Part shown: in pieces, positions 1-64,000 of the stretch
Layout: every line of letters starts with the position of its first letter
Position numbering within the stretch: the first letter of the stretch is position 1
Assembly: GCA_951799425.1 (NCBI GenBank)
Contig: OX637394.1
Coordinates: forward strand, 10,286,501 to 10,350,500
Length of the DNA stretch: 64,000 nt
Source of the DNA: Ilex aquifolium
Taxonomy: Eukaryota; Streptophyta; Magnoliopsida; Aquifoliales; Aquifoliaceae
Direction: 5' to 3'
Notes under the pieces: model-generated
Seen by the model: only the letters and a program-made list of their open reading frames with translations
What the model was told of the DNA's origin: nothing
Databases searched by the model: none
Made by a program: the position numbers and the translations under genes

Positions 1-152
1 TCAACACAAATTCAAAATAACACAACCCAAAAAATCACATAACTCGATTATCAGCCCTAATGAAAAGGAAGCCATCTATTAATTGAAGTCAACTTTCCAA
101 ACATATTACTTTCCAAAACTTTCCAAACACATTTGCCCACGTGACATCTAAC

Positions 153-990
153 GGATTGAGATCCTCTCTATTATTTTTTCACACAATTATATTTAATAGT
201 AGATCATCCACTATGTATTCACGTGGGATCCATAGTGAGTGATCTACTATTGAGTGAAGGATTAATCGCAAATTATACTCTGAAAGATCGTTCGAATCTC
301 AATTTACACTCTCAAAGATAAAAAAAATATCAATTTTCACCCTCAAAGATATAAATTTATATCAATGCGCACATAAAACTAACAGCCGTCAGTTTTGCAG
401 TCTAAAACTAAATGAATAAATTACACCTAGACTCCCTCATGTTTGTCACTTAATCACCTACACCCTTCATATTTGAACTATTACACATATATCCCCTAAG
501 AATCCAAATATGACAAAAAATGTTCCCCCAATTGAGCATCCATATAATTATGTTCAATTCATGTATTGCATTGGATGTAAAGAACATTAAATACCTGCGT
601 TATATTGGACATTCAAATAGTAAACTTAATTTTGAACTTTAGAGTATAACGAGCCCACAAAATTATGTGTTATACGTGCACAAACGTCAGGAGGTATAGG
701 AGTAATATTCTAAATGTGAGGGGGGCCAAATGATTAAGCGACAAATTTGAAGGGGTTTAGGTATAACTTACCCAACTAGTTTAAAAAAAAAAAAAACTAG
801 TTTTAAAGGACAAACTGACGACTGTTAGCTTTAAGTGCACATTGATACAAATTTATATATTTGAGGGTATAAATTAAATTTTTTTATCTTTGAGGGTATA
901 AATTGAAATTCGAGAGATCTTTCCGGGTGCAATTTGCAATTAATCCTTGAGTGAAATTGTGTAAAAAAATAATGAAGATGATTTAGATCC
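153..990. mobile_element. Non-autonomous Mutator-like (MULE) element
   Basis: The insertion is flanked by a 9-bp target-site duplication, ACATCTAAC (144-152) and ACATTTAAC (991-999), with one mismatch. The same place in the 3' flanks of genes 2 and 3 (about 19995 and 38775) is uninterrupted. The ends are inverted repeats: GGATTGAGATCC on the left and the complement of GATTTAGATCC on the right. A second, longer inverted repeat of about 115 bp pairs 258-375 with 833-950, and another pairs about 415-460 with 740-785. The left arm holds a small palindrome (about 195-252, AATAGTAGATCA pairing with TGATCTACTATT), probably a nested MITE. No transposase reading frame is visible. Nine-bp duplications plus long terminal inverted repeats are typical of MULEs. 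Confidence 0.75.
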
Positions 991-2008
991 ACATTTAACA
1001 TGTAACATCTAAAATAACACAATGGGAATTGTTTTTCAAAACAACATTAAGTTGGTAATTGAACTAAAAACTAACGTTAATTCAGCAAAGGCACTGTTTC
1101 TTATGTAAATTTGTAATATATATTCTAACAAAAGTCTTAATTCATTTGTTGTAATTCTCTCGAGTACAAAGATTATATTATACAATACAAACCTCAATAA
1201 TCAAATTCTATATGTCCGGACTTTTATAAGCAAGCAAATGGAAAAGTGCATAGTACATGTAATCGAAAACTGATACCGTGGTGTCTACCATTACGAGGGC
1301 CAACACATACCACGCAAAGAACAAGTATGAAATCATAAAGGTGGCTACGAAGGTTCCTGGGTGGCCCTCAAGTATATAGCCTTGGCAAAATGCGAAGACG
1401 GACAAGCCGGTGGAGTACATAATGGCGAGGGAGGAAAATATGAATTTTGTTGGAACTGCAATGTGAAAATCATTGGTGTCGAACCGCGATACTTGGATTA
1501 GCAGGAGGTTTGCCAAGGAGAACAAGGCGAATACCACAGATAACCCTACGTAAACCATGAAGGACTGCATTTCCAGTCGATGACTAGAGAGGAGCATGGG
1601 GTCCCCGGTATTCTGATCGAAGCCACCGGGGACGGTGAAAAGTGCCGCGAAGTTAAGTGTTGCGATGAGGATGGTGACGATTATGAAGTTACCACTCGCC
1701 TCCTTTGCTGATTTCTCTGCTTCTTCTCGAACAGATGAGTAATTTTCTTCGAATAGTTCCTCTGCTGTCATTCCATCCTTGTTTCGAACATGCCTCAAGT
1801 GTGGATAAGTGTCATGCTTTACTCGCTGTGATAAAGGATTAGGGAGGCCTCAAATTAGTTATTAAGGCAAAATGCTATTTGTACGGGTCTAATTTAATAT
1901 GCTTTAGTACGTACGTACCTTGAACCAAAGCACATCCCAACTCATCTGGTTTATCAATGGGACACTTCCCCGCTTCTTTCTGACAGGATAATTGACCCTC
2001 CATTGACT

Positions 2009-2074
2009 AGCAACGTCTGTGTTTCTAGGATGAGAAGTAGCAGCAACGTCTGTGTTTCTAGGATGAGAAGTAGC
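2009..2074. repeat. 33-bp tandem duplication inside exon 4 of gene 1
   Basis: Two direct copies (2009-2041 and 2042-2074) duplicate 11 codons in frame, giving ATSHPRNTDVA twice after the second ankyrin block. Genes 3 and 4 have one diverged copy and gene 2 lacks this linker. Confidence 0.9.
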
Positions 2075-2529
2075 AGGATTTTGGACAGACGATGCGAGGT
2101 GCAAGATGGTGTTCCCTCGGTTATCAATATCTGCCAACATCCTATCTTTATAAGCTAAAGAACTCATCAAGTATTCATAAAGAAATCTATGTTTCTGCTC
2201 CACCGTTATATGCAATATATTCCTTCCATTCTCGTCGAAGGAGTCTGCAGCCTGGGGATATTTTTGGAGGATCGCCATTACCAACTCAAGAATGCCGAAC
2301 CTTGTTGCCAGTATGAGCGGGTCAGGTATCTTATTCTTCTTCCTTGAAGAAATCCCAAATGAGCTCACTTCGGGATCTATACTTTCGTACTTAATGTAAT
2401 GATTCCAATCTTCTTTTTCTATCAATTTACGCGCCAGCTTTACCACAACTTCATGCTTTTGCTTTGCATCGTAAATTTTTCCGAAAAACCAGTGACCTAA
2501 TAGAAGATGGACAATTGTAGCAGTAGTTA

Positions 2530-2682
2530 AAGAAGAACATAATTTGGAGATTTAATGAATTTTGACCATTAGATTGATAGTGTTGTTACTTATTGATAAT
2601 TTAATGTCGAGACTCACTAACAATTTAATGACTACAATCATTAACTCCTCAAATTATGTCCCAATAGCCAATAGTAATGCTC
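2530..2682. mobile_element. Small MITE-like insertion in exon 4 of gene 1
   Basis: Genes 2, 3 and 4 run directly from the SLSLEYL segment into the TTATIVP segment of exon 4. Gene 1 has about 150 extra bases between them. The insert has imperfect inverted ends (AACATAATTTGGAG near 2536 and CTCAAATTATGTC near 2648). Read in the gene frame, its edge supplies a TGA stop. The net length is about 150 bp, so the frame downstream is kept although the insert is not open. No convincing target duplication was found. Confidence 0.65.
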
Positions 2683-4651
2683 AAGGAGATAAATAATATA
2701 AATACTCTAGGGAGAGTGACACTTTCTCTTTAAAAATCTTAAAATTTTGACTCTTCCCCAAAAGATTAAAAGTCTCATATTGGACTTGAATTTCTTAAAC
2801 AATAAAAAAATGTCTCAATTTGTAAATAGTGTCTCATTTCCGTACGTTGAAATATCACGTGTCATACATATGCTTTGACATAATTAACTATTTATGAGCC
2901 AAAGTTGCATTTTTAACATCTTTAGAAATGGGAAAAACAAATACCACCTGGGGCACATTACTTCGCTTTTAAGAAATTAAAGGGTTAACGCGAGATCCTT
3001 TATCTTTGAGAAAATACAATAAAAATTCTAAAATTCTTGGGGACAAAACACTTGAGATACTGTAGTTGAAAAGGAGAGGGTGAATAGCGTTCTCTATGCG
3101 TTTTATCATAAAAGACACCAACATTTGACTTCTATTCTTTAAGGCATTCAGCTTCTTTAAACAACAATCAATAATGTAAAATTTTCAATTGATAATAAAG
3201 ACAACAAGAAGAAAAATAAGAATAAGAAGAGGACCACACCTATGATAACTCTGATGAAAAATGGCATTTCGACCTTTGAGATACCAAAATTGTTATCAGC
3301 TGGTCGATCCTCTACGTTACCAGCCACTTGTGACTCCGAAACTCTCTCGTCAATCCTTGTTTTTATAACTGCTCAACCACACATGAAGGAATTCACTAAA
3401 TTTTCCTTCACTGCAAAACTTAAAGAATTTCTAATCAAGTTGACCATTGTATAAATGTTTTATAACAAGTAGGTTTTTCTATCTACCAACTCAAACAGAT
3501 AAACAAAGAACTGGTACTATATTTCAACAAACTTAGCGAAGTAGAATTCATTACGTAATTTTTTAAGTACTTTTGCTTAAAAATAAATAATTTTGTCAAG
3601 CAAACAAATACAAGTTTGACTAATATTTTGTAAAAGTGATTTATGAATCTTAGTAGATAAAAAAAACAATTTACCCGAAAAAATCTTTAAAAAGGAAAAA
3701 AAAAATACAATAATAATATTTAAGAGAAAGTGTTATCAAACGGCACCTTAATTTCCGTTTTGTTTGACAAAAATTAAAAACCAAAATCAGAATTCTATTG
3801 TGAAAAAAATAAGACTCAATTCAGTCCCCACTGATGGGCTCCTGGAGGGATCAATAGGGTACAAACCTAATTTTTTGCATTGTTTGCACAGGGTCAAAAT
3901 CAGTTAGCATGATGACTATTTATGTAAACTAATATGCCATATTGAAGAGTAAAACAATTAGTAATATGTAACAGTATGCCAAATCTTTTATTTATCTCGA
4001 GTTCCAGTAGTAAAATGAAGGAATCAATTTTCATTTTGAAGATCTGATGTGTGAAAACTTCATATAAAATGCCATATCCATATCCAGTGTACAAATATCT
4101 TGCACATAGTGGGTTTGAAAGAGCTAAATGGTAGCTTTACCCTCATTTTTTGTTGGTCAACTCCAAGACTCTATGTAACTTTATATGAAAAAGTTATTAA
4201 CTTCAAAAGGAAAAAAAAAACCAAAATTGAAAACCTTAGTCTTATGCCAATTTAGTTCTTTGTTATTTGATTTGTTTACAAGAAAAATCTATCAATTTAT
4301 ATTTTCAGTTATATCCTCAAAAGGGAATGGGAATAAGCTGGTAAAAATATATAAAGCAAAATTTATCTTCAATGCTACTACAATATAATGGCATAATGCT
4401 TACGCTTGTAGACCACAGCTTCAAGCATCTGCAAAGGAATGAAGGGTGTCCTGTTCAGATCATTCAACACATATGATGACTTGCTTTTGAAAGAAGCTGG
4501 CATTGTGGCCAACAAATTCAAAGCAGTCATACCGTTTTCATCATGTTTGTCAGCAAGATCAGGGTATGATTCCAAGATGCGAATAGCCAAACCTAGTTGA
4601 CATAAGTTGTAAAAATTTTAAGTTAGGATAACAGTCGGCTGGCTTTTCACA

Positions 4652-4798
4652 TGTGAAAGAAGAGAATATAAAGAGAATATCAATTGTGTATTACTTTGGC
4701 GCAATTTATTCTATACATAAAGATGTTTATTTATAGTACAAGAGAGTAGTGAAGTTTCAAAGTCTAACCAATGTGGGACAAACATATATACATTAACA
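4652..4798 (-). repeat. 3' LTR of the copia element
   Basis: A 147-bp LTR, TGTGAAAGAAG at one end and ACATTAACA at the other. It is shorter than its partner because it lacks one copy of a segment of about 22 bp that is tandemly duplicated in the other LTR. Confidence 0.88.
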
Positions 4799-7700
4799 TC
4801 TTCTCTCAAACTCAAGGAGGTAAAGTAGAAATCAACTTGAATTTGGAAACCAAATCACGAAATCATCCCGACAAATGTGCCTTGGTAAAGATGTCAGCAG
4901 TCTGGTTAGATGAAGAAACAGAAACAAGATGAATTGTGCCTCAAATCACATGTCGCACAAAATGATAATCAATTTCAATATGCTTAGTGCAATCATGGAA
5001 AACATCATTGTGAGCAATCTGTATCACTCTGATTGTCACAACAAAGAATAGTAGCACTAGAATGAGAGACACCTAAATCTTCTAAGAGTCGATGAAACCA
5101 AAGAAGCTCCTTGGTAATGCCAGCAAGAGTGCGGTACTCTGCCTTTGTACTGTATCGAGAGATAACATATTCTTTCTTGCTACGCCAAGAATGAGAGACT
5201 CACCCAGAAAGATACAATAACCAATGATAGAACGACGATCAGTAGGATCTCCAGCCCAGTTAGCATCAAAATAGGCACGTAACTAAAGAGATAAGTGAGT
5301 AGAGTAATGAAGACCGTGAAACATAGTACCCTTAATGTATTGTAAAATACGAAGAACAACAACATAATGAGTAAAGTGAGGGGCAGTTAAAAATAGGCTG
5401 ACAAGATGAACAACATAAGTTATATCCAGGCGAATAACAGTGAGATACACAAGATTGCCTTCTACCTAGCGATAAAGAGTGTCATCAAGGAGAAGTGTGC
5501 CATCCAAATGAGTAAGTCTAATGGGATAGGTACAATCTTGCAATTAGTAAGTCCAAGAATAAGAAGATTAGAGGCCTACTTGGCCTAAGAGAGATTATAC
5601 CCATTGAAGTCAGACGAGATCTCAAGACCTAAGAAGCAGTTGAGAGAACCAATATCCTTCATCTCAAAGTGTGCGTTGAGAAAATATTTGAAATAAAAAA
5701 TTCTAGAAACATCATCCAAGTGATAATCATATCATCCACATAGAAAAGAAATAGAGTAGTGTCACGCTCAGTCTTACGAACAAAAAGAGCCGAGTCATAA
5801 GGGCTGGAAGAGAAACCAAAATTTCCATTTGTAGCACTAAACTTCGAAAACCAGGCTCTAAGGGCTTACTTGAGACCATAGAGTGTATGACGGAGTCAAC
5901 AAACCTGATGTGGTAAATGAGGATACCCAAGAAGAGACTGCATGTAGACTTCCTCAGTAAGTTCATTACTGAGAAATGCATTTTTGATATCCATATGATA
6001 TAATTTCCACCAGCGAGTGACGACAACAGCTAGTAGGCTTCAAACTGAAGTGAGACGAGCAACGCAAGCAAAAGTCTCCTCATAATCAATACCATACTCC
6101 TATGCAAAACCCTTCGCCACCAGACGAGCCTTGTAACGCTAAATAGGACCATCAGAGCGAGTCGTGATCTTATAAACTCATTTATAACCAATAGCTAATT
6201 TGCTAGGAGGAAGAGCAACCAAATCCCAAGTATGTGTGTCACCTAGTGCCCGTAACTCTTCTATCATTTCTTACTACCAATGAGGATCAGAGCTAGCCAC
6301 ACGATAAGAGTGAGGCTCATGCTCAGAGAGAATAGAATAGTGGAGAAACAATGATAATCATACAAATGAACAAGAATGTTCCTTACTCGAGTGGAATGAC
6401 GTTGTTGATGAGCAGGAGAATGAGTATCAACAGGAAATGGTGTAAAGGGTTCAGAAGTTGAGGCATGATCACTATCAGTATGAAGTGGGGCAGAAGCAGG
6501 ATCAGCAGGCAGGGCAGAAGCCTCTTAATGGTCTATGGATGGGAGCTCAGATGAGTCTAGATGTGGGTCATCAAGATATAGATCCATAAATTGATCAATA
6601 AAGAGATAAGAAGTAGGGGCAGACGAAAGCTGAAACTGAGACAACGAGGAGAACATCTTGTATTCCTAGAAGACGACATGTCGAGAAACATGAAGACGCT
6701 TGGAATATGGATTCCAACAACGATAACTCTTATGTTCAATCCTATAACACAAGAAACAACAAAGACGTGCCCGAGGTTCTAACTTGGTACGCTCATGAGG
6801 CTAGAATAAGACAAAACATGCACAATCAAAGACTCGAATAGAGTGGTAATCTGGGGAGAGGGAAAATGATTGATGGTATGAACAACAGTAAGAGAAGCTT
6901 CATCCCAAAAATGCCCAGGACATTAAGAAGAGATGAGAAGAGCACAAATAGTATCAAGAATATGACGATGTTTGCGTTCAACAAGTCCATTTTATTGATA
7001 TGTACCATGACAAAAACGATGAAGAATGGTGTCATATTGACTAAGAAAGTTAAGGAATGTGGTGTCTCTATATTCCATGCCATTAGCAGATCTAAAGACT
7101 TTAATGGATCACAAGAATTGAGTTTGGACTATTTTGATAAAATTATAATAAAATTGTGACGACTGAGACCGAGTTTGCAAAAGATAAATTCAAGTGAATC
7201 GAGAATAATCATTAATAAAAATGACAAAGTATTTTTACCCTCCTACAGTAACAGTTGGAGAAGGGCCCCAAATATCATAATAAATCAAATCAAAAGGGAC
7301 AGAAGACAAAGAGAAAGGTAAAGATAGCTACTTTGCAAGTTTACAAGATAAGCAATCAAGTTGTTCACTGTGAACTTGCCCTAACTGACCACTATAAATT
7401 AAATACTGTAGACGACTTGAAGAAACATGACCTAGACATGAATGCCAAATATGAGAGTTGGTCAGAGCGGGAGCAAACACACTAGAGAGCACTGAGTAAA
7501 ATAGTCATTTTGGAGGACGAAGATGGATAAGCTCAAACAAATATCCATGTTTATGACCTATCCTAAGGGTCTATCTTGTCCGTGGATCTTGGACAATACA
7601 AACAGTAAAAGAGAATAAAACAGTGAGTCCGAGGTCACAAAGTTGAACCACAGATATGAGATTAAGAGTAAGATTAGGTATGTGATAAGTATGAGAAAGT

Positions 7701-8182
7701 GACATGGGATATAGAGACATGTCCAATGTGATTGACATGCATATGTGAGACATCTGCAATGTGAATGGGTGAGACAGAACCTACAGATTGTGTGGAGGAA
7801 AACAATGATTCATCAGGGGTCATGTGGTTATAGCATGCAGAGCCAAAGAACTAAGATGATTTACTTGAAGTGCCAGACAAAGTAGTAGAAGATGGATTAA
7901 CTGATACAAAAAGAACCTGTTTGATGATAGCTGCAAGATCACTGGCACTGAAGGGTAAAGAAAGAGACTTTGGAGGACAGGAGTCATTGGCAGTAGAAGT
8001 AGCAGTGAGAGAAACAAACATAGACTTGTCCTTGGACTGATTACTAGATCTGTACTACTAGTTGGTCAGAACTTGCAAACTCGGATAGGACAGTTGAGTA
8101 GCGTATGATATCTTGTGACAATATGAGTAGTGAGACTAAGACATATCTAATAATGCCATAGTGGATTCTGGATGATCAGTGA

Positions 8183-8510
8183 ATGACTGGAAGGTCACTG
8201 GAAGACATCAAAGGATGACCGGAATGAGACCGAAGGATAATTGGAAGGTCGCTGAAAGACGGTCGGGAGGTGATCGGAACGTCGTCAGAGAATGGTCGAA
8301 GGTGATCGGAACGTCGTAGGATGAGGACCGGGAGACAATCGAAACGTCACCAGAGGTGATCAAAATGTCGTCAGAGGATGGCCAGAAAGTCACCTAGGAT
8401 GGCCAGGCGGCAGATCAGAAGGTCACTGGAGGATGGTCGAGGGCAGATCGGAAGGTCGCCAGAGAATGGCCGGGAGGCAATTGGAATGTCGTCGAAGGAT
8501 GACTGGACGA
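8183..8510. repeat. Degenerate minisatellite in the 5' part of the copia element
   Basis: Roughly ten degenerate copies of a unit of about 33-34 bp built on GATCGGAAGGTCGCCAGAG lie between the primer site and the coding region. The base composition is clearly more GC-rich than the surroundings. Confidence 0.65.
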
Positions 8511-8609
8511 AGAGCCTCAATAGTTCTAATGTGGAGGATCCCTCACAGGGCAACTACAGAGTATACTATCCTTGATTAAAAACATTCACGAACCTAGGCT
8601 CTGATAGCA

Positions 8610-8779
8610 TGTGAAAGAAGATAATATAAAGCGAATATAAATTGTATATTACTTTGGTATAATTTATTCTATACATGAGGAGGTGTATCTATAGTATAAG
8701 ATAACAGTAAAATTTTCTATAGGATAACCGTAAAATTTTCTAATCTAACCAATATGGAACAAACATATATACATTAACA
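8610..8779 (-). repeat. 5' LTR of the copia element
   Basis: A 170-bp LTR with the same ends as 4652-4798. It carries an internal direct duplication (AGGATAACCGTAAAATTTTC and a near copy beside it). The primer-binding site follows immediately inward. Confidence 0.88.
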
Positions 8780-8928
8780 TCACATATGACTTCACATTTC
8801 TTACATACAAGTCTTTGTTTGATAATACTTTTTAATGTAATTTTTAAGTAACAAAGTAAATTTGTCAAAAAAGTAAAACCATTTATAATTATTGTTTTGC
8901 AAAAGTGATTTAGATTCATTTTAGTATA

Positions 8929-9919
8929 CCAGTAATGCATCACGTGTGTTGTACGTGAATAATTTTCGTACACAAAAATTAATAAAACATATTAGGTATA
9001 TGTGTATCTGAATTAAATATTATCTCAAATTTACCAAACTTAATTTTTCATTACTCATGCTATTATACGATTATGAAAGTTTTGTATGTTCCCAAAATTC
9101 TTTGTTCTAACTATAAAAAAAAGATAAAAAAAATAGTTAAAGTTCTATTTTTTTAGAATTTTGTTATTGAGATTGATTTTTTAATGGTGTTTGAGAAATT
9201 AAATTTTTTGAAATTCATTTGATTAGAATTCCGCTTATAATTCCTTGAATAAAATAAAAGTAATTGTCAATATAATAATCACAATAGAATCTTATTGTAA
9301 TTAGGAATTAGTTAGATCAATTGGGATAAAATTTAATATACAATTCTATAATATATATTATTAAACATATTAAAATTCTAAAAAATTCAAATTTTACTGA
9401 AAAATACACTACAATATCTATTTTTACATAAAATCTTAGTACAACCTAAAAATTATTATGACTGAAGAATTATACTGATGTAACATAAATTGATTTTAAA
9501 AAAGTATATATAAGATTATTTTTTATCTTAGAGATGAAAGGGTTAAACTTTTCGATGAAAAAAAAAAGACACATATGTAGATATAATGTTATTTTTGCAA
9601 ATGATATGAGTAATATTATGTTGATAGAGTTTTTGAAGATTTTTTGAACACTTTATTAAAAATATAATGATGTATATATTTTTAAGGATAATATAGTCAA
9701 TTAAAAAGTTTTATAGAAACTAATATTTATACATAGAGAATAGATAATTAAAAGAGATGTTATAGATAATTTGGAGATTTAAAAACATAAGCATCTGATA
9801 GATATTTAAATATTTAATTGTGAAAGGATAGAGTGGTATTTGCAATCTTTTATAAGGGCAAAATAGAGATTTAAAAATTTTTCATCTTAAAATACTTTTA
9901 TTAGTAGTATAAATATAGA
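8929..9919 (-). mobile_element. Non-autonomous Helitron in intron 1 of gene 1
   Basis: On the minus strand it starts with TCTATATTTATACTACTAAT and ends with CTGG, fitting the 5'-TC...CTRR-3' rule. An imperfect ACGTGC-type hairpin sits just before the end. Genes 2 and 3 show the empty site (about 23240 and 42366) reading AGTATATAAATAAT. In gene 1 the insertion splits this between A and T with no target duplication, which is the Helitron signature. No Rep/helicase coding sequence is present. Confidence 0.8.
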
Positions 9920-10489
9920 TAAATAATACATTTTCAAATATAATTATACCTTGATTAAGGTTAGAGGAAGGGAAGATAAAGCAAAAGAAAAAAAAATGAA
10001 TACAAAAACAAATGTGACTTAAAAAAAAGAAAGAACGTATAAGCAAAGTTTTAATGGTTCGACACAAATTCTTAGAACTCAATTCACTACTTCACTCTTC
10101 AATTGAAAATTTATATTGTTATTTATGCCATCAGACACCATCTAGTCAAAATTACATTTACAATAAATCATGTGCAATGCATATGTGCACGATCTAGTTT
10201 ACAAAAACATTGTTGCGTCGTTACCAATTGGTGCCACTGTTATTACTCTTAATTATCACATGAAAAGCCTAGTGTGTCACACATTCAAGCAACAAATTTT
10301 GTCCTAATATCCGCACTTCTAATTTTCATATTATCTCTGCCGTATTGTGGAAATAAGACCCGACATTTTGTCCTGTGACATATGGGCTGACCCAAAAACT
10401 TAATGGCCCAGCCTAGACAGCCACGTGAAGGTTTCCGAGTTATTTGGCCTAATTTGACTGTCTGACCTATTTAAGCCCCATCAACACCA

Positions 10490-10850
10490 TCTCCTATGGA
10501 AACCTAAATCCTTACTCAAATTTGAGTAAAAAAAAAAAAAGTAAAAAACTTGATTTGGTATAGAGCTCTCCAATGGAGAAACTCAAATTTAAAGGAAGAT
10601 ACTCAAATTTAAATGAGGATAAATTGAAATTTAAAAAAAGGGTAAAATATGATCATTAGATCTTTAAAATGATGTGAAATCTCACCATTAAAAATTTGGG
10701 TTTGGATTTGAGTCTTCCTTAATTTGAATAAAAAAATGAGTCTCCCTTGATTTGATATGGATACGAGTCTAGCATTGGAGAAGGTTTTTAGAAATTTTTT
10801 ACCCAAATTTAAATTTCGATTTAAAAAAAGGTAAGGATTAGAGATGTTCT
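10490..10850. other. AT-rich insertion in intron 1 of gene 1
   Basis: Absent from the aligned intron of gene 2. It has imperfect inverted ends (CTAAATCCTTACTCAAATTT near 10503 and the complement of a similar stretch near 10800-10845) and repeated CAAATTTAAA motifs. Similar sequence occurs in the spacers at about 13550-14270 and 32530-33240. Probably an old inverted-repeat element; no coding signal. Confidence 0.4.
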
Positions 10851-11370
10851 ACATAGCCCATCGAGGACAACAAATTTAAAAGTATGAGGAAGAATCAAGA
10901 GAGGAATACAAAATTATATAGGGCAATGCTATGTGCATCAAATCACATGATTGATTTAATGGTTGCAGTTGATTTGGTGCAAGTTTTAGTGCATAAAAAA
11001 TCACCCAAATTATATAGGGTAAATATCATAATTAGTCCTTAAATTTTGTCTCTTTTTTTAAATTGATATTTGAACTTTTTTAATTTAGTCCTCCAATTAT
11101 CGTGCAAATTAAGTCCTTCCGCCAATTTTATCCATTAGAACAAACTGCGCGGACGGCCATAGAACAAACACTTGACTTGCCTTCGTCTGTTCTAAAAGCC
11201 GAGATTGATGAAAAGATTTAATTGATATGAAATTAATAGTCGGTGAATTAAATTGAGACAGTTAAAGGTTCAAGAACTATTTTAAAGCAAAAGACAAAGT
11301 TTGAGGACTAATTATATTACATATGCTTTTTTTTTTATTATACTTTTTTTTTCTTTTTTTTTTTTGGGAG

Positions 11371-11415
11371 TGGGAGTGGGAGGGGGAGGGGGAGGGGGAG
11401 GGGGAGGGGGAGGGG
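11371..11415. repeat. GGGAGT/GGGGGA microsatellite
   Basis: A short purine-rich tandem repeat in intron 1 of gene 1, following a poly-T run. It is absent from the matching stretch of gene 2. Confidence 0.85.
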
Positions 11416-12201
11416 ACTTGAACCCTTGACAAGGTAAGAAGTACCATTACATATGCTTCGGGTGGCTCTATTGTGAAGAAACTAAACTTAAAAGGGAAGC
11501 AAACCAACATAATATCCTGCAAAACTAATACAAATGTAATTGATCAATGGTTGTCTTCGCCCCTAATGCAATGTTGTACTTGTGGAGAGTGGGCAATTTA
11601 AGCTTTTTAATGGAGGAAATAAAAGAGATAATTCCATCAAAATTTGTGGTTGGTTTGACCAGCATTTGAATGAATATTAACTAATGAATGGAATTGAAAA
11701 CTTACTGTAACGTTCTCCCTCAATGGCAGCATGAAGAATGGTGGAGCCATCGTGCCTCCTTATCCTGCAATCGCTATTGTAGCTTTCCAAAAGTGTGAAA
11801 ACTTCACTCTTTCCAAACGCAGCAGCAAGGTAAAGAGGCGTCTCGTTCAAATCATTCCGCTGGAAAACTAAATCTGGCTTCTTCGTGACCATGATCTCCG
11901 CCACTGCCTTCTGACCAGACCTAGCAGCTTCATGCAGCGCAGTGTTGCCGTTGGCATTCTTTATCAGGAGCATTTCGTCGAGCAGGTGGTCTGCCCGAAG
12001 TAGGTTTCCCAAGGCAGCCACATTCCCTTTGATGGCCAGAAGGTGGAGGACTGTGTCGCCGCGTTGGTCAATTGGTACTGCGCCTTCATCTCTCCAGAAA
12101 TTACAGAAGAATTCCAATGATTCTGCTGTATCTTCTGAGGCAAATTTGTAAGCTTTGGAGTAGTGGAGTAAAGTGCTGAATTCTGTTTCCGAGTTCTCCA
12201 T

Positions 12202-13046
12202 TTCGAGTGAGTTTAACGAGAAATATACTGATGGTTATATTGGGAAAGATGAGAAGCAAGCAATGCATCATATATATATATATATATATATACTAGTTAT
12301 TGCCTGTGCCTGAAGGCACAAAATAATAAAAAATGATAAACAATAAACATATTTGTATTTATATCCAAAATCAAATCACAAACATAGATGAGAGATAAAT
12401 GAATTTAAGCATCGGTTGTAGTGGGGGTGAGAGGTGGTGGTGGTAGCAGACAGTGATGGTTGTGGTGGTAGCAGACAGTGATGGTTGTGGTGGGTGGCAA
12501 TGACCGTGGTGGTGGCGGCGACGGTGACGGTGGCAGTGGTGGTGGTGGTGGTGGTGGCGGTGGAGACGGTGGTGGTGATGGTGGTGGCAGTGGCGGTAAT
12601 GGTGGTGGCGGCGACGGTGGCAATTGTGGTGGTGGCGGTGGTGACGGTGGCGATGGTGGTGGTGGCGACGACGGTGGTGGTGGCGGCGGCGACAACGGTG
12701 GTGGTGGCGGCGGCGATAGTGGTGGTGGTGGTGGCGGCAGTGGTGGTAAAGGTAGTGGTGGAGCGGTTTCAAACACAAATTTTTTTTTTTTTAAAGTACT
12801 TATTAGAAATAATTTATAGAAGTACTTTTAAAAAGTCAATATAAACACACCCTTAGGAGCCTATTTTTCTTATTAAATTTATGGTGTTAATATTAACCGT
12901 TAGATTAACTTTAAAATAAAATTTAAAGCGATCTCAACCGCGAATAGCAAAAGTCATTTTGTTTATCTTTTGAGATTTGAATCGTAAGCTACTTTATTAT
13001 ATAGATATATACACCTACCCCTCTCTCTCTCTTTCTCTCTCTCTAA
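12202..13046 (-). promoter_or_regulatory. Gene 1 upstream region split by a Helitron
   Basis: In genes 2-4 the start codon is preceded by a short leader, a TATATATA stretch and a (GA)n tract (CT on the plus strand). In gene 1 the TA run is at 12270-12292 but the CT tract is at 13020-13044, because the Helitron at 12293-13005 sits between them. The TATA/GA elements are inferred from conservation and spacing, not from transcript data. Confidence 0.45.
12293..13005 (-). mobile_element. Non-autonomous Helitron carrying a GGN microsatellite
   Basis: Minus strand: starts TCTATATAATAAAGTAGC, ends with a 6-bp-stem hairpin (TGTGCC-TTCA-GGCACA, 12305-12320 on the plus strand) followed by ...CTAG (12293-12296). 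The flanking bases are A and T, as expected. Gene 2 has the uninterrupted site near 31995-32005. The interior holds a GGT/GGC repeat (about 12420-12766). The apparent long reading frames here (poly-Gly, poly-His, poly-Pro) are products of that repeat. Confidence 0.85.
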
Positions 13047-14411
13047 ACCAAGAAAAAAAAGGATACATTGCTTAGGCCAATTACACTTTTAAGTTTTCTA
13101 TGATTTGCAGTCATACTCTTTATTCCTTTGGTTAGTACCTTTCAATTTTTGGTTGGTAGCTTTTCACTTTTTGTTTTAAAATTTCAGTGTTTTTCTTCTT
13201 GCAAATTTCGTACTTCTTGAAAAATCTATTCAAAGCCTAGAAACCAAACAGGTGAGGAAGAGATTGATTAATTTTAGAGGGAGGAAAATATAATATGTAC
13301 ACAAATATTTTGACATCTTATTTTGTTGAAAATATAGACTTTTGACTCTTCCTTGATCGTAATTTTTTACAAAATTTCTAATGATTTTAATTTGAGCCAA
13401 AATCTCAAGGATTTACGTGCAAATTGATAGAATATAAGGAAGTTAACATGTTTTTAGAATAGAAGTCCACGAAAAAATTTATTATTTTTTCTAATGAAAA
13501 AATGAGGTGAAAAATGAGAAACAACTATGAATCATTACCTCCCTACTAATTACTTAAATTCTTATTCAAATTTAAATTTGATTAAAAATAAGTTAAAAAT
13601 AAACTCATGTCTTTTACTTAAACTCATATCAGATTAGGAAAAACTCGAATTTTCAATTAAAGTTTCAACTACCCAATTTCACCATCTTTTAAATATTTAA
13701 CAATTATATTTCACCATTTTTTATGGATCTCTCTACTCTATCAGTCATAATGATATCATTTATCAAGTTTAGATTAGATTTATATACCAAAAAAATAGAT
13801 ATTCTTTTATAAAAATTTTAAGGAATCAAGTATTATGAGTTTTTTTTAGCTTAGAAAAAAAATCGATAATATAAAATAAGACAGACTTCCATAAGCCTAT
13901 CCAACGGTCTCAAATAGACTTATCCAACGACCATCAACATTTTTCTTAAAACCATTTACATTGTACCGTGCCTTCAAGTACGGGTTACCTCTAATATTAA
14001 GATATAACATGACAAAAAATTTATAAGAAGAGTTAAAATGTGATAAAGATAAAGAGGAAAATAAGATTTGAGAGCGAATGGATAATTAAAATGAAAAGAA
14101 ATTTTGGAGGGAAAAAAGTATGGGAAAAAAAAAGAAAAAAAAAATTTGATGACAAAAAATAAAAGAAACACTGTTGAGAGAAAATTAGAATTTTTTGAAA
14201 AGAATTGAGTAAAAATTGTTACTCAAATCAAATTTTTTACTCAAATTTAAGTAAAAAATTGAGATAGTTTAAAAAAAAAAAAAAAGGAATAAAACCCCTA
14301 TCCATAATGCAAGAAAAGAATTTAGTGAACTAAGAAGGAATAAATTATGGTCTTAAAATTTTAATTTGGTTGTCAATGAAAATCATACCACTTAGATTAG
14401 CGTAGACAAAA
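13046..14411. other. AT-rich spacer upstream of gene 1, duplicated upstream of gene 2
   Basis: No gene seen. The sequence aligns by eye almost throughout with 32036-33250, so it was copied with the gene unit. Parts resemble the AT-rich inverted-repeat sequence at 10490-10850. The segment matching 33270-33490 is mostly missing here (only a remnant at about 14283-14345). Confidence 0.6.
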
Positions 14412-14459
14412 GCCAAGTATGAGTCTATGATCATGCCTATAGGCCGCGGTGCTTATGGT
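14412..14459 (+). pseudogene. MAP-kinase fragment (glycine-rich loop), unit 1
   Basis: Sixteen codons read AKYESMIMPIGRGAYG, the segment that leads into kinase subdomain I of plant group-A MAP kinases (MPK6/MPK3 type, KY.PPIMPIG.GAYG). The match stops abruptly into unrelated sequence. Copies at 33716 and 62140 share the same truncation point, and the copy at 57084 is longer. Not a functional gene. Confidence 0.7.
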
Positions 14460-14832
14460 CAAGAACAGAGCTAAAATTTTATGATGATTACATGATGTAA
14501 TAACTACAAATGAATTACCATTAGAATTTTTAGTTTGACATGGTGAGTTAGTGCATTGTAGATGAAACAATTTCATTTTTTTGTTCCTCTTGATAATCAA
14601 TCATGTTTTTTTCATCTATATGAGCAATTCTCATCTTTAAGACAAAATCTATCTGTCATTTGGTTTTTAATTGTATGTCCATTAACTATTTTTTAATATA
14701 TTACAAGAAGTACATGTGTGAAAAGCTTCAAAGGGGTATAGGATTTTTCAAGGGGAGGCATAAGATTTTTTAAAACATTAGAGGGGGTTATATGATAATT
14801 TTGAAAAATTGAGGGGGTATGACCACCCTTAG

Positions 14833-14858
14833 CCCCCCCCCCCCCCCCCCCCCCCCCC
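14833..14858. repeat. 26-nt poly-C tract
   Basis: A pure C run next to GGGGTATAGGATTTTT-type repetitive sequence. Related sites at 34210 and 62370 have 6 and 14 C. Confidence 0.9.
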
Positions 14859-15053
14859 AATTTAAGCTTATGGAATGGTGACAGCAAGTCATCGCTTCAA
14901 GGACCACTAGTTATGATAAATAAAATGTGATACACATAAGGATATAAAAAACATTTTGACATGTTTCATTACAAATTATATCGATCATTAGTCGTTAATT
15001 TTCACAAAAATTCTAATAATTTAAGCTTAGTCCAAAATACTCGAGGATACATA

Positions 15054-15652
15054 TCTATATAATAAAGTAGCTTACAATTCAAATCTCAAAAGATAAACAA
15101 AATGACTTTTGCTATTCGCGGTTGAGATCGCTTTTAAATTTTACTTTAAAATTAATCTAACGGCTAATATTAACACCCTAAATTTAATAGGAAAAATAGG
15201 CCCCTAAAGGTGTGTTTGGAGTGATTTTTTAAATGTACTTCTAGAAATTATTTCTCATAAGTACTTTAAAAAAAATAATAGTGTTTGAAACCGCCCCACC
15301 ACTACCTCTACCACCACCACCGCCACTGCAGTCGTCGCCGCCACCACCGCCCCCACAACCACCACCACCACCACCGTCGCCACCACCACCACCGCCGCGC
15401 TGCCGCCACCACCATTGCTGCCACCCTCGCCGCCATCACCGCCACCACGGTCATTACCACCCACCACAACCATCACCGTCTCCTACCACCACCACTGCCG
15501 CCCACCACCTCTCACCCCCACTACAAACCGATGCTTAAATTCTTTTATCTTTTCTTTATGTTTGTGATTTGATTTTGAATATGAATAAAAATACGTTTAT
15601 TATTTACTATTTTTTTTATTACACTGTGCCTTCAGGCACAGACAATAACTAG
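15054..15652 (+). mobile_element. Non-autonomous Helitron with CCA microsatellite, inverted relative to 12293-13005
   Basis: Starts TCTATATAATAAAGTAGC and ends with hairpin TGTGCCTTCAGGCACA (15625-15640) then ...CTAG (15649-15652). It is preceded by A and followed by T. The unit-2 spacer has the empty site near 34697 (ACAGATCAGTTTATAG). It belongs to the same family as the copy at 12293-13005, in the opposite orientation, and both carry GGN/CCN repeats (here about 15291-15515). Confidence 0.87.
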
Positions 15653-15983
15653 TTTGTTTATATATCATAACTAGTGGTAATTGCACGGGATTTTAATTTG
15701 TGTCTCTTTTTTTATTTTTATATTTATCCTCCTTTTTTTAGTTTATAACTTAAGAAGTTCTATAAACAATTATAGAAAGTTTTTGAGTGAGAAAAAGTAG
15801 AGTTTGATTAGAGGAACCTTTAGGTTTTGAGTTAAAAAGTTTTAAATTCTAATAAACTAAAAAGTGAAGAGGAAAGATTTCTCGGACACTCTCACCTCTA
15901 AATTGTTTGTTATATACAGATGAGAGATAATGAATTATTGGGACAAATACAAAGGCGATAATCTATAATTTGCTCAAAAGGAT

Positions 15984-16435
15984 AAAGCCCATCAAGATTT
16001 AATGAACAACAAAGGAAAAGTTTGAGTGCCAAATAGAAAACAAAAAATATTTAGTAAAGTGATTCTTCTGGCGACACATTATGTAATAAAGAGTTGGAAA
16101 TCATATACTTTGATGGCCGACCTTTGGTATTTATTTATGGTAAGTGCCAGCAACAAAAGAACAAAGCCGCTATCCATATTGCAAGAAAAGAATTTAGTGA
16201 ATTATAAATAATAAAGCCCATCAAGAGTAATGAACAACAAAGGAAAAGTTTGAATCCCAAATAAAAAAACAAAAAAATTTAGTAAAGTGATTCTTCTGGC
16301 GACACATTATGTAATAAAGAATTGGAAATCACGTACTTTGATGGCCGATCTTTGGTATTTATTTATAGTAAGTGTCAGGAACAAAAGAACAAAGCCCCTA
16401 CCCATATTGCAAGAAAAGAATTTAGTAAACTATAA
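15984..16435. repeat. Tandem pair of a ~225-bp spacer repeat
   Basis: Two direct copies (about 15984-16209 and 16210-16435) share AAAGCCCATCAAG, GTGATTCTTCTGG, TTTGATGGCCGA and AAGAAAAGAATTTAGTGAA. The pair also exists at 35187-35636. Diverged single copies lie at about 33270-33490, 47103-47345 and 61640-61860. Function unknown. Confidence 0.75.
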
Positions 16436-19150
16436 ATATGGCATAGTCGTCTTGAATAAATAATTTCTTTTCGAGTTTTTGGCCAAAATAATAATATTAC
16501 CAATCTAACAGTACTGTAGAAGACCGTTTCAAAAAAAAAAAAACAGTATTGTAGAAATAATTCTCTCAGTGATGCATTGTTTTCATGTTTACTGATGAGT
16601 TGGAAAGCACACCACACTTTGGCTTCGTGGTTTTGCATCTGTTTTCCCTCTCATCTACCTTGCTAATCCATAGGTATGTAGCATGGTATCACCCAATAGG
16701 ATTGAACTTAACAAGTCTTGCTCCCCCCGGGGTAAGGGGAAAGAAAAACACACAACATAGTTTCATTTGGGACCTTGGAGTGAGGTACAAGCTAGAGGTC
16801 CAAATCCGACCTTCCAAAAAATAAAAAAAGGAAAGAAAATTCAAATGATGATATCACATTCGTATTACCGTCTTGTATTACTATCTACTATCCAGATCTT
16901 TTGAAATTATTATAACATCCATTTCGATATATTTCTATCACAACTCACGGGTTGGATGGTCATTTTGACACTATGCGTAGTAGGCCAGACAGAAATATGA
17001 TATAGAATTATCCAATTAAGATTGATTAGTTAATGGCACAAACGCAAAAGTGACACTACTATTAACATGAATAATAATGGGGCCACGTAGAGATAAATAC
17101 AAATAACATTATTTGACACAAACTCGTTTATTTAGTATTTTACGAAGAAAACGTAATTTTTTTTTTCCTTTGTTTCATTTCTTGAGCTGAAATGGTAGAA
17201 GACTTTTTTTTCCTGATTTTCCTAGTATATGAATTTTTAGTTTATGGAAAGACCCATCAATAATTAGTTTGGTTGATACAGAAGAAGTTCTAGCTTTAAT
17301 TATTCGAAAAATTGTGAGTAAGTACCTTATAAAATACTTATTTGTGAGAAAATACTTTGCTGAAAATATATTGTAGATAAGTACTATTAATTGAAAATGT
17401 ATTATGTTTAGATATACAATAACAATTTTTTAACATTCCTTTACTAAAATATAATTTTCTATAATTCATGAACTGTCTAATTTGGCAGTTCCTCTTTCCA
17501 TGGGATTTAGTTTTATTAAATCAGCGGTTTCCTATTTTAAAAGACCTTTATTTTTTGAATTTTAAATGTATATCATCTTCTTCTACTTCAACGGCTGGTG
17601 CTATACTTCAACGTATGGTGCTCGTCTTCTTCAACTTCTTCTTATACTTCAGTTTTTCTACTTCAAAGTCTAATGCTCGTATTCTACTTCAATGTCTATG
17701 GTTTTCACTCGCAAGTTGTGTACTTCTTCTTCTTCAACGTTTGCTATTTCCACCCAGAGGTCGTGCTTTTCTTCTATTTCAACGACTTGTTAATGGATTT
17801 ATGATTGGTGTTTAATTTAATTTTGTTTTATTTTTTAAGACACTGAATGGATATCACATTTGATTGTCAAACTTTTTATACCCAATTATGGTTGTTGTAT
17901 TGTATTGTTACACTGTGATGTAATACTACTATTCCGTAAAAATGTATATATATTCAGTAAAAATATACTACTTAATGTTCAGTAACTTCAATGATAGTGG
18001 TTATTAAAAAAACTTAATGTTCAGTTCAAAGTTATGCTACAACGTGAGAGGAGGTGGGTTTGAAGAGGTATTTTTAGTTTTTTTTTAACCCAAACAGGTA
18101 TAATAAATTAGATGGGTAATATAAATATGAGATAAAAATCATGTGGGTCATTAGATTAGATCCGTTCAATACTAGTTAATAAAAAAAGATTTTTTTTTAT
18201 TAACCTTAAAAGCTTTCCTTCTAGGACTGGATTATAATTAATAAGTCATATATATTTCTTATTTAGTTAAGAACTAAATTAGGTAGGTTTTGACAATAAA
18301 TTTTGAACATCTTTATTTGGTAGCCATTAGATCGTGATCCAATGGTCTACGTAAAAAGTACCTACTAGAGACTACGGTGCAGAGTTTCCATGATCGCGCT
18401 ACTCTATATATATATATATATATATATATTTGTCTAACTGTACCATTTAACTTGTGCATGAATCGAAAAATGAAATTGCAAATCTTTTGTCAGTTATTAA
18501 AGTATTAATGAAGTTGTTACACTGTATATCACTATCATGTAAAAACCCAATGATAAGAACCCTAGTTCCCAAAAACAATGTGTTATCCTTCCACATGTTA
18601 ATGGTTTAACTTAAACACTAAAATATAATTACAAATCAATCAATCCATAGTTAGTTCCGTAGACATTGTCAGCGATTATAGTTGAAAAAATTGACAGTCG
18701 GACATCAATGGTTTTCCAACGTATGTACAAAGATTTTTTTAGTTCTCACAATTTTCGATTGTTTGTATTTTTAATTTGGTTGAAATCTCATGGATTTTAC
18801 GGTATTTTTATTAGAATTTCAAACACCATGTTTTATTTGAATTTCAAGCAACCTATTTTGTAGGATATAGTTTGTCGTCGATTTTCATTGATATGCTGCT
18901 TAATTTTCGATGGTTTTCAAACCCATTAGTTTGAGCCAGTTAGTTTTTATTGTGGGTATATTTGGTATTCACAAATAAAAAAAAAAATATCTACACAAAT
19001 AGTTTTACTCAAAGGACTTTTACACAATTAAGTCCTACAAAAATCCCTTAATTTTTTTAGTTCACTGGTTATGCAGATTAACTCAAACAAGACATAATAA
19101 ATAGATTAGATTGGTATCTATACATCCAACACAATTAATCAATTGAGTAA
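16436..19150. other. Spacer between genes 1 and 2, no gene seen
   Basis: Most of it aligns by eye with 36437-38600 (unit 2). It includes a CTTCAACG-rich degenerate repeat (17580-17780), an insertion (about 17960-18430) that unit 2 lacks, and a TA run at 18405-18430. Short open frames show no family resemblance. Confidence 0.55.
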
Positions 19151-19831
19151 GGTGGTGTTTGATAAAACTGAAAGTTGAAATCTGAAAACTAAAAGTTGAA
19201 GTCTGAAAGCTGAAAACTGAAAACTGAAGTCTGAAAGCTGAAAGCTGAAGTCTAAATTCGTGGATTGTTTGGTATCCACTGAAAATTAAATACTAAATTG
19301 AACCAAAGTATTTGATAACTACACAGAGTTGGCGTTTGAAAATAAATTAATTTTCAGTTTTACCCTTCCACTCTTTAATTTAAAAATATTTATAAAATAT
19401 GCTTTTATTTAATACAAAACTATGATATATCAACAAATACATATAAAATAATTGAACAAATAAACTGTTAATCGATAACAAAAACGAATAAAATAATATC
19501 AAATTAAATAACACAATAAGTGAATAATAATATCTCATAAAAAAACATTTGAATAACACAATAAGTGAACAACAACAAATTGAATAACACAATAAGTGAA
19601 CAATAATATCTAATAAAAAAAAAGAACAATAAAAGGCGTGTGTGTGTGTGCACAACGTGTGTGTGCAATGCATGTGTGTGACTGTTAAATAGTGTGTGTG
19701 TGTGTGTGTAAATGTGTGAGCAGTGCGTGTGTATCTGTGTGTATAACTATGTGTGTGTGTGTGCATGTGTGTGTGAATAAATGTTGAATACATTCATTTT
19801 AAGTGCTGAATTTAGATTAACAAACACACCC
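19151..19831. mobile_element. Tourist/PIF-like inverted-repeat element with GT microsatellite
   Basis: Ends GGTGGTGTTTGATAA and the complement of ATTAACAAACACACCC form an inverted repeat. TAA flanks both sides (19148-19150 and 19832-19834). Unit 2 has an uninterrupted site near 38620. The left part holds CTGAAAGCTGAA repeats and the right part a GT-rich microsatellite (19636-19780). The 3-bp TAA duplication suggests PIF/Harbinger. No transposase is visible. Confidence 0.65.
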
Positions 19832-22800
19832 TAAGATTAAGATTGACTAGTACTCGACACAAATACAAAATAACACAATCCAAAAAATCACAGAACTCGG
19901 TTGTAGCCCTAATCAAAAGAAAGTCATCTATTAATTCAAGTCAACTTTCCAAACATATTACTTTCCGGAACTTGCCAAACATATTTGCCCACATGACATC
20001 TAACATGTAGCATCTAAAATAACACAATGGGAATGAATTATTTTTCACAACAACATTAATTTGGGAATTGAACTAAAAACTAACGTTAATTCGGCAAAGG
20101 CACTCTTTCTCATGTAAATTGTTTTGTAATATTCTAACAAAACTCTTAATTCATTTGTTAGAATTCTCTTGAATACAAAGATTATATTATACAATACAAA
20201 TCTCAATAATCAAATTCTATATGCCCCGACTTTTATAAGCAATCAAATGGAGAAGTGCATAGTACATGTAATCGAAAGTTGAGAACGTTGTGTCTACCAT
20301 TACGAGGGCCAACACAAACCAAACAAGGAACATGTAAAAGATCATAAAGGTGGCTATGAAGGTCCCCGGGTGGCTCTCAAGTATATAGCCTTGCAAATAA
20401 GCGGTGGCGGACAAGCCGGTGGAGTACATAATTGTGAGGGAGGCTGCTATGGTTTTTACTGGAACTGCAATGTGAAAATCATTGGTGTCGAACCGCGATA
20501 CTTGGATTAGAATGAGGTTTGTCAAGGAAAGAAAGGCGAAGAACAGAGCTAACCCTATGTAAGCCATGAAGAACTGCATTTCCTGCCAATGATCGGAGAG
20601 GAACATGGGGTCCCCGGTATTCTGATTGAAGCCACCAGGGACAGTGAAAAGTGATGCGAAATTAATTGTGCAGATGAGGGTGGCGGCGATTATTAAGTTA
20701 GCACTCACGTGTTTTGCTGCTTTCTCTGCTTCTTCTCGAAGAGATGAGTGATTTTCTTCAAATAGTTCCTCTGCTGTCTTTCCATCCATGTTTCGAAGGT
20801 TCTGTAAGTGTGGATAAGAGTCGTGCCTTACGCGCTGTGGAAAAAATGAAAAAGGATTAGGGAGGCATCAAATTAGTTATTAATGCAAAATGCTATTTGT
20901 ACTTAGTTTGAGGGTCAAATTTGTTATAGTTGTTAGATGAAAAATCAATCTCAACAAATATTGGGCTTCAAAAACTGATATAACACACAAACACACAAGA
21001 TATTTTCAAAATTGCTTTAGTACCTTGAACCAAAGCACATCCCAACTCATCTGGTTTGCCATTTCAACACTTCCCTGCTTCGTTAAGGCATGATTTCTGA
21101 CACACGATGCGAGGTGCAAGATGGTGTTCCCTCGGTTATCAATATCCGCCAGCATCCTATCTTTATAAGCTAAAGAACTCATCAAGTATTCATAAAGAAA
21201 TCTATGCTTCTGCTCCACCGCTATATGCAATATATTCCTTCCATTCTCGTCAAAGGAGTCTGCAGCCACGGGATATTTTTGGAGGATCACCATTACCAAC
21301 TCAAGAATGCCAAACGTTGTTGCCTGTATGAGCGGGTTGGGTACCTTATTCTTCTTCCTTGAAGAAATCCCAAATGAGCTGACTTCGGGATCTATATTTT
21401 CACTGTAAATGTAATGACTCCAATGTTCTTTTTCTATCAGTTTTTGTGCCAGCTTTTCGACAACTTCATGCTTCTGCTTTGCATCGTAAATTTTTCCGAA
21501 AAACCAGTAACCTAATAGAAGAGGGACAATTATAGCAGTAGTTATATAAGGAGAATACTAGGATAAATAGTCTAGGGAGAGTGACACTTCTCTTTAAAAA
21601 TCATAAAATTTTGGCTCTTTCCCTAAAGATTAAAAGTCTGGTATTGGACTTGAATTTCTTTAAACGCTAAATATATGTGCCAATTTGCATAAAATGTCTC
21701 ATTTGTGTACGTTGAAAAATCATGTGTCATGCATTTGGTCTGACATTATTAACTATTTATGAGGCAAAGTTACACTTTTAATATCTTTCAAGGTGTCAAA
21801 TGACATTGTGATATCTTTAGAGAAATGGCATAACAAATACCACCGGTGGCACATTGTTACGCTTTTGAAAAATTAAAGAGTTAATGCGAAATCTTTTATC
21901 TTTGAGAAAATACAAAAAAAAATCTAAAATCCATGAGAGGCAAAACACTTGAGATACTACAATTGAAAAGGAGAGGGTGAATAGTATGTAAATTTTTCAA
22001 TGGATAACAAAAACAAGAAGAAGAAAAATAAGAATAAGAAGAGGTACCACACCTAAGATAACTCTGATGAAAAATGATATTTTTACCCTTGAGATACCAA
22101 CTCTGTTATCAGACGGTGGATCCTCTACATCACCAGCCACTTGTGACTCTGAAACTTTCTCGTCAATCCTTGTTTTTATAACTGCTCAACCACACAATAA
22201 GGAATTCAATAAATTTTTCTTCACCACAAAACTTAAAAAGAATTTCTAATCAAGTAGATCATTCTATAAATGTTTTATAACAAGTAGGTTTTTCTACCAA
22301 ATGAAAAAGATAAACAAAGAATTGGCACTATATTTCAACAAACTCAGAGAAGTAGAATTGATTCCATAATTGTTTTGAGTGTTTTTGCTTAAAAATAAAT
22401 AATTTCGTCAAGTAAACAAAAAAAAAGTTCGACTAGTATTTTGTAAAAGTGATATGATATCTTAGTAGATAAAAAAAACAATTTACTCAAAAAAATCTTT
22501 AAAAAGCAAAAAAATATAATAATAATATTTAAGAGAAGTGTTATCAAACATTACCTTAATTTTTGTTTTGTTTGACAAAAATTAAAGACCAAAATCAGAA
22601 TTCTATTGTGAAAAACAAAATAAATAAGACTCCGTTTAGTCCCTACTAATGGGCTCCTGGAGGGATCAATTGGGTACATACCTGATTTTTTGCATTGTTT
22701 GCATAGGATGACTGCCTCAAAATCATTTAGCATAATGACTATTTATGTAAACTAATAAGCCATATTGAAGAGTAAAACAACTAGTGATATGTAACAGTAT

Positions 22801-24035
22801 GTCAAACCATCTGCTTCAATGCTTGCTACTACAATATAATGGCATAACGCTTACACTTATATACCACAGCTTCAACCATCTGCAAAGGAACGAAGGGTGT
22901 CCTGCTCAGATCCTTCAACACATACGCTGACTTGCTTTTGAAAGAAGATGATTTTGTAGCCAACAAACTCAAAACAGTCATACCATTTTCATCACGTTTG
23001 TCAGCAAGATCAGGGTACGATTCCAAGATGCGAATAGCCAAACCTAGTTGACATAAGTTGCAAAAAATTTAAGTTAGGATGATAGTTGGGTGGCTTTTCA
23101 TATATGACTTCACATTTCTTATACACAAGTCTTTGTTTGGTAATACTTTTTAATGTAATTTTTAAGTAACAAAGTAAATTTGTCAAAAAAGTAAAAGCAT
23201 TTATAATTATTGTTTCGCAAAAGTGATCTAGATTCATTTTAGTATATAAATAATAAATTTTCAAATATAATTATTCATGTGATTAAGGTTAGAGGAAGGG
23301 AAGATAAAGCAAAACAAAAAAAATATACAAAAACAAATGTGACTTAAAAAAAGCAAAAACGTATTTACAAAAGAGTAATTCTATTTAGACCTAAAAATCT
23401 GACCTAATTTGTTGACACAATAATGTGGCTTCATATGAATCATTGGATTAACACCAAGTTCTAATGTTGGATGGGGTCTACAGTGAATACAAAAGTCACA
23501 ATGAATTAGGTTAGCAAATTATATCAGTAAATTAGGTCTCAATAGCATTGCTCATTTACAATGAATTAGGCCACTGTTCTTACTCTTAATTATCACATGA
23601 GAAGCCTAGTGTGTCACATGTCACCACTTCATTAGTCATCCAAAATTTTGTCTTGTAATGTCTGGGCTGACCCAAAAGATCGGTGGCCCAGCCCAAACCG
23701 CCACATGAAGGTTTCTGAGTTATTTAAGCCCCACTGATATAGCCCATCGAGAAGAACAAATTTAAAAATAGGAAATTTTGGTGGCCGGTCCCTTTTTTGG
23801 GAATAACTTATTGTGAAAATTGGAAGTGAGTCCCCCTAGATGTACTTGTTTGGAGATGAGTCCGGCAAGGAAACTTATAAGGGGCTAAGTCCATATTTAA
23901 AATTATATGTAATGACTTAAGTCCACTTTTTTTTTTTATCTCAAAAATACCCTTCCTTGAAAGGAAGTTAAATTAATTTCCTATTTTGGAAATTGTTATC
24001 CCTTAATTCAAGGTCAATTAAAATATGCTAATAAA

Positions 24036-24070
24036 ATCTCCATCATAAATTTAAAATTCAAATTCAAAGA

Positions 24071-24102
<32 letters not shown>

Positions 24103-24194
24103 AAATCTCCATCATAAATTTAAAATTCAAATTCAAAACTCTCTCTCTTTCTCTTTCTCCTCTCTCTCTATATATATATATATCAAATTCAAAA

Positions 24195-24227
<33 letters not shown>

Positions 24228-24263
24228 AAATCTCCATCATAAATTTAAAATTCAAATTCAAAG

Positions 24264-24323
<60 letters not shown>

Positions 24324-24344
24324 AATTCAAAACTCTCTCTCTCC

Positions 24345-24382
<38 letters not shown>

Positions 24383-24392
24383 CAAATTCATG
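24036..24392. repeat. Minisatellite of (CT)n(TA)n plus ATTCAAATTCAAA units
   Basis: About five imperfect copies of a unit of about 65 bp: CTCCATCATAAATTTAAAA, then ATTCAAATTCAAA, then a CT run and a TA run. Copies differ mainly in CT and TA run length. Confidence 0.8.
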
Positions 24393-24816
24393 TTACTATT
24401 TTTTTTATTATGTTACTGTTCATGTTACTACTTTTGTTGAGTATGTTACTGTTCATGTTCCTATTATTTTGAGCATGTTACTGTTTTTGTTGAGCATGTT
24501 ACTACCATTATTTTACTAAATATTAATATTAAATGTTACTATTTGTTTTGTTTTTGAATATTACTATTTTTTGTATTTGAATGGTACTATTTTTTGCGTT
24601 TGAATTTGAGAGAAATAATTATTGTTAAGTATGTTACAATTTTTGTTGAACATGTTACTGTTGTTATTTTTTAAAAATATTAATATTGAATGTTTCAATT
24701 TTTTTTTTTATGTTTAAATGTTACTATTTTTTTGTGTTTAAATGTATTATTTTTTGTATCCAAATCATAACTTTTTTTTGTATTTGAATGTTACTATTTT
24801 TTATTTTTAATGTTAC

Positions 24817-24835
<19 letters not shown>
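24393..24835. repeat. Degenerate ATGTTACTATTTT tandem repeat
   Basis: Repeated ATGTTACTATT/ATGTTACTGTT units over about 440 bp. The reverse-complement version (AGTAACATT...) occurs at 26483-26770 on the other side of a Helitron. A similar TTACTGTTA-rich stretch is at 44660-45010. Confidence 0.7.
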
Positions 24836-24847
<12 letters not shown>

Positions 24848-25366
24848 CTAACCTATATATGGATATATATAGATAAGAGAGAGGGAAAATTTTAATGTTA
24901 GTCAAACTCTTAACCTATATTTGGATATAGATAGATATGAGAGAGAAAAGATTTTAATGTTAGTCAAACTCCTAAGATTTAGGAGTTTTTAATTTTTAGT
25001 TTTATTTCACTTCTAAAGGGAAGGGATAATATGGTAAAATTGACAAAAAACGGACTTCATAACAAATAAGTTTCCTTGACGGACTTAAGTCCAAACAAGT
25101 CCATATAGGGGGACCGGCCTCCAAATTTCCCTAACTTATTTGGGAATAATTCCATTTTAATCTTTATTGTCCAAAATATTCTTAGTAGTTATATTTAATT
25201 AAAACAAATTTGAAAACTAACAACTCTTAAATTTTAAGAGTTTAACTAATATTAAATTTTTTTCTCTCTCATATCTATCTATATCCATATATAAATTAGA
25301 ACTATTTATCTCTCTCTCACATATATATATAGAGTAGCGCGATCATGGAAGCTATGCACCGTGGCC

Positions 25367-26471
25367 TCTATATAATAAAGTAATTATAAAAGTTTGTCTT
25401 TAGCTTTTCGCATTTTAGATCGCTTGATGACTATTGATCCGACGATCTTCATGCGCAATTTTTCTAAGACTCATATCTCTCATCTAACATCCTTTCCTTA
25501 TCTCATAATCATGTACAACTCCCTCTCCCTAATTAGACTTTCATTCTTTTTACAACTCTAACACTCTCATCTCTTATATAACTCTCTCTATCTCATACTC
25601 CATCTCCTATCTCTCACACGTTTTAAACACACTCTCTCTCATATAACTCTCTCTTGGACGGCTATATATATCTAATAATAACAAAATACATCTAATACCC
25701 ATTAAAACTCTAATAACAAGAATTATCTCTAACAAATTAAATGGTGTAATCATGTTCTTATATTTATTTTGGTGTTCATTGAATGGTCTAATCATGTTCT
25801 TATTTTTGATTGTCTTAGTGAATTTAATAAGTCATTGATGTTTGCTTTTTATTTTTAGTGAATTTTGGGTGAATTTTTTTTCTAGATTCCTTAACTGGCT
25901 TCGTTTTTCTTTGTTTTTTGTAATTCCCTCTCCGTTTCTTTGTTTTTCTAGGTTCTTTGGTAGCATTGTTACTTAAAATATTTGCCTAATAAATTTATAG
26001 TCTTTGCTGCTTTTTTTTAGTTTGATCTGTATGCCAATAAACATCAGATTTTCTATTTCCTTAATTTCGAATGACTTATATTTTTGTTTCATTTTGGTTG
26101 TAGGTTTGTCCACACAATAGAAGATATAATTGATGTTGTGATTTGCAGATTTCTTTGGACGATCATTATTGGCGGTGAGTGCATCCTAATTTCACCGGTT
26201 GTAAGTTATGAATGAGTTCACTATTACAAGGTTTTAGTGGTATTGTTGTGTTTAATAATTATTATTTACTTAATTATAAAATAGTTTTCATACTCAGTAG
26301 CTTATGGACTTGGGGTAACTGTTTTTCTCCTTTATAAGGTAAGTACTAATAAAATTATTATTTTTAATTTTCATATTTGTTACAACTATACAAATTTGTT
26401 GATTGTCATTTTTAAATGTGTTTTACAATTTTACGAGTAATATAGTGCCTTCAGGCATAAGCAATGACTAA
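25367..26471 (+). mobile_element. Diverged non-autonomous Helitron, same family as 12293 and 15054
   Basis: Starts TCTATATAATAAAG, shares the AGATCGCTT motif with the copies near 12920 and 15125, and ends with GTGCCTTCAGGCAT plus ...CTAA followed by T. The base before the start is C rather than A, so the 5' end is less certain. No GGN repeat and no coding sequence. Confidence 0.6.
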
Positions 26472-27844
26472 TATATATATATAGTAACATTAAAAATAAA
26501 AAATACTAATATTCAAACACAAAAAAAATGACAGTATTCAAAACAAAAAATAGTAACATTTAAACACAAAAAGTAACATTGAATATTAATATTTAGGAAA
26601 TATTACTATTAACATGTTCAAAAAAAAAAAAAGTAAAAAAAATAGTAACAAGGAACATTGAACAAAATTGAGATTCATAAACATTACACACCAACATACT
26701 CAACAAAAAAAAAAATAGTGATATGAAAAAATTGTAACATGGAAAAATAGTAACATGAATATATTAATCAAATAGAACTTGAATCATTTCATCTTCCATT
26801 TTATGGCTACGTGGACATCTAATAGTCAAATATTCAATCCCATGAATTTCAATCATAAACTAATAGTAATACTATTTTATTCCTCTCCCATTCTCTCATA
26901 CTCACGTTTTTTATCTGGTTGCAAGTTATTGCTCTTTTCATATGATATATGTTTTGCTTGGAGCTAGGCTTGCACTAACATCTTGAATTTTTTTGTCTTG
27001 ATTTGTTAAGTGTTTTTTGTTTATGAACAAGTGTGATCAATTGTGAAAGGTCACTGTGAAAATGACATTTTGAGATTTATTTACTCTAAATCATATACCT
27101 TATGTGTTTAATTTCCATGATAATAGGTTCATTTTTTGTTTAGCACTGAAACTCATTTTTGCGTATTTAGCATTGTATCTCGTGTGTAGAAAAAATTATG
27201 TGATTCTTCTCATACATTGAATAATTGAAACGATATCTTCCATCATGTGGATCATGGTTCGACTAGATTTTTTGAATTGCTCTAGGACATAAGGTACCAA
27301 ATACTAATTTTTGACAATATACATTTTATCATTTGAATGTGGTAAAACAATTTTTAGTATGTTCATTATAGATTTTTATGGGTAATTCTTTTTCTAGAAT
27401 GTTCATTAAGCATATATGACATTTCTTTTGACGTGTAATTTAATATTTGTCTTTCTTTAAATAATGAAGCAATTAGTGTTCACCAGTTATTTGCTTTTGT
27501 TATCGAAAAAATGAAAGTGAATTTTGAGGTAGACCGTCCAAGGCTTATCATAATATAAGCATCCCTTTATTTGTTATCCTTTTAGAAACGACGAAAACTA
27601 AATTTGGAGTAGACTATTGAAATTCTAATTTTACATGTTAATATGTGGCTAAATTTGTCCATGACTTAAGTTTCACTATATACTACAAAAAATGTTTAAG
27701 CAGAGTTTATTTGTATAGTTGACGTTATTTCATAATTTTTATAGCAATAATATATTTGATATTGAAAATGATCCATGTGCAATGCACTTGTACAAAAAAA
27801 AAAATATATAAATTTACATATCTATATTTATATCTATCCATCTA
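26472..27844. other. AT-rich intron sequence, no gene seen
   Basis: Begins with a TA run and the inverted AGTAACATT repeat (26483-26770). The remainder is unique-looking AT-rich DNA within the large foreign block of gene 2 intron 1. Confidence 0.5.
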
Positions 27845-28368
27845 TCTATACTACTAATAAAAGTACCCTAGCATAAAAAACTTTTGATTCATTATTTTAC
27901 CCTTATAAAGAATTTTAAATACCACATTATTCTTCCATAGTGAAATAGTTAAATTACCATCATATCCTTAGTGTTTAAATTTCCAAATCACCCTTAACAT
28001 CTCTTTTAATTCTTTATTCTTTATGTATAAATATCAATATCTATGAAATTTTTTGATTGACTATGTTACCCTTAAAAATAAACATTAATTAGAATATTGT
28101 TATTATTTTATTCAATGAATTATAAGTTGAAACCTAATCAAATGAATTTCAAAATAAATTATTTTTATCTTTTTTTCTTATAGTTAGAACAACGAATCGT
28201 TGAGAACAAACAAAATTTTTCAAATTCTATAGTATAATACGAACGATAAAAACATAATTTTTATAAACTTGATATGATATTTAATTTAGGTACACATATA
28301 CCTAAAAAATTTTATTAAATTTTATAAACGAAAATTATTCACGTGCAATGCACGTGGTCCATTACTAG
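27845..28368 (+). mobile_element. Non-autonomous Helitron
   Basis: Starts TCTATACTACTAATAAAAG after an A, and ends with the 7-bp-stem hairpin CACGTGC-AAT-GCACGTG (28340-28356) then ...CTAG followed by T. The ends match the family of 8929-9919 in the opposite orientation. Length 524 bp; no coding sequence. Confidence 0.82.
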
Positions 28369-28859
28369 TTTCAATAAATGTCATAATAGAACATAAATTT
28401 TGGTTGTAAAATTCATGTTCGATTATGAATGACTTAGACCCTTTTTTTTGATTTTTTAGTTTTATTCCAATAGATAGTATAATTGCATACTAAGTATGAT
28501 TTTTTAAGAAAAAATTAAATTTTTATTTTTGATTTTATTTCAATAAATGATACAATAGAATAGGAATTTTGGTTGTAAAATTTAAAATATTTGATATTAT
28601 ATCTTTAATAGAAGTATTTTTTGTCTAAGTATAACATTTTAAACTTGAAGGATCTAAGTATTATACGCTTACAAACTTCAAAGAGTCTGGGTGTAATTTA
28701 CTAACGGATATACTAAAAGACATTCATGTTCTGTTGTTTGATTGTCGTAGATCTCGGAAAAATACCCGGATTCAAAAAAAAAAATCGCCACAAACAAACA
28801 ACCGAGCACAAAGTTATAGCCGTTCAAAATTTTGTCATTTCTTTATGCTTTTCTAGTAC

Positions 28860-29460
28860 TCCACCCGGCGCCAGTGCCAGCGCCCAGCATCTCAATGCTA
28901 GAGCCTGTGCGCATACTTGCTCCAAGCGTCGCCTAGACCACATACTCAATGGCGTCGCCCAGTCCGTTCCAAGGGCATCGCCCACATCCTAGGCGTCCGT
29001 GCTAGCCAGCGTCTAGTACCCTTTGCACGCCCAGCCTAGCGCCGCCAGCAGCTATCCTGCGTAGGCGTCGCCCAACCTAGCGCTTTTAGCAACTATCATG
29101 CGTAGGCGTCGCCTAGCTTGCCTTGCCAGCGCCCAGCGCCCCAGGTGGCACCCAACGTCCAGGCTTCGCCCTCCTCTCCTCCAGTGGAGCCATCCAAGCC
29201 CAGGGCGTCGCCCAAACCTCTCCGGCGTCGCCTCCCACGGGCTACCTGCCTCCCTCGCCAAGGATGACTGCCCATGGCCTCCGCCAGCATGGTTGTCGCC
29301 TGATGCGTGCCCGCTGCCTGGGTTGCCTTCTTTGGCGTTGCCTTGTTGGCCTTCTTTGGCATCGCCACTGCCCAAGCCAGCATTGTTGATAACGTCGCCC
29401 ACAACGACTATCGCCGTCGCCTCAAGCCTCACCAAGGCGTCGCCTCCAACGTCCTAAGGA
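28860..29460. repeat. GC-rich degenerate GGCGTCGCC repeat
   Basis: About fourteen imperfect GGCGTCGCC/GGCATCGCC motifs at irregular spacing, in a block far more GC-rich than the rest of the window. Open frames on both strands here follow from composition. It lies inside, or next to, the 3' internal part of an LTR element (LTR at 29663). The related solo LTR (36190-36265) has its own CTGGGCGCC repeats. Confidence 0.6.
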
Positions 29461-29662
29461 TAATACTTTAACTACGATGAGGAGTTTTTGTGGTTGGATC
29501 TGCTGGAAGACAACTGCTATGATTGTGGTTACCCAAGCATGGTATTCCAAGATGAAAGTAGCCACTGCCGTGTGAAGCAAGGTACCTGGACGGCCTCAAT
29601 AAGGAATACGCTCATGTCCACAACCTTTTGTCGCTACAAGGGCTTAGGGCATGGGGGACAAA

Positions 29663-30255
29663 TGATAAGCCCAGATTTAGCTAGGCCAGGCCCAATCTAT
29701 GGAGTAAGCCCAAATTAGCTACGAAATGGGTCAAGCTCAGTTCAAAGATTCGGCCCAGTCCAGAGTTCAAGGAGTCCAGAAGAATTAGCGCACGTGGGGA
29801 ATAATTACCGAGATAGCCACTCTCAGAGATCGACACTATCTCTAATTGTATCTATCTTAGTTGTAGCTATCCTCCTCGAAAAGTTAATAACCTACCCATC
29901 ACGTCACCGCCTCAACTAAGGTTCTGTGCTTATAAATTGTAAGCCCTCTCCACATGAGAGGGGCATTTCTCTACACACTTTACACAACTACCTCTCTCAT
30001 AGCTACCTAGAGCGTACCCTTGCACTCTCTCTCTCTTTCCTCCACCTACTACTTTATCAATAAAGTCCACCAGCCACCATTGCCGTCTTCATAGTGGAGT
30101 AGGTTACTCCGACCAAACCACTATACATCTGTATGTTGTCTGCATTGACTCAATATTTATGTCTTTATATTTACTGCATTTATTACCCATATTAATTACT
30201 CAGTATCAATACACTCGACTGTTGATTGTGCATAAGTCTATTTTGTACATCATCA
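29663..30255 (+). mobile_element. LTR of a retrotransposon, with adjacent polypurine tract
   Basis: Begins TGATAAGCCC immediately after a purine tract (29646-29662, GGGCATGGGGGACAAA) and ends TTTTGTACATCATCA. It contains a promoter-like TATAAATTGTAAGCCC (about 29931) and an AATAAA signal (about 30058). The solo LTR at 35706-36428 has the same order and the ending TTTTGTGCATCATCA, so both belong to one family, probably Ty3/gypsy. The 5' part of the element was not found. An LTR plus purine tract implies it is the 3' LTR of a truncated copy. Confidence 0.65.
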
Positions 30256-30579
30256 TTTCATATCAAAGTTTTAAAATACAAAATTTATGGAAATTAGTTA
30301 TGAGAATATTTATTAAGAGGGTAACAATTTCAAAATTAGAAAAATTAATTTAACCATGTTTTCAAGGAAGGCTATTTTAGAGTTTTAAAAAAATAGAGGA
30401 CTTAACTACTTATTAGTAAGATTAAAATATGACTTATCCCCAAACGAGTTTTCTTGACTAACTAAACTCATTAAAAGTCCATTGAGGAAGATTCAACTCT
30501 GATTTTCACTTAAGGGGGACTAAACTCATTAAAAGTACGAGGAAGAATAAGAGAGGAATACAAAATTATATAAGGTAAA

Positions 30580-31430
30580 TATCTTAATCAATTCTTAAAT
30601 TTTGTCTTTTGTTGTAAAATCATCTTTGAACTTTCAACTTTTTATAATTTAGTCTCCAACTATCATTTTTGTGTCAATTAAGTCATTCCATCAATTATAT
30701 CAATTAGAACAAAGAACAGTCACATGACAAACACGTGACTTGCTTCCCGGTTGAAATTGATGAAAAAGCTTAATTGACATGAAATTAATAGTTGGCAGAC
30801 TAAATTGAGATAATTGAAGGTTCGTGAACCATTTTAAAACAAAAGATAAAGTTTGAGAACTAATTATAATATTTATCCAATTATATATACTCCGGGTGGC
30901 CCTATCCCTATCGCGAATAAACTAAACTTTAAAGGGAACCAACATAATATCCTGCAAAATTAATACAAATGTGATTGATCAAAAGACAATTTCACAAACA
31001 TATGGGGGACTAAATTCCATTAATGGCTGAAATTGATTTTTTTTTTTTTTTTTTTTAACTGATGGCTGAAATTGATGAAAAGACATAATTCATATGAAAT
31101 TAATACTCGGTGGACTAAATTGAGAGAGTTAAAGGTTCAAGAACCATTTTAAAGCAAAAGACAAAGTTTGAGGAGTAATTATATTACATATGCTTCGGGT
31201 GGCCCTATTGTGAAGAAACTAAACTTAAAAGAGAAGCAAACCAACATAATATCCTGCAAATGTAATTGATCAATGGTTGCCTTCGCCCCTAATGCAATGT
31301 TGTACTTGTGGAGGGTGGGTAATTTAAGCTTTTTAATGGAGGAAATAAAAGAGATAATTCCATCAAAATTTGTGGTTGGTTTGACCAGCATTTGAATGAA
31401 TATTAACAAATGAATGGAATTGAAAACTTA
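30580..31430. other. Tandem intron-1 segments at the presumed recombination joint of gene 2
   Basis: The intron segment occurs twice. 30580-31040 resembles gene 3 intron 1 (ATTATAATATTTATCCAAT), and 31060-31430 resembles gene 1 intron 1 (ATTATATTACATATGC). A T run separates them (31039-31060), with TGGCTGAAATTGAT on both sides. Genes 1 and 3 each have the segment once. Confidence 0.65.
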
Positions 31431-31927
31431 CTGTAACGTTCTCCCTCAATGGCAGCATGAAGAATGGTGGAGCCATCGTACCTCCTTATCCTGCAATCGC
31501 TATTGTAGCTTTCCAGAAGTGTGAAAACTTCACTCTTTCCAAACGCAGCAGCAAGGTAAAGAGGCGTCTCGTTCAAATCATTCCGCTGGAAAACTAAATC
31601 TGGCTTCTTCGTCACCATGATCTCCGCCACTGCCTTCTGACCAGACCTAGCAGCTTCATGCAGCGCAGTGTTGCCGTTGGCATTCTTTATCAGGAGCATT
31701 TCGTCGAGCAGGTGGTCTGCCCGAAGTAGGTTTCCCAAGGCAGCCACATTCCCTTTGATGGCCAGAAGGTGGAGGACTGTGTCGCCGCGTTGGTCAATTG
31801 GTACTGCGCCTTCATCTCTCCAGAAATTACAGAAGAATTCCAATGATTCTGCTGTATCTTCTGAGGCAAATTTGTAAGCTTTGGAGTACTGGAGTAAAGT
31901 GCTGAATTCTGTTTCCGAGTTCTCCAT

Positions 31928-32036
31928 TTCGAGTGAGTTTAACGAGAAATATACTGATGGTAATATTGGGAAAGATGAGAAGCAATGCATCATATATATA
32001 CATATACACCTACCTCTCTCTCTCTCTCTCTCTAAA
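31928..32036 (-). promoter_or_regulatory. Putative core promoter and leader of gene 2
   Basis: A TATATATA stretch at about 31992-32000 lies some 65-75 bp upstream of the ATG, with a (GA)n tract beyond it (CT at 32014-32033). The same order occurs in genes 3 and 4. Inference from conservation only. Confidence 0.4.
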
Positions 32037-33715
32037 CCAAGAAAAAAGAGGATAAATTGCTTATGCCAATTACACTTTTACTTTTCTATGATTTGGAATC
32101 TTACTCTTTATTCCTTTGGTTCGTACCTCTCAATTTTTGGTTGGTAGCTTTTCACTTTTTGTTTTAAAATTTCAGTGTTTTTCTTCTTGCAAATTTTGTA
32201 TTTCTTGAAAAATCTATTCAAAGCCTAGAAACGAAACAGTTGAGGAAGAGATTGATTAATTTTAGAGGTAGGAAAATATAATATGTATACAAATATTTTG
32301 ACATGTTATTTTGTTGAAAATATAGACTTTTGACTCTTCCTCGACCGTAATTTTTTACAAAATTTCTAATGATTTTAATTTGAGCCAAAATCTCAGAGAT
32401 TTACGTGCAAATTGATAGAATATAAGGAAGTTAACATGTTTTTAGAATAGAAGTCAACAAAAAAAATTATTATTTTTTCCAATGAAAAAAAGAGGTGAAA
32501 AATGAGAAACAACTATAAATCATTACCTCGTACTAATTACTTAAATTCTGATTCAAATTTAAATTTGATTAAAAATAACTCATTTCTTTTACTTAAACTC
32601 GTATTAGATTAGGAAATACTCGAATTTTCAATTAAAATTTCAACCACCCGATTTCACCATCTTTTAAAGATTTGACAATTATATTTCACCATTTTCTATG
32701 GATCTCTCTACTCTATCATTCACAATGATATCATTTATCAAGTTTAGATTAGATCTATTGACCAAAAAAATTGTTTAGATTAGATATTCTTTTATAAAAA
32801 TTTTGAGGAATCAAGTATTATGAGTTTTTTTTAGCTTAGAAAAAAATCTACAATATAAAATATGACATGATTTCATAAGCCTATCCGACGCTCTCAAATA
32901 GACTTATCCAACAACTACTAATATATTTCTTAAAACCATTTACATTGTACCGTGTTTTTAGGTACGGGTTACCCCTAGTATTAAGATATGAGTTAAAATG
33001 TGATAAAGATAAAGAGGAAAATAAGATTTGGGAGCGAATGGATAATTAAAATGAAAAGAAATTTTGGAGGGAAAAAGGTATGGGAAAAAAAAAATTTGAT
33101 GACAAAAAATAAAAGAAACACCGTTGAGAGAAGATGAGAATTTTTTGAAAAGAATTGAGTAAAAATTGTTACTCAAATTTTGATTTAAATTAAAATTTTT
33201 ATTTAATTGTTAATTCAAATTTGAGTAAAAATTTGAGATAGTTTTAAAAAATAAAAAATAAATAAAGCTCACATCATGTTTCACCCGTAGGATTAAGGAA
33301 TAAAGGAGGAGAAGTTGGAGACAAAAAGCAACAGCAGACTATTTTGGAAAGTGATTCTTCTGGAAACCATACATCTCTCATTGTAAAGTACTTTTGGTGT
33401 TCACGTATATAGTAAGTGCCAAACAAGGAATAAAGCTCCTATCCATTCTACAAGATAATAAGAATTTAGTTAACTAAGAAGGAATAAAGTAGTGTCTTTT
33501 GAGTATCTTCATGAACAAATATTTTCCTTGTGGATTTTGTGGCCAAACAAGACTCCTTTTTAAAATTTCAAAATTTAAAACTTCTAAAGTTGGTCGTAAA
33601 TTCAACACTCAACAATAAAATTTTGTAACTCGTCTTAAATTTTTAATTTGACATTCATTGTAAATTTTAATTTGGTTGTCAATGAAACCATATCACTTAG
33701 ATTAGCGTAGACAAA
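32036..33715. other. Spacer upstream of gene 2, duplicate of 13046-14411
   Basis: No gene seen. It keeps a copy of the dispersed spacer repeat (33270-33490) that is nearly absent from unit 1. The rest is AT-rich DNA aligning with unit 1. Confidence 0.6.
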
Positions 33716-33763
33716 GCCAAGTATCAGTCTATGATCATGCCTATAGGACGCGGTGCTTATGGT
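33716..33763 (+). pseudogene. MAP-kinase fragment (glycine-rich loop), unit 2
   Basis: Sixteen codons read AKYQSMIMPIGRGAYG, nearly identical to 14412-14459 and in the same relative place. It was copied together with the array unit. Confidence 0.7.
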
Positions 33764-34315
33764 CAAGAACATATCTAAGATTTTATGGTGAAGGGGGGTC
33801 AAAGAGTAGCACCATAAGAAATCTTATTCAATAGGGTCATTCATCAAATTATTTATCGTTATTGTTAAATTTTTACTTATATAAATATTATGAGAATTAA
33901 CTTTGCTAAAATTAATATGAATAATTAAATCAAAAAAATTTGATCGTGTAACAATTTCATTTTTTTTTTGTTCCTTTTGATAATCAATCATGTTTTTTCA
34001 TCTATAATAGCAATTCTCATTTTTAAGACCGAGCCTATCTGTCAATTGGTTTTTAATTGTGTGTCCATTAAGTTTTTTTTTAAAATATATTACAAGAAGT
34101 ACATGTGTGAAAAGATTCAAAGGGGTATAGGATTTTTCAAGGGGATGCATAAGATTTTTTAAAACATTAGAGGGGGTATATGAAAATTTTGAAAAATTGA
34201 GGGGGTATGACCACCCTTGGTCCCCCCAGTACATGTTTTATTACAAATTATATCGATCATTAGTCGTTAATTTTCACAAAATTTCCAATAATTTAAGCTT
34301 AGTCCAAAACACTTG

Positions 34316-34687
34316 GGGCCTGTTTGGTATGTTTTTTAGGAGAGATTTGGATTGACTTGACTAAACCCTTCCAAACTCAAAGATGAGATTCAAAGATGGG
34401 ATTCAACATTTAATACTGTTTATACCCATGTTTGGTATGCGCAGGAATACATGATTATTATGATAATATATTTGTATATAAATGTTATTTGAATGTTAAA
34501 CTCATTAACCCACATATGAAACTCATGAACTTGGGTTTCATGACTGGGCATAAACCGGACTGAGTTCTAAACCTGGACTAGATGTGTATTTGTCAAACAT
34601 GGGTTTGAGGGGGTTTATTCCCCAACCCATGTTCCAACCCCCACCCCCCCCAAAAAAAAAAAAAAAACCACCGTACCAAACAAACCC
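34316..34687. mobile_element. MITE with GGGCCTGTTTGGTA ends
   Basis: Terminal inverted repeats GGGCCTGTTTGGTA and the complement of TACCAAACAAACCC, flanked by TTG on both sides (34313-34315, 34688-34690). Unit 1 is uninterrupted at about 15043. Length 372 bp, no coding sequence. The end type and 3-bp duplication fit Tourist-like PIF/Harbinger MITEs. Confidence 0.72.
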
Positions 34688-35186
34688 TTGAGGATACAGA
34701 TCAGTTTATAGATCATAACTAGTGGTCCATCCCGTGGGATGCGCGGGATTTTAATTCGTGTCTTTTTTTTATTATTATATTTATCCCCCCTCCCCCCCCC
34801 CCCCCCCCTTTTTTTAGTTTATTACTTAAGAAGTTAAATAAACAATTATAAAAAGTTTGTGAGTGAGAAAAAGTAAATTTATAATAAATTTAAAAGAATA
34901 GTGGTTAGTTATTGAGGAGTTGAGATGTAGTTATAAATCACACATGATAGAGTTTGATTGAAGGAACCTTGAGGTTTTGAATTAAAAAATTCTAAATTCT
35001 AATAAACTAAAAAGTGAGGAGGGAAGGTTTCTCAGACACTTTCACCTCTAAATTGTTTGTTATATACAAATAAGAGATAATAAATTATTGGGACAAATAC
35101 AAAGGCAATAATCTATAATTTGCTCAAATGAAAGAGGTGAAAGGAATGACTATGAATCATCTCCTTTCCTTAGTAAGAAGACAAGC

Positions 35187-35636
35187 ATAAAGCCCATCAA
35201 GATTAATGGACAACAAAGGAAAAGTTTGAGTGCCAAATAAAAATCAAAAAATATTTAGTAAATTGATTCTTCTGGTGATATTTTATGTAATAAAGAGTTG
35301 GAAACCATATACTTTGATGACCAATCTTTGGTATTTATTTAGGGTAAGTGCCCGGAAGAAAAGAAAAAAGCCGCTATCCATATTGCAAGAAAAGAATTTA
35401 GTGAATTATAAATAATAAAACTCATCAAGAGTAATGAACAACAAAGGAAAAGTTTGAGTCCCAAATAAAAACCAAAAAAAAATTAGCAAAGTGATTCTTC
35501 TAGCGACACATTATGTAATAAAGAATTAAAAATCATATACTTTGATGGCCGACCTTTGGTATTTATTTATGGTAAGTTCCAGGAAGAAAAGAACAAAACC
35601 TCTATCCATATTGCAAGAAAAGAATTTAGTGAACTA
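35187..35636. repeat. Tandem pair of the ~225-bp spacer repeat, unit 2
   Basis: Two direct copies corresponding to 15984-16435. The doubling therefore predates duplication of the unit. Confidence 0.75.
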
Positions 35637-35705
35637 TAAATATCGTATAGTTGTCCTGGATAAATAATTTTTTTTCGAGTTTTTGGCCGAAATAATAATA
35701 CTCCT

Positions 35706-36428
35706 TGATGATGCACAAAATTGGCTTTGCACACCACCTGTCAAATATGAATAACAAATACAGTAATTAAAGTAGAGGGAGAGAGAATACAAGAATTATA
35801 GTAGTTCAGTCAATACGACCTACGTCCACTTTTGAATGGCTAGAGCTGCCGGATTATTTTATTAACTCCGGTGAGTAGAGAGAACGGAGAGTTACAGGCT
35901 TAGAGATAGAGAGGAGTTTTTGTGCTCAATAGAGTGTGATCTGATCCGATCTGCCCCCAAGTGTTAGTAGGGCTTACATTTTATAGTCGTCCCATAACAG
36001 ATTGAGGCGACTTAATAACAATTGTCCAACTATTCTGGTGGGGCTTGCGACTTCTTCTCAACGGGCGAGACAGTTGCGGTGCTCTCCATGAGACTCGGTC
36101 AAATGATGAGGTGAAGGTTGACTGTTTCCAAGGTGGTGGAGGTGAGGCTCTTAGAATGACCCTTACTCCAAGGTGGTAAGGATGAGGGCTGGGCGCCTGA
36201 GGAGGAGAGCTGGGCGCCTGGCGTGATGGCCTGGGCGCCTGGGATGGTCTGGGCGCCCAGTTTGGGTGTCAGGGGTCCTTGAATGATCTTGTGTGCTCCC
36301 AGCTAATTTAGCTCCTTGATCTTGATGAGCTTGACCGGGTTGACCATATTGGGCCGGATTTGCTGGTTCTCTAAGAGTCGGGCCCTTGGGCTTGTAACAT
36401 GAATTAGGCCATTGGGCTTGGCCCATCA
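35706..36428 (-). mobile_element. Solo LTR (probable Ty3/gypsy family)
   Basis: A 723-bp LTR with TGATG...CATCA ends, flanked by a perfect 5-bp duplication CTCCT (35701-35705 and 36429-36433). Unit 1 (about 16490) has no insertion. Read on the minus strand it has a TATAAAATGTAAGCCC promoter-like motif and an AATAAA signal in the same order as the LTR at 29663. It also carries five CTGGGCGCC-type repeats. No internal region is present, so LTR-LTR recombination is likely. Confidence 0.82.
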
Positions 36429-36514
36429 CTCCTAAAATTGCCAATCTGACAATATTGTTGAAGACCGTTTAAAAAAAATAATAGTATTACAGAAGTAATT
36501 CTCTCAGTGATCAA

Positions 36515-36666
36515 TAATGCTATGCTGATCAAGTTTTTTTACAAAAATTTTTATCCTAAGTGATGTGGCACATTTTTTACAATTAAGTAAGTGAGTTCTG
36601 TTAATATTTAATTATAAAAATTATGTCACATCATTTGAGGTGAAAAACTTGGTAAGTATAACATTA
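36515..36666. mobile_element. Short MITE
   Basis: A 152-bp sequence with inverted ends (TAATGCTATGCTGATCAAGT and the complement of ACTTGGTAAGTATAACATTA) and subterminal GTGATGTGGCAC / GTCACATCATTT. Unit 1 lacks it. The target duplication is not clear. Confidence 0.6.
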
Positions 36667-38640
36667 CTGATAATTAAATTTGCCCCGGGATGCAAAGAAA
36701 AACATACAACATAGTTTCATTTGGGACCTTGGAGTCATGTATAAGCCAGAGTTTCAAATGATGATATTACATTTGAATTTGCGTCTACTACCTAGATCTT
36801 TTGAAATTATTGTAACACCATTTCGATATATTTCCATCACAACTCACGAGTAGGATGGTAATTTTGACACTGTGTGTAGAAGGCCAGACAAAAATATTAT
36901 ATAGAATTATCCAATTAAGATTGATTAATTGTTGACACGAACGCAAAAGTGACACGACTATTAACATGAATAATAATGGAGCCACATAGAGACAAATACA
37001 AATAACATTATTTTGACACAAATTTATTTAGTATTGTACGAAGAAAAAGTATTTTTTTTTCCTTTGTTTCATTTCTTGAGCTGAAATGGTATTAATACTT
37101 ATAGAATTAGAAGATTTGTTTTCCTGATTTTGCTAGTATATGAATTTTTAGTTTATGGAAGACCTATCAGTAATTAGTTTGGTTGAGATAGAAGAAGTTT
37201 TAGCTTTAATTTTTCAGAAAATTGTAAGTAGGTATCTTATGAAATATTTATTTGTGAGAAAATACCTTACTGAAAATGTATTGCAGATAAGTACTATTAG
37301 TTGGAAATGTATTGTGTTTAGATATGCAATGACAGTTTTTTTAATTTTCCTTTACTGAAAAATCATTTTCCATAATTTATGGACTATTTAGTTTGACAGT
37401 TCCTCTTTCCATGAGATTTAGTTTTATTAAATCAGTGGTTTCCTATTTTAAAAGACTTTTATTTTTAAATTTTAAATGTATATCATCTTCTTCAACTTCA
37501 ACGTCTAATGCTCGTCTTCTTCAACATCTTCTTCTACTTCAACTTTTTTACTTCAACGGCTGGTGCTCGTCTTTTACATCAATGTCTACAGTTTTCACTC
37601 GCAAGTTGTGTATTTCTTCTTCTTCAACGTTTGCTATTTCCATCCATAGGTCGTGTTTTTCTTCTATTTCAACGACTTATTAATAAATTTCTGATTGGTG
37701 TTTAATTTAATTTTGTTTTATTTTTTGGAAGACACTGTAATTGTTCTTAAAGGCAACAGTGAATGGAATGGATATCACATTTGATTGTCAAACTTTTTAT
37801 ACCCAATTACGGTTGTTGTATTGTATTGTTACACTGTGATGTAACACTGCTATTCCATAAAAGCAATATATGTATTTGTCGAACTTTAGATATTACATTG
37901 TAATGTCACACTATGTAAAGCATACCATTTAGCTTGTGCATGAATCTAAAAATGAAATTGCACATATTTTGTCAGTAATTAAAGTGTTAATTAAGTTGTT
38001 ATACTATGATATATCACTGTAATGTAAAAACCCAATGATAAGAATCCTAGTTCCCTAAAACATTCTGTTATGCTTCCACATGTTAATGGTTTAACTTAAA
38101 CACTAAAATATAATTACAAATCAATCAATTCATAGTTAGTTCTGTAGACATTGTCGGTGGTTGCAGTTGAAAAAATCGACAGTCAGACTTTAATGGTGTT
38201 CCAACGAATGCACAAAGATTTTTTTAGTTATCACAATTTTTTGTTGTTTGTGTTTTTGATTTGGTTAAAATCTCATAGATTTTACGGTATTTTTATTTGA
38301 ATTTCAAACACCATGTTTTATTTGAATTTCAAACAACCTATTTTACACGATATCGTTTGTCGCCGATTTTCATAGATATGCTGCTTAATTTTTGGTGGTT
38401 TCCAAACCCATTAGTTTGAGCCGGTTAATTTTTATTGTGGGTATATTTGGTATTCACAAATAAAAAAAAATCTCTACACAAATAATTTTACTCGAAGGAC
38501 TATTACACAATTAAGTCCTACAAAAAGCCCTTAATTTTTTTAGTTCACAAGTTATGCAGAACAAACATAATAAATAGATCAGATTGGTTTCTATACATCC
38601 AACACAATTAATCAAGTAAGATAGATTAAGATTGACTAAT
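36667..38640. other. Spacer between genes 2 and 3, no gene seen
   Basis: Aligns by eye with 16680-19130. It contains the CTTCAACG-rich degenerate repeat (37490-37680) and AT-rich DNA. It lacks the insertions at 17960-18430 and 19151-19831. Confidence 0.55.
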
Positions 38641-38997
38641 AGTCAACACAAATAACATAACCCAAAAAATCATAAAACTCGATGTAGCCCTAATCAAAAG
38701 AAAGTCATCTATTAATTCAAGTCAACTTTCCAAACATATTACTTTCCGGAACTTTCCAAACATATTTGCCCACATGACATCTAACATGTAACATCTAAAA
38801 TAATACAATGGGAATGAATTATTTTTCACAACAAGATTAAGTTGGGAATTGAACTAAAAACTAACGTTAATTCCGCAAAGGCACTCTTTCTCATGTAAAT
38901 TGTTTTGTAATATTCTAACAAAACTCTTTATTCATTTGTTGTAATTCTCTTGAATACAAAGATTATATTATACAATACAAATCTCCATAATCAAATT

Positions 38998-41900
38998 CTA
39001 TATGCCCCGACTTTTATAAGCAATCAAATGGAGAAGTGCATAGTACATGTAATCGAAAGTTGAGAACGTGGTGTCTACCATTACGAGGGCCAACACATAC
39101 CAAACAACGAACATGTACAAGATCATAAAGGTGGCTATGAAGGTCCCCGGCTTGCTCTCAAGTATATAGCCTTGGAAATAAGCGGTGGCGGACAAGCCAG
39201 TGGAGTACATAATTGTGAGGGAGGCTGCTATGGATTTGACTGGAACTGCAATGTGAAAATCATTGGTGTCGAACCGCGATACTTGCATTAGCACGAGGTT
39301 TGCCAAGGAGAGAAAGGAAAAGAACAGAGCTAACCCTATGTAAACCATGAAGAACTGCATTTCCTGCCAATGATCGGAGAGGAGAATGGGGTCCCCGGTA
39401 TTCTGATTGAAGCCACCAGGGACAGTGAAAAGTGCTGCAAAATTAATTGTGCAGATGAGGATGGCGACGATTATTAAGTTAGCACTCACGTGTTTTGCTG
39501 CTTTCTCTGCTTCTACTCGAAGAGATGAGCGATTTTCTTCGAATAGTTCCTCTGCTGTCTTTCCATCCATGTTTCGAAGATGACGTAAGTGTGGATAAGA
39601 GTCATCCTTTACGCGCTGTGGAAAAAATGAAAAAGGAATAGGGAGACATCAAATTAGTTATTAATGAAAAATGCTATTTGTACTTAATTCAAAGGTCTAA
39701 TTTGTTATAGTTGTTAGATGAAAAATCGATCCCAACAAATATTGGGCTTCACAACTGATATAAAACACAAACACACAAGATATTTTCAAAATTGCTTTAG
39801 TACCTTGAACCAAAGCACATCCCAACTCATCTGGTTTATCACTTCGACACTTCCCCTCTTCGTTCCGACATGATAATCAACTCTCCATTGACTAGCAACA
39901 TCTATGATTTTAGGATGAGAACTAGCAGGATTTTCGACATACGATGCGAGGTGCAAGATGGTGTTCCCTTGGTTATCAATGTCCGCCAGCATCCTATCTT
40001 TATAAGGCAAAGAATTCATCAAGTATTGATAAATAAATCTATGCTTCTGCTCCACCGCTATATGCAGTATATTCCTTCCATTCTCGTCAAAGGAGTCTGC
40101 AGCCTCGGGATATTTTTGGAGGATCGCCATTACCAACTCGAGAATGCCGAACGTTGTTGCCTGTATGAGCGGGTCGGGTACCTTATTCTTCTTCCTTGAA
40201 GAAATCCCAAATGAGCTGACTTCGGGATCTATACTTTCGCAGTCAATGTAATGACTCCAGTCTTCTTTTTCTATCAATTTTTGTGCCAGCTTTACGACAA
40301 CTTCATGCTCTTGCTTTGCATCGTAAATTTTTCCAAAAAACCAGTAACCTAATAGATGAGGGACAATTGTAGCAGTAGTTATATGAGGAGAAAAGTAGGA
40401 TAAATACTCTAGGGAGAGTGACACTTTCTCTTTAAAAATCTTAAAATTTTGACTCTTCCCCTAAAGCTTAAAAGTCTCATATGGGACTTGAATTTCTTTA
40501 AACGCTAAAAATATGTCCCAATTTGTAAACAATGTCTCATTTTCGCACGAAAGATGTAAAATGACATTGTGATATTTTTAGAACAAATACCACCGGTGGC
40601 ACATTGCTATGCTTTTGAAAATTTGAAGAGTTAATGCGAGATCTTTTATCTTTGAGAAAATACAATAAGGATAGGGCGAATAGCTTTCTCCATGCGTTTT
40701 ACCACAGAAGACACCGACATTTGACTTCTATTCTTTAAGAGATTCAGCTTCTTTAAACAACAATCAATTATGTATATTGTTCAATGGATAACAAAGACAA
40801 GAAGAAGAGAAATAAGAATAAGAAGAGGTACCACACCTAAGATAACTCTGATGAAAAATGGCTTTTCTCCCTTTGAGATACCAACATTACCAGCCAATTG
40901 AGACTCCGAAACTGTCTCGTCAATCCTTGTTTTTATAACTGCTCAACCACACATGAAGGAATTCACTAAATTTTCCTTCACTGCAAAACTTAAAGAATTT
41001 GTAATCAAGTAGACCATTCTATAAATGTTTTTATAATAAGTTGTTTTTCTACCAACTCAAACAGATAAACAAAGAACTTTTTTTTATTATTAAAATTCAG
41101 CGAAGTAGAATTCATTCCGTAATTGTTTAAGTGCTTTTGCTTCAAAATAAATAATTTCGTCAAGCAAACAAAAACAAGTTTGACTAGTATTTTGTAAAAG
41201 TGATTTATGAATTTTAGTAGATAAACAAAAACAATTTACTCCAAAAAAATCTTTAAAAAGCACAAAAACACAATAATAATATTTAAGAGAAGTTTTATCA
41301 AACGGTACCTTAATTTCCATGTTGTTTGACAAAAATTAAAAAGCAAAATCAGAATTCTATTGTGGAAAAAAATAAGACTCAGTTTAGTCCACACTGATGG
41401 GCTCATGGAGGGATCAATTGGGTACATACCTAATTTTTTGCATTGTTTGCACAAGGTGACTGCCCTCAAAATCAATTAGCATAATGACTATTTATGTAAA
41501 CTAATAAGCCATATTGAAGAGTAAAACAACTAGTGATATGTAACAGTATGTCAAACCTTTTATTTATCTCGAGTTTCAGTAGTAAAATGAAGGAATCAAT
41601 TTTCATTTTGAAGGTCCAATGTGTGAAAACTTCATATAAAATGTCATATCCAGAACCAGTGTACAAATATCCCGCATATAGCGGGTTTGGAAGAGGTAAA
41701 TGGTAGCTTTACCCTCATTTTTTGTTGGTCAATTTCTAGACTTGATGTAACTTTATATGAAAAATTTATTAACTTCATAAAGGAAAAAAAAAAAAGAAAA
41801 CGAAAAATTGGAAACCTCAAGTCTTATGCCAATTTAGTTCTTTGTTATTTGATTGTTTACGAGAAATATCTATCAATTTATATTTTCAGTTATATCCTCA

Positions 41901-42739
41901 AAAGGGAAGGAATGGGAATAAACTGGTAAAAATATATAAACCAAAAATTTATCTTCAATGCTACTACAATATAATGGCATAATGCTTACACTTGTATACC
42001 ACAGCTTCAAGCATCTGCCAAGGAATGAAGGGTGTCCTGCTCAGATCATTCAACACATACGATGACTTGCTTTTGAAAGAAGATGGTTTTGTGGCCAACA
42101 AATTCAAAGCAGTCATACCCTTTTCATTATGTTTGTCAGCAAGATCAGGGTACGATACCAAGATGTGAATTGCCAAACCTAGTAAACATAAGTTGCAAAA
42201 ATTTTAAGTTAGGATGATAGCCGGAGAGGCTATTCATATATGACTTCACATTTCTTACATAATAGTCTCTTTTTAATGTAATTTTTAAGTAACAAAGTAA
42301 ATTTGTCAAAAAAGTGAAAGTATTTGTAACTATTGTTTTGCAAAAGTGATCTAGATTCATTTTAGTATATAAATAATATATTTTCTTTTATAATTACACA
42401 AGTGATTAAGGTTAGAGGAAGGGAGGATAAAGAAAAATTAAAAATTAAAAAAATAAAAGAATATAAAAACAAACGTGACTTAAAAAAAGAAGAATAATAA
42501 ATTCTTGAGCCCAATTCGACTGGCTGACCTATTTAAGCCCCACCAGACACAGCCCGTCGAGAATAATAAAGGGTAATTTAGAAGCCGGTACAAAAATTTA
42601 GACTTATTTGAGTTAAACTACATTAAAAAAACTTATTTGGCCCTAAGTGCATTTTTTTGAAAAAAGACTAAAAGGGTATTTATTACTCCATTACTCTCTC
42701 TCCTCTCTCTTCATTACTCTTTCCTATTTTCTCTCTATC

Positions 42740-42805
<66 letters not shown>

Positions 42806-45800
42806 TGATAAAAAAAATTTAAATATGTAAAGATTTGATTTAATTTTGTCATCTCTCTCTCCCCTTATTTCCTTATTCGCTCCCTTTTTCTCTCTCCTTA
42901 TATCAATATTACACAACACAATTATACTAATCAGTTACACCAATTAGTTACAACAATTACCCTATAATACACTAAACAGTTACTCATGTGTTCTAATAAA
43001 CTAAACAGTTATACTAAACAATTATACGAAATTACAACAACGACTCAATTTGTCATTTTGTTTTTTACATAAATCAAAGAGTTACACCATTTAGTATCAC
43101 GACATGGTTACATTAATTATATACACCAAATTGAGTTTATCATTACACAAAATACTTTATCATTATACTAAATTTGATATATATGATTGGTGTAACGATG
43201 TCGCGATACTAAATAGTGCAACTATTAAGTTTATGTAAACAATTGAATGACAAATTGGGTTGATATTATAAATTTGTGTAATTGTTTGGTGTAACTGTTT
43301 GGTTTATTAGAATGTATGAATAACTGTTTGGTATATTATAAGACAATTGTAACTGATTGATGTAACTGATTAGTATAATTATGTTGTTGTAATGTTGATA
43401 TAAATAAAGAGAGAAAATAGGGAGAGAGAGAAATAGTTACAGAAAATAAGGGGAGAGAGATGAAAAAATAAATCAAATATTTACATATTTGAAAATAAAA
43501 TAAATTATGAATGATAGATATAGAGAGAAAATAGGGGAGAGATAGGGAAAGTAAAGGGGAAAGAGAGAGAGAGATGGAGAGAAAATAGGGGAGAGATAGT
43601 GAAAGAATCTAATGAAATCTTTACATATTTGATTAGATATATAATTGTCAATTAAGAATGCATAATTTAAGGGAGGGTGTTTAGGTAAAAAAAATTTTAA
43701 TTCATTTGAATTTTGTACCTAAACACAAAAATTTTTATAAAAATTGTACTTAATGGAATAAACAACTTATTCATACACTTTTGCCTAAATAAGTCTAAAA
43801 AATTATACCCATACCTAAAAAACCCAATAATAAATTGTGAAAATTAGAACCAAGTACAATATGAGGATCTCTTTTGTCAATAGGTCCAGATGCGATCTTT
43901 TTGGGTCATTAAAGACAGTCACTTGAAATAATTCAATCATTAAGTCCAAACTAATTGTGAAAGACTTTTTTAAAGACAATACTACCCTTCTAAATTAAAT
44001 CTGTTTTATCACTATATATTTTCGATGCATATTCTTCCGATTCCGATTGTTTTTCCGGCGGACTCGATCTATTCTTTCTGATACAAGACTATCTCAACCT
44101 AAAATTGATTAGTTGAATATTTTTTTTCTTCTCACTCGATCTTCCTGAAGCTGCGATCAGATTGAAGCAATATAATATTCAATGGCTATGGCGGTCGACG
44201 CTTGTTTTTCTCGATTCTCGATTTCTTGCATTTTTTTCCCTCATACTCTTCCTTGGAGTAAGAAGTGATGCGATGAAGATAACCAAGAAAAAGAACCAAA
44301 ACAGATTTCATTGTTTTCCTTTTGGTTCAGTCTATTTTTTGATCTAATTCTTCACACAACACAATCTTTTTATGAAGTTGTTCTTCGCTATTTGTGCACC
44401 TTTTTATGTTGGTTTGGTTTAGGAGTGAAGCGAAGGTCCCAGCAAAGAGGGTAAGGACTCTGGAACGAGGCCTCTCTACCACTAACAAATGATACACCCA
44501 AATGGTGTTTGATGAAATGCATTAGAAACTTAACAATCCAAATTCCATTTCAAACTCAAGTTATTTAAATACATCAAATTTGTTAATAGTGATGGTTGAC
44601 TAAATTGGACAAAATTTCTTTGGTATTAGCCAAAATCTGTTTCAAATTCATACCTAGAAATTTGGATAGTGACAACGAAATTCACTATCTTTGTCACTGT
44701 CACTGTCACTGTGATCGTGTTGCTGTCCAATCCACGTTACTGTCTAGTTCCGTATAATTTTGACAGTGACGATGAATAATAACGATAAAAATTCACATTA
44801 CTTAGTTCTGTGAATTTTGGATAGTAACAATAAAAATTCACTATCGTTGTAACTGTTAATATCTCAATATTACTGTCATATGTTACTGTTATTATCTCGC
44901 TGTTACTATTACTGTTTATTTTTGTGAATTTTGGCCAGTTAAATTAATTGTCACTGTTCCAATATAAATGTTATATATTACTATTACTGTTTTGTTGTTA
45001 CTATCCATTTTGTAATATAACTATTTATGTCATTAAGGGTAAGATAGTCTTTATACTTTTAATTGTCCTTTAACCTCCAAAAATAACTCGTCTATCCTTA
45101 TTGACCCAAAAATCCACAATGGTGGATCGGCCTCCAAAAACCCCTAATAAATTTAAAAGTACGAGGTCGAATCAAGATAGGAGTACAAAATTATATGGAA
45201 TAAATATCATAATTAATCCTTAAACTTTGTCTCTTATTTTAAAATGATCCTTAAACTTTCAATTATTTCAATATAATCCCTAAACTATTAATTTTGTGTC
45301 AATTAAGTCTTCACGTCAATTTCATCCTAAAACAAACAATGACACGTAATGTGGACGACTACATAACAAACACATAACTTGTCTTCGTTTGTTCTAATGG
45401 CTGAAATTGATGGAAAAGCTTAATTGACACGAAATTAATAGTGGGTGGACTAAATTAAGAAAATTTGAGGTTCATGAACTATTTTAAAACAAAAAACAAA
45501 GTAGTTTGAGGACAAATTATAATATTTACCCAATCATATATGCTTCGGGTGGCCCTATGGAACCCACAATTTCCTGCAAAATTAATACAAATGTTGCTCC
45601 TAAAGCAATGTTGTACTTGCGGAGAGTGGGTACCTTGAAGTTTTTTAATGGAGGAAATAAAACAGATAATTCCATCAAAATTTGTGGTTGATTTGACCAA
45701 CATTCAAATGAATATTAACTATAATGAATGGAATTGAAAACGTACTGTAATGTCCTCCCTCAATGGCAGCATGAAGAATGGTGGAGCCATCGTGCCTCCT

Positions 45801-46250
45801 TATCCTGCAATTGCTATCGTAGCTTTCCAGAATTGTGAAAACTTCTCTCTTTCCAAACGCAGCAGCAAGGTAAAGAGGCGTCTCGTTCGAATTATTCCGC
45901 TCGAAAACTAAATCTGGCTTCTTCGTCACCATGATCTCCGCCACACCCTTCTGACCAGACATCGCAGCTTCATGCAGCGCGGTGTTGCCTTTGGCATTCT
46001 TTCTCAGGAGCATTTCGTCGACCAAGTGATCTGCCCGAAGTAGGTTTCGCCAGGCGGCCACATTCCCTTTGATGGCCAGAAGGTGGAGGACTGTGTCGCC
46101 GCGTTGGTCGATTGGTACTGCGCCTTCATCTCTCGTGAAATTACAGAAGAATTGCAATGATTCTGCTGTATTTTCTGAGGCAAATTTGTAAGCTTTGGAG
46201 CGGTGGCGTAAAGTGTTGAAAACTGTTGCCGAGCAGGAGCTGCTTGCCAT
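38998..46250 (-). CDS. Gene 3: ankyrin-repeat/PGG-domain membrane protein (ACD6/ITN1-like)
   Basis: Predicted exons 46250-45746, 42178-41990, 40938-40837, 40423-39804 and 39615-38998 give one open frame of 677 residues. All introns are GT-AG with phases 1, 1, 1, 0. The start is the ATG giving [11 protein letters not shown]; the frame extends further upstream only through a TTG. Order: about four to five ankyrin repeats in exons 1-2, a linker with a hydrophobic stretch ([13 protein letters not shown]), two to three more ankyrins in exon 4, then the PGG domain ([14 protein letters not shown]) with four predicted membrane helices. Relatives act at membranes in defence and stress signalling; the role here is not known. 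Exon 3 is 27 bp shorter than in the paralogues, in frame. Intron 1 (3.6 kb) contains two inverted-repeat elements. Expression is untested. Confidence 0.85.
42571..43825. mobile_element. Non-autonomous MULE in intron 1 of gene 3
   Basis: Flanked by a perfect 9-bp duplication AATAATAAA (42562-42570 and 43826-43834). The ends GGGTAATTTAGAAGCCGG and the complement of ATACCTAAAAAACCC, plus shared TTTAGACTTATTT subterminal blocks, form the inverted repeat. The interior has a long CT run (42744-42800) near one end and GA-rich runs near the other, and several ACACAATTA/AATTACAACA repeats. No transposase. It sits inside an older insertion that runs on to 45145. Confidence 0.78.
42744..42800. repeat. 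(CT)n microsatellite
   Basis: About 28 CT units inside the MULE at 42571-43825. Confidence 0.92.
43826..45145. other. Older inverted-repeat insertion in intron 1 of gene 3
   Basis: The right end (GGATCGGCCTCCAAAAACCCCT) resembles the ends of the element at 23769-25132. The subterminal GATCTTTTTGGGTCATTAAA (about 43892) pairs with an inverted copy near 45100. Short AATAA direct repeats occur at the edges. Gene 1 lacks the block. The interior contains TTACTGTTA-type repeats (44660-45010). No protein family recognised in it. Confidence 0.45.
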
Positions 46251-46332
46251 TTCGAGCAAGTTTAACGAGAAATAGATTGATGGTTATGTGTGGGAAAGAT
46301 GAGAAGCAATGCATCACATATATATACAGACC

Positions 46333-46383
<51 letters not shown>
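46251..46383 (-). promoter_or_regulatory. Putative core promoter and leader of gene 3
   Basis: A TATATATA stretch at about 46318-46326 lies some 70 bp upstream of the ATG. A long (GA)n tract follows (CT at 46336-46382, about 23 units), the longest of the four genes. Inferred from conservation of order among paralogues. Confidence 0.4.
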
Positions 46384-46385
<2 letters not shown>

Positions 46386-47461
46386 CAAGAAAAAAAAAAA
46401 AAAGAAGTATAAATTGCTTATGCCAATTACACTTTTACTTTTCTATGATTTGGAATCTTACCCTTTATTCCTTTGGTTAGTACCTTTCAATTTTTGGTTG
46501 GTAGCTTTCAGTTTTGAGTAAATTTATAATAATATCTATAGAGGTATAAAAATATTTTGACATCTTATTTTGTTAAAAATATCGACTTATGACCCTTATA
46601 CCCACCCCACCCATACCCCTGCACCTCTCTCACCCCATCCTAATATTATTAGAAAATTCCTTGTAGCTGTGTTAAATTGATATTTTAAAATTTTTAAATA
46701 TAAAATAATCAATAAAGATGATGAAAAATTCAAATGTGAAGTGGTTATCAAAAAAGTTAAAATTTGTTACATTAGCCACATGTTGAAATTCAATTCGAAG
46801 AGACCAATTAAATAACTCAAAATTAGGAAAAATTCTCAACCACACTCTTTCTTAAACTAATTCTTTTAGTATATAATATAAATGACATTTGAGAGTAAAT
46901 GGATATTTAAAATAAAAAGAGATTTTGGAGGGAAAGAAATTTGGGAAAAAAAAGAAGAAAAAATTTTGAATGAGAAAAAATAAAAGAAATAAACTCTTGG
47001 GAGAATACGAAATTTTTTAAAAAAGAATTGAGTAAATTTTTTTATTCAAATGTTAACTCAAATGTGTGTTAACATTTGAGATAGCTTAAAAAAACAAAAG
47101 AATAAAGCTCATATCATGTTTCATGAGTAGGATTAAGGAATAAAGAAGGAGAAGTTGGAGCCCCAAAGCAACAACAGACTATTTTGGAAAGTGATTCTTC
47201 TATAAATATACTGTGGATAAAGAGTTAGAAACCATACCTCTCTCATTGTAAACTTTTTGGTGTTTACAAATGGCAAGTCTCATAAACAAAGGAATAAAGC
47301 CCCTATCCATACTGCAAGAAAAGAATTTAGTGAACTAAGAATGAGTAAAGTGTTTTGTTCTGAGTATCTTTCTAGACAAATATTTCCCTTTTGGATTTTG
47401 TGGCCAAACAAGATTCTTTTTAAATTTTAATACCCATAGAGTCTTGATTAACCATCAAAAG
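46384..47461. other. Spacer upstream of gene 3, no gene seen
   Basis: Aligns in parts with 32036-33540 and 60380-61930. It includes a diverged single copy of the spacer repeat at 47103-47345. Confidence 0.55.
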
Positions 47462-48750
47462 TGTTAGTTTATTATATTTAATGATTAGTTAAATACATAT
47501 TATTTATAATTAAATGTATTAGATTCGTTGATTTAGTTGATTTAAAGTAATAATTGACAATACAAGTGAAACAAACACTAGAGAAAGGGTCATAGCTCAT
47601 AATTAGATATTTAATAAAGATTAAAGGGTCAAGTTTAAAATATGAAGAGTTGAAAATAAGGTAACAATTTAATGGGAGTTCAAATTAATAAAAAACTGAT
47701 TTAGAGTTGGATTAAGAAAATATTCTAAAAGATAAGTATTTTAATCGTAACTTTTTATCCCAATATCCGATTGACCTAATTTTTACAGCAATGGAAAACA
47801 ACCTTCAAGAGCAACAAAAATGTTGAATCATCCTCTAATTATTCGAAAATTAAGCTTGAGGTTTGGACATATACAATACCCGCGTGAGGAAGCGCCCCAA
47901 TATTTAATACACGAGTTTTGATATAAATGTACTTATTTATTGGCAAGGACTTGTTCCAATGCCAACCCTAGTCTCCCTAGTATAAATATAGGCTATTTCT
48001 TTTGAGAGAGGAAGAATTCTAGATCTCATCTTCTACATCTTTCTTTATTTTTTCATATTTATGGATTACTAAATCCATAACTAAAGTTAGGGATGAATTT
48101 TTCAAAGAAACATCGTATTTATTTTTAATCCATTGTTATTTAATGCATGATTTTTCTTATTGATTGATTTTAATATTTTAATAAAATTTTTGTTTTGTAA
48201 AATCTCTTAATTCGTTATGCCGATACATCGAATACTTTAAATTCCATGTGAGTCAAATAATTGACTTTGTATGATTTGACCAATTAATTAAGATTTTTAT
48301 GAAAAAATAATTGATTTCTTATTTGTAATAAAAAGTGATTTTTTTTGTTTGAGATCTTGATTAATCGTCGACTCTGGGAATAGTAAATGCTTATGATATA
48401 CAATTAAATACTAATTTTTATTCAAATAATTTATCTATTATATTTTTGGATTTATTTTCAATATTATCACCGCTAAATTTTCTAATTAAGATCACTCATT
48501 AGTTGATTCTTAATTGAGTTCGAAAATCGAATCAAAAATAGATATTTTGTATTCCTGATATTTTAATGTCTCCAATTATTATTTTAAACTAAAATTTCCC
48601 TATTTTTTCAAAGTCAATTTAATCAAATCCTTTAAAGAAAATTTTCTTTTGTTCCAAGTTTTAAATAATTTCCCGTGGTTCGACTTCGGATTCCCAAGTA
48701 TTTATTATTTCGCACAATCAGCATTTGAATGATCAATTCTAAAATTGTAG
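47462..48750 (+). mobile_element. Candidate Ty3/gypsy-type LTR
   Basis: Absent from the other units. It begins TGTTAGTTTATT, has a promoter-like CCTAGTATAAATATAGGCT (about 47975), and near the end has CGTGGTTCGACTTCGG followed by CCCAAGTATTTA, a pattern familiar from the 3' part of some large gypsy LTRs. I could not fix the right end or find a target duplication. Confidence 0.4.
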
Positions 48751-48798
48751 AAAACTTCAATTAGAGATGTCAAACATGTCACACGACTAAAGAAGGGA

Positions 48799-49791
48799 AT
48801 GGATGTTGCGACCTATGTAGGGCAATTACTGTTTTTTGGAAGAGCAAGAGTTTTCCAACCAATACTGGAAAAACTAGATTTGAACTTACAAGGTTGGAAA
48901 TCCAAGTTACTATCCTATGCAGGTAGAACCACTCTCATAAAGTCCACTGCCTTGGCCATGCAATCTTTTCTCCTGCCAAAAGGTTTGTGTAATTCAATAG
49001 ACCACAAAATCAGATGTTTCTGGTGGGGAACCACAGAGGAGCACCTCTCAATGTCTTTGAAATCATGGGATTTTATTTGCAGACCCAAAAATATGGGAGG
49101 ATTGGACTTTCAGAAAACCTCAGATATCAATGCATCCCTGATGGCAAAACTGGGATGTCATCTCATCGCAAGTACACCAAGACCATGGACAACACTTTGA
49201 ATAGGAAATACTATGCAAGGCAAGGCTTCTTCAGTGTCCAGAAACATCCAAATTCTAGAATGTAGACACATTATGGAGCAAGGTGCATGCAATATCGTGG
49301 GAGATGGACACTCCATAAACATATATATGGTCAGACCCATGGGTTCCCAATCCTCTCCACTATAAAGTTACTCTCGTTGAAGATGTAAATTCCCCTCCTA
49401 TCTCAGTATCAAAAAATGCTCATACCAGACGATTCTTCTTGGAATACAAACCTCGTAGCCTCTCTTTTTTTTTTTTTTTTTTTTTTTATCATCACACTAT
49501 ATGTAAGCAATTCTCAAAATTCAGGACCCTTTATTCCCAAGCGTGGACAGAATGACCTGGATACCCTCAAGATGTGGACAATTCAGCACAAGATCAGCCT
49601 ACAGAACTCTCGAATCAACCCAAGATCAGGAAGGTTATCATCTTAAGAAAGCTGATTAGATGAAATTATGGAAGGCGCCAATACAAAGTGATGATATGGA
49701 GAACAGTGACTGAATGCCTTCTAACCAGACAACTCCTAGCAAGCAGAATGACAATTGATGACATCTCGTGCTTCCTTTGTGGGAACTATGT
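48799..49791 (+). pseudogene. LINE (L1-type) reverse transcriptase fragment, left part
   Basis: A plant L1-like ORF2 fragment. It has the post-catalytic reverse-transcriptase region (LSYAGRTTLIKS, then the FWWGTTEE region) followed by frameshifted sequence, then the start of the zinc-binding zf-RVT domain (CFLCGN at about 49770). The catalytic part is missing, so the element is 5'-truncated. A 23-nt T run interrupts it near 49465. A copia element is inserted right after CFLCGNY; the zf-RVT domain resumes at 53392. Confidence 0.75.
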
Positions 49792-50101
49792 TGTTAACGG
49801 ATACAGGCCAAGTCTAAAAGCTACAAGTTGTTTTGTATTCTGTTCTTTACATTTTCAGTTGTCGTATTATATTTGTTATTCTTTCATTCATTGCACATTA
49901 GCTGGCACAATATGATAGGTTGGGTTTGTTAGTTTGTTACATATTTTCTGTATATATGCTCAACATTCCTTCCGTGTAAAAAGGCAACTTTACAAAATGG
50001 AATATAAAATTTTCCTCCATTGATACGCTATCTGGTTCTTTTGCTCCACTGTTGGTTTCCTTTTCCTCACATGGTATCAGAGTATTTGAGAGCATCTTCA
50101 A

Positions 50102-51460
50102 ATGGCAACCTCCGATACCGATTCTTCGGATTCTCAATCTGACCTAGAATCAAAAACCCCATCTCCATACCTTAATCTCCTTGATCCGGCGAACCCATAC
50201 CGGCTTGACCATGGCGACAGCCCAGCCCTAACCCTCGTTGCCGATCTCCTCACCACAGACAACTGCGCCACATGGTCTCACTCAATGCGACGCGCACTTC
50301 GCGCTAAAAACAAACTCGGTTTCATCACCGGATCCATCACCAAACCTTCTAAACCCACTGATCTGTTGCTTGAGCTTTGGGAGCGCTGTAACGACATGGT
50401 CGTTTCTTGGCTCCAAAACTCCATCAGCCTTTCTCTCCAATCCAGCGTTCTCTTTGTTGATGATGCTCGGGAAATCTGGTCAGACCTTCAGGAACGGTTC
50501 TCGCATCAAAATGGCCCTCGTATTTACCAACTTAAGAAGGCTTTGGCTGCTCTGTCTCAAGAGCACGATCCGGTAAGCATTTATTATGGCAAATTAAAAG
50601 CTATCTGGGATGAACTATCTATCTATGATCCTATACCTTCTTGTAACTGTGGTACAATGAAAACCTTACTGGATCGATATCAACGAGATTGTGTGCTGCA
50701 ATTTTTGATGGGTCTCAATGACTCTTACTCTCCCATCAGAGACCAGATTATGATTTTAGATCCCATCCCACCTGTCTCCAAAGTATTTTCCCTCGTCCAA
50801 CAGCAAGAAAGACACCATCAAATAACCTCTCACACTCCATCACCCGAGACTATGGCCATGGCAATCCAAAAACCCTACACCTCTTCCAAACCCGCACCTA
50901 AAACAAACCACCCTCCAAAGAAAGACCGTCCCTATTGTCGCCACTGTAAAATCACTGGTCATACTTTCGAGACCTGCTTTAAAGCTGGCAATGCTGAGCC
51001 TCCTCTTTGCTCACATTATAACATGACTGGCCATACCATTGAGAAATGCTACAAACTCAATGGATACCCACCTGGCCACAAATACAATACCAAGCCGCAG
51101 CAGCAATCTGGTTTTCTTGCAAATCAGACATCTCTTTCATTTGCCTCTGACTCTGAAGACAACAATGATGCAAAAATTGGTTTAACCAAGCAACAATATC
51201 AGCAACTGATGGCATTGCTCAGACCTCAGGATTCCCCAATTGCGGCTTCAGCTGTCAACTACAGCAACCCACCTCAACCTTCTTCCAAAATGTCTGGTAC
51301 TTCCACCTCTTTGTCTATTCACACACAATGCTCACCACATCCATTATCTATTGCTTATTGCTTGGATACTAGACACAGGCGCTGCAGACCATATGGTCTG
51401 CAGCACCACTTTTTTCACCACTATTACGTGTATTGTTTCTTACTCTGTGAAACTACCTAA
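50102..51460 (+). CDS. copia gag-like protein (452 aa)
   Basis: ATG 31 bp after the LTR. Residues about 40-200 match the plant copia gag (UBN2/Retrotran_gag) type, with an LWERCNDMVVSWL segment and a DLQERF segment. A CCHC zinc knuckle follows (CRHCKITGHTFETC), then a second knuckle in which the second Cys is replaced by Tyr (CSHYNMTGH). The frame runs past the point where protease should be fused. The protease begins in another frame near 51370, so a frameshift separates gag from pol and the last residues are out-of-frame sequence. Element protein, not a host gene. Confidence 0.78.
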   Translation: MATSDTDSSDSQSDLESKTPSPYLNLLDPANPYRLDHGDSPALTLVADLLTTDNCATWSHSMRRALRAKNKLGFITGSITKPSKPTDLLLELWERCNDMVVSWLQNSISLSLQSSVLFVDDAREIWSDLQERFSHQNGPRIYQLKKALAALSQEHDPVSIYYGKLKAIWDELSIYDPIPSCNCGTMKTLLDRYQRDCVLQFLMGLNDSYSPIRDQIMILDPIPPVSKVFSLVQQQERHHQITSHTPSPETMAMAIQKPYTSSKPAPKTNHPPKKDRPYCRHCKITGHTFETCFKAGNAEPPLCSHYNMTGHTIEKCYKLNGYPPGHKYNTKPQQQSGFLANQTSLSFASDSEDNNDAKIGLTKQQYQQLMALLRPQDSPIAASAVNYSNPPQPSSKMSGTSTSLSIHTQCSPHPLSIAYCLDTRHRRCRPYGLQHHFFHHYYVYCFLLCETT

Positions 51461-53391
51461 TGGTCATTATGCCCCTATCACACACATGGGAACAATTCAC
51501 TTAACAAATTCCATCATTCTGCATGATGTCCTTTGTGTGCCATCATTTTCTTTCAACCTTATTTCAGCAAACAAACTAACCTCTACCCTTAATTGTTGTT
51601 TGCTTTTCTTTTCCACTCACTGTTTTATTCAGGACCTGCACTCATGGATAACGATTGGGACGGGTGAGCTCAAGTATGGCTTGTACCATTTCATTTGCAA
51701 GGAAGTCCTTCCCTCAACTCTGTCTACTTTCCTCTCGGCACACTCATCCAGCAGCAATACCACATTTTCTTGTTTTACTTCTATTACAAACTCTGTTTCA
51801 CATACTGACCTATGGCATTGTCGCCTAGGTCACTTATCATTTCCTAGATTAAAGTTAATTTCAGATCCTCTTGTACACAAGGGAATTTCTCCTATTAATG
51901 AAAAGTCTTGCAAAATTTGTCCATTAGCTAAATTTCATCGTTTATCTTTTCCTAACAGTACACATTCTTCATCAAGAATTTTTGAGCTCATTCATTGTGA
52001 CTTATGGGGTCCTTGCTCCACTATTGCTCATGATGGCTCACAGTACTTCTTGACCATTGTTGATGATTTTTCTAGAACTTCTTGGGTTTATTTACTTGCT
52101 ACTAAATCTGAAACCAGACAATGCATTACAGCTTTTTACAATCTTGTTGAGACACAATTCCAAATGAGAATTAAAATTCTGAGAAGTGATAAAGGTGTTG
52201 AGTTTAACATGCGTAATTTTTTCAATCAAAAAGGCATTATTCATCACAAAAGTTGTGTTGCAACCCCTCAACAAAATGGCATTGTTGAGAGGAAGCACCA
52301 ACACTTACTAAATGTGGCTCGTGCCCTTCTTTTTCAAGCTGGTCTTCCTTTAACTTACTGGAATGAATCCATCCTTACAGCCACATATATCATTAATAGG
52401 CTTCCATCACCCCTTCTCAATAACAAAACACCATATGAACTCCTTTTTAATAAGAGACCTGAATATGCTCACATGAGAGTATTTGGTTCCCTTTGCTTTG
52501 CTGCCACACTTGCTCATAACAGAACAAAATTTGATCCTAGAGGTCGTGCATGTGCATTTTTTGGCTACCCTTTTGGAACTAAAGGCTACAAGCTTTTGGA
52601 TCTCAAAACTAGCACCATTTTCATTTCAAGGGATGTTATTTTTCATGAATTTATTTTTCCTTTTCACACACCTCCATCTCCTCCTTCCACAGCCCCATCT
52701 CTCCCCATTTTCTCTCTTCCATTTGCACCTTCTTCTAATTTTTCAGATCCACTCCCTACCAGTCCCATACATCCTTCTCCTTCATCCCTTTACCCTCCTA
52801 ATATTTCTGTTGAGTATCCTAATATATCCTCCCCTTCTCCCACTTTTGCACCATCTAATTCCATCATTTCTCCTCCTGCTGCCCCTCCATTTCGCAATTC
52901 TACCCGGAACAGGACATCTCCTCAATATCTGAAGGATTTTCACTGCAAACAAGTCAGACTTGTCTCACCTCAGCAATCGACTTCCCCTGCAACTCCTCAA
53001 TTAAATGGTAAAAATTTCTCTCTCTCTCTGACTGCTTATCCTACACGCACTTTAATCCCTCTTTTCAAGCTTTTTCATCTTCCATTTCCATTCAAACCGA
53101 GCCCACCTCATATAAGCAAGCAATTAAAGATCCTGAGTGGTGCAAAGCTATGGATGCTGAAATTGAAGCTTTGGAAAACAATCATACTTGGACCATCACT
53201 GATTTGCCTAAAGGGAAAGTAGCAATTGCTTGTAAGTATGTCTATCAAATTAAATTTAAGTCTGATGGTTCTGTTGAAAGACTTAAGACTAGACTTGTAG
53301 CTAAAGGCTACACCCAATAGGAATGTATCGATTATACTAACACTTTTTCACCTGTTGCCAAACTTGTCACCGTTAGATGCCTTCTTAGTGT
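51360..53391 (+). pseudogene. copia pol fragment: protease, integrase, start of reverse transcriptase
   Basis: Open to 53222 in one frame. It has the aspartic protease motif DTGA (about 51372), the pre-integrase zinc motif (WHCRLGH ... CKICPLAK, about 51815-51935), and the integrase core with its three acidic positions (HCDLWG, LRSDKG, NGIVERKH). A low-complexity Pro/Ser linker follows. The reverse transcriptase start ([15 protein letters not shown]) is in another frame from about 53115 and holds an in-frame TAG at 53318. It ends before the catalytic YVDD. Confidence 0.75.
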
Positions 53392-53696
53392 GTGAAGAAA
53401 CAACCACTCATCTCTTCTTCCTATGCATGTCCACTAGCATGAATGCTTTGGTTCAGCAAATGGGGACTCGGAACTGACATATTCTCACATTTCACCTTAC
53501 AGGATTGGTACCCCTACCATTCTCTTTGGCCCAACAAGCCTAAACTACTCACATCTAATTCTCTTTACTGTTGTTCTCATTAACACTATCTGATATTGCG
53601 CAACAAAGTCCAATTCAAGAAGGTGAAAGTTGATCACATACTCATCAATCGTGAAATCAATAAAGCATATCAGGAGTTTGCATCAGCCAATTTAAG
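53392..53696 (+). pseudogene. LINE fragment, continuation after the copia insertion
   Basis: Resumes the zf-RVT domain (EETTTHLFFLC, about 53395-53430) and continues with degraded sequence to a hAT-like insertion at 53697. The LINE continues for a short distance after 56700. Confidence 0.65.
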
Positions 53697-54929
53697 TAGA
53701 GGTGTCCATGGGTCAGGTTGGCCCACAGGTCCCGTACCCTGCCCCAAAAAATAGGCCTGAAGCCTGATAGACCTAATAGTATGTCTGCCCGAGCTTGAGC
53801 CCAGTATCCTTCAAGAGAGGGATTGGGTTTGCTCTCAAACCCATTACCCGATCCAAACCCTGCCCATGAACTCGCCATAAAAACTTGTTAAAACCCAACC
53901 TAAGAGCCCACCAGCCCATCTACCCTTCTACTCAGTTAGTTGAAAAAAAGTTGATCATTAAAATTTTGAAAGTTTGGTGGCAATATTTTTTTTTTTTTTT
54001 TTTTTTTGTGGAACCTCGACGGAGCGAGGGTGATTTATTAATTAAAAAATTAAATTACACCTAGTGAGGGGGGGACATATGTACCTTACCCCTCGATGCA
54101 ATCTAATTACATAATTCATAAAATTAAAATGAAAATCAAAGAAGCTAAATGCATGTTTATTACAAAAGATAATGAGATGAAATAACCCATGCATGCTGCT
54201 TCTAAAAATAGAAATGACAAGAGCTATGGGAGAGCAAGCTGAAAGAACAGCTGTACCGAAGAATACAGGCCTGGACAGCAGCTGTCTTGAGTCAAATAGT
54301 GGCTGGAGGGGTCCTTGATGAGCTAGGAGCAGCACCTTTAATGAGCTATCATAGGTAATAATGAACCGCCTAGGATCTACTGCACTTATTGAGAAGACCA
54401 TTAGCCTATTTGAGTAGTAAGAAGGACTAAGACCTTTAGGCTTCAGAGAAATTAGCCATTGATAACCAAGGCGATGGAGAAAGCCACTCTGAAACGATGA
54501 AAATGCGGAGGTTTTCCAGAATTTGAAACAGTGGCCGACAGTCAGAGCACTCTAAGGATTTCCTGTCATAGAGCAAAACACCTCCTCCTTCAATCAATGT
54601 AGAACACGAAAATCCAGCAAGAGAAAGGCCTGATATCCAGATGCAGATCAGCAATGAAGCCCAGATCCAAATAAATCCAAAAAACATCCAAAAAAGAAGA
54701 CAACCAGGTGCCTGCTATGAACTCCACCACTTCAATTACTTTGCATCTGGAGAGAATAGCTCTCATGTTAGGATGGAGAATTGTTTTGAACTCCTCTGAA
54801 TGCATATGTATTTGATGTATGCTGAAAACCAATAAATCCCAAATAAAGAAAGGAGACCAGTGGGTGAGAGAGAAAGAAATCTGCTGCCTTCTCAAAGAAA
54901 GAGTTTTCTTCTTCGCGGGAAGAAGATAG

Positions 54930-55598
54930 CTATCTACGAAAAACCGAGGCTTTTTTTCTGGGAGTCTTGAGTTGTTGAACATCATACAATAACAAAAGTC
55001 TAGCAGAGTAGGGGAGCTGGTCTGTAGTAGTATAAGTCAAAGAAACACCCTGCCCTCCAATATTTGCCAAAGTATCAGCCATTGCATTGCCTTCTCTGTA
55101 TGTGTGGCATAACTTATATTTGAACTTTCGGAGAAGAGAAAAAATTAGATGAGAAAGAGACCTGAACTTCCAAGCATAGAGAGAACCTAAATTTATCTGG
55201 TTCACAAGAACTTGAGAGTCAGATTCAATAACAAGAGGATAAACTTCTAACCCAAATTGCAGCAACAATCGTAAACCATCTAACAGAGCCCTCAGCTCCG
55301 CCTCCATATTCGTACTTTCTCCATAAAAGTAAGAACCAGCAAGAACAAACTGTCCCCAATGATTTCTTAAAACAGCTCCTCCTCCAGACAGACCTGGATT
55401 CCCCTTGGAGGAGCCATCAATATTCAATTTAAGCAATCCCTCAGGAGGCAAAGACCAGCTTATCCATTTAACTTGGATAGAAATATGAAATGGAGAAAAA
55501 ACATTAAGAGCAGCCAACATATCCTTTTCTATAGAGGAATCCAAAGCCTTAGGCCTGATACGATACACCTGTAGCAACTCTTTTTTTTTCACGAGCAT
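54930..55598 (-). pseudogene. LINE RNase H domain
   Basis: 222 codons with a plant-LINE-type RNase H. The acidic residues are visible in LNIDGSSKGNPG, MEAELRALLDG, VIESDSQVLV and EGNAMADTLAN. It is open over the whole domain and is the C-terminal part of a LINE ORF2; the upstream parts are in the inverted segment. Confidence 0.8.
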
Positions 55599-55605
55599 TT
55601 ACAAC

Positions 55606-56335
55606 TCTTGCTCCTTTTTTTGAGATCATTGCATCTAACTCCCAGAAGCTTGTTGGTAAGGGCAATTCCATTGATTTCTGGTGCGACAATTGGACTGGCA
55701 TGGGACCTTTGATTTTGAGAAACTCTACAATTCTAGTATCTTATCCTATGCTTTCAGAAGTATTTGTTAATGGTATATGGGTTCTTGATGGTGTTAGACA
55801 ACAATTGGATGCCGAGCTTATCCAAGAAGTATATGACACTCAGATTCTCCCCTCTACTGAAGATGATATGTTAATCTGGAAACACACTACTCTTGGGAAT
55901 TTTAGCATTAAGTCTGCCTGGGACCTTATCAGGCAACATAATCAAACAAATTCCCATGCCATATTAATTTGGAAACAAGTTGCTCCCCCTAGTGCTTAGT
56001 TGATGTGTTGGAAACTAATGAGGGGAATTCTCCCCATGGACTGTACTTTTCAAAGAAGTGGAGTCTCAATAGTAAGTAGATGTGTTATGTGCTGCAATGC
56101 TTCTGAAACTCCTATTCATCTATTTATTGATTGTAAATATGCTAGATTATTATGGGACAAAATTTCGGGTTTTCTGGGCTTTCGATTAATCGCTAATGAG
56201 GAGCCAATTACAAGAATGGTAAGGTTAGCTAGAATCTACAAGAAGGACTCCCTCAGTCATACTCTACTGAGAAGTATCTCATTGCTGGTTTTTTGGGTAT
56301 TATGGAAAGAAAGATGCAGGAGACTGTTTCTGTAG
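55606..56335 (+). pseudogene. LINE zf-RVT region (inverted 5' part)
   Basis: Reads VGKGNSIDFWCDNW, then KHTTLGNFSIKSAWDLI, the zinc motif CVMCCNASETPIHLFIDC, and VFWVLWKERCRRLF, the normal order upstream of RNase H in plant LINE ORF2. One in-frame TAG (about 55997) splits it. Confidence 0.75.
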
Positions 56336-56700
56336 AGGAATCATAATTGTGTGCACTCAACACTCAATTAAAAAAAAAAAAGTTTGGTTCCTCTTCTATT
56401 CGTAAATAAAATTATTTATTATTTACTTTTTGTTCATTTTAACTTCACTTTTAATTAAAAAATGTAATTTACAAAATTATTAAGTTGAAAACTTTTTAAA
56501 TAAAATTGTATATATATAAAAAAAACCCGTCTAGTGAGTGGCGGGTTAGACTGCAGGTAGTCTACTCCTACCCGAAACTTGGCCTGCCCCGCCCGATAAG
56601 TGGCCCGGATAAAGGCTTTAGGCCCACCCTAACCAAGCCCAAACCAAAAAAAAATCGCTGGCCTATCCTAGCCCGGCCCATGGACACCCCTACATTTAAG

Positions 56701-57083
56701 TATGTTTTTATCCAAAATGCAGCAACATAACATGTATAACATGTGATTAAAAAAAATTCATGCTACTATTTAACAATTATGTTCAAGTATTCCAAATAAA
56801 TGAATTAACACGCTAAATAATACCACATGCTTCAATCATGTAAAAAATACATAATATAATATTCTAGAATACCAATTATACTAAAAAAAGTAATTTCTTG
56901 TAATTTTTGTTATTTTTTGAAATTTTATCTATAAAGCATAACAATTTATCCAATTATGTAAAAAATATTCATCATGTTTCATTTAATCCAAAATTCAAAG
57001 ACTGCAAGACTACAAAACTCAGAATGTCGTGACATACTGAATTTTCTGAATTTTTCTTGAATTTCTAGAATTTATTTCCGAAT
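56701..57083. other. AT-rich sequence between LINE remnant and MAP-kinase fragment
   Basis: The first ~60 bp may be the 3' end of the outer LINE (an A-rich stretch near 56750). The rest shows nothing recognisable. Confidence 0.4.
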
Positions 57084-57380
57084 TTGTCGATGATTCTGTC
57101 TCACGGAGGCCAGTTCATTCAATACGACATTTTCAGGAACCATTTTGAGATCATGACTAAGTATCGGCCTCCGATCATGCCTATTGACCGCGGTAATGAT
57201 GGCATCGTCTGGTATGCGGTGTTTTGTTGCTTTAATTTTGAAGAAATTGTTAGGGTTAGACATTTTTTTTTTAGTGCTTTCAATTGTTTGAATCGCCATT
57301 CTTTTATATGAAGCTCAATGTTGAATTCAAAGACGAACGAGATGATTGCAATCAAGAATATAGCCAACGCTTTTGACAAT
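57084..57380 (+). pseudogene. MPK6-like MAP-kinase fragment with intron, unit 3
   Basis: Exon-like 57084-57211 encodes LSHGGQFIQYDIF, then KYRPPIMPIDRGNDGIV, matching the start of group-A plant MAP kinases (MPK6 type). A 102-bp intron with GTATGC donor and AG acceptor (57212-57313) splits the Cys codon of GIVC. The second exon (57314-57380) reads SMLNSKTNEMIAIKNIANAF, matching kinase subdomain II including the AIK lysine. It stops at TAG and runs into gene 4's 3' flank. The glycine loop is damaged (first Gly replaced by Asp). The retained intron shows capture from genomic DNA, not from mRNA. Confidence 0.8.
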
Positions 57381-57465
57381 TAGTCATATTCTAACAAAAC
57401 TCTTAATTCATTTGTAATTCTCTTGAATACAAAGATTATACAATAAAAATCTCAACAATCAAATT

Positions 57466-60284
57466 CTATATGTCCGAACTTTTATAAGCAAGCGAATGGA
57501 AAATAGCATAGTACATGTAATCGAAAGTTGAGACCGTAGTGTCTACCATTACCAGGGCCAAGACATACCACACAACCACCATGTACAAAATCATAAAGGT
57601 GGCTATGAAGGTTCCCGGCTGGCTCTCAAGTATATAGCCTTGGCAATATGCGGTAGCGGACAAGCCGGTGGAGTACATAATGGTGACGGAGGATATTATG
57701 GATTTTACTGGAATTGTCATGTGAAAGTCATTGGTGTCAAACCGCGATACTTGGATTAGCACGAGGTTTGTCAACGAGAGAAAGGCGAAGAACAGAGCTA
57801 ACCCTATGTAAACCATGAATAACTGCATTTCCTGTCGATGACCAGAGAGGAGCATGGGGTCACCGGTATTCTGATTGAAGCCACCGGGGACAGTGAAAAG
57901 CGCTGCGAAATTAACTGCGCCGATGAGGATGGCAACGAATATTAAGTTAGCACTCACATGTTTTGCTGCTTTCTCTGCTTCTTCTCGAAGAGATGAGCGA
58001 TTTTCTTCGAATAGTTCCTCTGCTGTCATTCCATCCATGTTTCGAAGATGCCATAAGTGTGGATAAATGTCATCCTTTACACGCTGTGGAAAAAAAACAT
58101 CAAATTAGTTATTTATGCATAACGTACGTTAGTTGTACTTAATTTGATCCCATCAAGTATTGGGCTTCACAACTGACATATAACACTTCAAAAGATATTT
58201 TGAAAATTGTTTTAGTACCTTGAACCAAAGTACATCCCAACTCATCTGGTTTACCACTTCGATACTTCCCCGCTTCGTTCCGACATGATAATCGACTCTC
58301 CATTGACTAGCAACATCTATGATTCTAGAACGAGAAGTAGCAGAATTTTCGACACACGATGCGAGGTGCAAGATGGTGTTCCCTCGGTTATCAATATCCG
58401 CCAGCATCCTATCTTTATAAGCTAAAGAACTCATCAAGTATTCATAAAGAAATCTATGCTTCTGCTCCACCGCTATATGCAATATATTCCTTCCATTCTC
58501 GTCAAAGGAGTCTGCAGCCTCGGGATTTTTCTGGAGGATCGCCGTTACCAACTCAAGAATGCCGAACGTTGCTGCCTGTATGAGCGGGTCGTGTACCGTA
58601 TTCTTCTTCATTGAAGTAATCCCAAATGAGCTGACTTCGGGATCTATACTTTCGCAATCAATGTAATTACTCCAATCTTCTTTTTCTATCAATTTATTTG
58701 CCAGCTTTACCACAACTTCATGCTCTTGCTTTGCATGGTAAATTTTTCCAAAAAACCAATACCCTAATAAAAGAGGGACAATTGTAGCAGTAGTTATGTA
58801 AGGAGAAAACCAGTATAAATACTCTAGGGAGAGTGACACTTTAATGAAAAAAAAAGAAGAAAAATAAGAATAAGAAGAGGCACCACACCTAAGATAACTC
58901 TGATGAAAAATGGTCTTTCTACCATTGAGATACCAACTCCGTTATCAGTTGGTGGATCCTCTACATTATCAGCCACTCGCGACTTCAAAACTGTCTTGTC
59001 AATGCTTGTTTTTATAACTGCTCAACCACACAAGAAGGAATTTACCAAATTTTCCTTCACTACAAAACTTAAAGAATTTCTAATCAAGTAGACCATTCTA
59101 TAAATGTTTCATAACAAGTAGGTTTTCTACCAACTCAAACAGATAAAACAAAGAGTAGTACCATATTTCAACAGACTCAGCAAAGTAGAATTCGTTCCGC
59201 AATTTCTTAAAATGCTTTTGCTTAAAAAAGACAAACAAAATTGGAAACCTCAAGTCCTATGCCAAAATCTTTCAATTTATACTTTCAATTTATATCCTCA
59301 AAACACAAAACGGAATGGGAATAAGTTGGTAAAACTATATAAACCAAAATTTATCTTCAATACTACTACAATATAATGGCATAATGCTTACACTTGTAGA
59401 CCACAGCTTCAAGCATCTGCAAAGGAACGAAGGGTGTCCTGCTTAAATCATTCAACACATACGATGACTTGCTTTTGAAAGAAGAAGGTTTTGATGCCAA
59501 CAAATTCAAAGCAGTCATACCCTTCTCATCATGTTTGTCAGCAAGATCAGGGTACGATTCCAAGATGTGAATAGCCAAACCTAATTGACATAAATTGCAA
59601 AATTTTAAGTTAGGGTGATAGCCAGGTGGCTTTTCATATATGACTTCACATTTCTTAGAAACAAGTTTTGTTTAATATTGTTCGATAATACTTTTTCATG
59701 TAATTTTTAAGTAAACATGTCGTTAAACATGTATAATTTTTGACGAAAAGGCAATTTCAAATGAATGGAATTGAAAACGTACTGTAACGTTCTCCCTCAA
59801 TGGCAGCATGAAGAATGGTGGAGCCATCGTGCCTCCTCATCCTGCAATTGCTATGGTAGCTTTCCAGAAGTGCGAAAACTTCACTGTGTCCAAACGCAGC
59901 AGCAAGGTAAAGAGGCGTCTCGTTCAAATTGTTCCGCTCGGAAACTAAATCTGGCTTTTTAGTCACCAATATCCCCGCCACATCCTTCTGACCAGACATC
60001 GCAGCTTCATGCAGCGCGGTGTTGCCGTTAGCATTCTTTCTCAGGAGCATTTCGTCGGGGAAGTGGTCTGCCCGAAGTAGGTTTCGCAAGGCGTCCACAT
60101 TCCCTTTGATGGCCAGAAGGTGGAGGACTGTGTCGCCGCGTTGGTCGATTGGTACTGCGCCTTCATCTCTCGTGAAATTACAGAAGAATTGCAATGATTC
60201 TGCTGTATTTTCTGAGGCAAATTTGTAAGCTTTTGAGCGGTGGCGTAAATTGTTGAAAACTGTTGCCGAGCAGGAGCTTGCCAT
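57466..60284 (-). CDS. Gene 4: ankyrin-repeat/PGG-domain membrane protein (ACD6/ITN1-like)
   Basis: The compact, best-preserved copy. Exons 60284-59783, 59580-59392, 59017-58889, 58838-58219 and 58083-57466 join into 685 codons plus stop, with GT-AG introns in phases 1, 1, 1, 0. The start is the ATG giving [10 protein letters not shown]. Ankyrin repeats lie at about residues 49-82, 86-118, 120-150, 152-184 and a partial one to about 220. Residues 231-305 form a linker with a hydrophobic patch ([13 protein letters not shown]). More ankyrins lie at about 357-436. The PGG motif is at 546-548, with helices near 526-545, 565-592, 608-630 and 640-664. The protein probably sits in a membrane with the ankyrins facing the cytosol, as inferred for ACD6 and ITN1. 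Intron 1 is only 202 bp, which suggests the ancestral size. Confidence 0.88.
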
Positions 60285-60380
60285 TTCGAGCAAGTTTAAC
60301 GAGAAATATATTGATGGTTATGTGTGGGAAAGATGAGAAACAATGCATCATATATATACATATCTCTCTCTCTCTCTCTA
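60285..60380 (-). promoter_or_regulatory. Putative core promoter and leader of gene 4
   Basis: TATATATA at 60350-60357, some 65-75 bp upstream of the ATG, with a (GA)n tract directly behind it (CT at 60363-60379). Same order as genes 2 and 3. Inference from conservation. Confidence 0.4.
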
Positions 60381-60759
60381 AACCAAGCAAAAAAAAGGAT
60401 AAATTGCTTATGCCAATTACACTTTTACTTTTCTATGATTTGCAATCTTACTCTTTATTCCTTTGGTTAGTACCTTTTTATTTTTGGTTGGTAGCTTTCA
60501 CTTTTTGTTTTAAAATTCTAGTGTTTTTCTTATTGCAAATTTTATATTTCTTGAAAAAGCCTAGAAACGAAACAGGTGAGGAACAGATTTGATTAATTTC
60601 AAAGGGTGAAAATTTAATATGTATTTGGCGTATTTTCGGGTTATGGGTATGTAAAAGTACAAGTGGACTTATGATCCAAACACGTATAATTTTATCTATT
60701 CGAGCCGGCGTGAGATACTAATATCGGAACTATTTAGATGATTCTAATAAAGCGTAAGG

Positions 60760-60990
60760 AAACCACTGAGTGGGTGGTTCAGTGAGGTACCGATCGAACT
60801 TCTCATTCTAAGGTTGGAGGTTCGAGTCTTAGAGTTCACATTGGGACTCAGTGGTTGACCGCTATACTAACTTAGCTAGATTCGTTCCAGGGAGGAGTAG
60901 TGGGCGTGGTCAGGGGCCTCATAATCCCATCAATGAGGGCGTATCAGGGTTGTATCTGGGCGCTCTCCTTTACCCCCACCTTTTTTTTTT
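60760..60990 (+). mobile_element. Candidate tRNA-derived SINE
   Basis: An A-box-like TGGTTCAGTGAGG (60775-60787) and a B-box-like GGTTCGAGTCT (60819-60829) are spaced as in a tRNA gene. A non-tRNA body follows, then a T run (about 60982-60991). The sequence does not fold as a full tRNA. Ends and target duplication were not resolved. Confidence 0.55.
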
Positions 60991-61074
60991 TACAAAAAAT
61001 AAAAAAAATAAACGAGACATAAGGATACTTCTGAGATTTTTTCTATGCCTTAGGGATCAAGGATTTAAATAATT

Positions 61075-61458
61075 TTCTGTCTGACAACGTAATGGACCGG
61101 AATAAAAAAAACAACGAGAATGTAAAGTAGCAGATAAACTAAACTTGAAAGATGAAAGAAGTACTGTACTTAATATTGAATGAAAGACAATAAAAATCAC
61201 CGAAGTGATGAACTACAGATTCCAAAAAAATAAAGTTGTTAGGAAGTAAAAATAAATAGGAGAGTTACTGACTCTATGTAGAGTTGTTGTGCTTAATCGA
61301 GGAGGATCATTTATCGTATCCTTACTTTCGTTATTTATAGGAACGAATTTCAACCGTCGAAGCCATCTTTTCTGATCATGACTATGATCATGATCTCTAT
61401 CCTCGAGATGTATAAACGTGCACTAAACCGTTTCCAATTGGTAGCTCATGATATCACA
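61075..61458 (-). mobile_element. LTR fragment with adjacent polypurine tract
   Basis: On the minus strand, a purine tract (AGAAGCGGGGAGA, about 61459-61471) is followed by TGTGATATCATGAGC, a TATAAATAAC promoter-like motif (about 61338) and T-rich sequence. This looks like the internal end plus 3' LTR of an LTR retrotransposon. The far end is uncertain. The block (about 60620-61585) is absent from the other units. Confidence 0.5.
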
Positions 61459-61639
61459 TCTCCCCGCTTCTCGTGATTCTGAGAGTCCCACTTCATTAAC
61501 CATCCTATTACGTATGGATTCTCACAAACTCTTTTATGACCATCAAATTGTTTTTACGTGTTGTCCTTATATTTTATTATTTTTGGGTATAAACAATATA
61601 TATAGAAGTATAAAAATATTTTGAATTAAGAAAGAATAA

Positions 61640-61860
61640 AGCTCATATCAAGTTTCAAGAGTAGGATTAACGGATAAAGAAGAAGTTGGAGCCAAAAAGC
61701 AACAGCATACTATTTTGGAAAGTGATTCTTCTGGAAACTATACATCTCTCATTGTAAAGTACTTTTGGTGTTTACGTATATAGTAAGTGCCAGAAACAAA
61801 GGAATAAAGCTTCTATCCATTCTACAAGAAAAGAATTTAGTGAACTAAGAAGGAATAAAG
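61640..61860. repeat. Dispersed spacer repeat, single copy upstream of gene 4
   Basis: Shares GTGATTCTTCTGG, TCTCTCATTGTAAAGTACTT and AAGAAAAGAATTTAGTGAACTAAGAAGG with 33270-33490 and 47103-47345. Confidence 0.65.
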
Positions 61861-62139
61861 TACTGTCTTTTGAGTATCTTCATGAACAAATATTTTCCTT
61901 TTGGGTTTTGTAGCCAAACAAGACGAATTTTATTTCTAAAGTTTGTGTTAAATTCAATAATAAAATTTTATAACTAAATTTTAATTTAATTTGACATTCA
62001 TTATAATTTTTTTTCTTAATCAATTGTCTATAAACACTTTTTTTTTTTTAAATTCTTGATTGGCAGAATCTCGAGAATATGAAGGGTGACCAATTTGGTT
62101 ATCAATTAAAACCATATCACTTAGGTTAGTGTAGACGAG

Positions 62140-62650
62140 ACCAAGTATCGGTCTATGAACATGCCTATAGGCCGCGGTGCTTATGGTTAAGAATAGAGCT
62201 AAGATTTTATGGTGAGGGGGGTCAAGTAGTTGCACAATCAATATGTGGGAAAAGATTCAAAGGGGTATAGGATTTTTGAAGGGGAGGCATAAGATTTTTA
62301 AAAAAATTAGAGGGGGTATATGACAATTTGAAAAATTGAGGGGTATGGGCAACCTTGGCCACAAGGTCCCCCCCCCCCCCCCCAAACACCCCACCCCAAA
62401 GATTATGGAATGGTTTGGTATTTGATATTTTTTTCCTTTAATTTTGAACAATTTGATAGGATTACGTTTTTTGTAAGGGATTGATATTCAATTTTCTCAA
62501 TCGCATTTTTTATACGAAACTCGATGTTGAATTCGGAGACGAATGAAATGGCTGCGATCAAGCAGATAGCCAATTGCTTTTGATAACTGGATGGATGCCA
62601 TGCGAACGCTTGGGGAGATCAAGCTTCTTGGCCATTTGGATCTCCAAAAT
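62140..62650 (+). pseudogene. MPK6-like MAP-kinase fragment, unit 4
   Basis: The first block (62140-62187) reads TKYRSMNMPIGRGAYG. It is interrupted by repetitive sequence with a 14-nt C run (62370-62383). The second block (62520-62650) reads SMLNSETNEMAAIKQIAN, then after a 1-bp frameshift DNWMDAMRTLGEIKLLGHLD, and ends at AAT|GTAAGT, an intact donor site where the plant MAP-kinase exon would end (HEN). This copy reaches one exon boundary further than the one at 57084. Confidence 0.78.
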
Positions 62651-62683
62651 GTAAGTCTAACAATCATGTAACTGTTGTGTAAC

Positions 62684-63108
62684 ATCCTAACAAAGCTCTT
62701 ATTCATTTGTCATTCTCTTGAATACAAAGATACAATAAAAATGTAAATAATCAAATGTCAAGACCATTGTGTCTATAATTAGAACGGCCAATACAGCCGC
62801 TTTCTCTGTAGTGTTGTCGTACAGTTTTTTGCCTAAAAAAATCACTCAATTTATAGGATTATCACAGAAGATAAGTAAATTGTTTGCCTGTTGACCGAGT
62901 GAATCAAAGTTATCCTCCGATCAACTATCCACCCAGTCAAGTGCAAAAAATGCAATATAATCATGCAATGAACATTGTTGGTTTATTTCATATTCGCAAG
63001 GAAAGAAAGAAGAGCGATAAGGTTTAGTTTAGATTTCACTATTTACAGCATAGGAGAGTACAAAGTCAAAAAGTTGCCCAAGAAAGTTCCCAACTAGCCC
63101 TCAAGGGG
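62684..63108 (-). pseudogene. Gene 5 relic: 3' end of another ankyrin/PGG copy
   Basis: 62684-62760 matches the 3' flank of gene 4 (57387-57464). 62761-62800 matches the last membrane segment region (complement of the [10 protein letters not shown] codons; here VLIIDTMV). After about 250 bp of foreign sequence, 63058-63105 matches the [12 protein letters not shown] region. The rest of exon 5 and all other exons were not found. Confidence 0.6.
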
Positions 63109-64000
63109 AGGAATAAGCGATGTTGTTATGATCCCCGATCGATTTAGCTCTTTTCGCTGGTTGGGTTGGTCCGACCAAGAAAGGCATGGGAGTCTTTGGG
63201 TATTGTTTGGACTAAGTCAAGCTTGAGCCGAGTTAAGTAAAAAGGACGGGATTCCATCGAATGAAAAGTCTTCTTACGCTATATTAGCGAGAGTTTTTAC
63301 TTTTTCTCATCGTTGATCCAACCCAATGCAAAGTTGGTCAACTGGTTCTACGTCTGACGCACATTATCTCATCTGATCATTCATTTGAATAGAATACATG
63401 TGAACTATAGGCCCCATGCACATGTTCAAATTAATGAAGAATGAAATGGGCATTGCCCCTTTTATAAAAAACATGTAATCCAATCATATATCATGTTTGG
63501 ATTGCTAGGATGACTAAGATTGGTTTGGATGAGTTGTTTGCAATTATTATAATAATTGGTAAAGGAAAAAATTCCGTAATTTAATAGTGAAGCCCATAAA
63601 TTAAATTGCACTTATTTAAAGAAGTAAATTTTGGCCATCACAAAAAATAAAAGCTAGATGACCAAAAAATTAAAATTAAACATTAAAAAAAATTGTGGCC
63701 ATCGCAAGACCAAGAGCTAGACGATGGAGATACATATACAGAAACAGAGAGAGAGAGAAGGAGATAGCAAACCTGGGTGAGTGGTGGCGAGCAACTATTG
63801 GAGGCGGTGAAGTGAGGAAGAGATGAAAAAGGGAAAGTTTAGCCCAACGTTTATCCCATCAACATTTTGGGATCCACAACTGAGATATGTGGGCCCCAAA
63901 CTTTTTTAACCCAATCCCACTGTTTTATTCACCTTTATCCATCAAAACAAACATCTCTCAAGAATATAGCATTGGGGTTGTTTGGATGGATTTTTGGTAG
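63109..64000. other. Right edge of the window, no gene seen
   Basis: Mixed sequence with GTTTGGATG-type motifs (63490-63530 and 63975-63998) that could be MITE ends. There is no recognisable coding region. Confidence 0.4.

What the first reader, a model, noticed from the sequence alone, without database searches (positions are those of the whole stretch)
20217..46250. Gene 2 is a recombinant of gene 1 (exon 1) and gene 3 (exons 2-5)
Exon 1 of gene 2 is nearly identical to gene 1, but its exons 3-5 are clearly closest to gene 3. The spacer between genes 1 and 2 matches the spacer between genes 2 and 3. A tandem duplication whose crossover lay in intron 1 explains all of this at once. Intron 1 of gene 2 indeed holds two tandem versions of one segment, gene-3-like then gene-1-like, meeting near 31040-31060 at a T run with TGGCTGAAATTGAT on both sides. 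The duplicated unit is 'front of one gene + spacer + back of the next gene'.
Basis: partly seen in the sequence, partly recalled or inferred. Interest (0 to 1): 0.72.

Follow-up and report, generated by a model that had tools for sequence, protein, structure and literature searches.

The report
Patchwork gene in a holly gene array
One gene in a row of related plant genes has its front from one neighbour and its tail from another, a known way for such gene rows to make new combinations, here with a join at a small transposon in the first intron.

Summary
The window lies on chromosome 4 of English holly (length match), in a one-strand array of ankyrin + PGG membrane-protein genes (ACD6/ITN1-like by domains). 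Genes 1-4 read as intact five-exon genes.

Confirmed: gene 2's exon 1 is gene-1-type (99.2%; 91.3% to gene 3) and its exon 5 gene-3-type (94.5%; 84.9% to gene 1); topology tests reject the alternatives. The two spacers match. Intron 1 of gene 2 holds two versions of one segment, parted by a T run at 31037-31056.

Not confirmed: exons 2-4 are not clearly gene-3-like (competing trees survive), and the first intron-1 version is equally far from genes 1 and 3 (30:31 sites). One crossover in intron 1 does not explain everything; two exchanges, or one plus gene conversion, are needed.

New: the repeated segment is a palindromic MITE, multicopy in the genome and shared by the introns of genes 1, 2, 3 and c; a neighbouring half-gene (X) breaks off inside it.

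Precedent: Arabidopsis ACD6A is a published chimera that switches in the first intron (PMC4091793). A new member of a known kind.

The parts
31432..31927 (-). gene 2 exon 1 (ankyrin), gene-1-type
   Evidence: 99.2% to g1, 91.3% to g3; AU 0.992 with g1/c; boundaries
22855..23043 (-). gene 2 exon 2, unresolved origin
22053..22181 (-). gene 2 exon 3 (linker), unresolved origin
21024..21511 (-). gene 2 exon 4 (ankyrin), unresolved to weakly gene-3-like
20217..20834 (-). gene 2 exon 5 (PGG domain), gene-3-type
   Evidence: 94.5% to g3, 84.9% to g1; trees without (g2,g3) AU <=0.0054; PGG hit
19834..20216 (-). 3' flank of gene 2, gene-3-type
   Evidence: 18 differences in 375 sites to g3; 45 sites with g3 only, 6 with g1 only
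30573..30878 (.). first intron-1 version: complete palindromic MITE, 306 bp, between 9-bp repeats AATTATATA (30564-30572, 30879-30887)
30888..30983 (.). right flank of the MITE, first copy; the homology to g1 and c stops at about 30980
30984..31036 (.). filler at the join; its end repeats the start of the MITE right arm (word also at 31063 and in g3 at 45398)
31037..31056 (.). run of 20 T
31057..31186 (.). second intron-1 version: right arm only of the MITE, gene-1-like, with the 12-bp deletion also seen in g1 but not in c
   Evidence: 27 sites with g1, 9 with g3; letters compared
12202..20216 (.). spacer between genes 1 and 2
   Evidence: collinear with 31928-38997
31928..38997 (.). spacer between genes 2 and 3; 3215 of 4801 bases of 33800-38600 are matched in the g1-g2 spacer
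1208..12201 (-). gene 1: exons 11706-12201, 4404-4592, 3240-3368, 1919-2496, 1208-1825; 669 aa
38998..46250 (-). gene 3: exons 45746-46250, 41990-42178, 40837-40938, 39804-40348, 38998-39615; 652 aa
57466..60284 (-). gene 4: exons 59783-60284, 59392-59580, 58889-59017, 58219-58763, 57466-58083; 660 aa; short intron 1 without the MITE
11018..11319 (.). MITE in gene 1 intron 1
45201..45531 (.). MITE in gene 3 intron 1

Best explanation
Gene 2 is an intact mosaic gene made by ectopic recombination inside a tandem array of ankyrin-PGG genes, in at least two steps. (1) A block holding a spacer and the 3' end of the next gene (3' flank, exon 5, intron 4, perhaps exon 4) exists in two copies, behind gene 2 and behind gene 3 (shown by trees and distances); unequal crossing-over in the array is the likely cause (inferred). 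(2) The promoter side, exon 1 and the start of intron 1 of gene 2 come from the gene-1 lineage through an offset, end-joining-like break in intron 1: the left side keeps a whole MITE and about 100 bp of its flank, then a short filler and a T run, then the right arm of a gene-1-type MITE (structure shown, mechanism inferred). (3) Exon 1 of genes 1, 2 and c was then kept alike, probably by gene conversion (inferred). The middle of gene 2 (exon 2 to intron 3, and intron 1 up to the join) belongs clearly to neither neighbour. The likely product is a membrane protein with the gene-1 ankyrin front and promoter and the gene-3-type membrane (PGG) tail.
For: Exon-by-exon AU tests with outgroups b, d (and a for exon 1); AU tests by block; site counts; distance ratios to g4, 0.50 against 0.92, CIs not overlapping; MITE right arm g1-like 27:9 and a 12-bp deletion common to g1 and g2 and absent from c; offset double segment, T run, filler; intact ORF with GT/AG splice sites; collinear spacers, with more distant relatives of the spacer lying left of g1 and left of c.
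Against: The middle trees are unresolved rather than contradictory: (g2,g3) is also allowed there (AU 0.746 over exon 4 to exon 2), and intron 3 leans to g3 (28:14, p = 0.04). Transversions in 5' flank and spacer agree (27/946 and 114/3359), as a single block duplication would have it. Exon 1's low divergence is partly coding constraint. No donor of the middle was found. The order of the g1-g2 and g1-c splits in exon 1 is weakly supported in the tree (51%).
Confidence: 0.62

Rival explanations
1. One reading: one unequal crossover (tandem duplication) with the breakpoint in intron 1 made gene 2 from gene 1 (front) and gene 3 (back); later gene conversion blurred the middle and homogenised exon 1.
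For: Spacer, 3' flank, exon 5, intron 4 and exon 4 show similar transversion levels; the join lies in intron 1; (g2,g3) is allowed in exons 2 and 4.
Against: No positive sign that exons 2-3, intron 2 or the first MITE came from gene 3; g2-g3 is about as far as either is from g4 there (ratio 0.92); transversion levels differ between blocks (p = 4e-4).
Confidence: 0.3
2. No exchange in exon 1: it is alike in genes 1, 2 and c because of selection, and the array is otherwise an ordinary old tandem series.
For: The exon-1 core is mostly coding; genes have conserved ankyrin repeats.
Against: Exon 1 of gene 3 differs by 8-9% with dN/dS near 1; the intron next to exon 1 (20 sites with g1, 2 with g3) and the 5' flank (35 against 10) also side with g1; the MITE arm in front of it is g1-like.
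Confidence: 0.05
3. Assembly artefact at 31040.
For: A 20-T run and a repeat sit at the join.
Against: HiFi assembly with contig N50 15.2 Mb (PMC11109700, passages); no N in the 174 kb; both intron-1 versions have diverged from each other and from genes 1 and 3, which an assembly error would not give.
Confidence: 0.02

Closest known systems
Arabidopsis thaliana ACD6A of strain Se-0 (Todesco et al. 2014, PMC4091793; section 7 and passages seen)
   Same: Tandem ankyrin-membrane genes; a chimeric gene formed by duplication and recombination within the locus, 5' part from one neighbour and 3' part from the other, with the switch at the first intron; a neighbour (ACD6B) lacks promoter to part of the first intron, as copy X here lacks exon 1 and ends inside intron 1.
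   Different: There two almost identical parents and a very recent event within one species; here an older event with three parts, an unresolved middle, and a MITE at the join. Function is tested there, not here.
Lepore / anti-Lepore type fusion genes by unequal crossing-over between tandem paralogues (recalled, no call)
   Same: Hybrid between neighbours with an intact reading frame, extra copy in the array.
   Different: The textbook join is homologous; here the join is offset, with filler DNA, and more than one exchange is needed.
Wheat Lr14a locus (PMC7878491, passages)
   Same: ANK-membrane gene family; unequal crossing-over between tandem repeats proposed for loss of a segment.
   Different: A deletion caused by flanking repeats, not a chimera.

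Membership tests
ANK-PGG (ACD6/ITN1-like) membrane proteins | N-terminal ankyrin repeats | tested here: met
   Ank_2 in the exon-1 frames of g1, g2, g3 and the exon-4 frames of g2, g3, g4, E <=1.1e-13
ANK-PGG (ACD6/ITN1-like) membrane proteins | C-terminal PGG domain | tested here: met
   PF13962 above cut-off in exon 5 of g1, g2, g3, g4
ANK-PGG (ACD6/ITN1-like) membrane proteins | immune or stress function; orthology to ACD6 or ITN1 | not testable with these tools
   no plant protein collection and no expression data here
Chimeric tandem paralogue with a switch in intron 1 (ACD6A type) | 5' part groups with one neighbour | tested here: met
   exon 1 AU 0.992, six other trees <=0.0173
Chimeric tandem paralogue with a switch in intron 1 (ACD6A type) | the whole 3' part groups with the other neighbour | tested here: inconclusive
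   exon 5 yes; exons 2 and 4 unresolved
Chimeric tandem paralogue with a switch in intron 1 (ACD6A type) | physical join inside intron 1 | tested here: met
   offset MITE plus flank, filler, T run, gene-1-type arm at 30573-31186
Single unequal crossover (anti-Lepore type) | one divergence level along the duplicated unit | tested here: not met
   4/786 against 141/4305 and 183/5974 against 81/1637 transversions
Mutator-type MITE | long terminal inverted repeats, 9-bp target-site duplication, many copies, no coding | tested here: inconclusive
   hairpin z -10.4; AATTATATA on both sides in g2; 87 matching stretches with 40 of 420 candidates scored. The 9-bp rule for Mutator is recalled; one copy checked for the duplication

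The most novel reading that the evidence does not exclude
The palindromic MITE in intron 1 is a recurrent break site that lets promoter + exon 1 move as a module between ankyrin-PGG paralogues: it lies at the join in gene 2, and copy X loses its front exactly inside the same element. Together with Arabidopsis ACD6A/ACD6B, whose switch and deletion also fall in intron 1, this would make intron 1 a repeated exchange point of the family in distant plants.
Probability: 0.25. Interest if true: 0.55.

Novelty: new member of a known kind. Interest (0 to 1): 0.36.

Why it matters
ACD6-type genes carry major natural variation in plant immunity and growth, and a chimera of the same design causes hybrid necrosis in Arabidopsis (PMC4091793, section 7 and passages). 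A second, independent first-intron chimera in a distant plant suggests that swapping promoter + N-terminal ankyrin exon against the membrane tail is a repeated route to new alleles in this family, and it names a concrete DNA feature at the join that can be tested.

Tried and rejected
Single-event model: tested by trees, site counts, distance ratios and transversions and found insufficient alone.

Spacer divergence as proof of two ages: total differences are higher in the spacer (308/3359) than in the 5' flank (65/946), but transversions hardly differ (114/3359, 27/946), so I dropped an early idea that the gene-1-like tract ends near 33.0 kb.

Idea that the g1-g2 and g2-g3 spacers share sequence found nowhere else: rejected; 1801 of 4801 bases of 33800-38600 also match elsewhere in the 174 kb, mainly left of g1 and left of c, at 72-93%.

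Origin of the filler 30984-31036: only its end (MITE arm word) has a clear source; other 11-mer matches are at chance level. The genome-wide search for it did not complete.

Rows dropped: c exon 3 (44 bp left by a deletion) from exon-3 comparisons; X from exon 1; a from all but exon 1; b and d from exon 3; columns with poor local alignment. Exon boundaries were set by splice motifs, some by hand (d exon 4 upper end, g4 exon 4, b/d/a exon 1). Intron 1 beyond exon 2 in g1/c/X is not alignable to g2/g3 in the alignment and was not used for trees.
Full report
SETTING. The window is G000:C4:10286501-10350500 of an 800,232,872-base genome in 103 contigs; contig C4 is 53,228,141 bases long. English holly, Ilex aquifolium, has an assembly of 800.0 Mb with 20 chromosomes, chromosome 4 being 53.23 Mb (PMC11109700; abstract and passages). 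I take the window to be from that assembly; this is inferred from the lengths (the paper counts 104 scaffolds, the tool 103 contigs). Pfam finds ankyrin repeats in the exon-1 and exon-4 frames tested and a PGG domain in exon 5 of genes 1-4.

THE ARRAY. I read 174 kb around the window (no N). A protein search of the genome with exon 1 (150 of 211 candidates scored) gave eight places on C4 with 68-100% identity; the next best place elsewhere has 48%. In window coordinates the members, all on the minus strand, are: a (exon 1 at -71.5 kb, no exon 4 or 5 found, exon 2 lost by a deletion), X (exons 2-5 at -65.7 to -62.9 kb, no exon 1), b, c (exon 3 mostly deleted), d, and genes 1-4. Genes 1, 2, 3 and 4 translate without an internal stop to 669, 639, 652 and 660 aa with GT...AG splice sites.

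EXON BY EXON. Identities g1-g2 / g2-g3 / g1-g3 are: exon 1 99.2/91.3/91.3; exon 2 90.3/91.4/93.0; exon 3 87.3/88.9/90.9; exon 4 90.5/92.6/91.0; exon 5 84.9/94.5/85.7. With b, d (and a) as outgroups, exon 1 puts g2 with g1 and c (bootstrap 100; six other trees AU <=0.0173) and exon 5 puts g2 with g3 (bootstrap 99; five other trees AU <=0.0054). Exons 2 and 4 reject none of seven trees at 0.05. Blocks with introns say the same: 3' flank + exon 5 + intron 4, only (g2,g3) kept (others AU 0.0018 and 0.00004); intron 1 start + exon 1, only g2 with g1/c kept; exon 4 + intron 3 and exon 3 + intron 2 + exon 2, all three kept; 5' flank, g2 with g1 best (AU 0.975), one rival at 0.0125, the other just kept (0.0538).

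THE MIDDLE IS NOT GENE 3. The g2-g3 distance over the mean distance to g4 is 0.50 (0.37-0.63, 844 sites) in the exon-5 block, 0.97 (0.70-1.27, 488 sites) in exon 4 and 0.92 (0.74-1.11, 653 sites) from intron 3 to exon 2. Sites with g3 only against g1 only: exon-5 block 130:23, exon 4 to exon 2 86:62, Fisher p = 2e-7. Within the middle, exon 4 + intron 3 lean to g3 (51:27), exon 3 + intron 2 + exon 2 do not (35:35). Intron 1 next to exon 2 is 11 with g3 and 17 with g1 (p = 0.35). So the gene-3-like part is sure only from the 3' flank to intron 4.

THE JOIN. The repeated segment is a 306-bp palindrome (30573-30878) between 9-bp repeats AATTATATA. It folds on itself far better than shuffles (-59.3 kcal/mol, z -10.4, 0 of 100 shuffles) and matches 87 stretches in the genome with 40 of 420 candidates scored: a MITE. 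In the 174 kb it occurs in intron 1 of c, g1, g2 and g3 and as a left half in X; no match at a, b, d or g4 (BLAST, E 1e-5). The flanks are shared, so it was there before these copies parted. In gene 2 the whole MITE and about 100 bp of right flank are followed by filler (30984-31036), 20 T (31037-31056) and a second right arm that leads into exon 1. The second arm is gene-1-like (27:9) and has a 12-bp deletion found in g1 and not in c. The first MITE is equally far from g1 and g3 (30:31) and about 81-82% identical to g1, g3 and c. Homologous exchange between aligned MITEs would not leave one and a half copies; an end-joining-like event would (inference).

AGES. Transversions g1-g2: exon-1 core 4/786, 5' flank 27/946, spacer 114/3359, MITE arm 5/106. 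g2-g3: 3' flank + exon 5 + intron 4 31/1181, exon 4 11/488, intron 3 to intron 1 81/1637. Core against 5' flank + spacer p = 1e-6; spacer to exon 4 against the rest p = 4e-4. The core is partly coding, the c-g1 pair shows the same low value there, so recent homogenising of exon 1 among c, g1 and g2, or constraint, are both possible. The two spacers are nearest to each other; more distant relatives lie left of g1 and left of c, which matches the exon-5 tree, where g2,g3 and g1,c,X are separate.

READING. A spacer + 3'-end block was duplicated; the front of gene 2 came from the gene-1 lineage through an offset join at a MITE; the middle is of unresolved origin. Copy X ends inside the MITE too (its match to c stops at c -30218), so the element may be a repeated break site; two cases are few.

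PRIOR WORK. Todesco et al. 2014 (PMC4091793, section 7 and passages) describe ACD6A of Arabidopsis Se-0 as chimeric, formed by duplication and recombination within the locus, 3' part from At4g14390 and 5' part 'from the first intron on' from ACD6B, with ACD6B lacking promoter to part of intron 1. The kind is therefore known. Searches for Ilex + ankyrin + ACD6 and for ankyrin + PGG domain + tandem + unequal returned no paper in the held library; subscription journals are mostly not in it.

Noticed in passing
50090-53222 (+): Two long overlapping open frames that read like gag and integrase of a Ty1/copia-type retroelement between genes 3 and 4 (recognised by eye, no family search).
   Followed up: no
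54930-55598 (-) and 48751-49200 (+): Open frames that look like RNase H and reverse-transcriptase-type fragments of other elements (by eye).
   Followed up: no
11329-11445: Insertion in gene 1 intron 1, between copies of ATTACATATGCT, with T- and G-rich runs; absent from genes 2 and c.
   Followed up: partly
2009-2076: Gene 1 exon 4 holds a perfect 33-bp tandem duplication (ATSHPRNTDVA twice), not in the other copies aligned.
   Followed up: no
15982-16438 and 35187-35642: A repeat of about 228 bp, two copies in each of the two spacers, so the doubling is older than the spacer duplication.
   Followed up: no
42706-43606: Large imperfect inverted repeat (about 900 bp, 76%) in gene 3 intron 1.
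   Followed up: no
28001-30000: G+C-rich stretch (0.41) inside gene 2 intron 1 with open frames on both strands at 29052-29457.
   Followed up: no
62402-62756 and, right of the window, 72495-72792: Remnants of the 3' flank of a further gene copy upstream of gene 4 (76-87% in pieces).
   Followed up: partly
-71.6 to -62.3 kb (C4:10214900-10224200): Two complementary half-genes side by side: a (exon 1, no exons 2, 4, 5) and X (exons 2-5, no exon 1).
   Followed up: partly
genes 1-4, exons 1 and 5: dN/dS between paralogues is high (0.7-1.3 in several pairs), which fits relaxed or diversifying selection; no formal test was run.
   Followed up: no
-46.3 to -11.2 kb and to 12.3 kb: A block with copies b and c looks duplicated as d and gene 1 (b-d 97%, c-g1 89-98% in pieces); the c-g1 match stops at a TA run next to exon 1.
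   Followed up: partly
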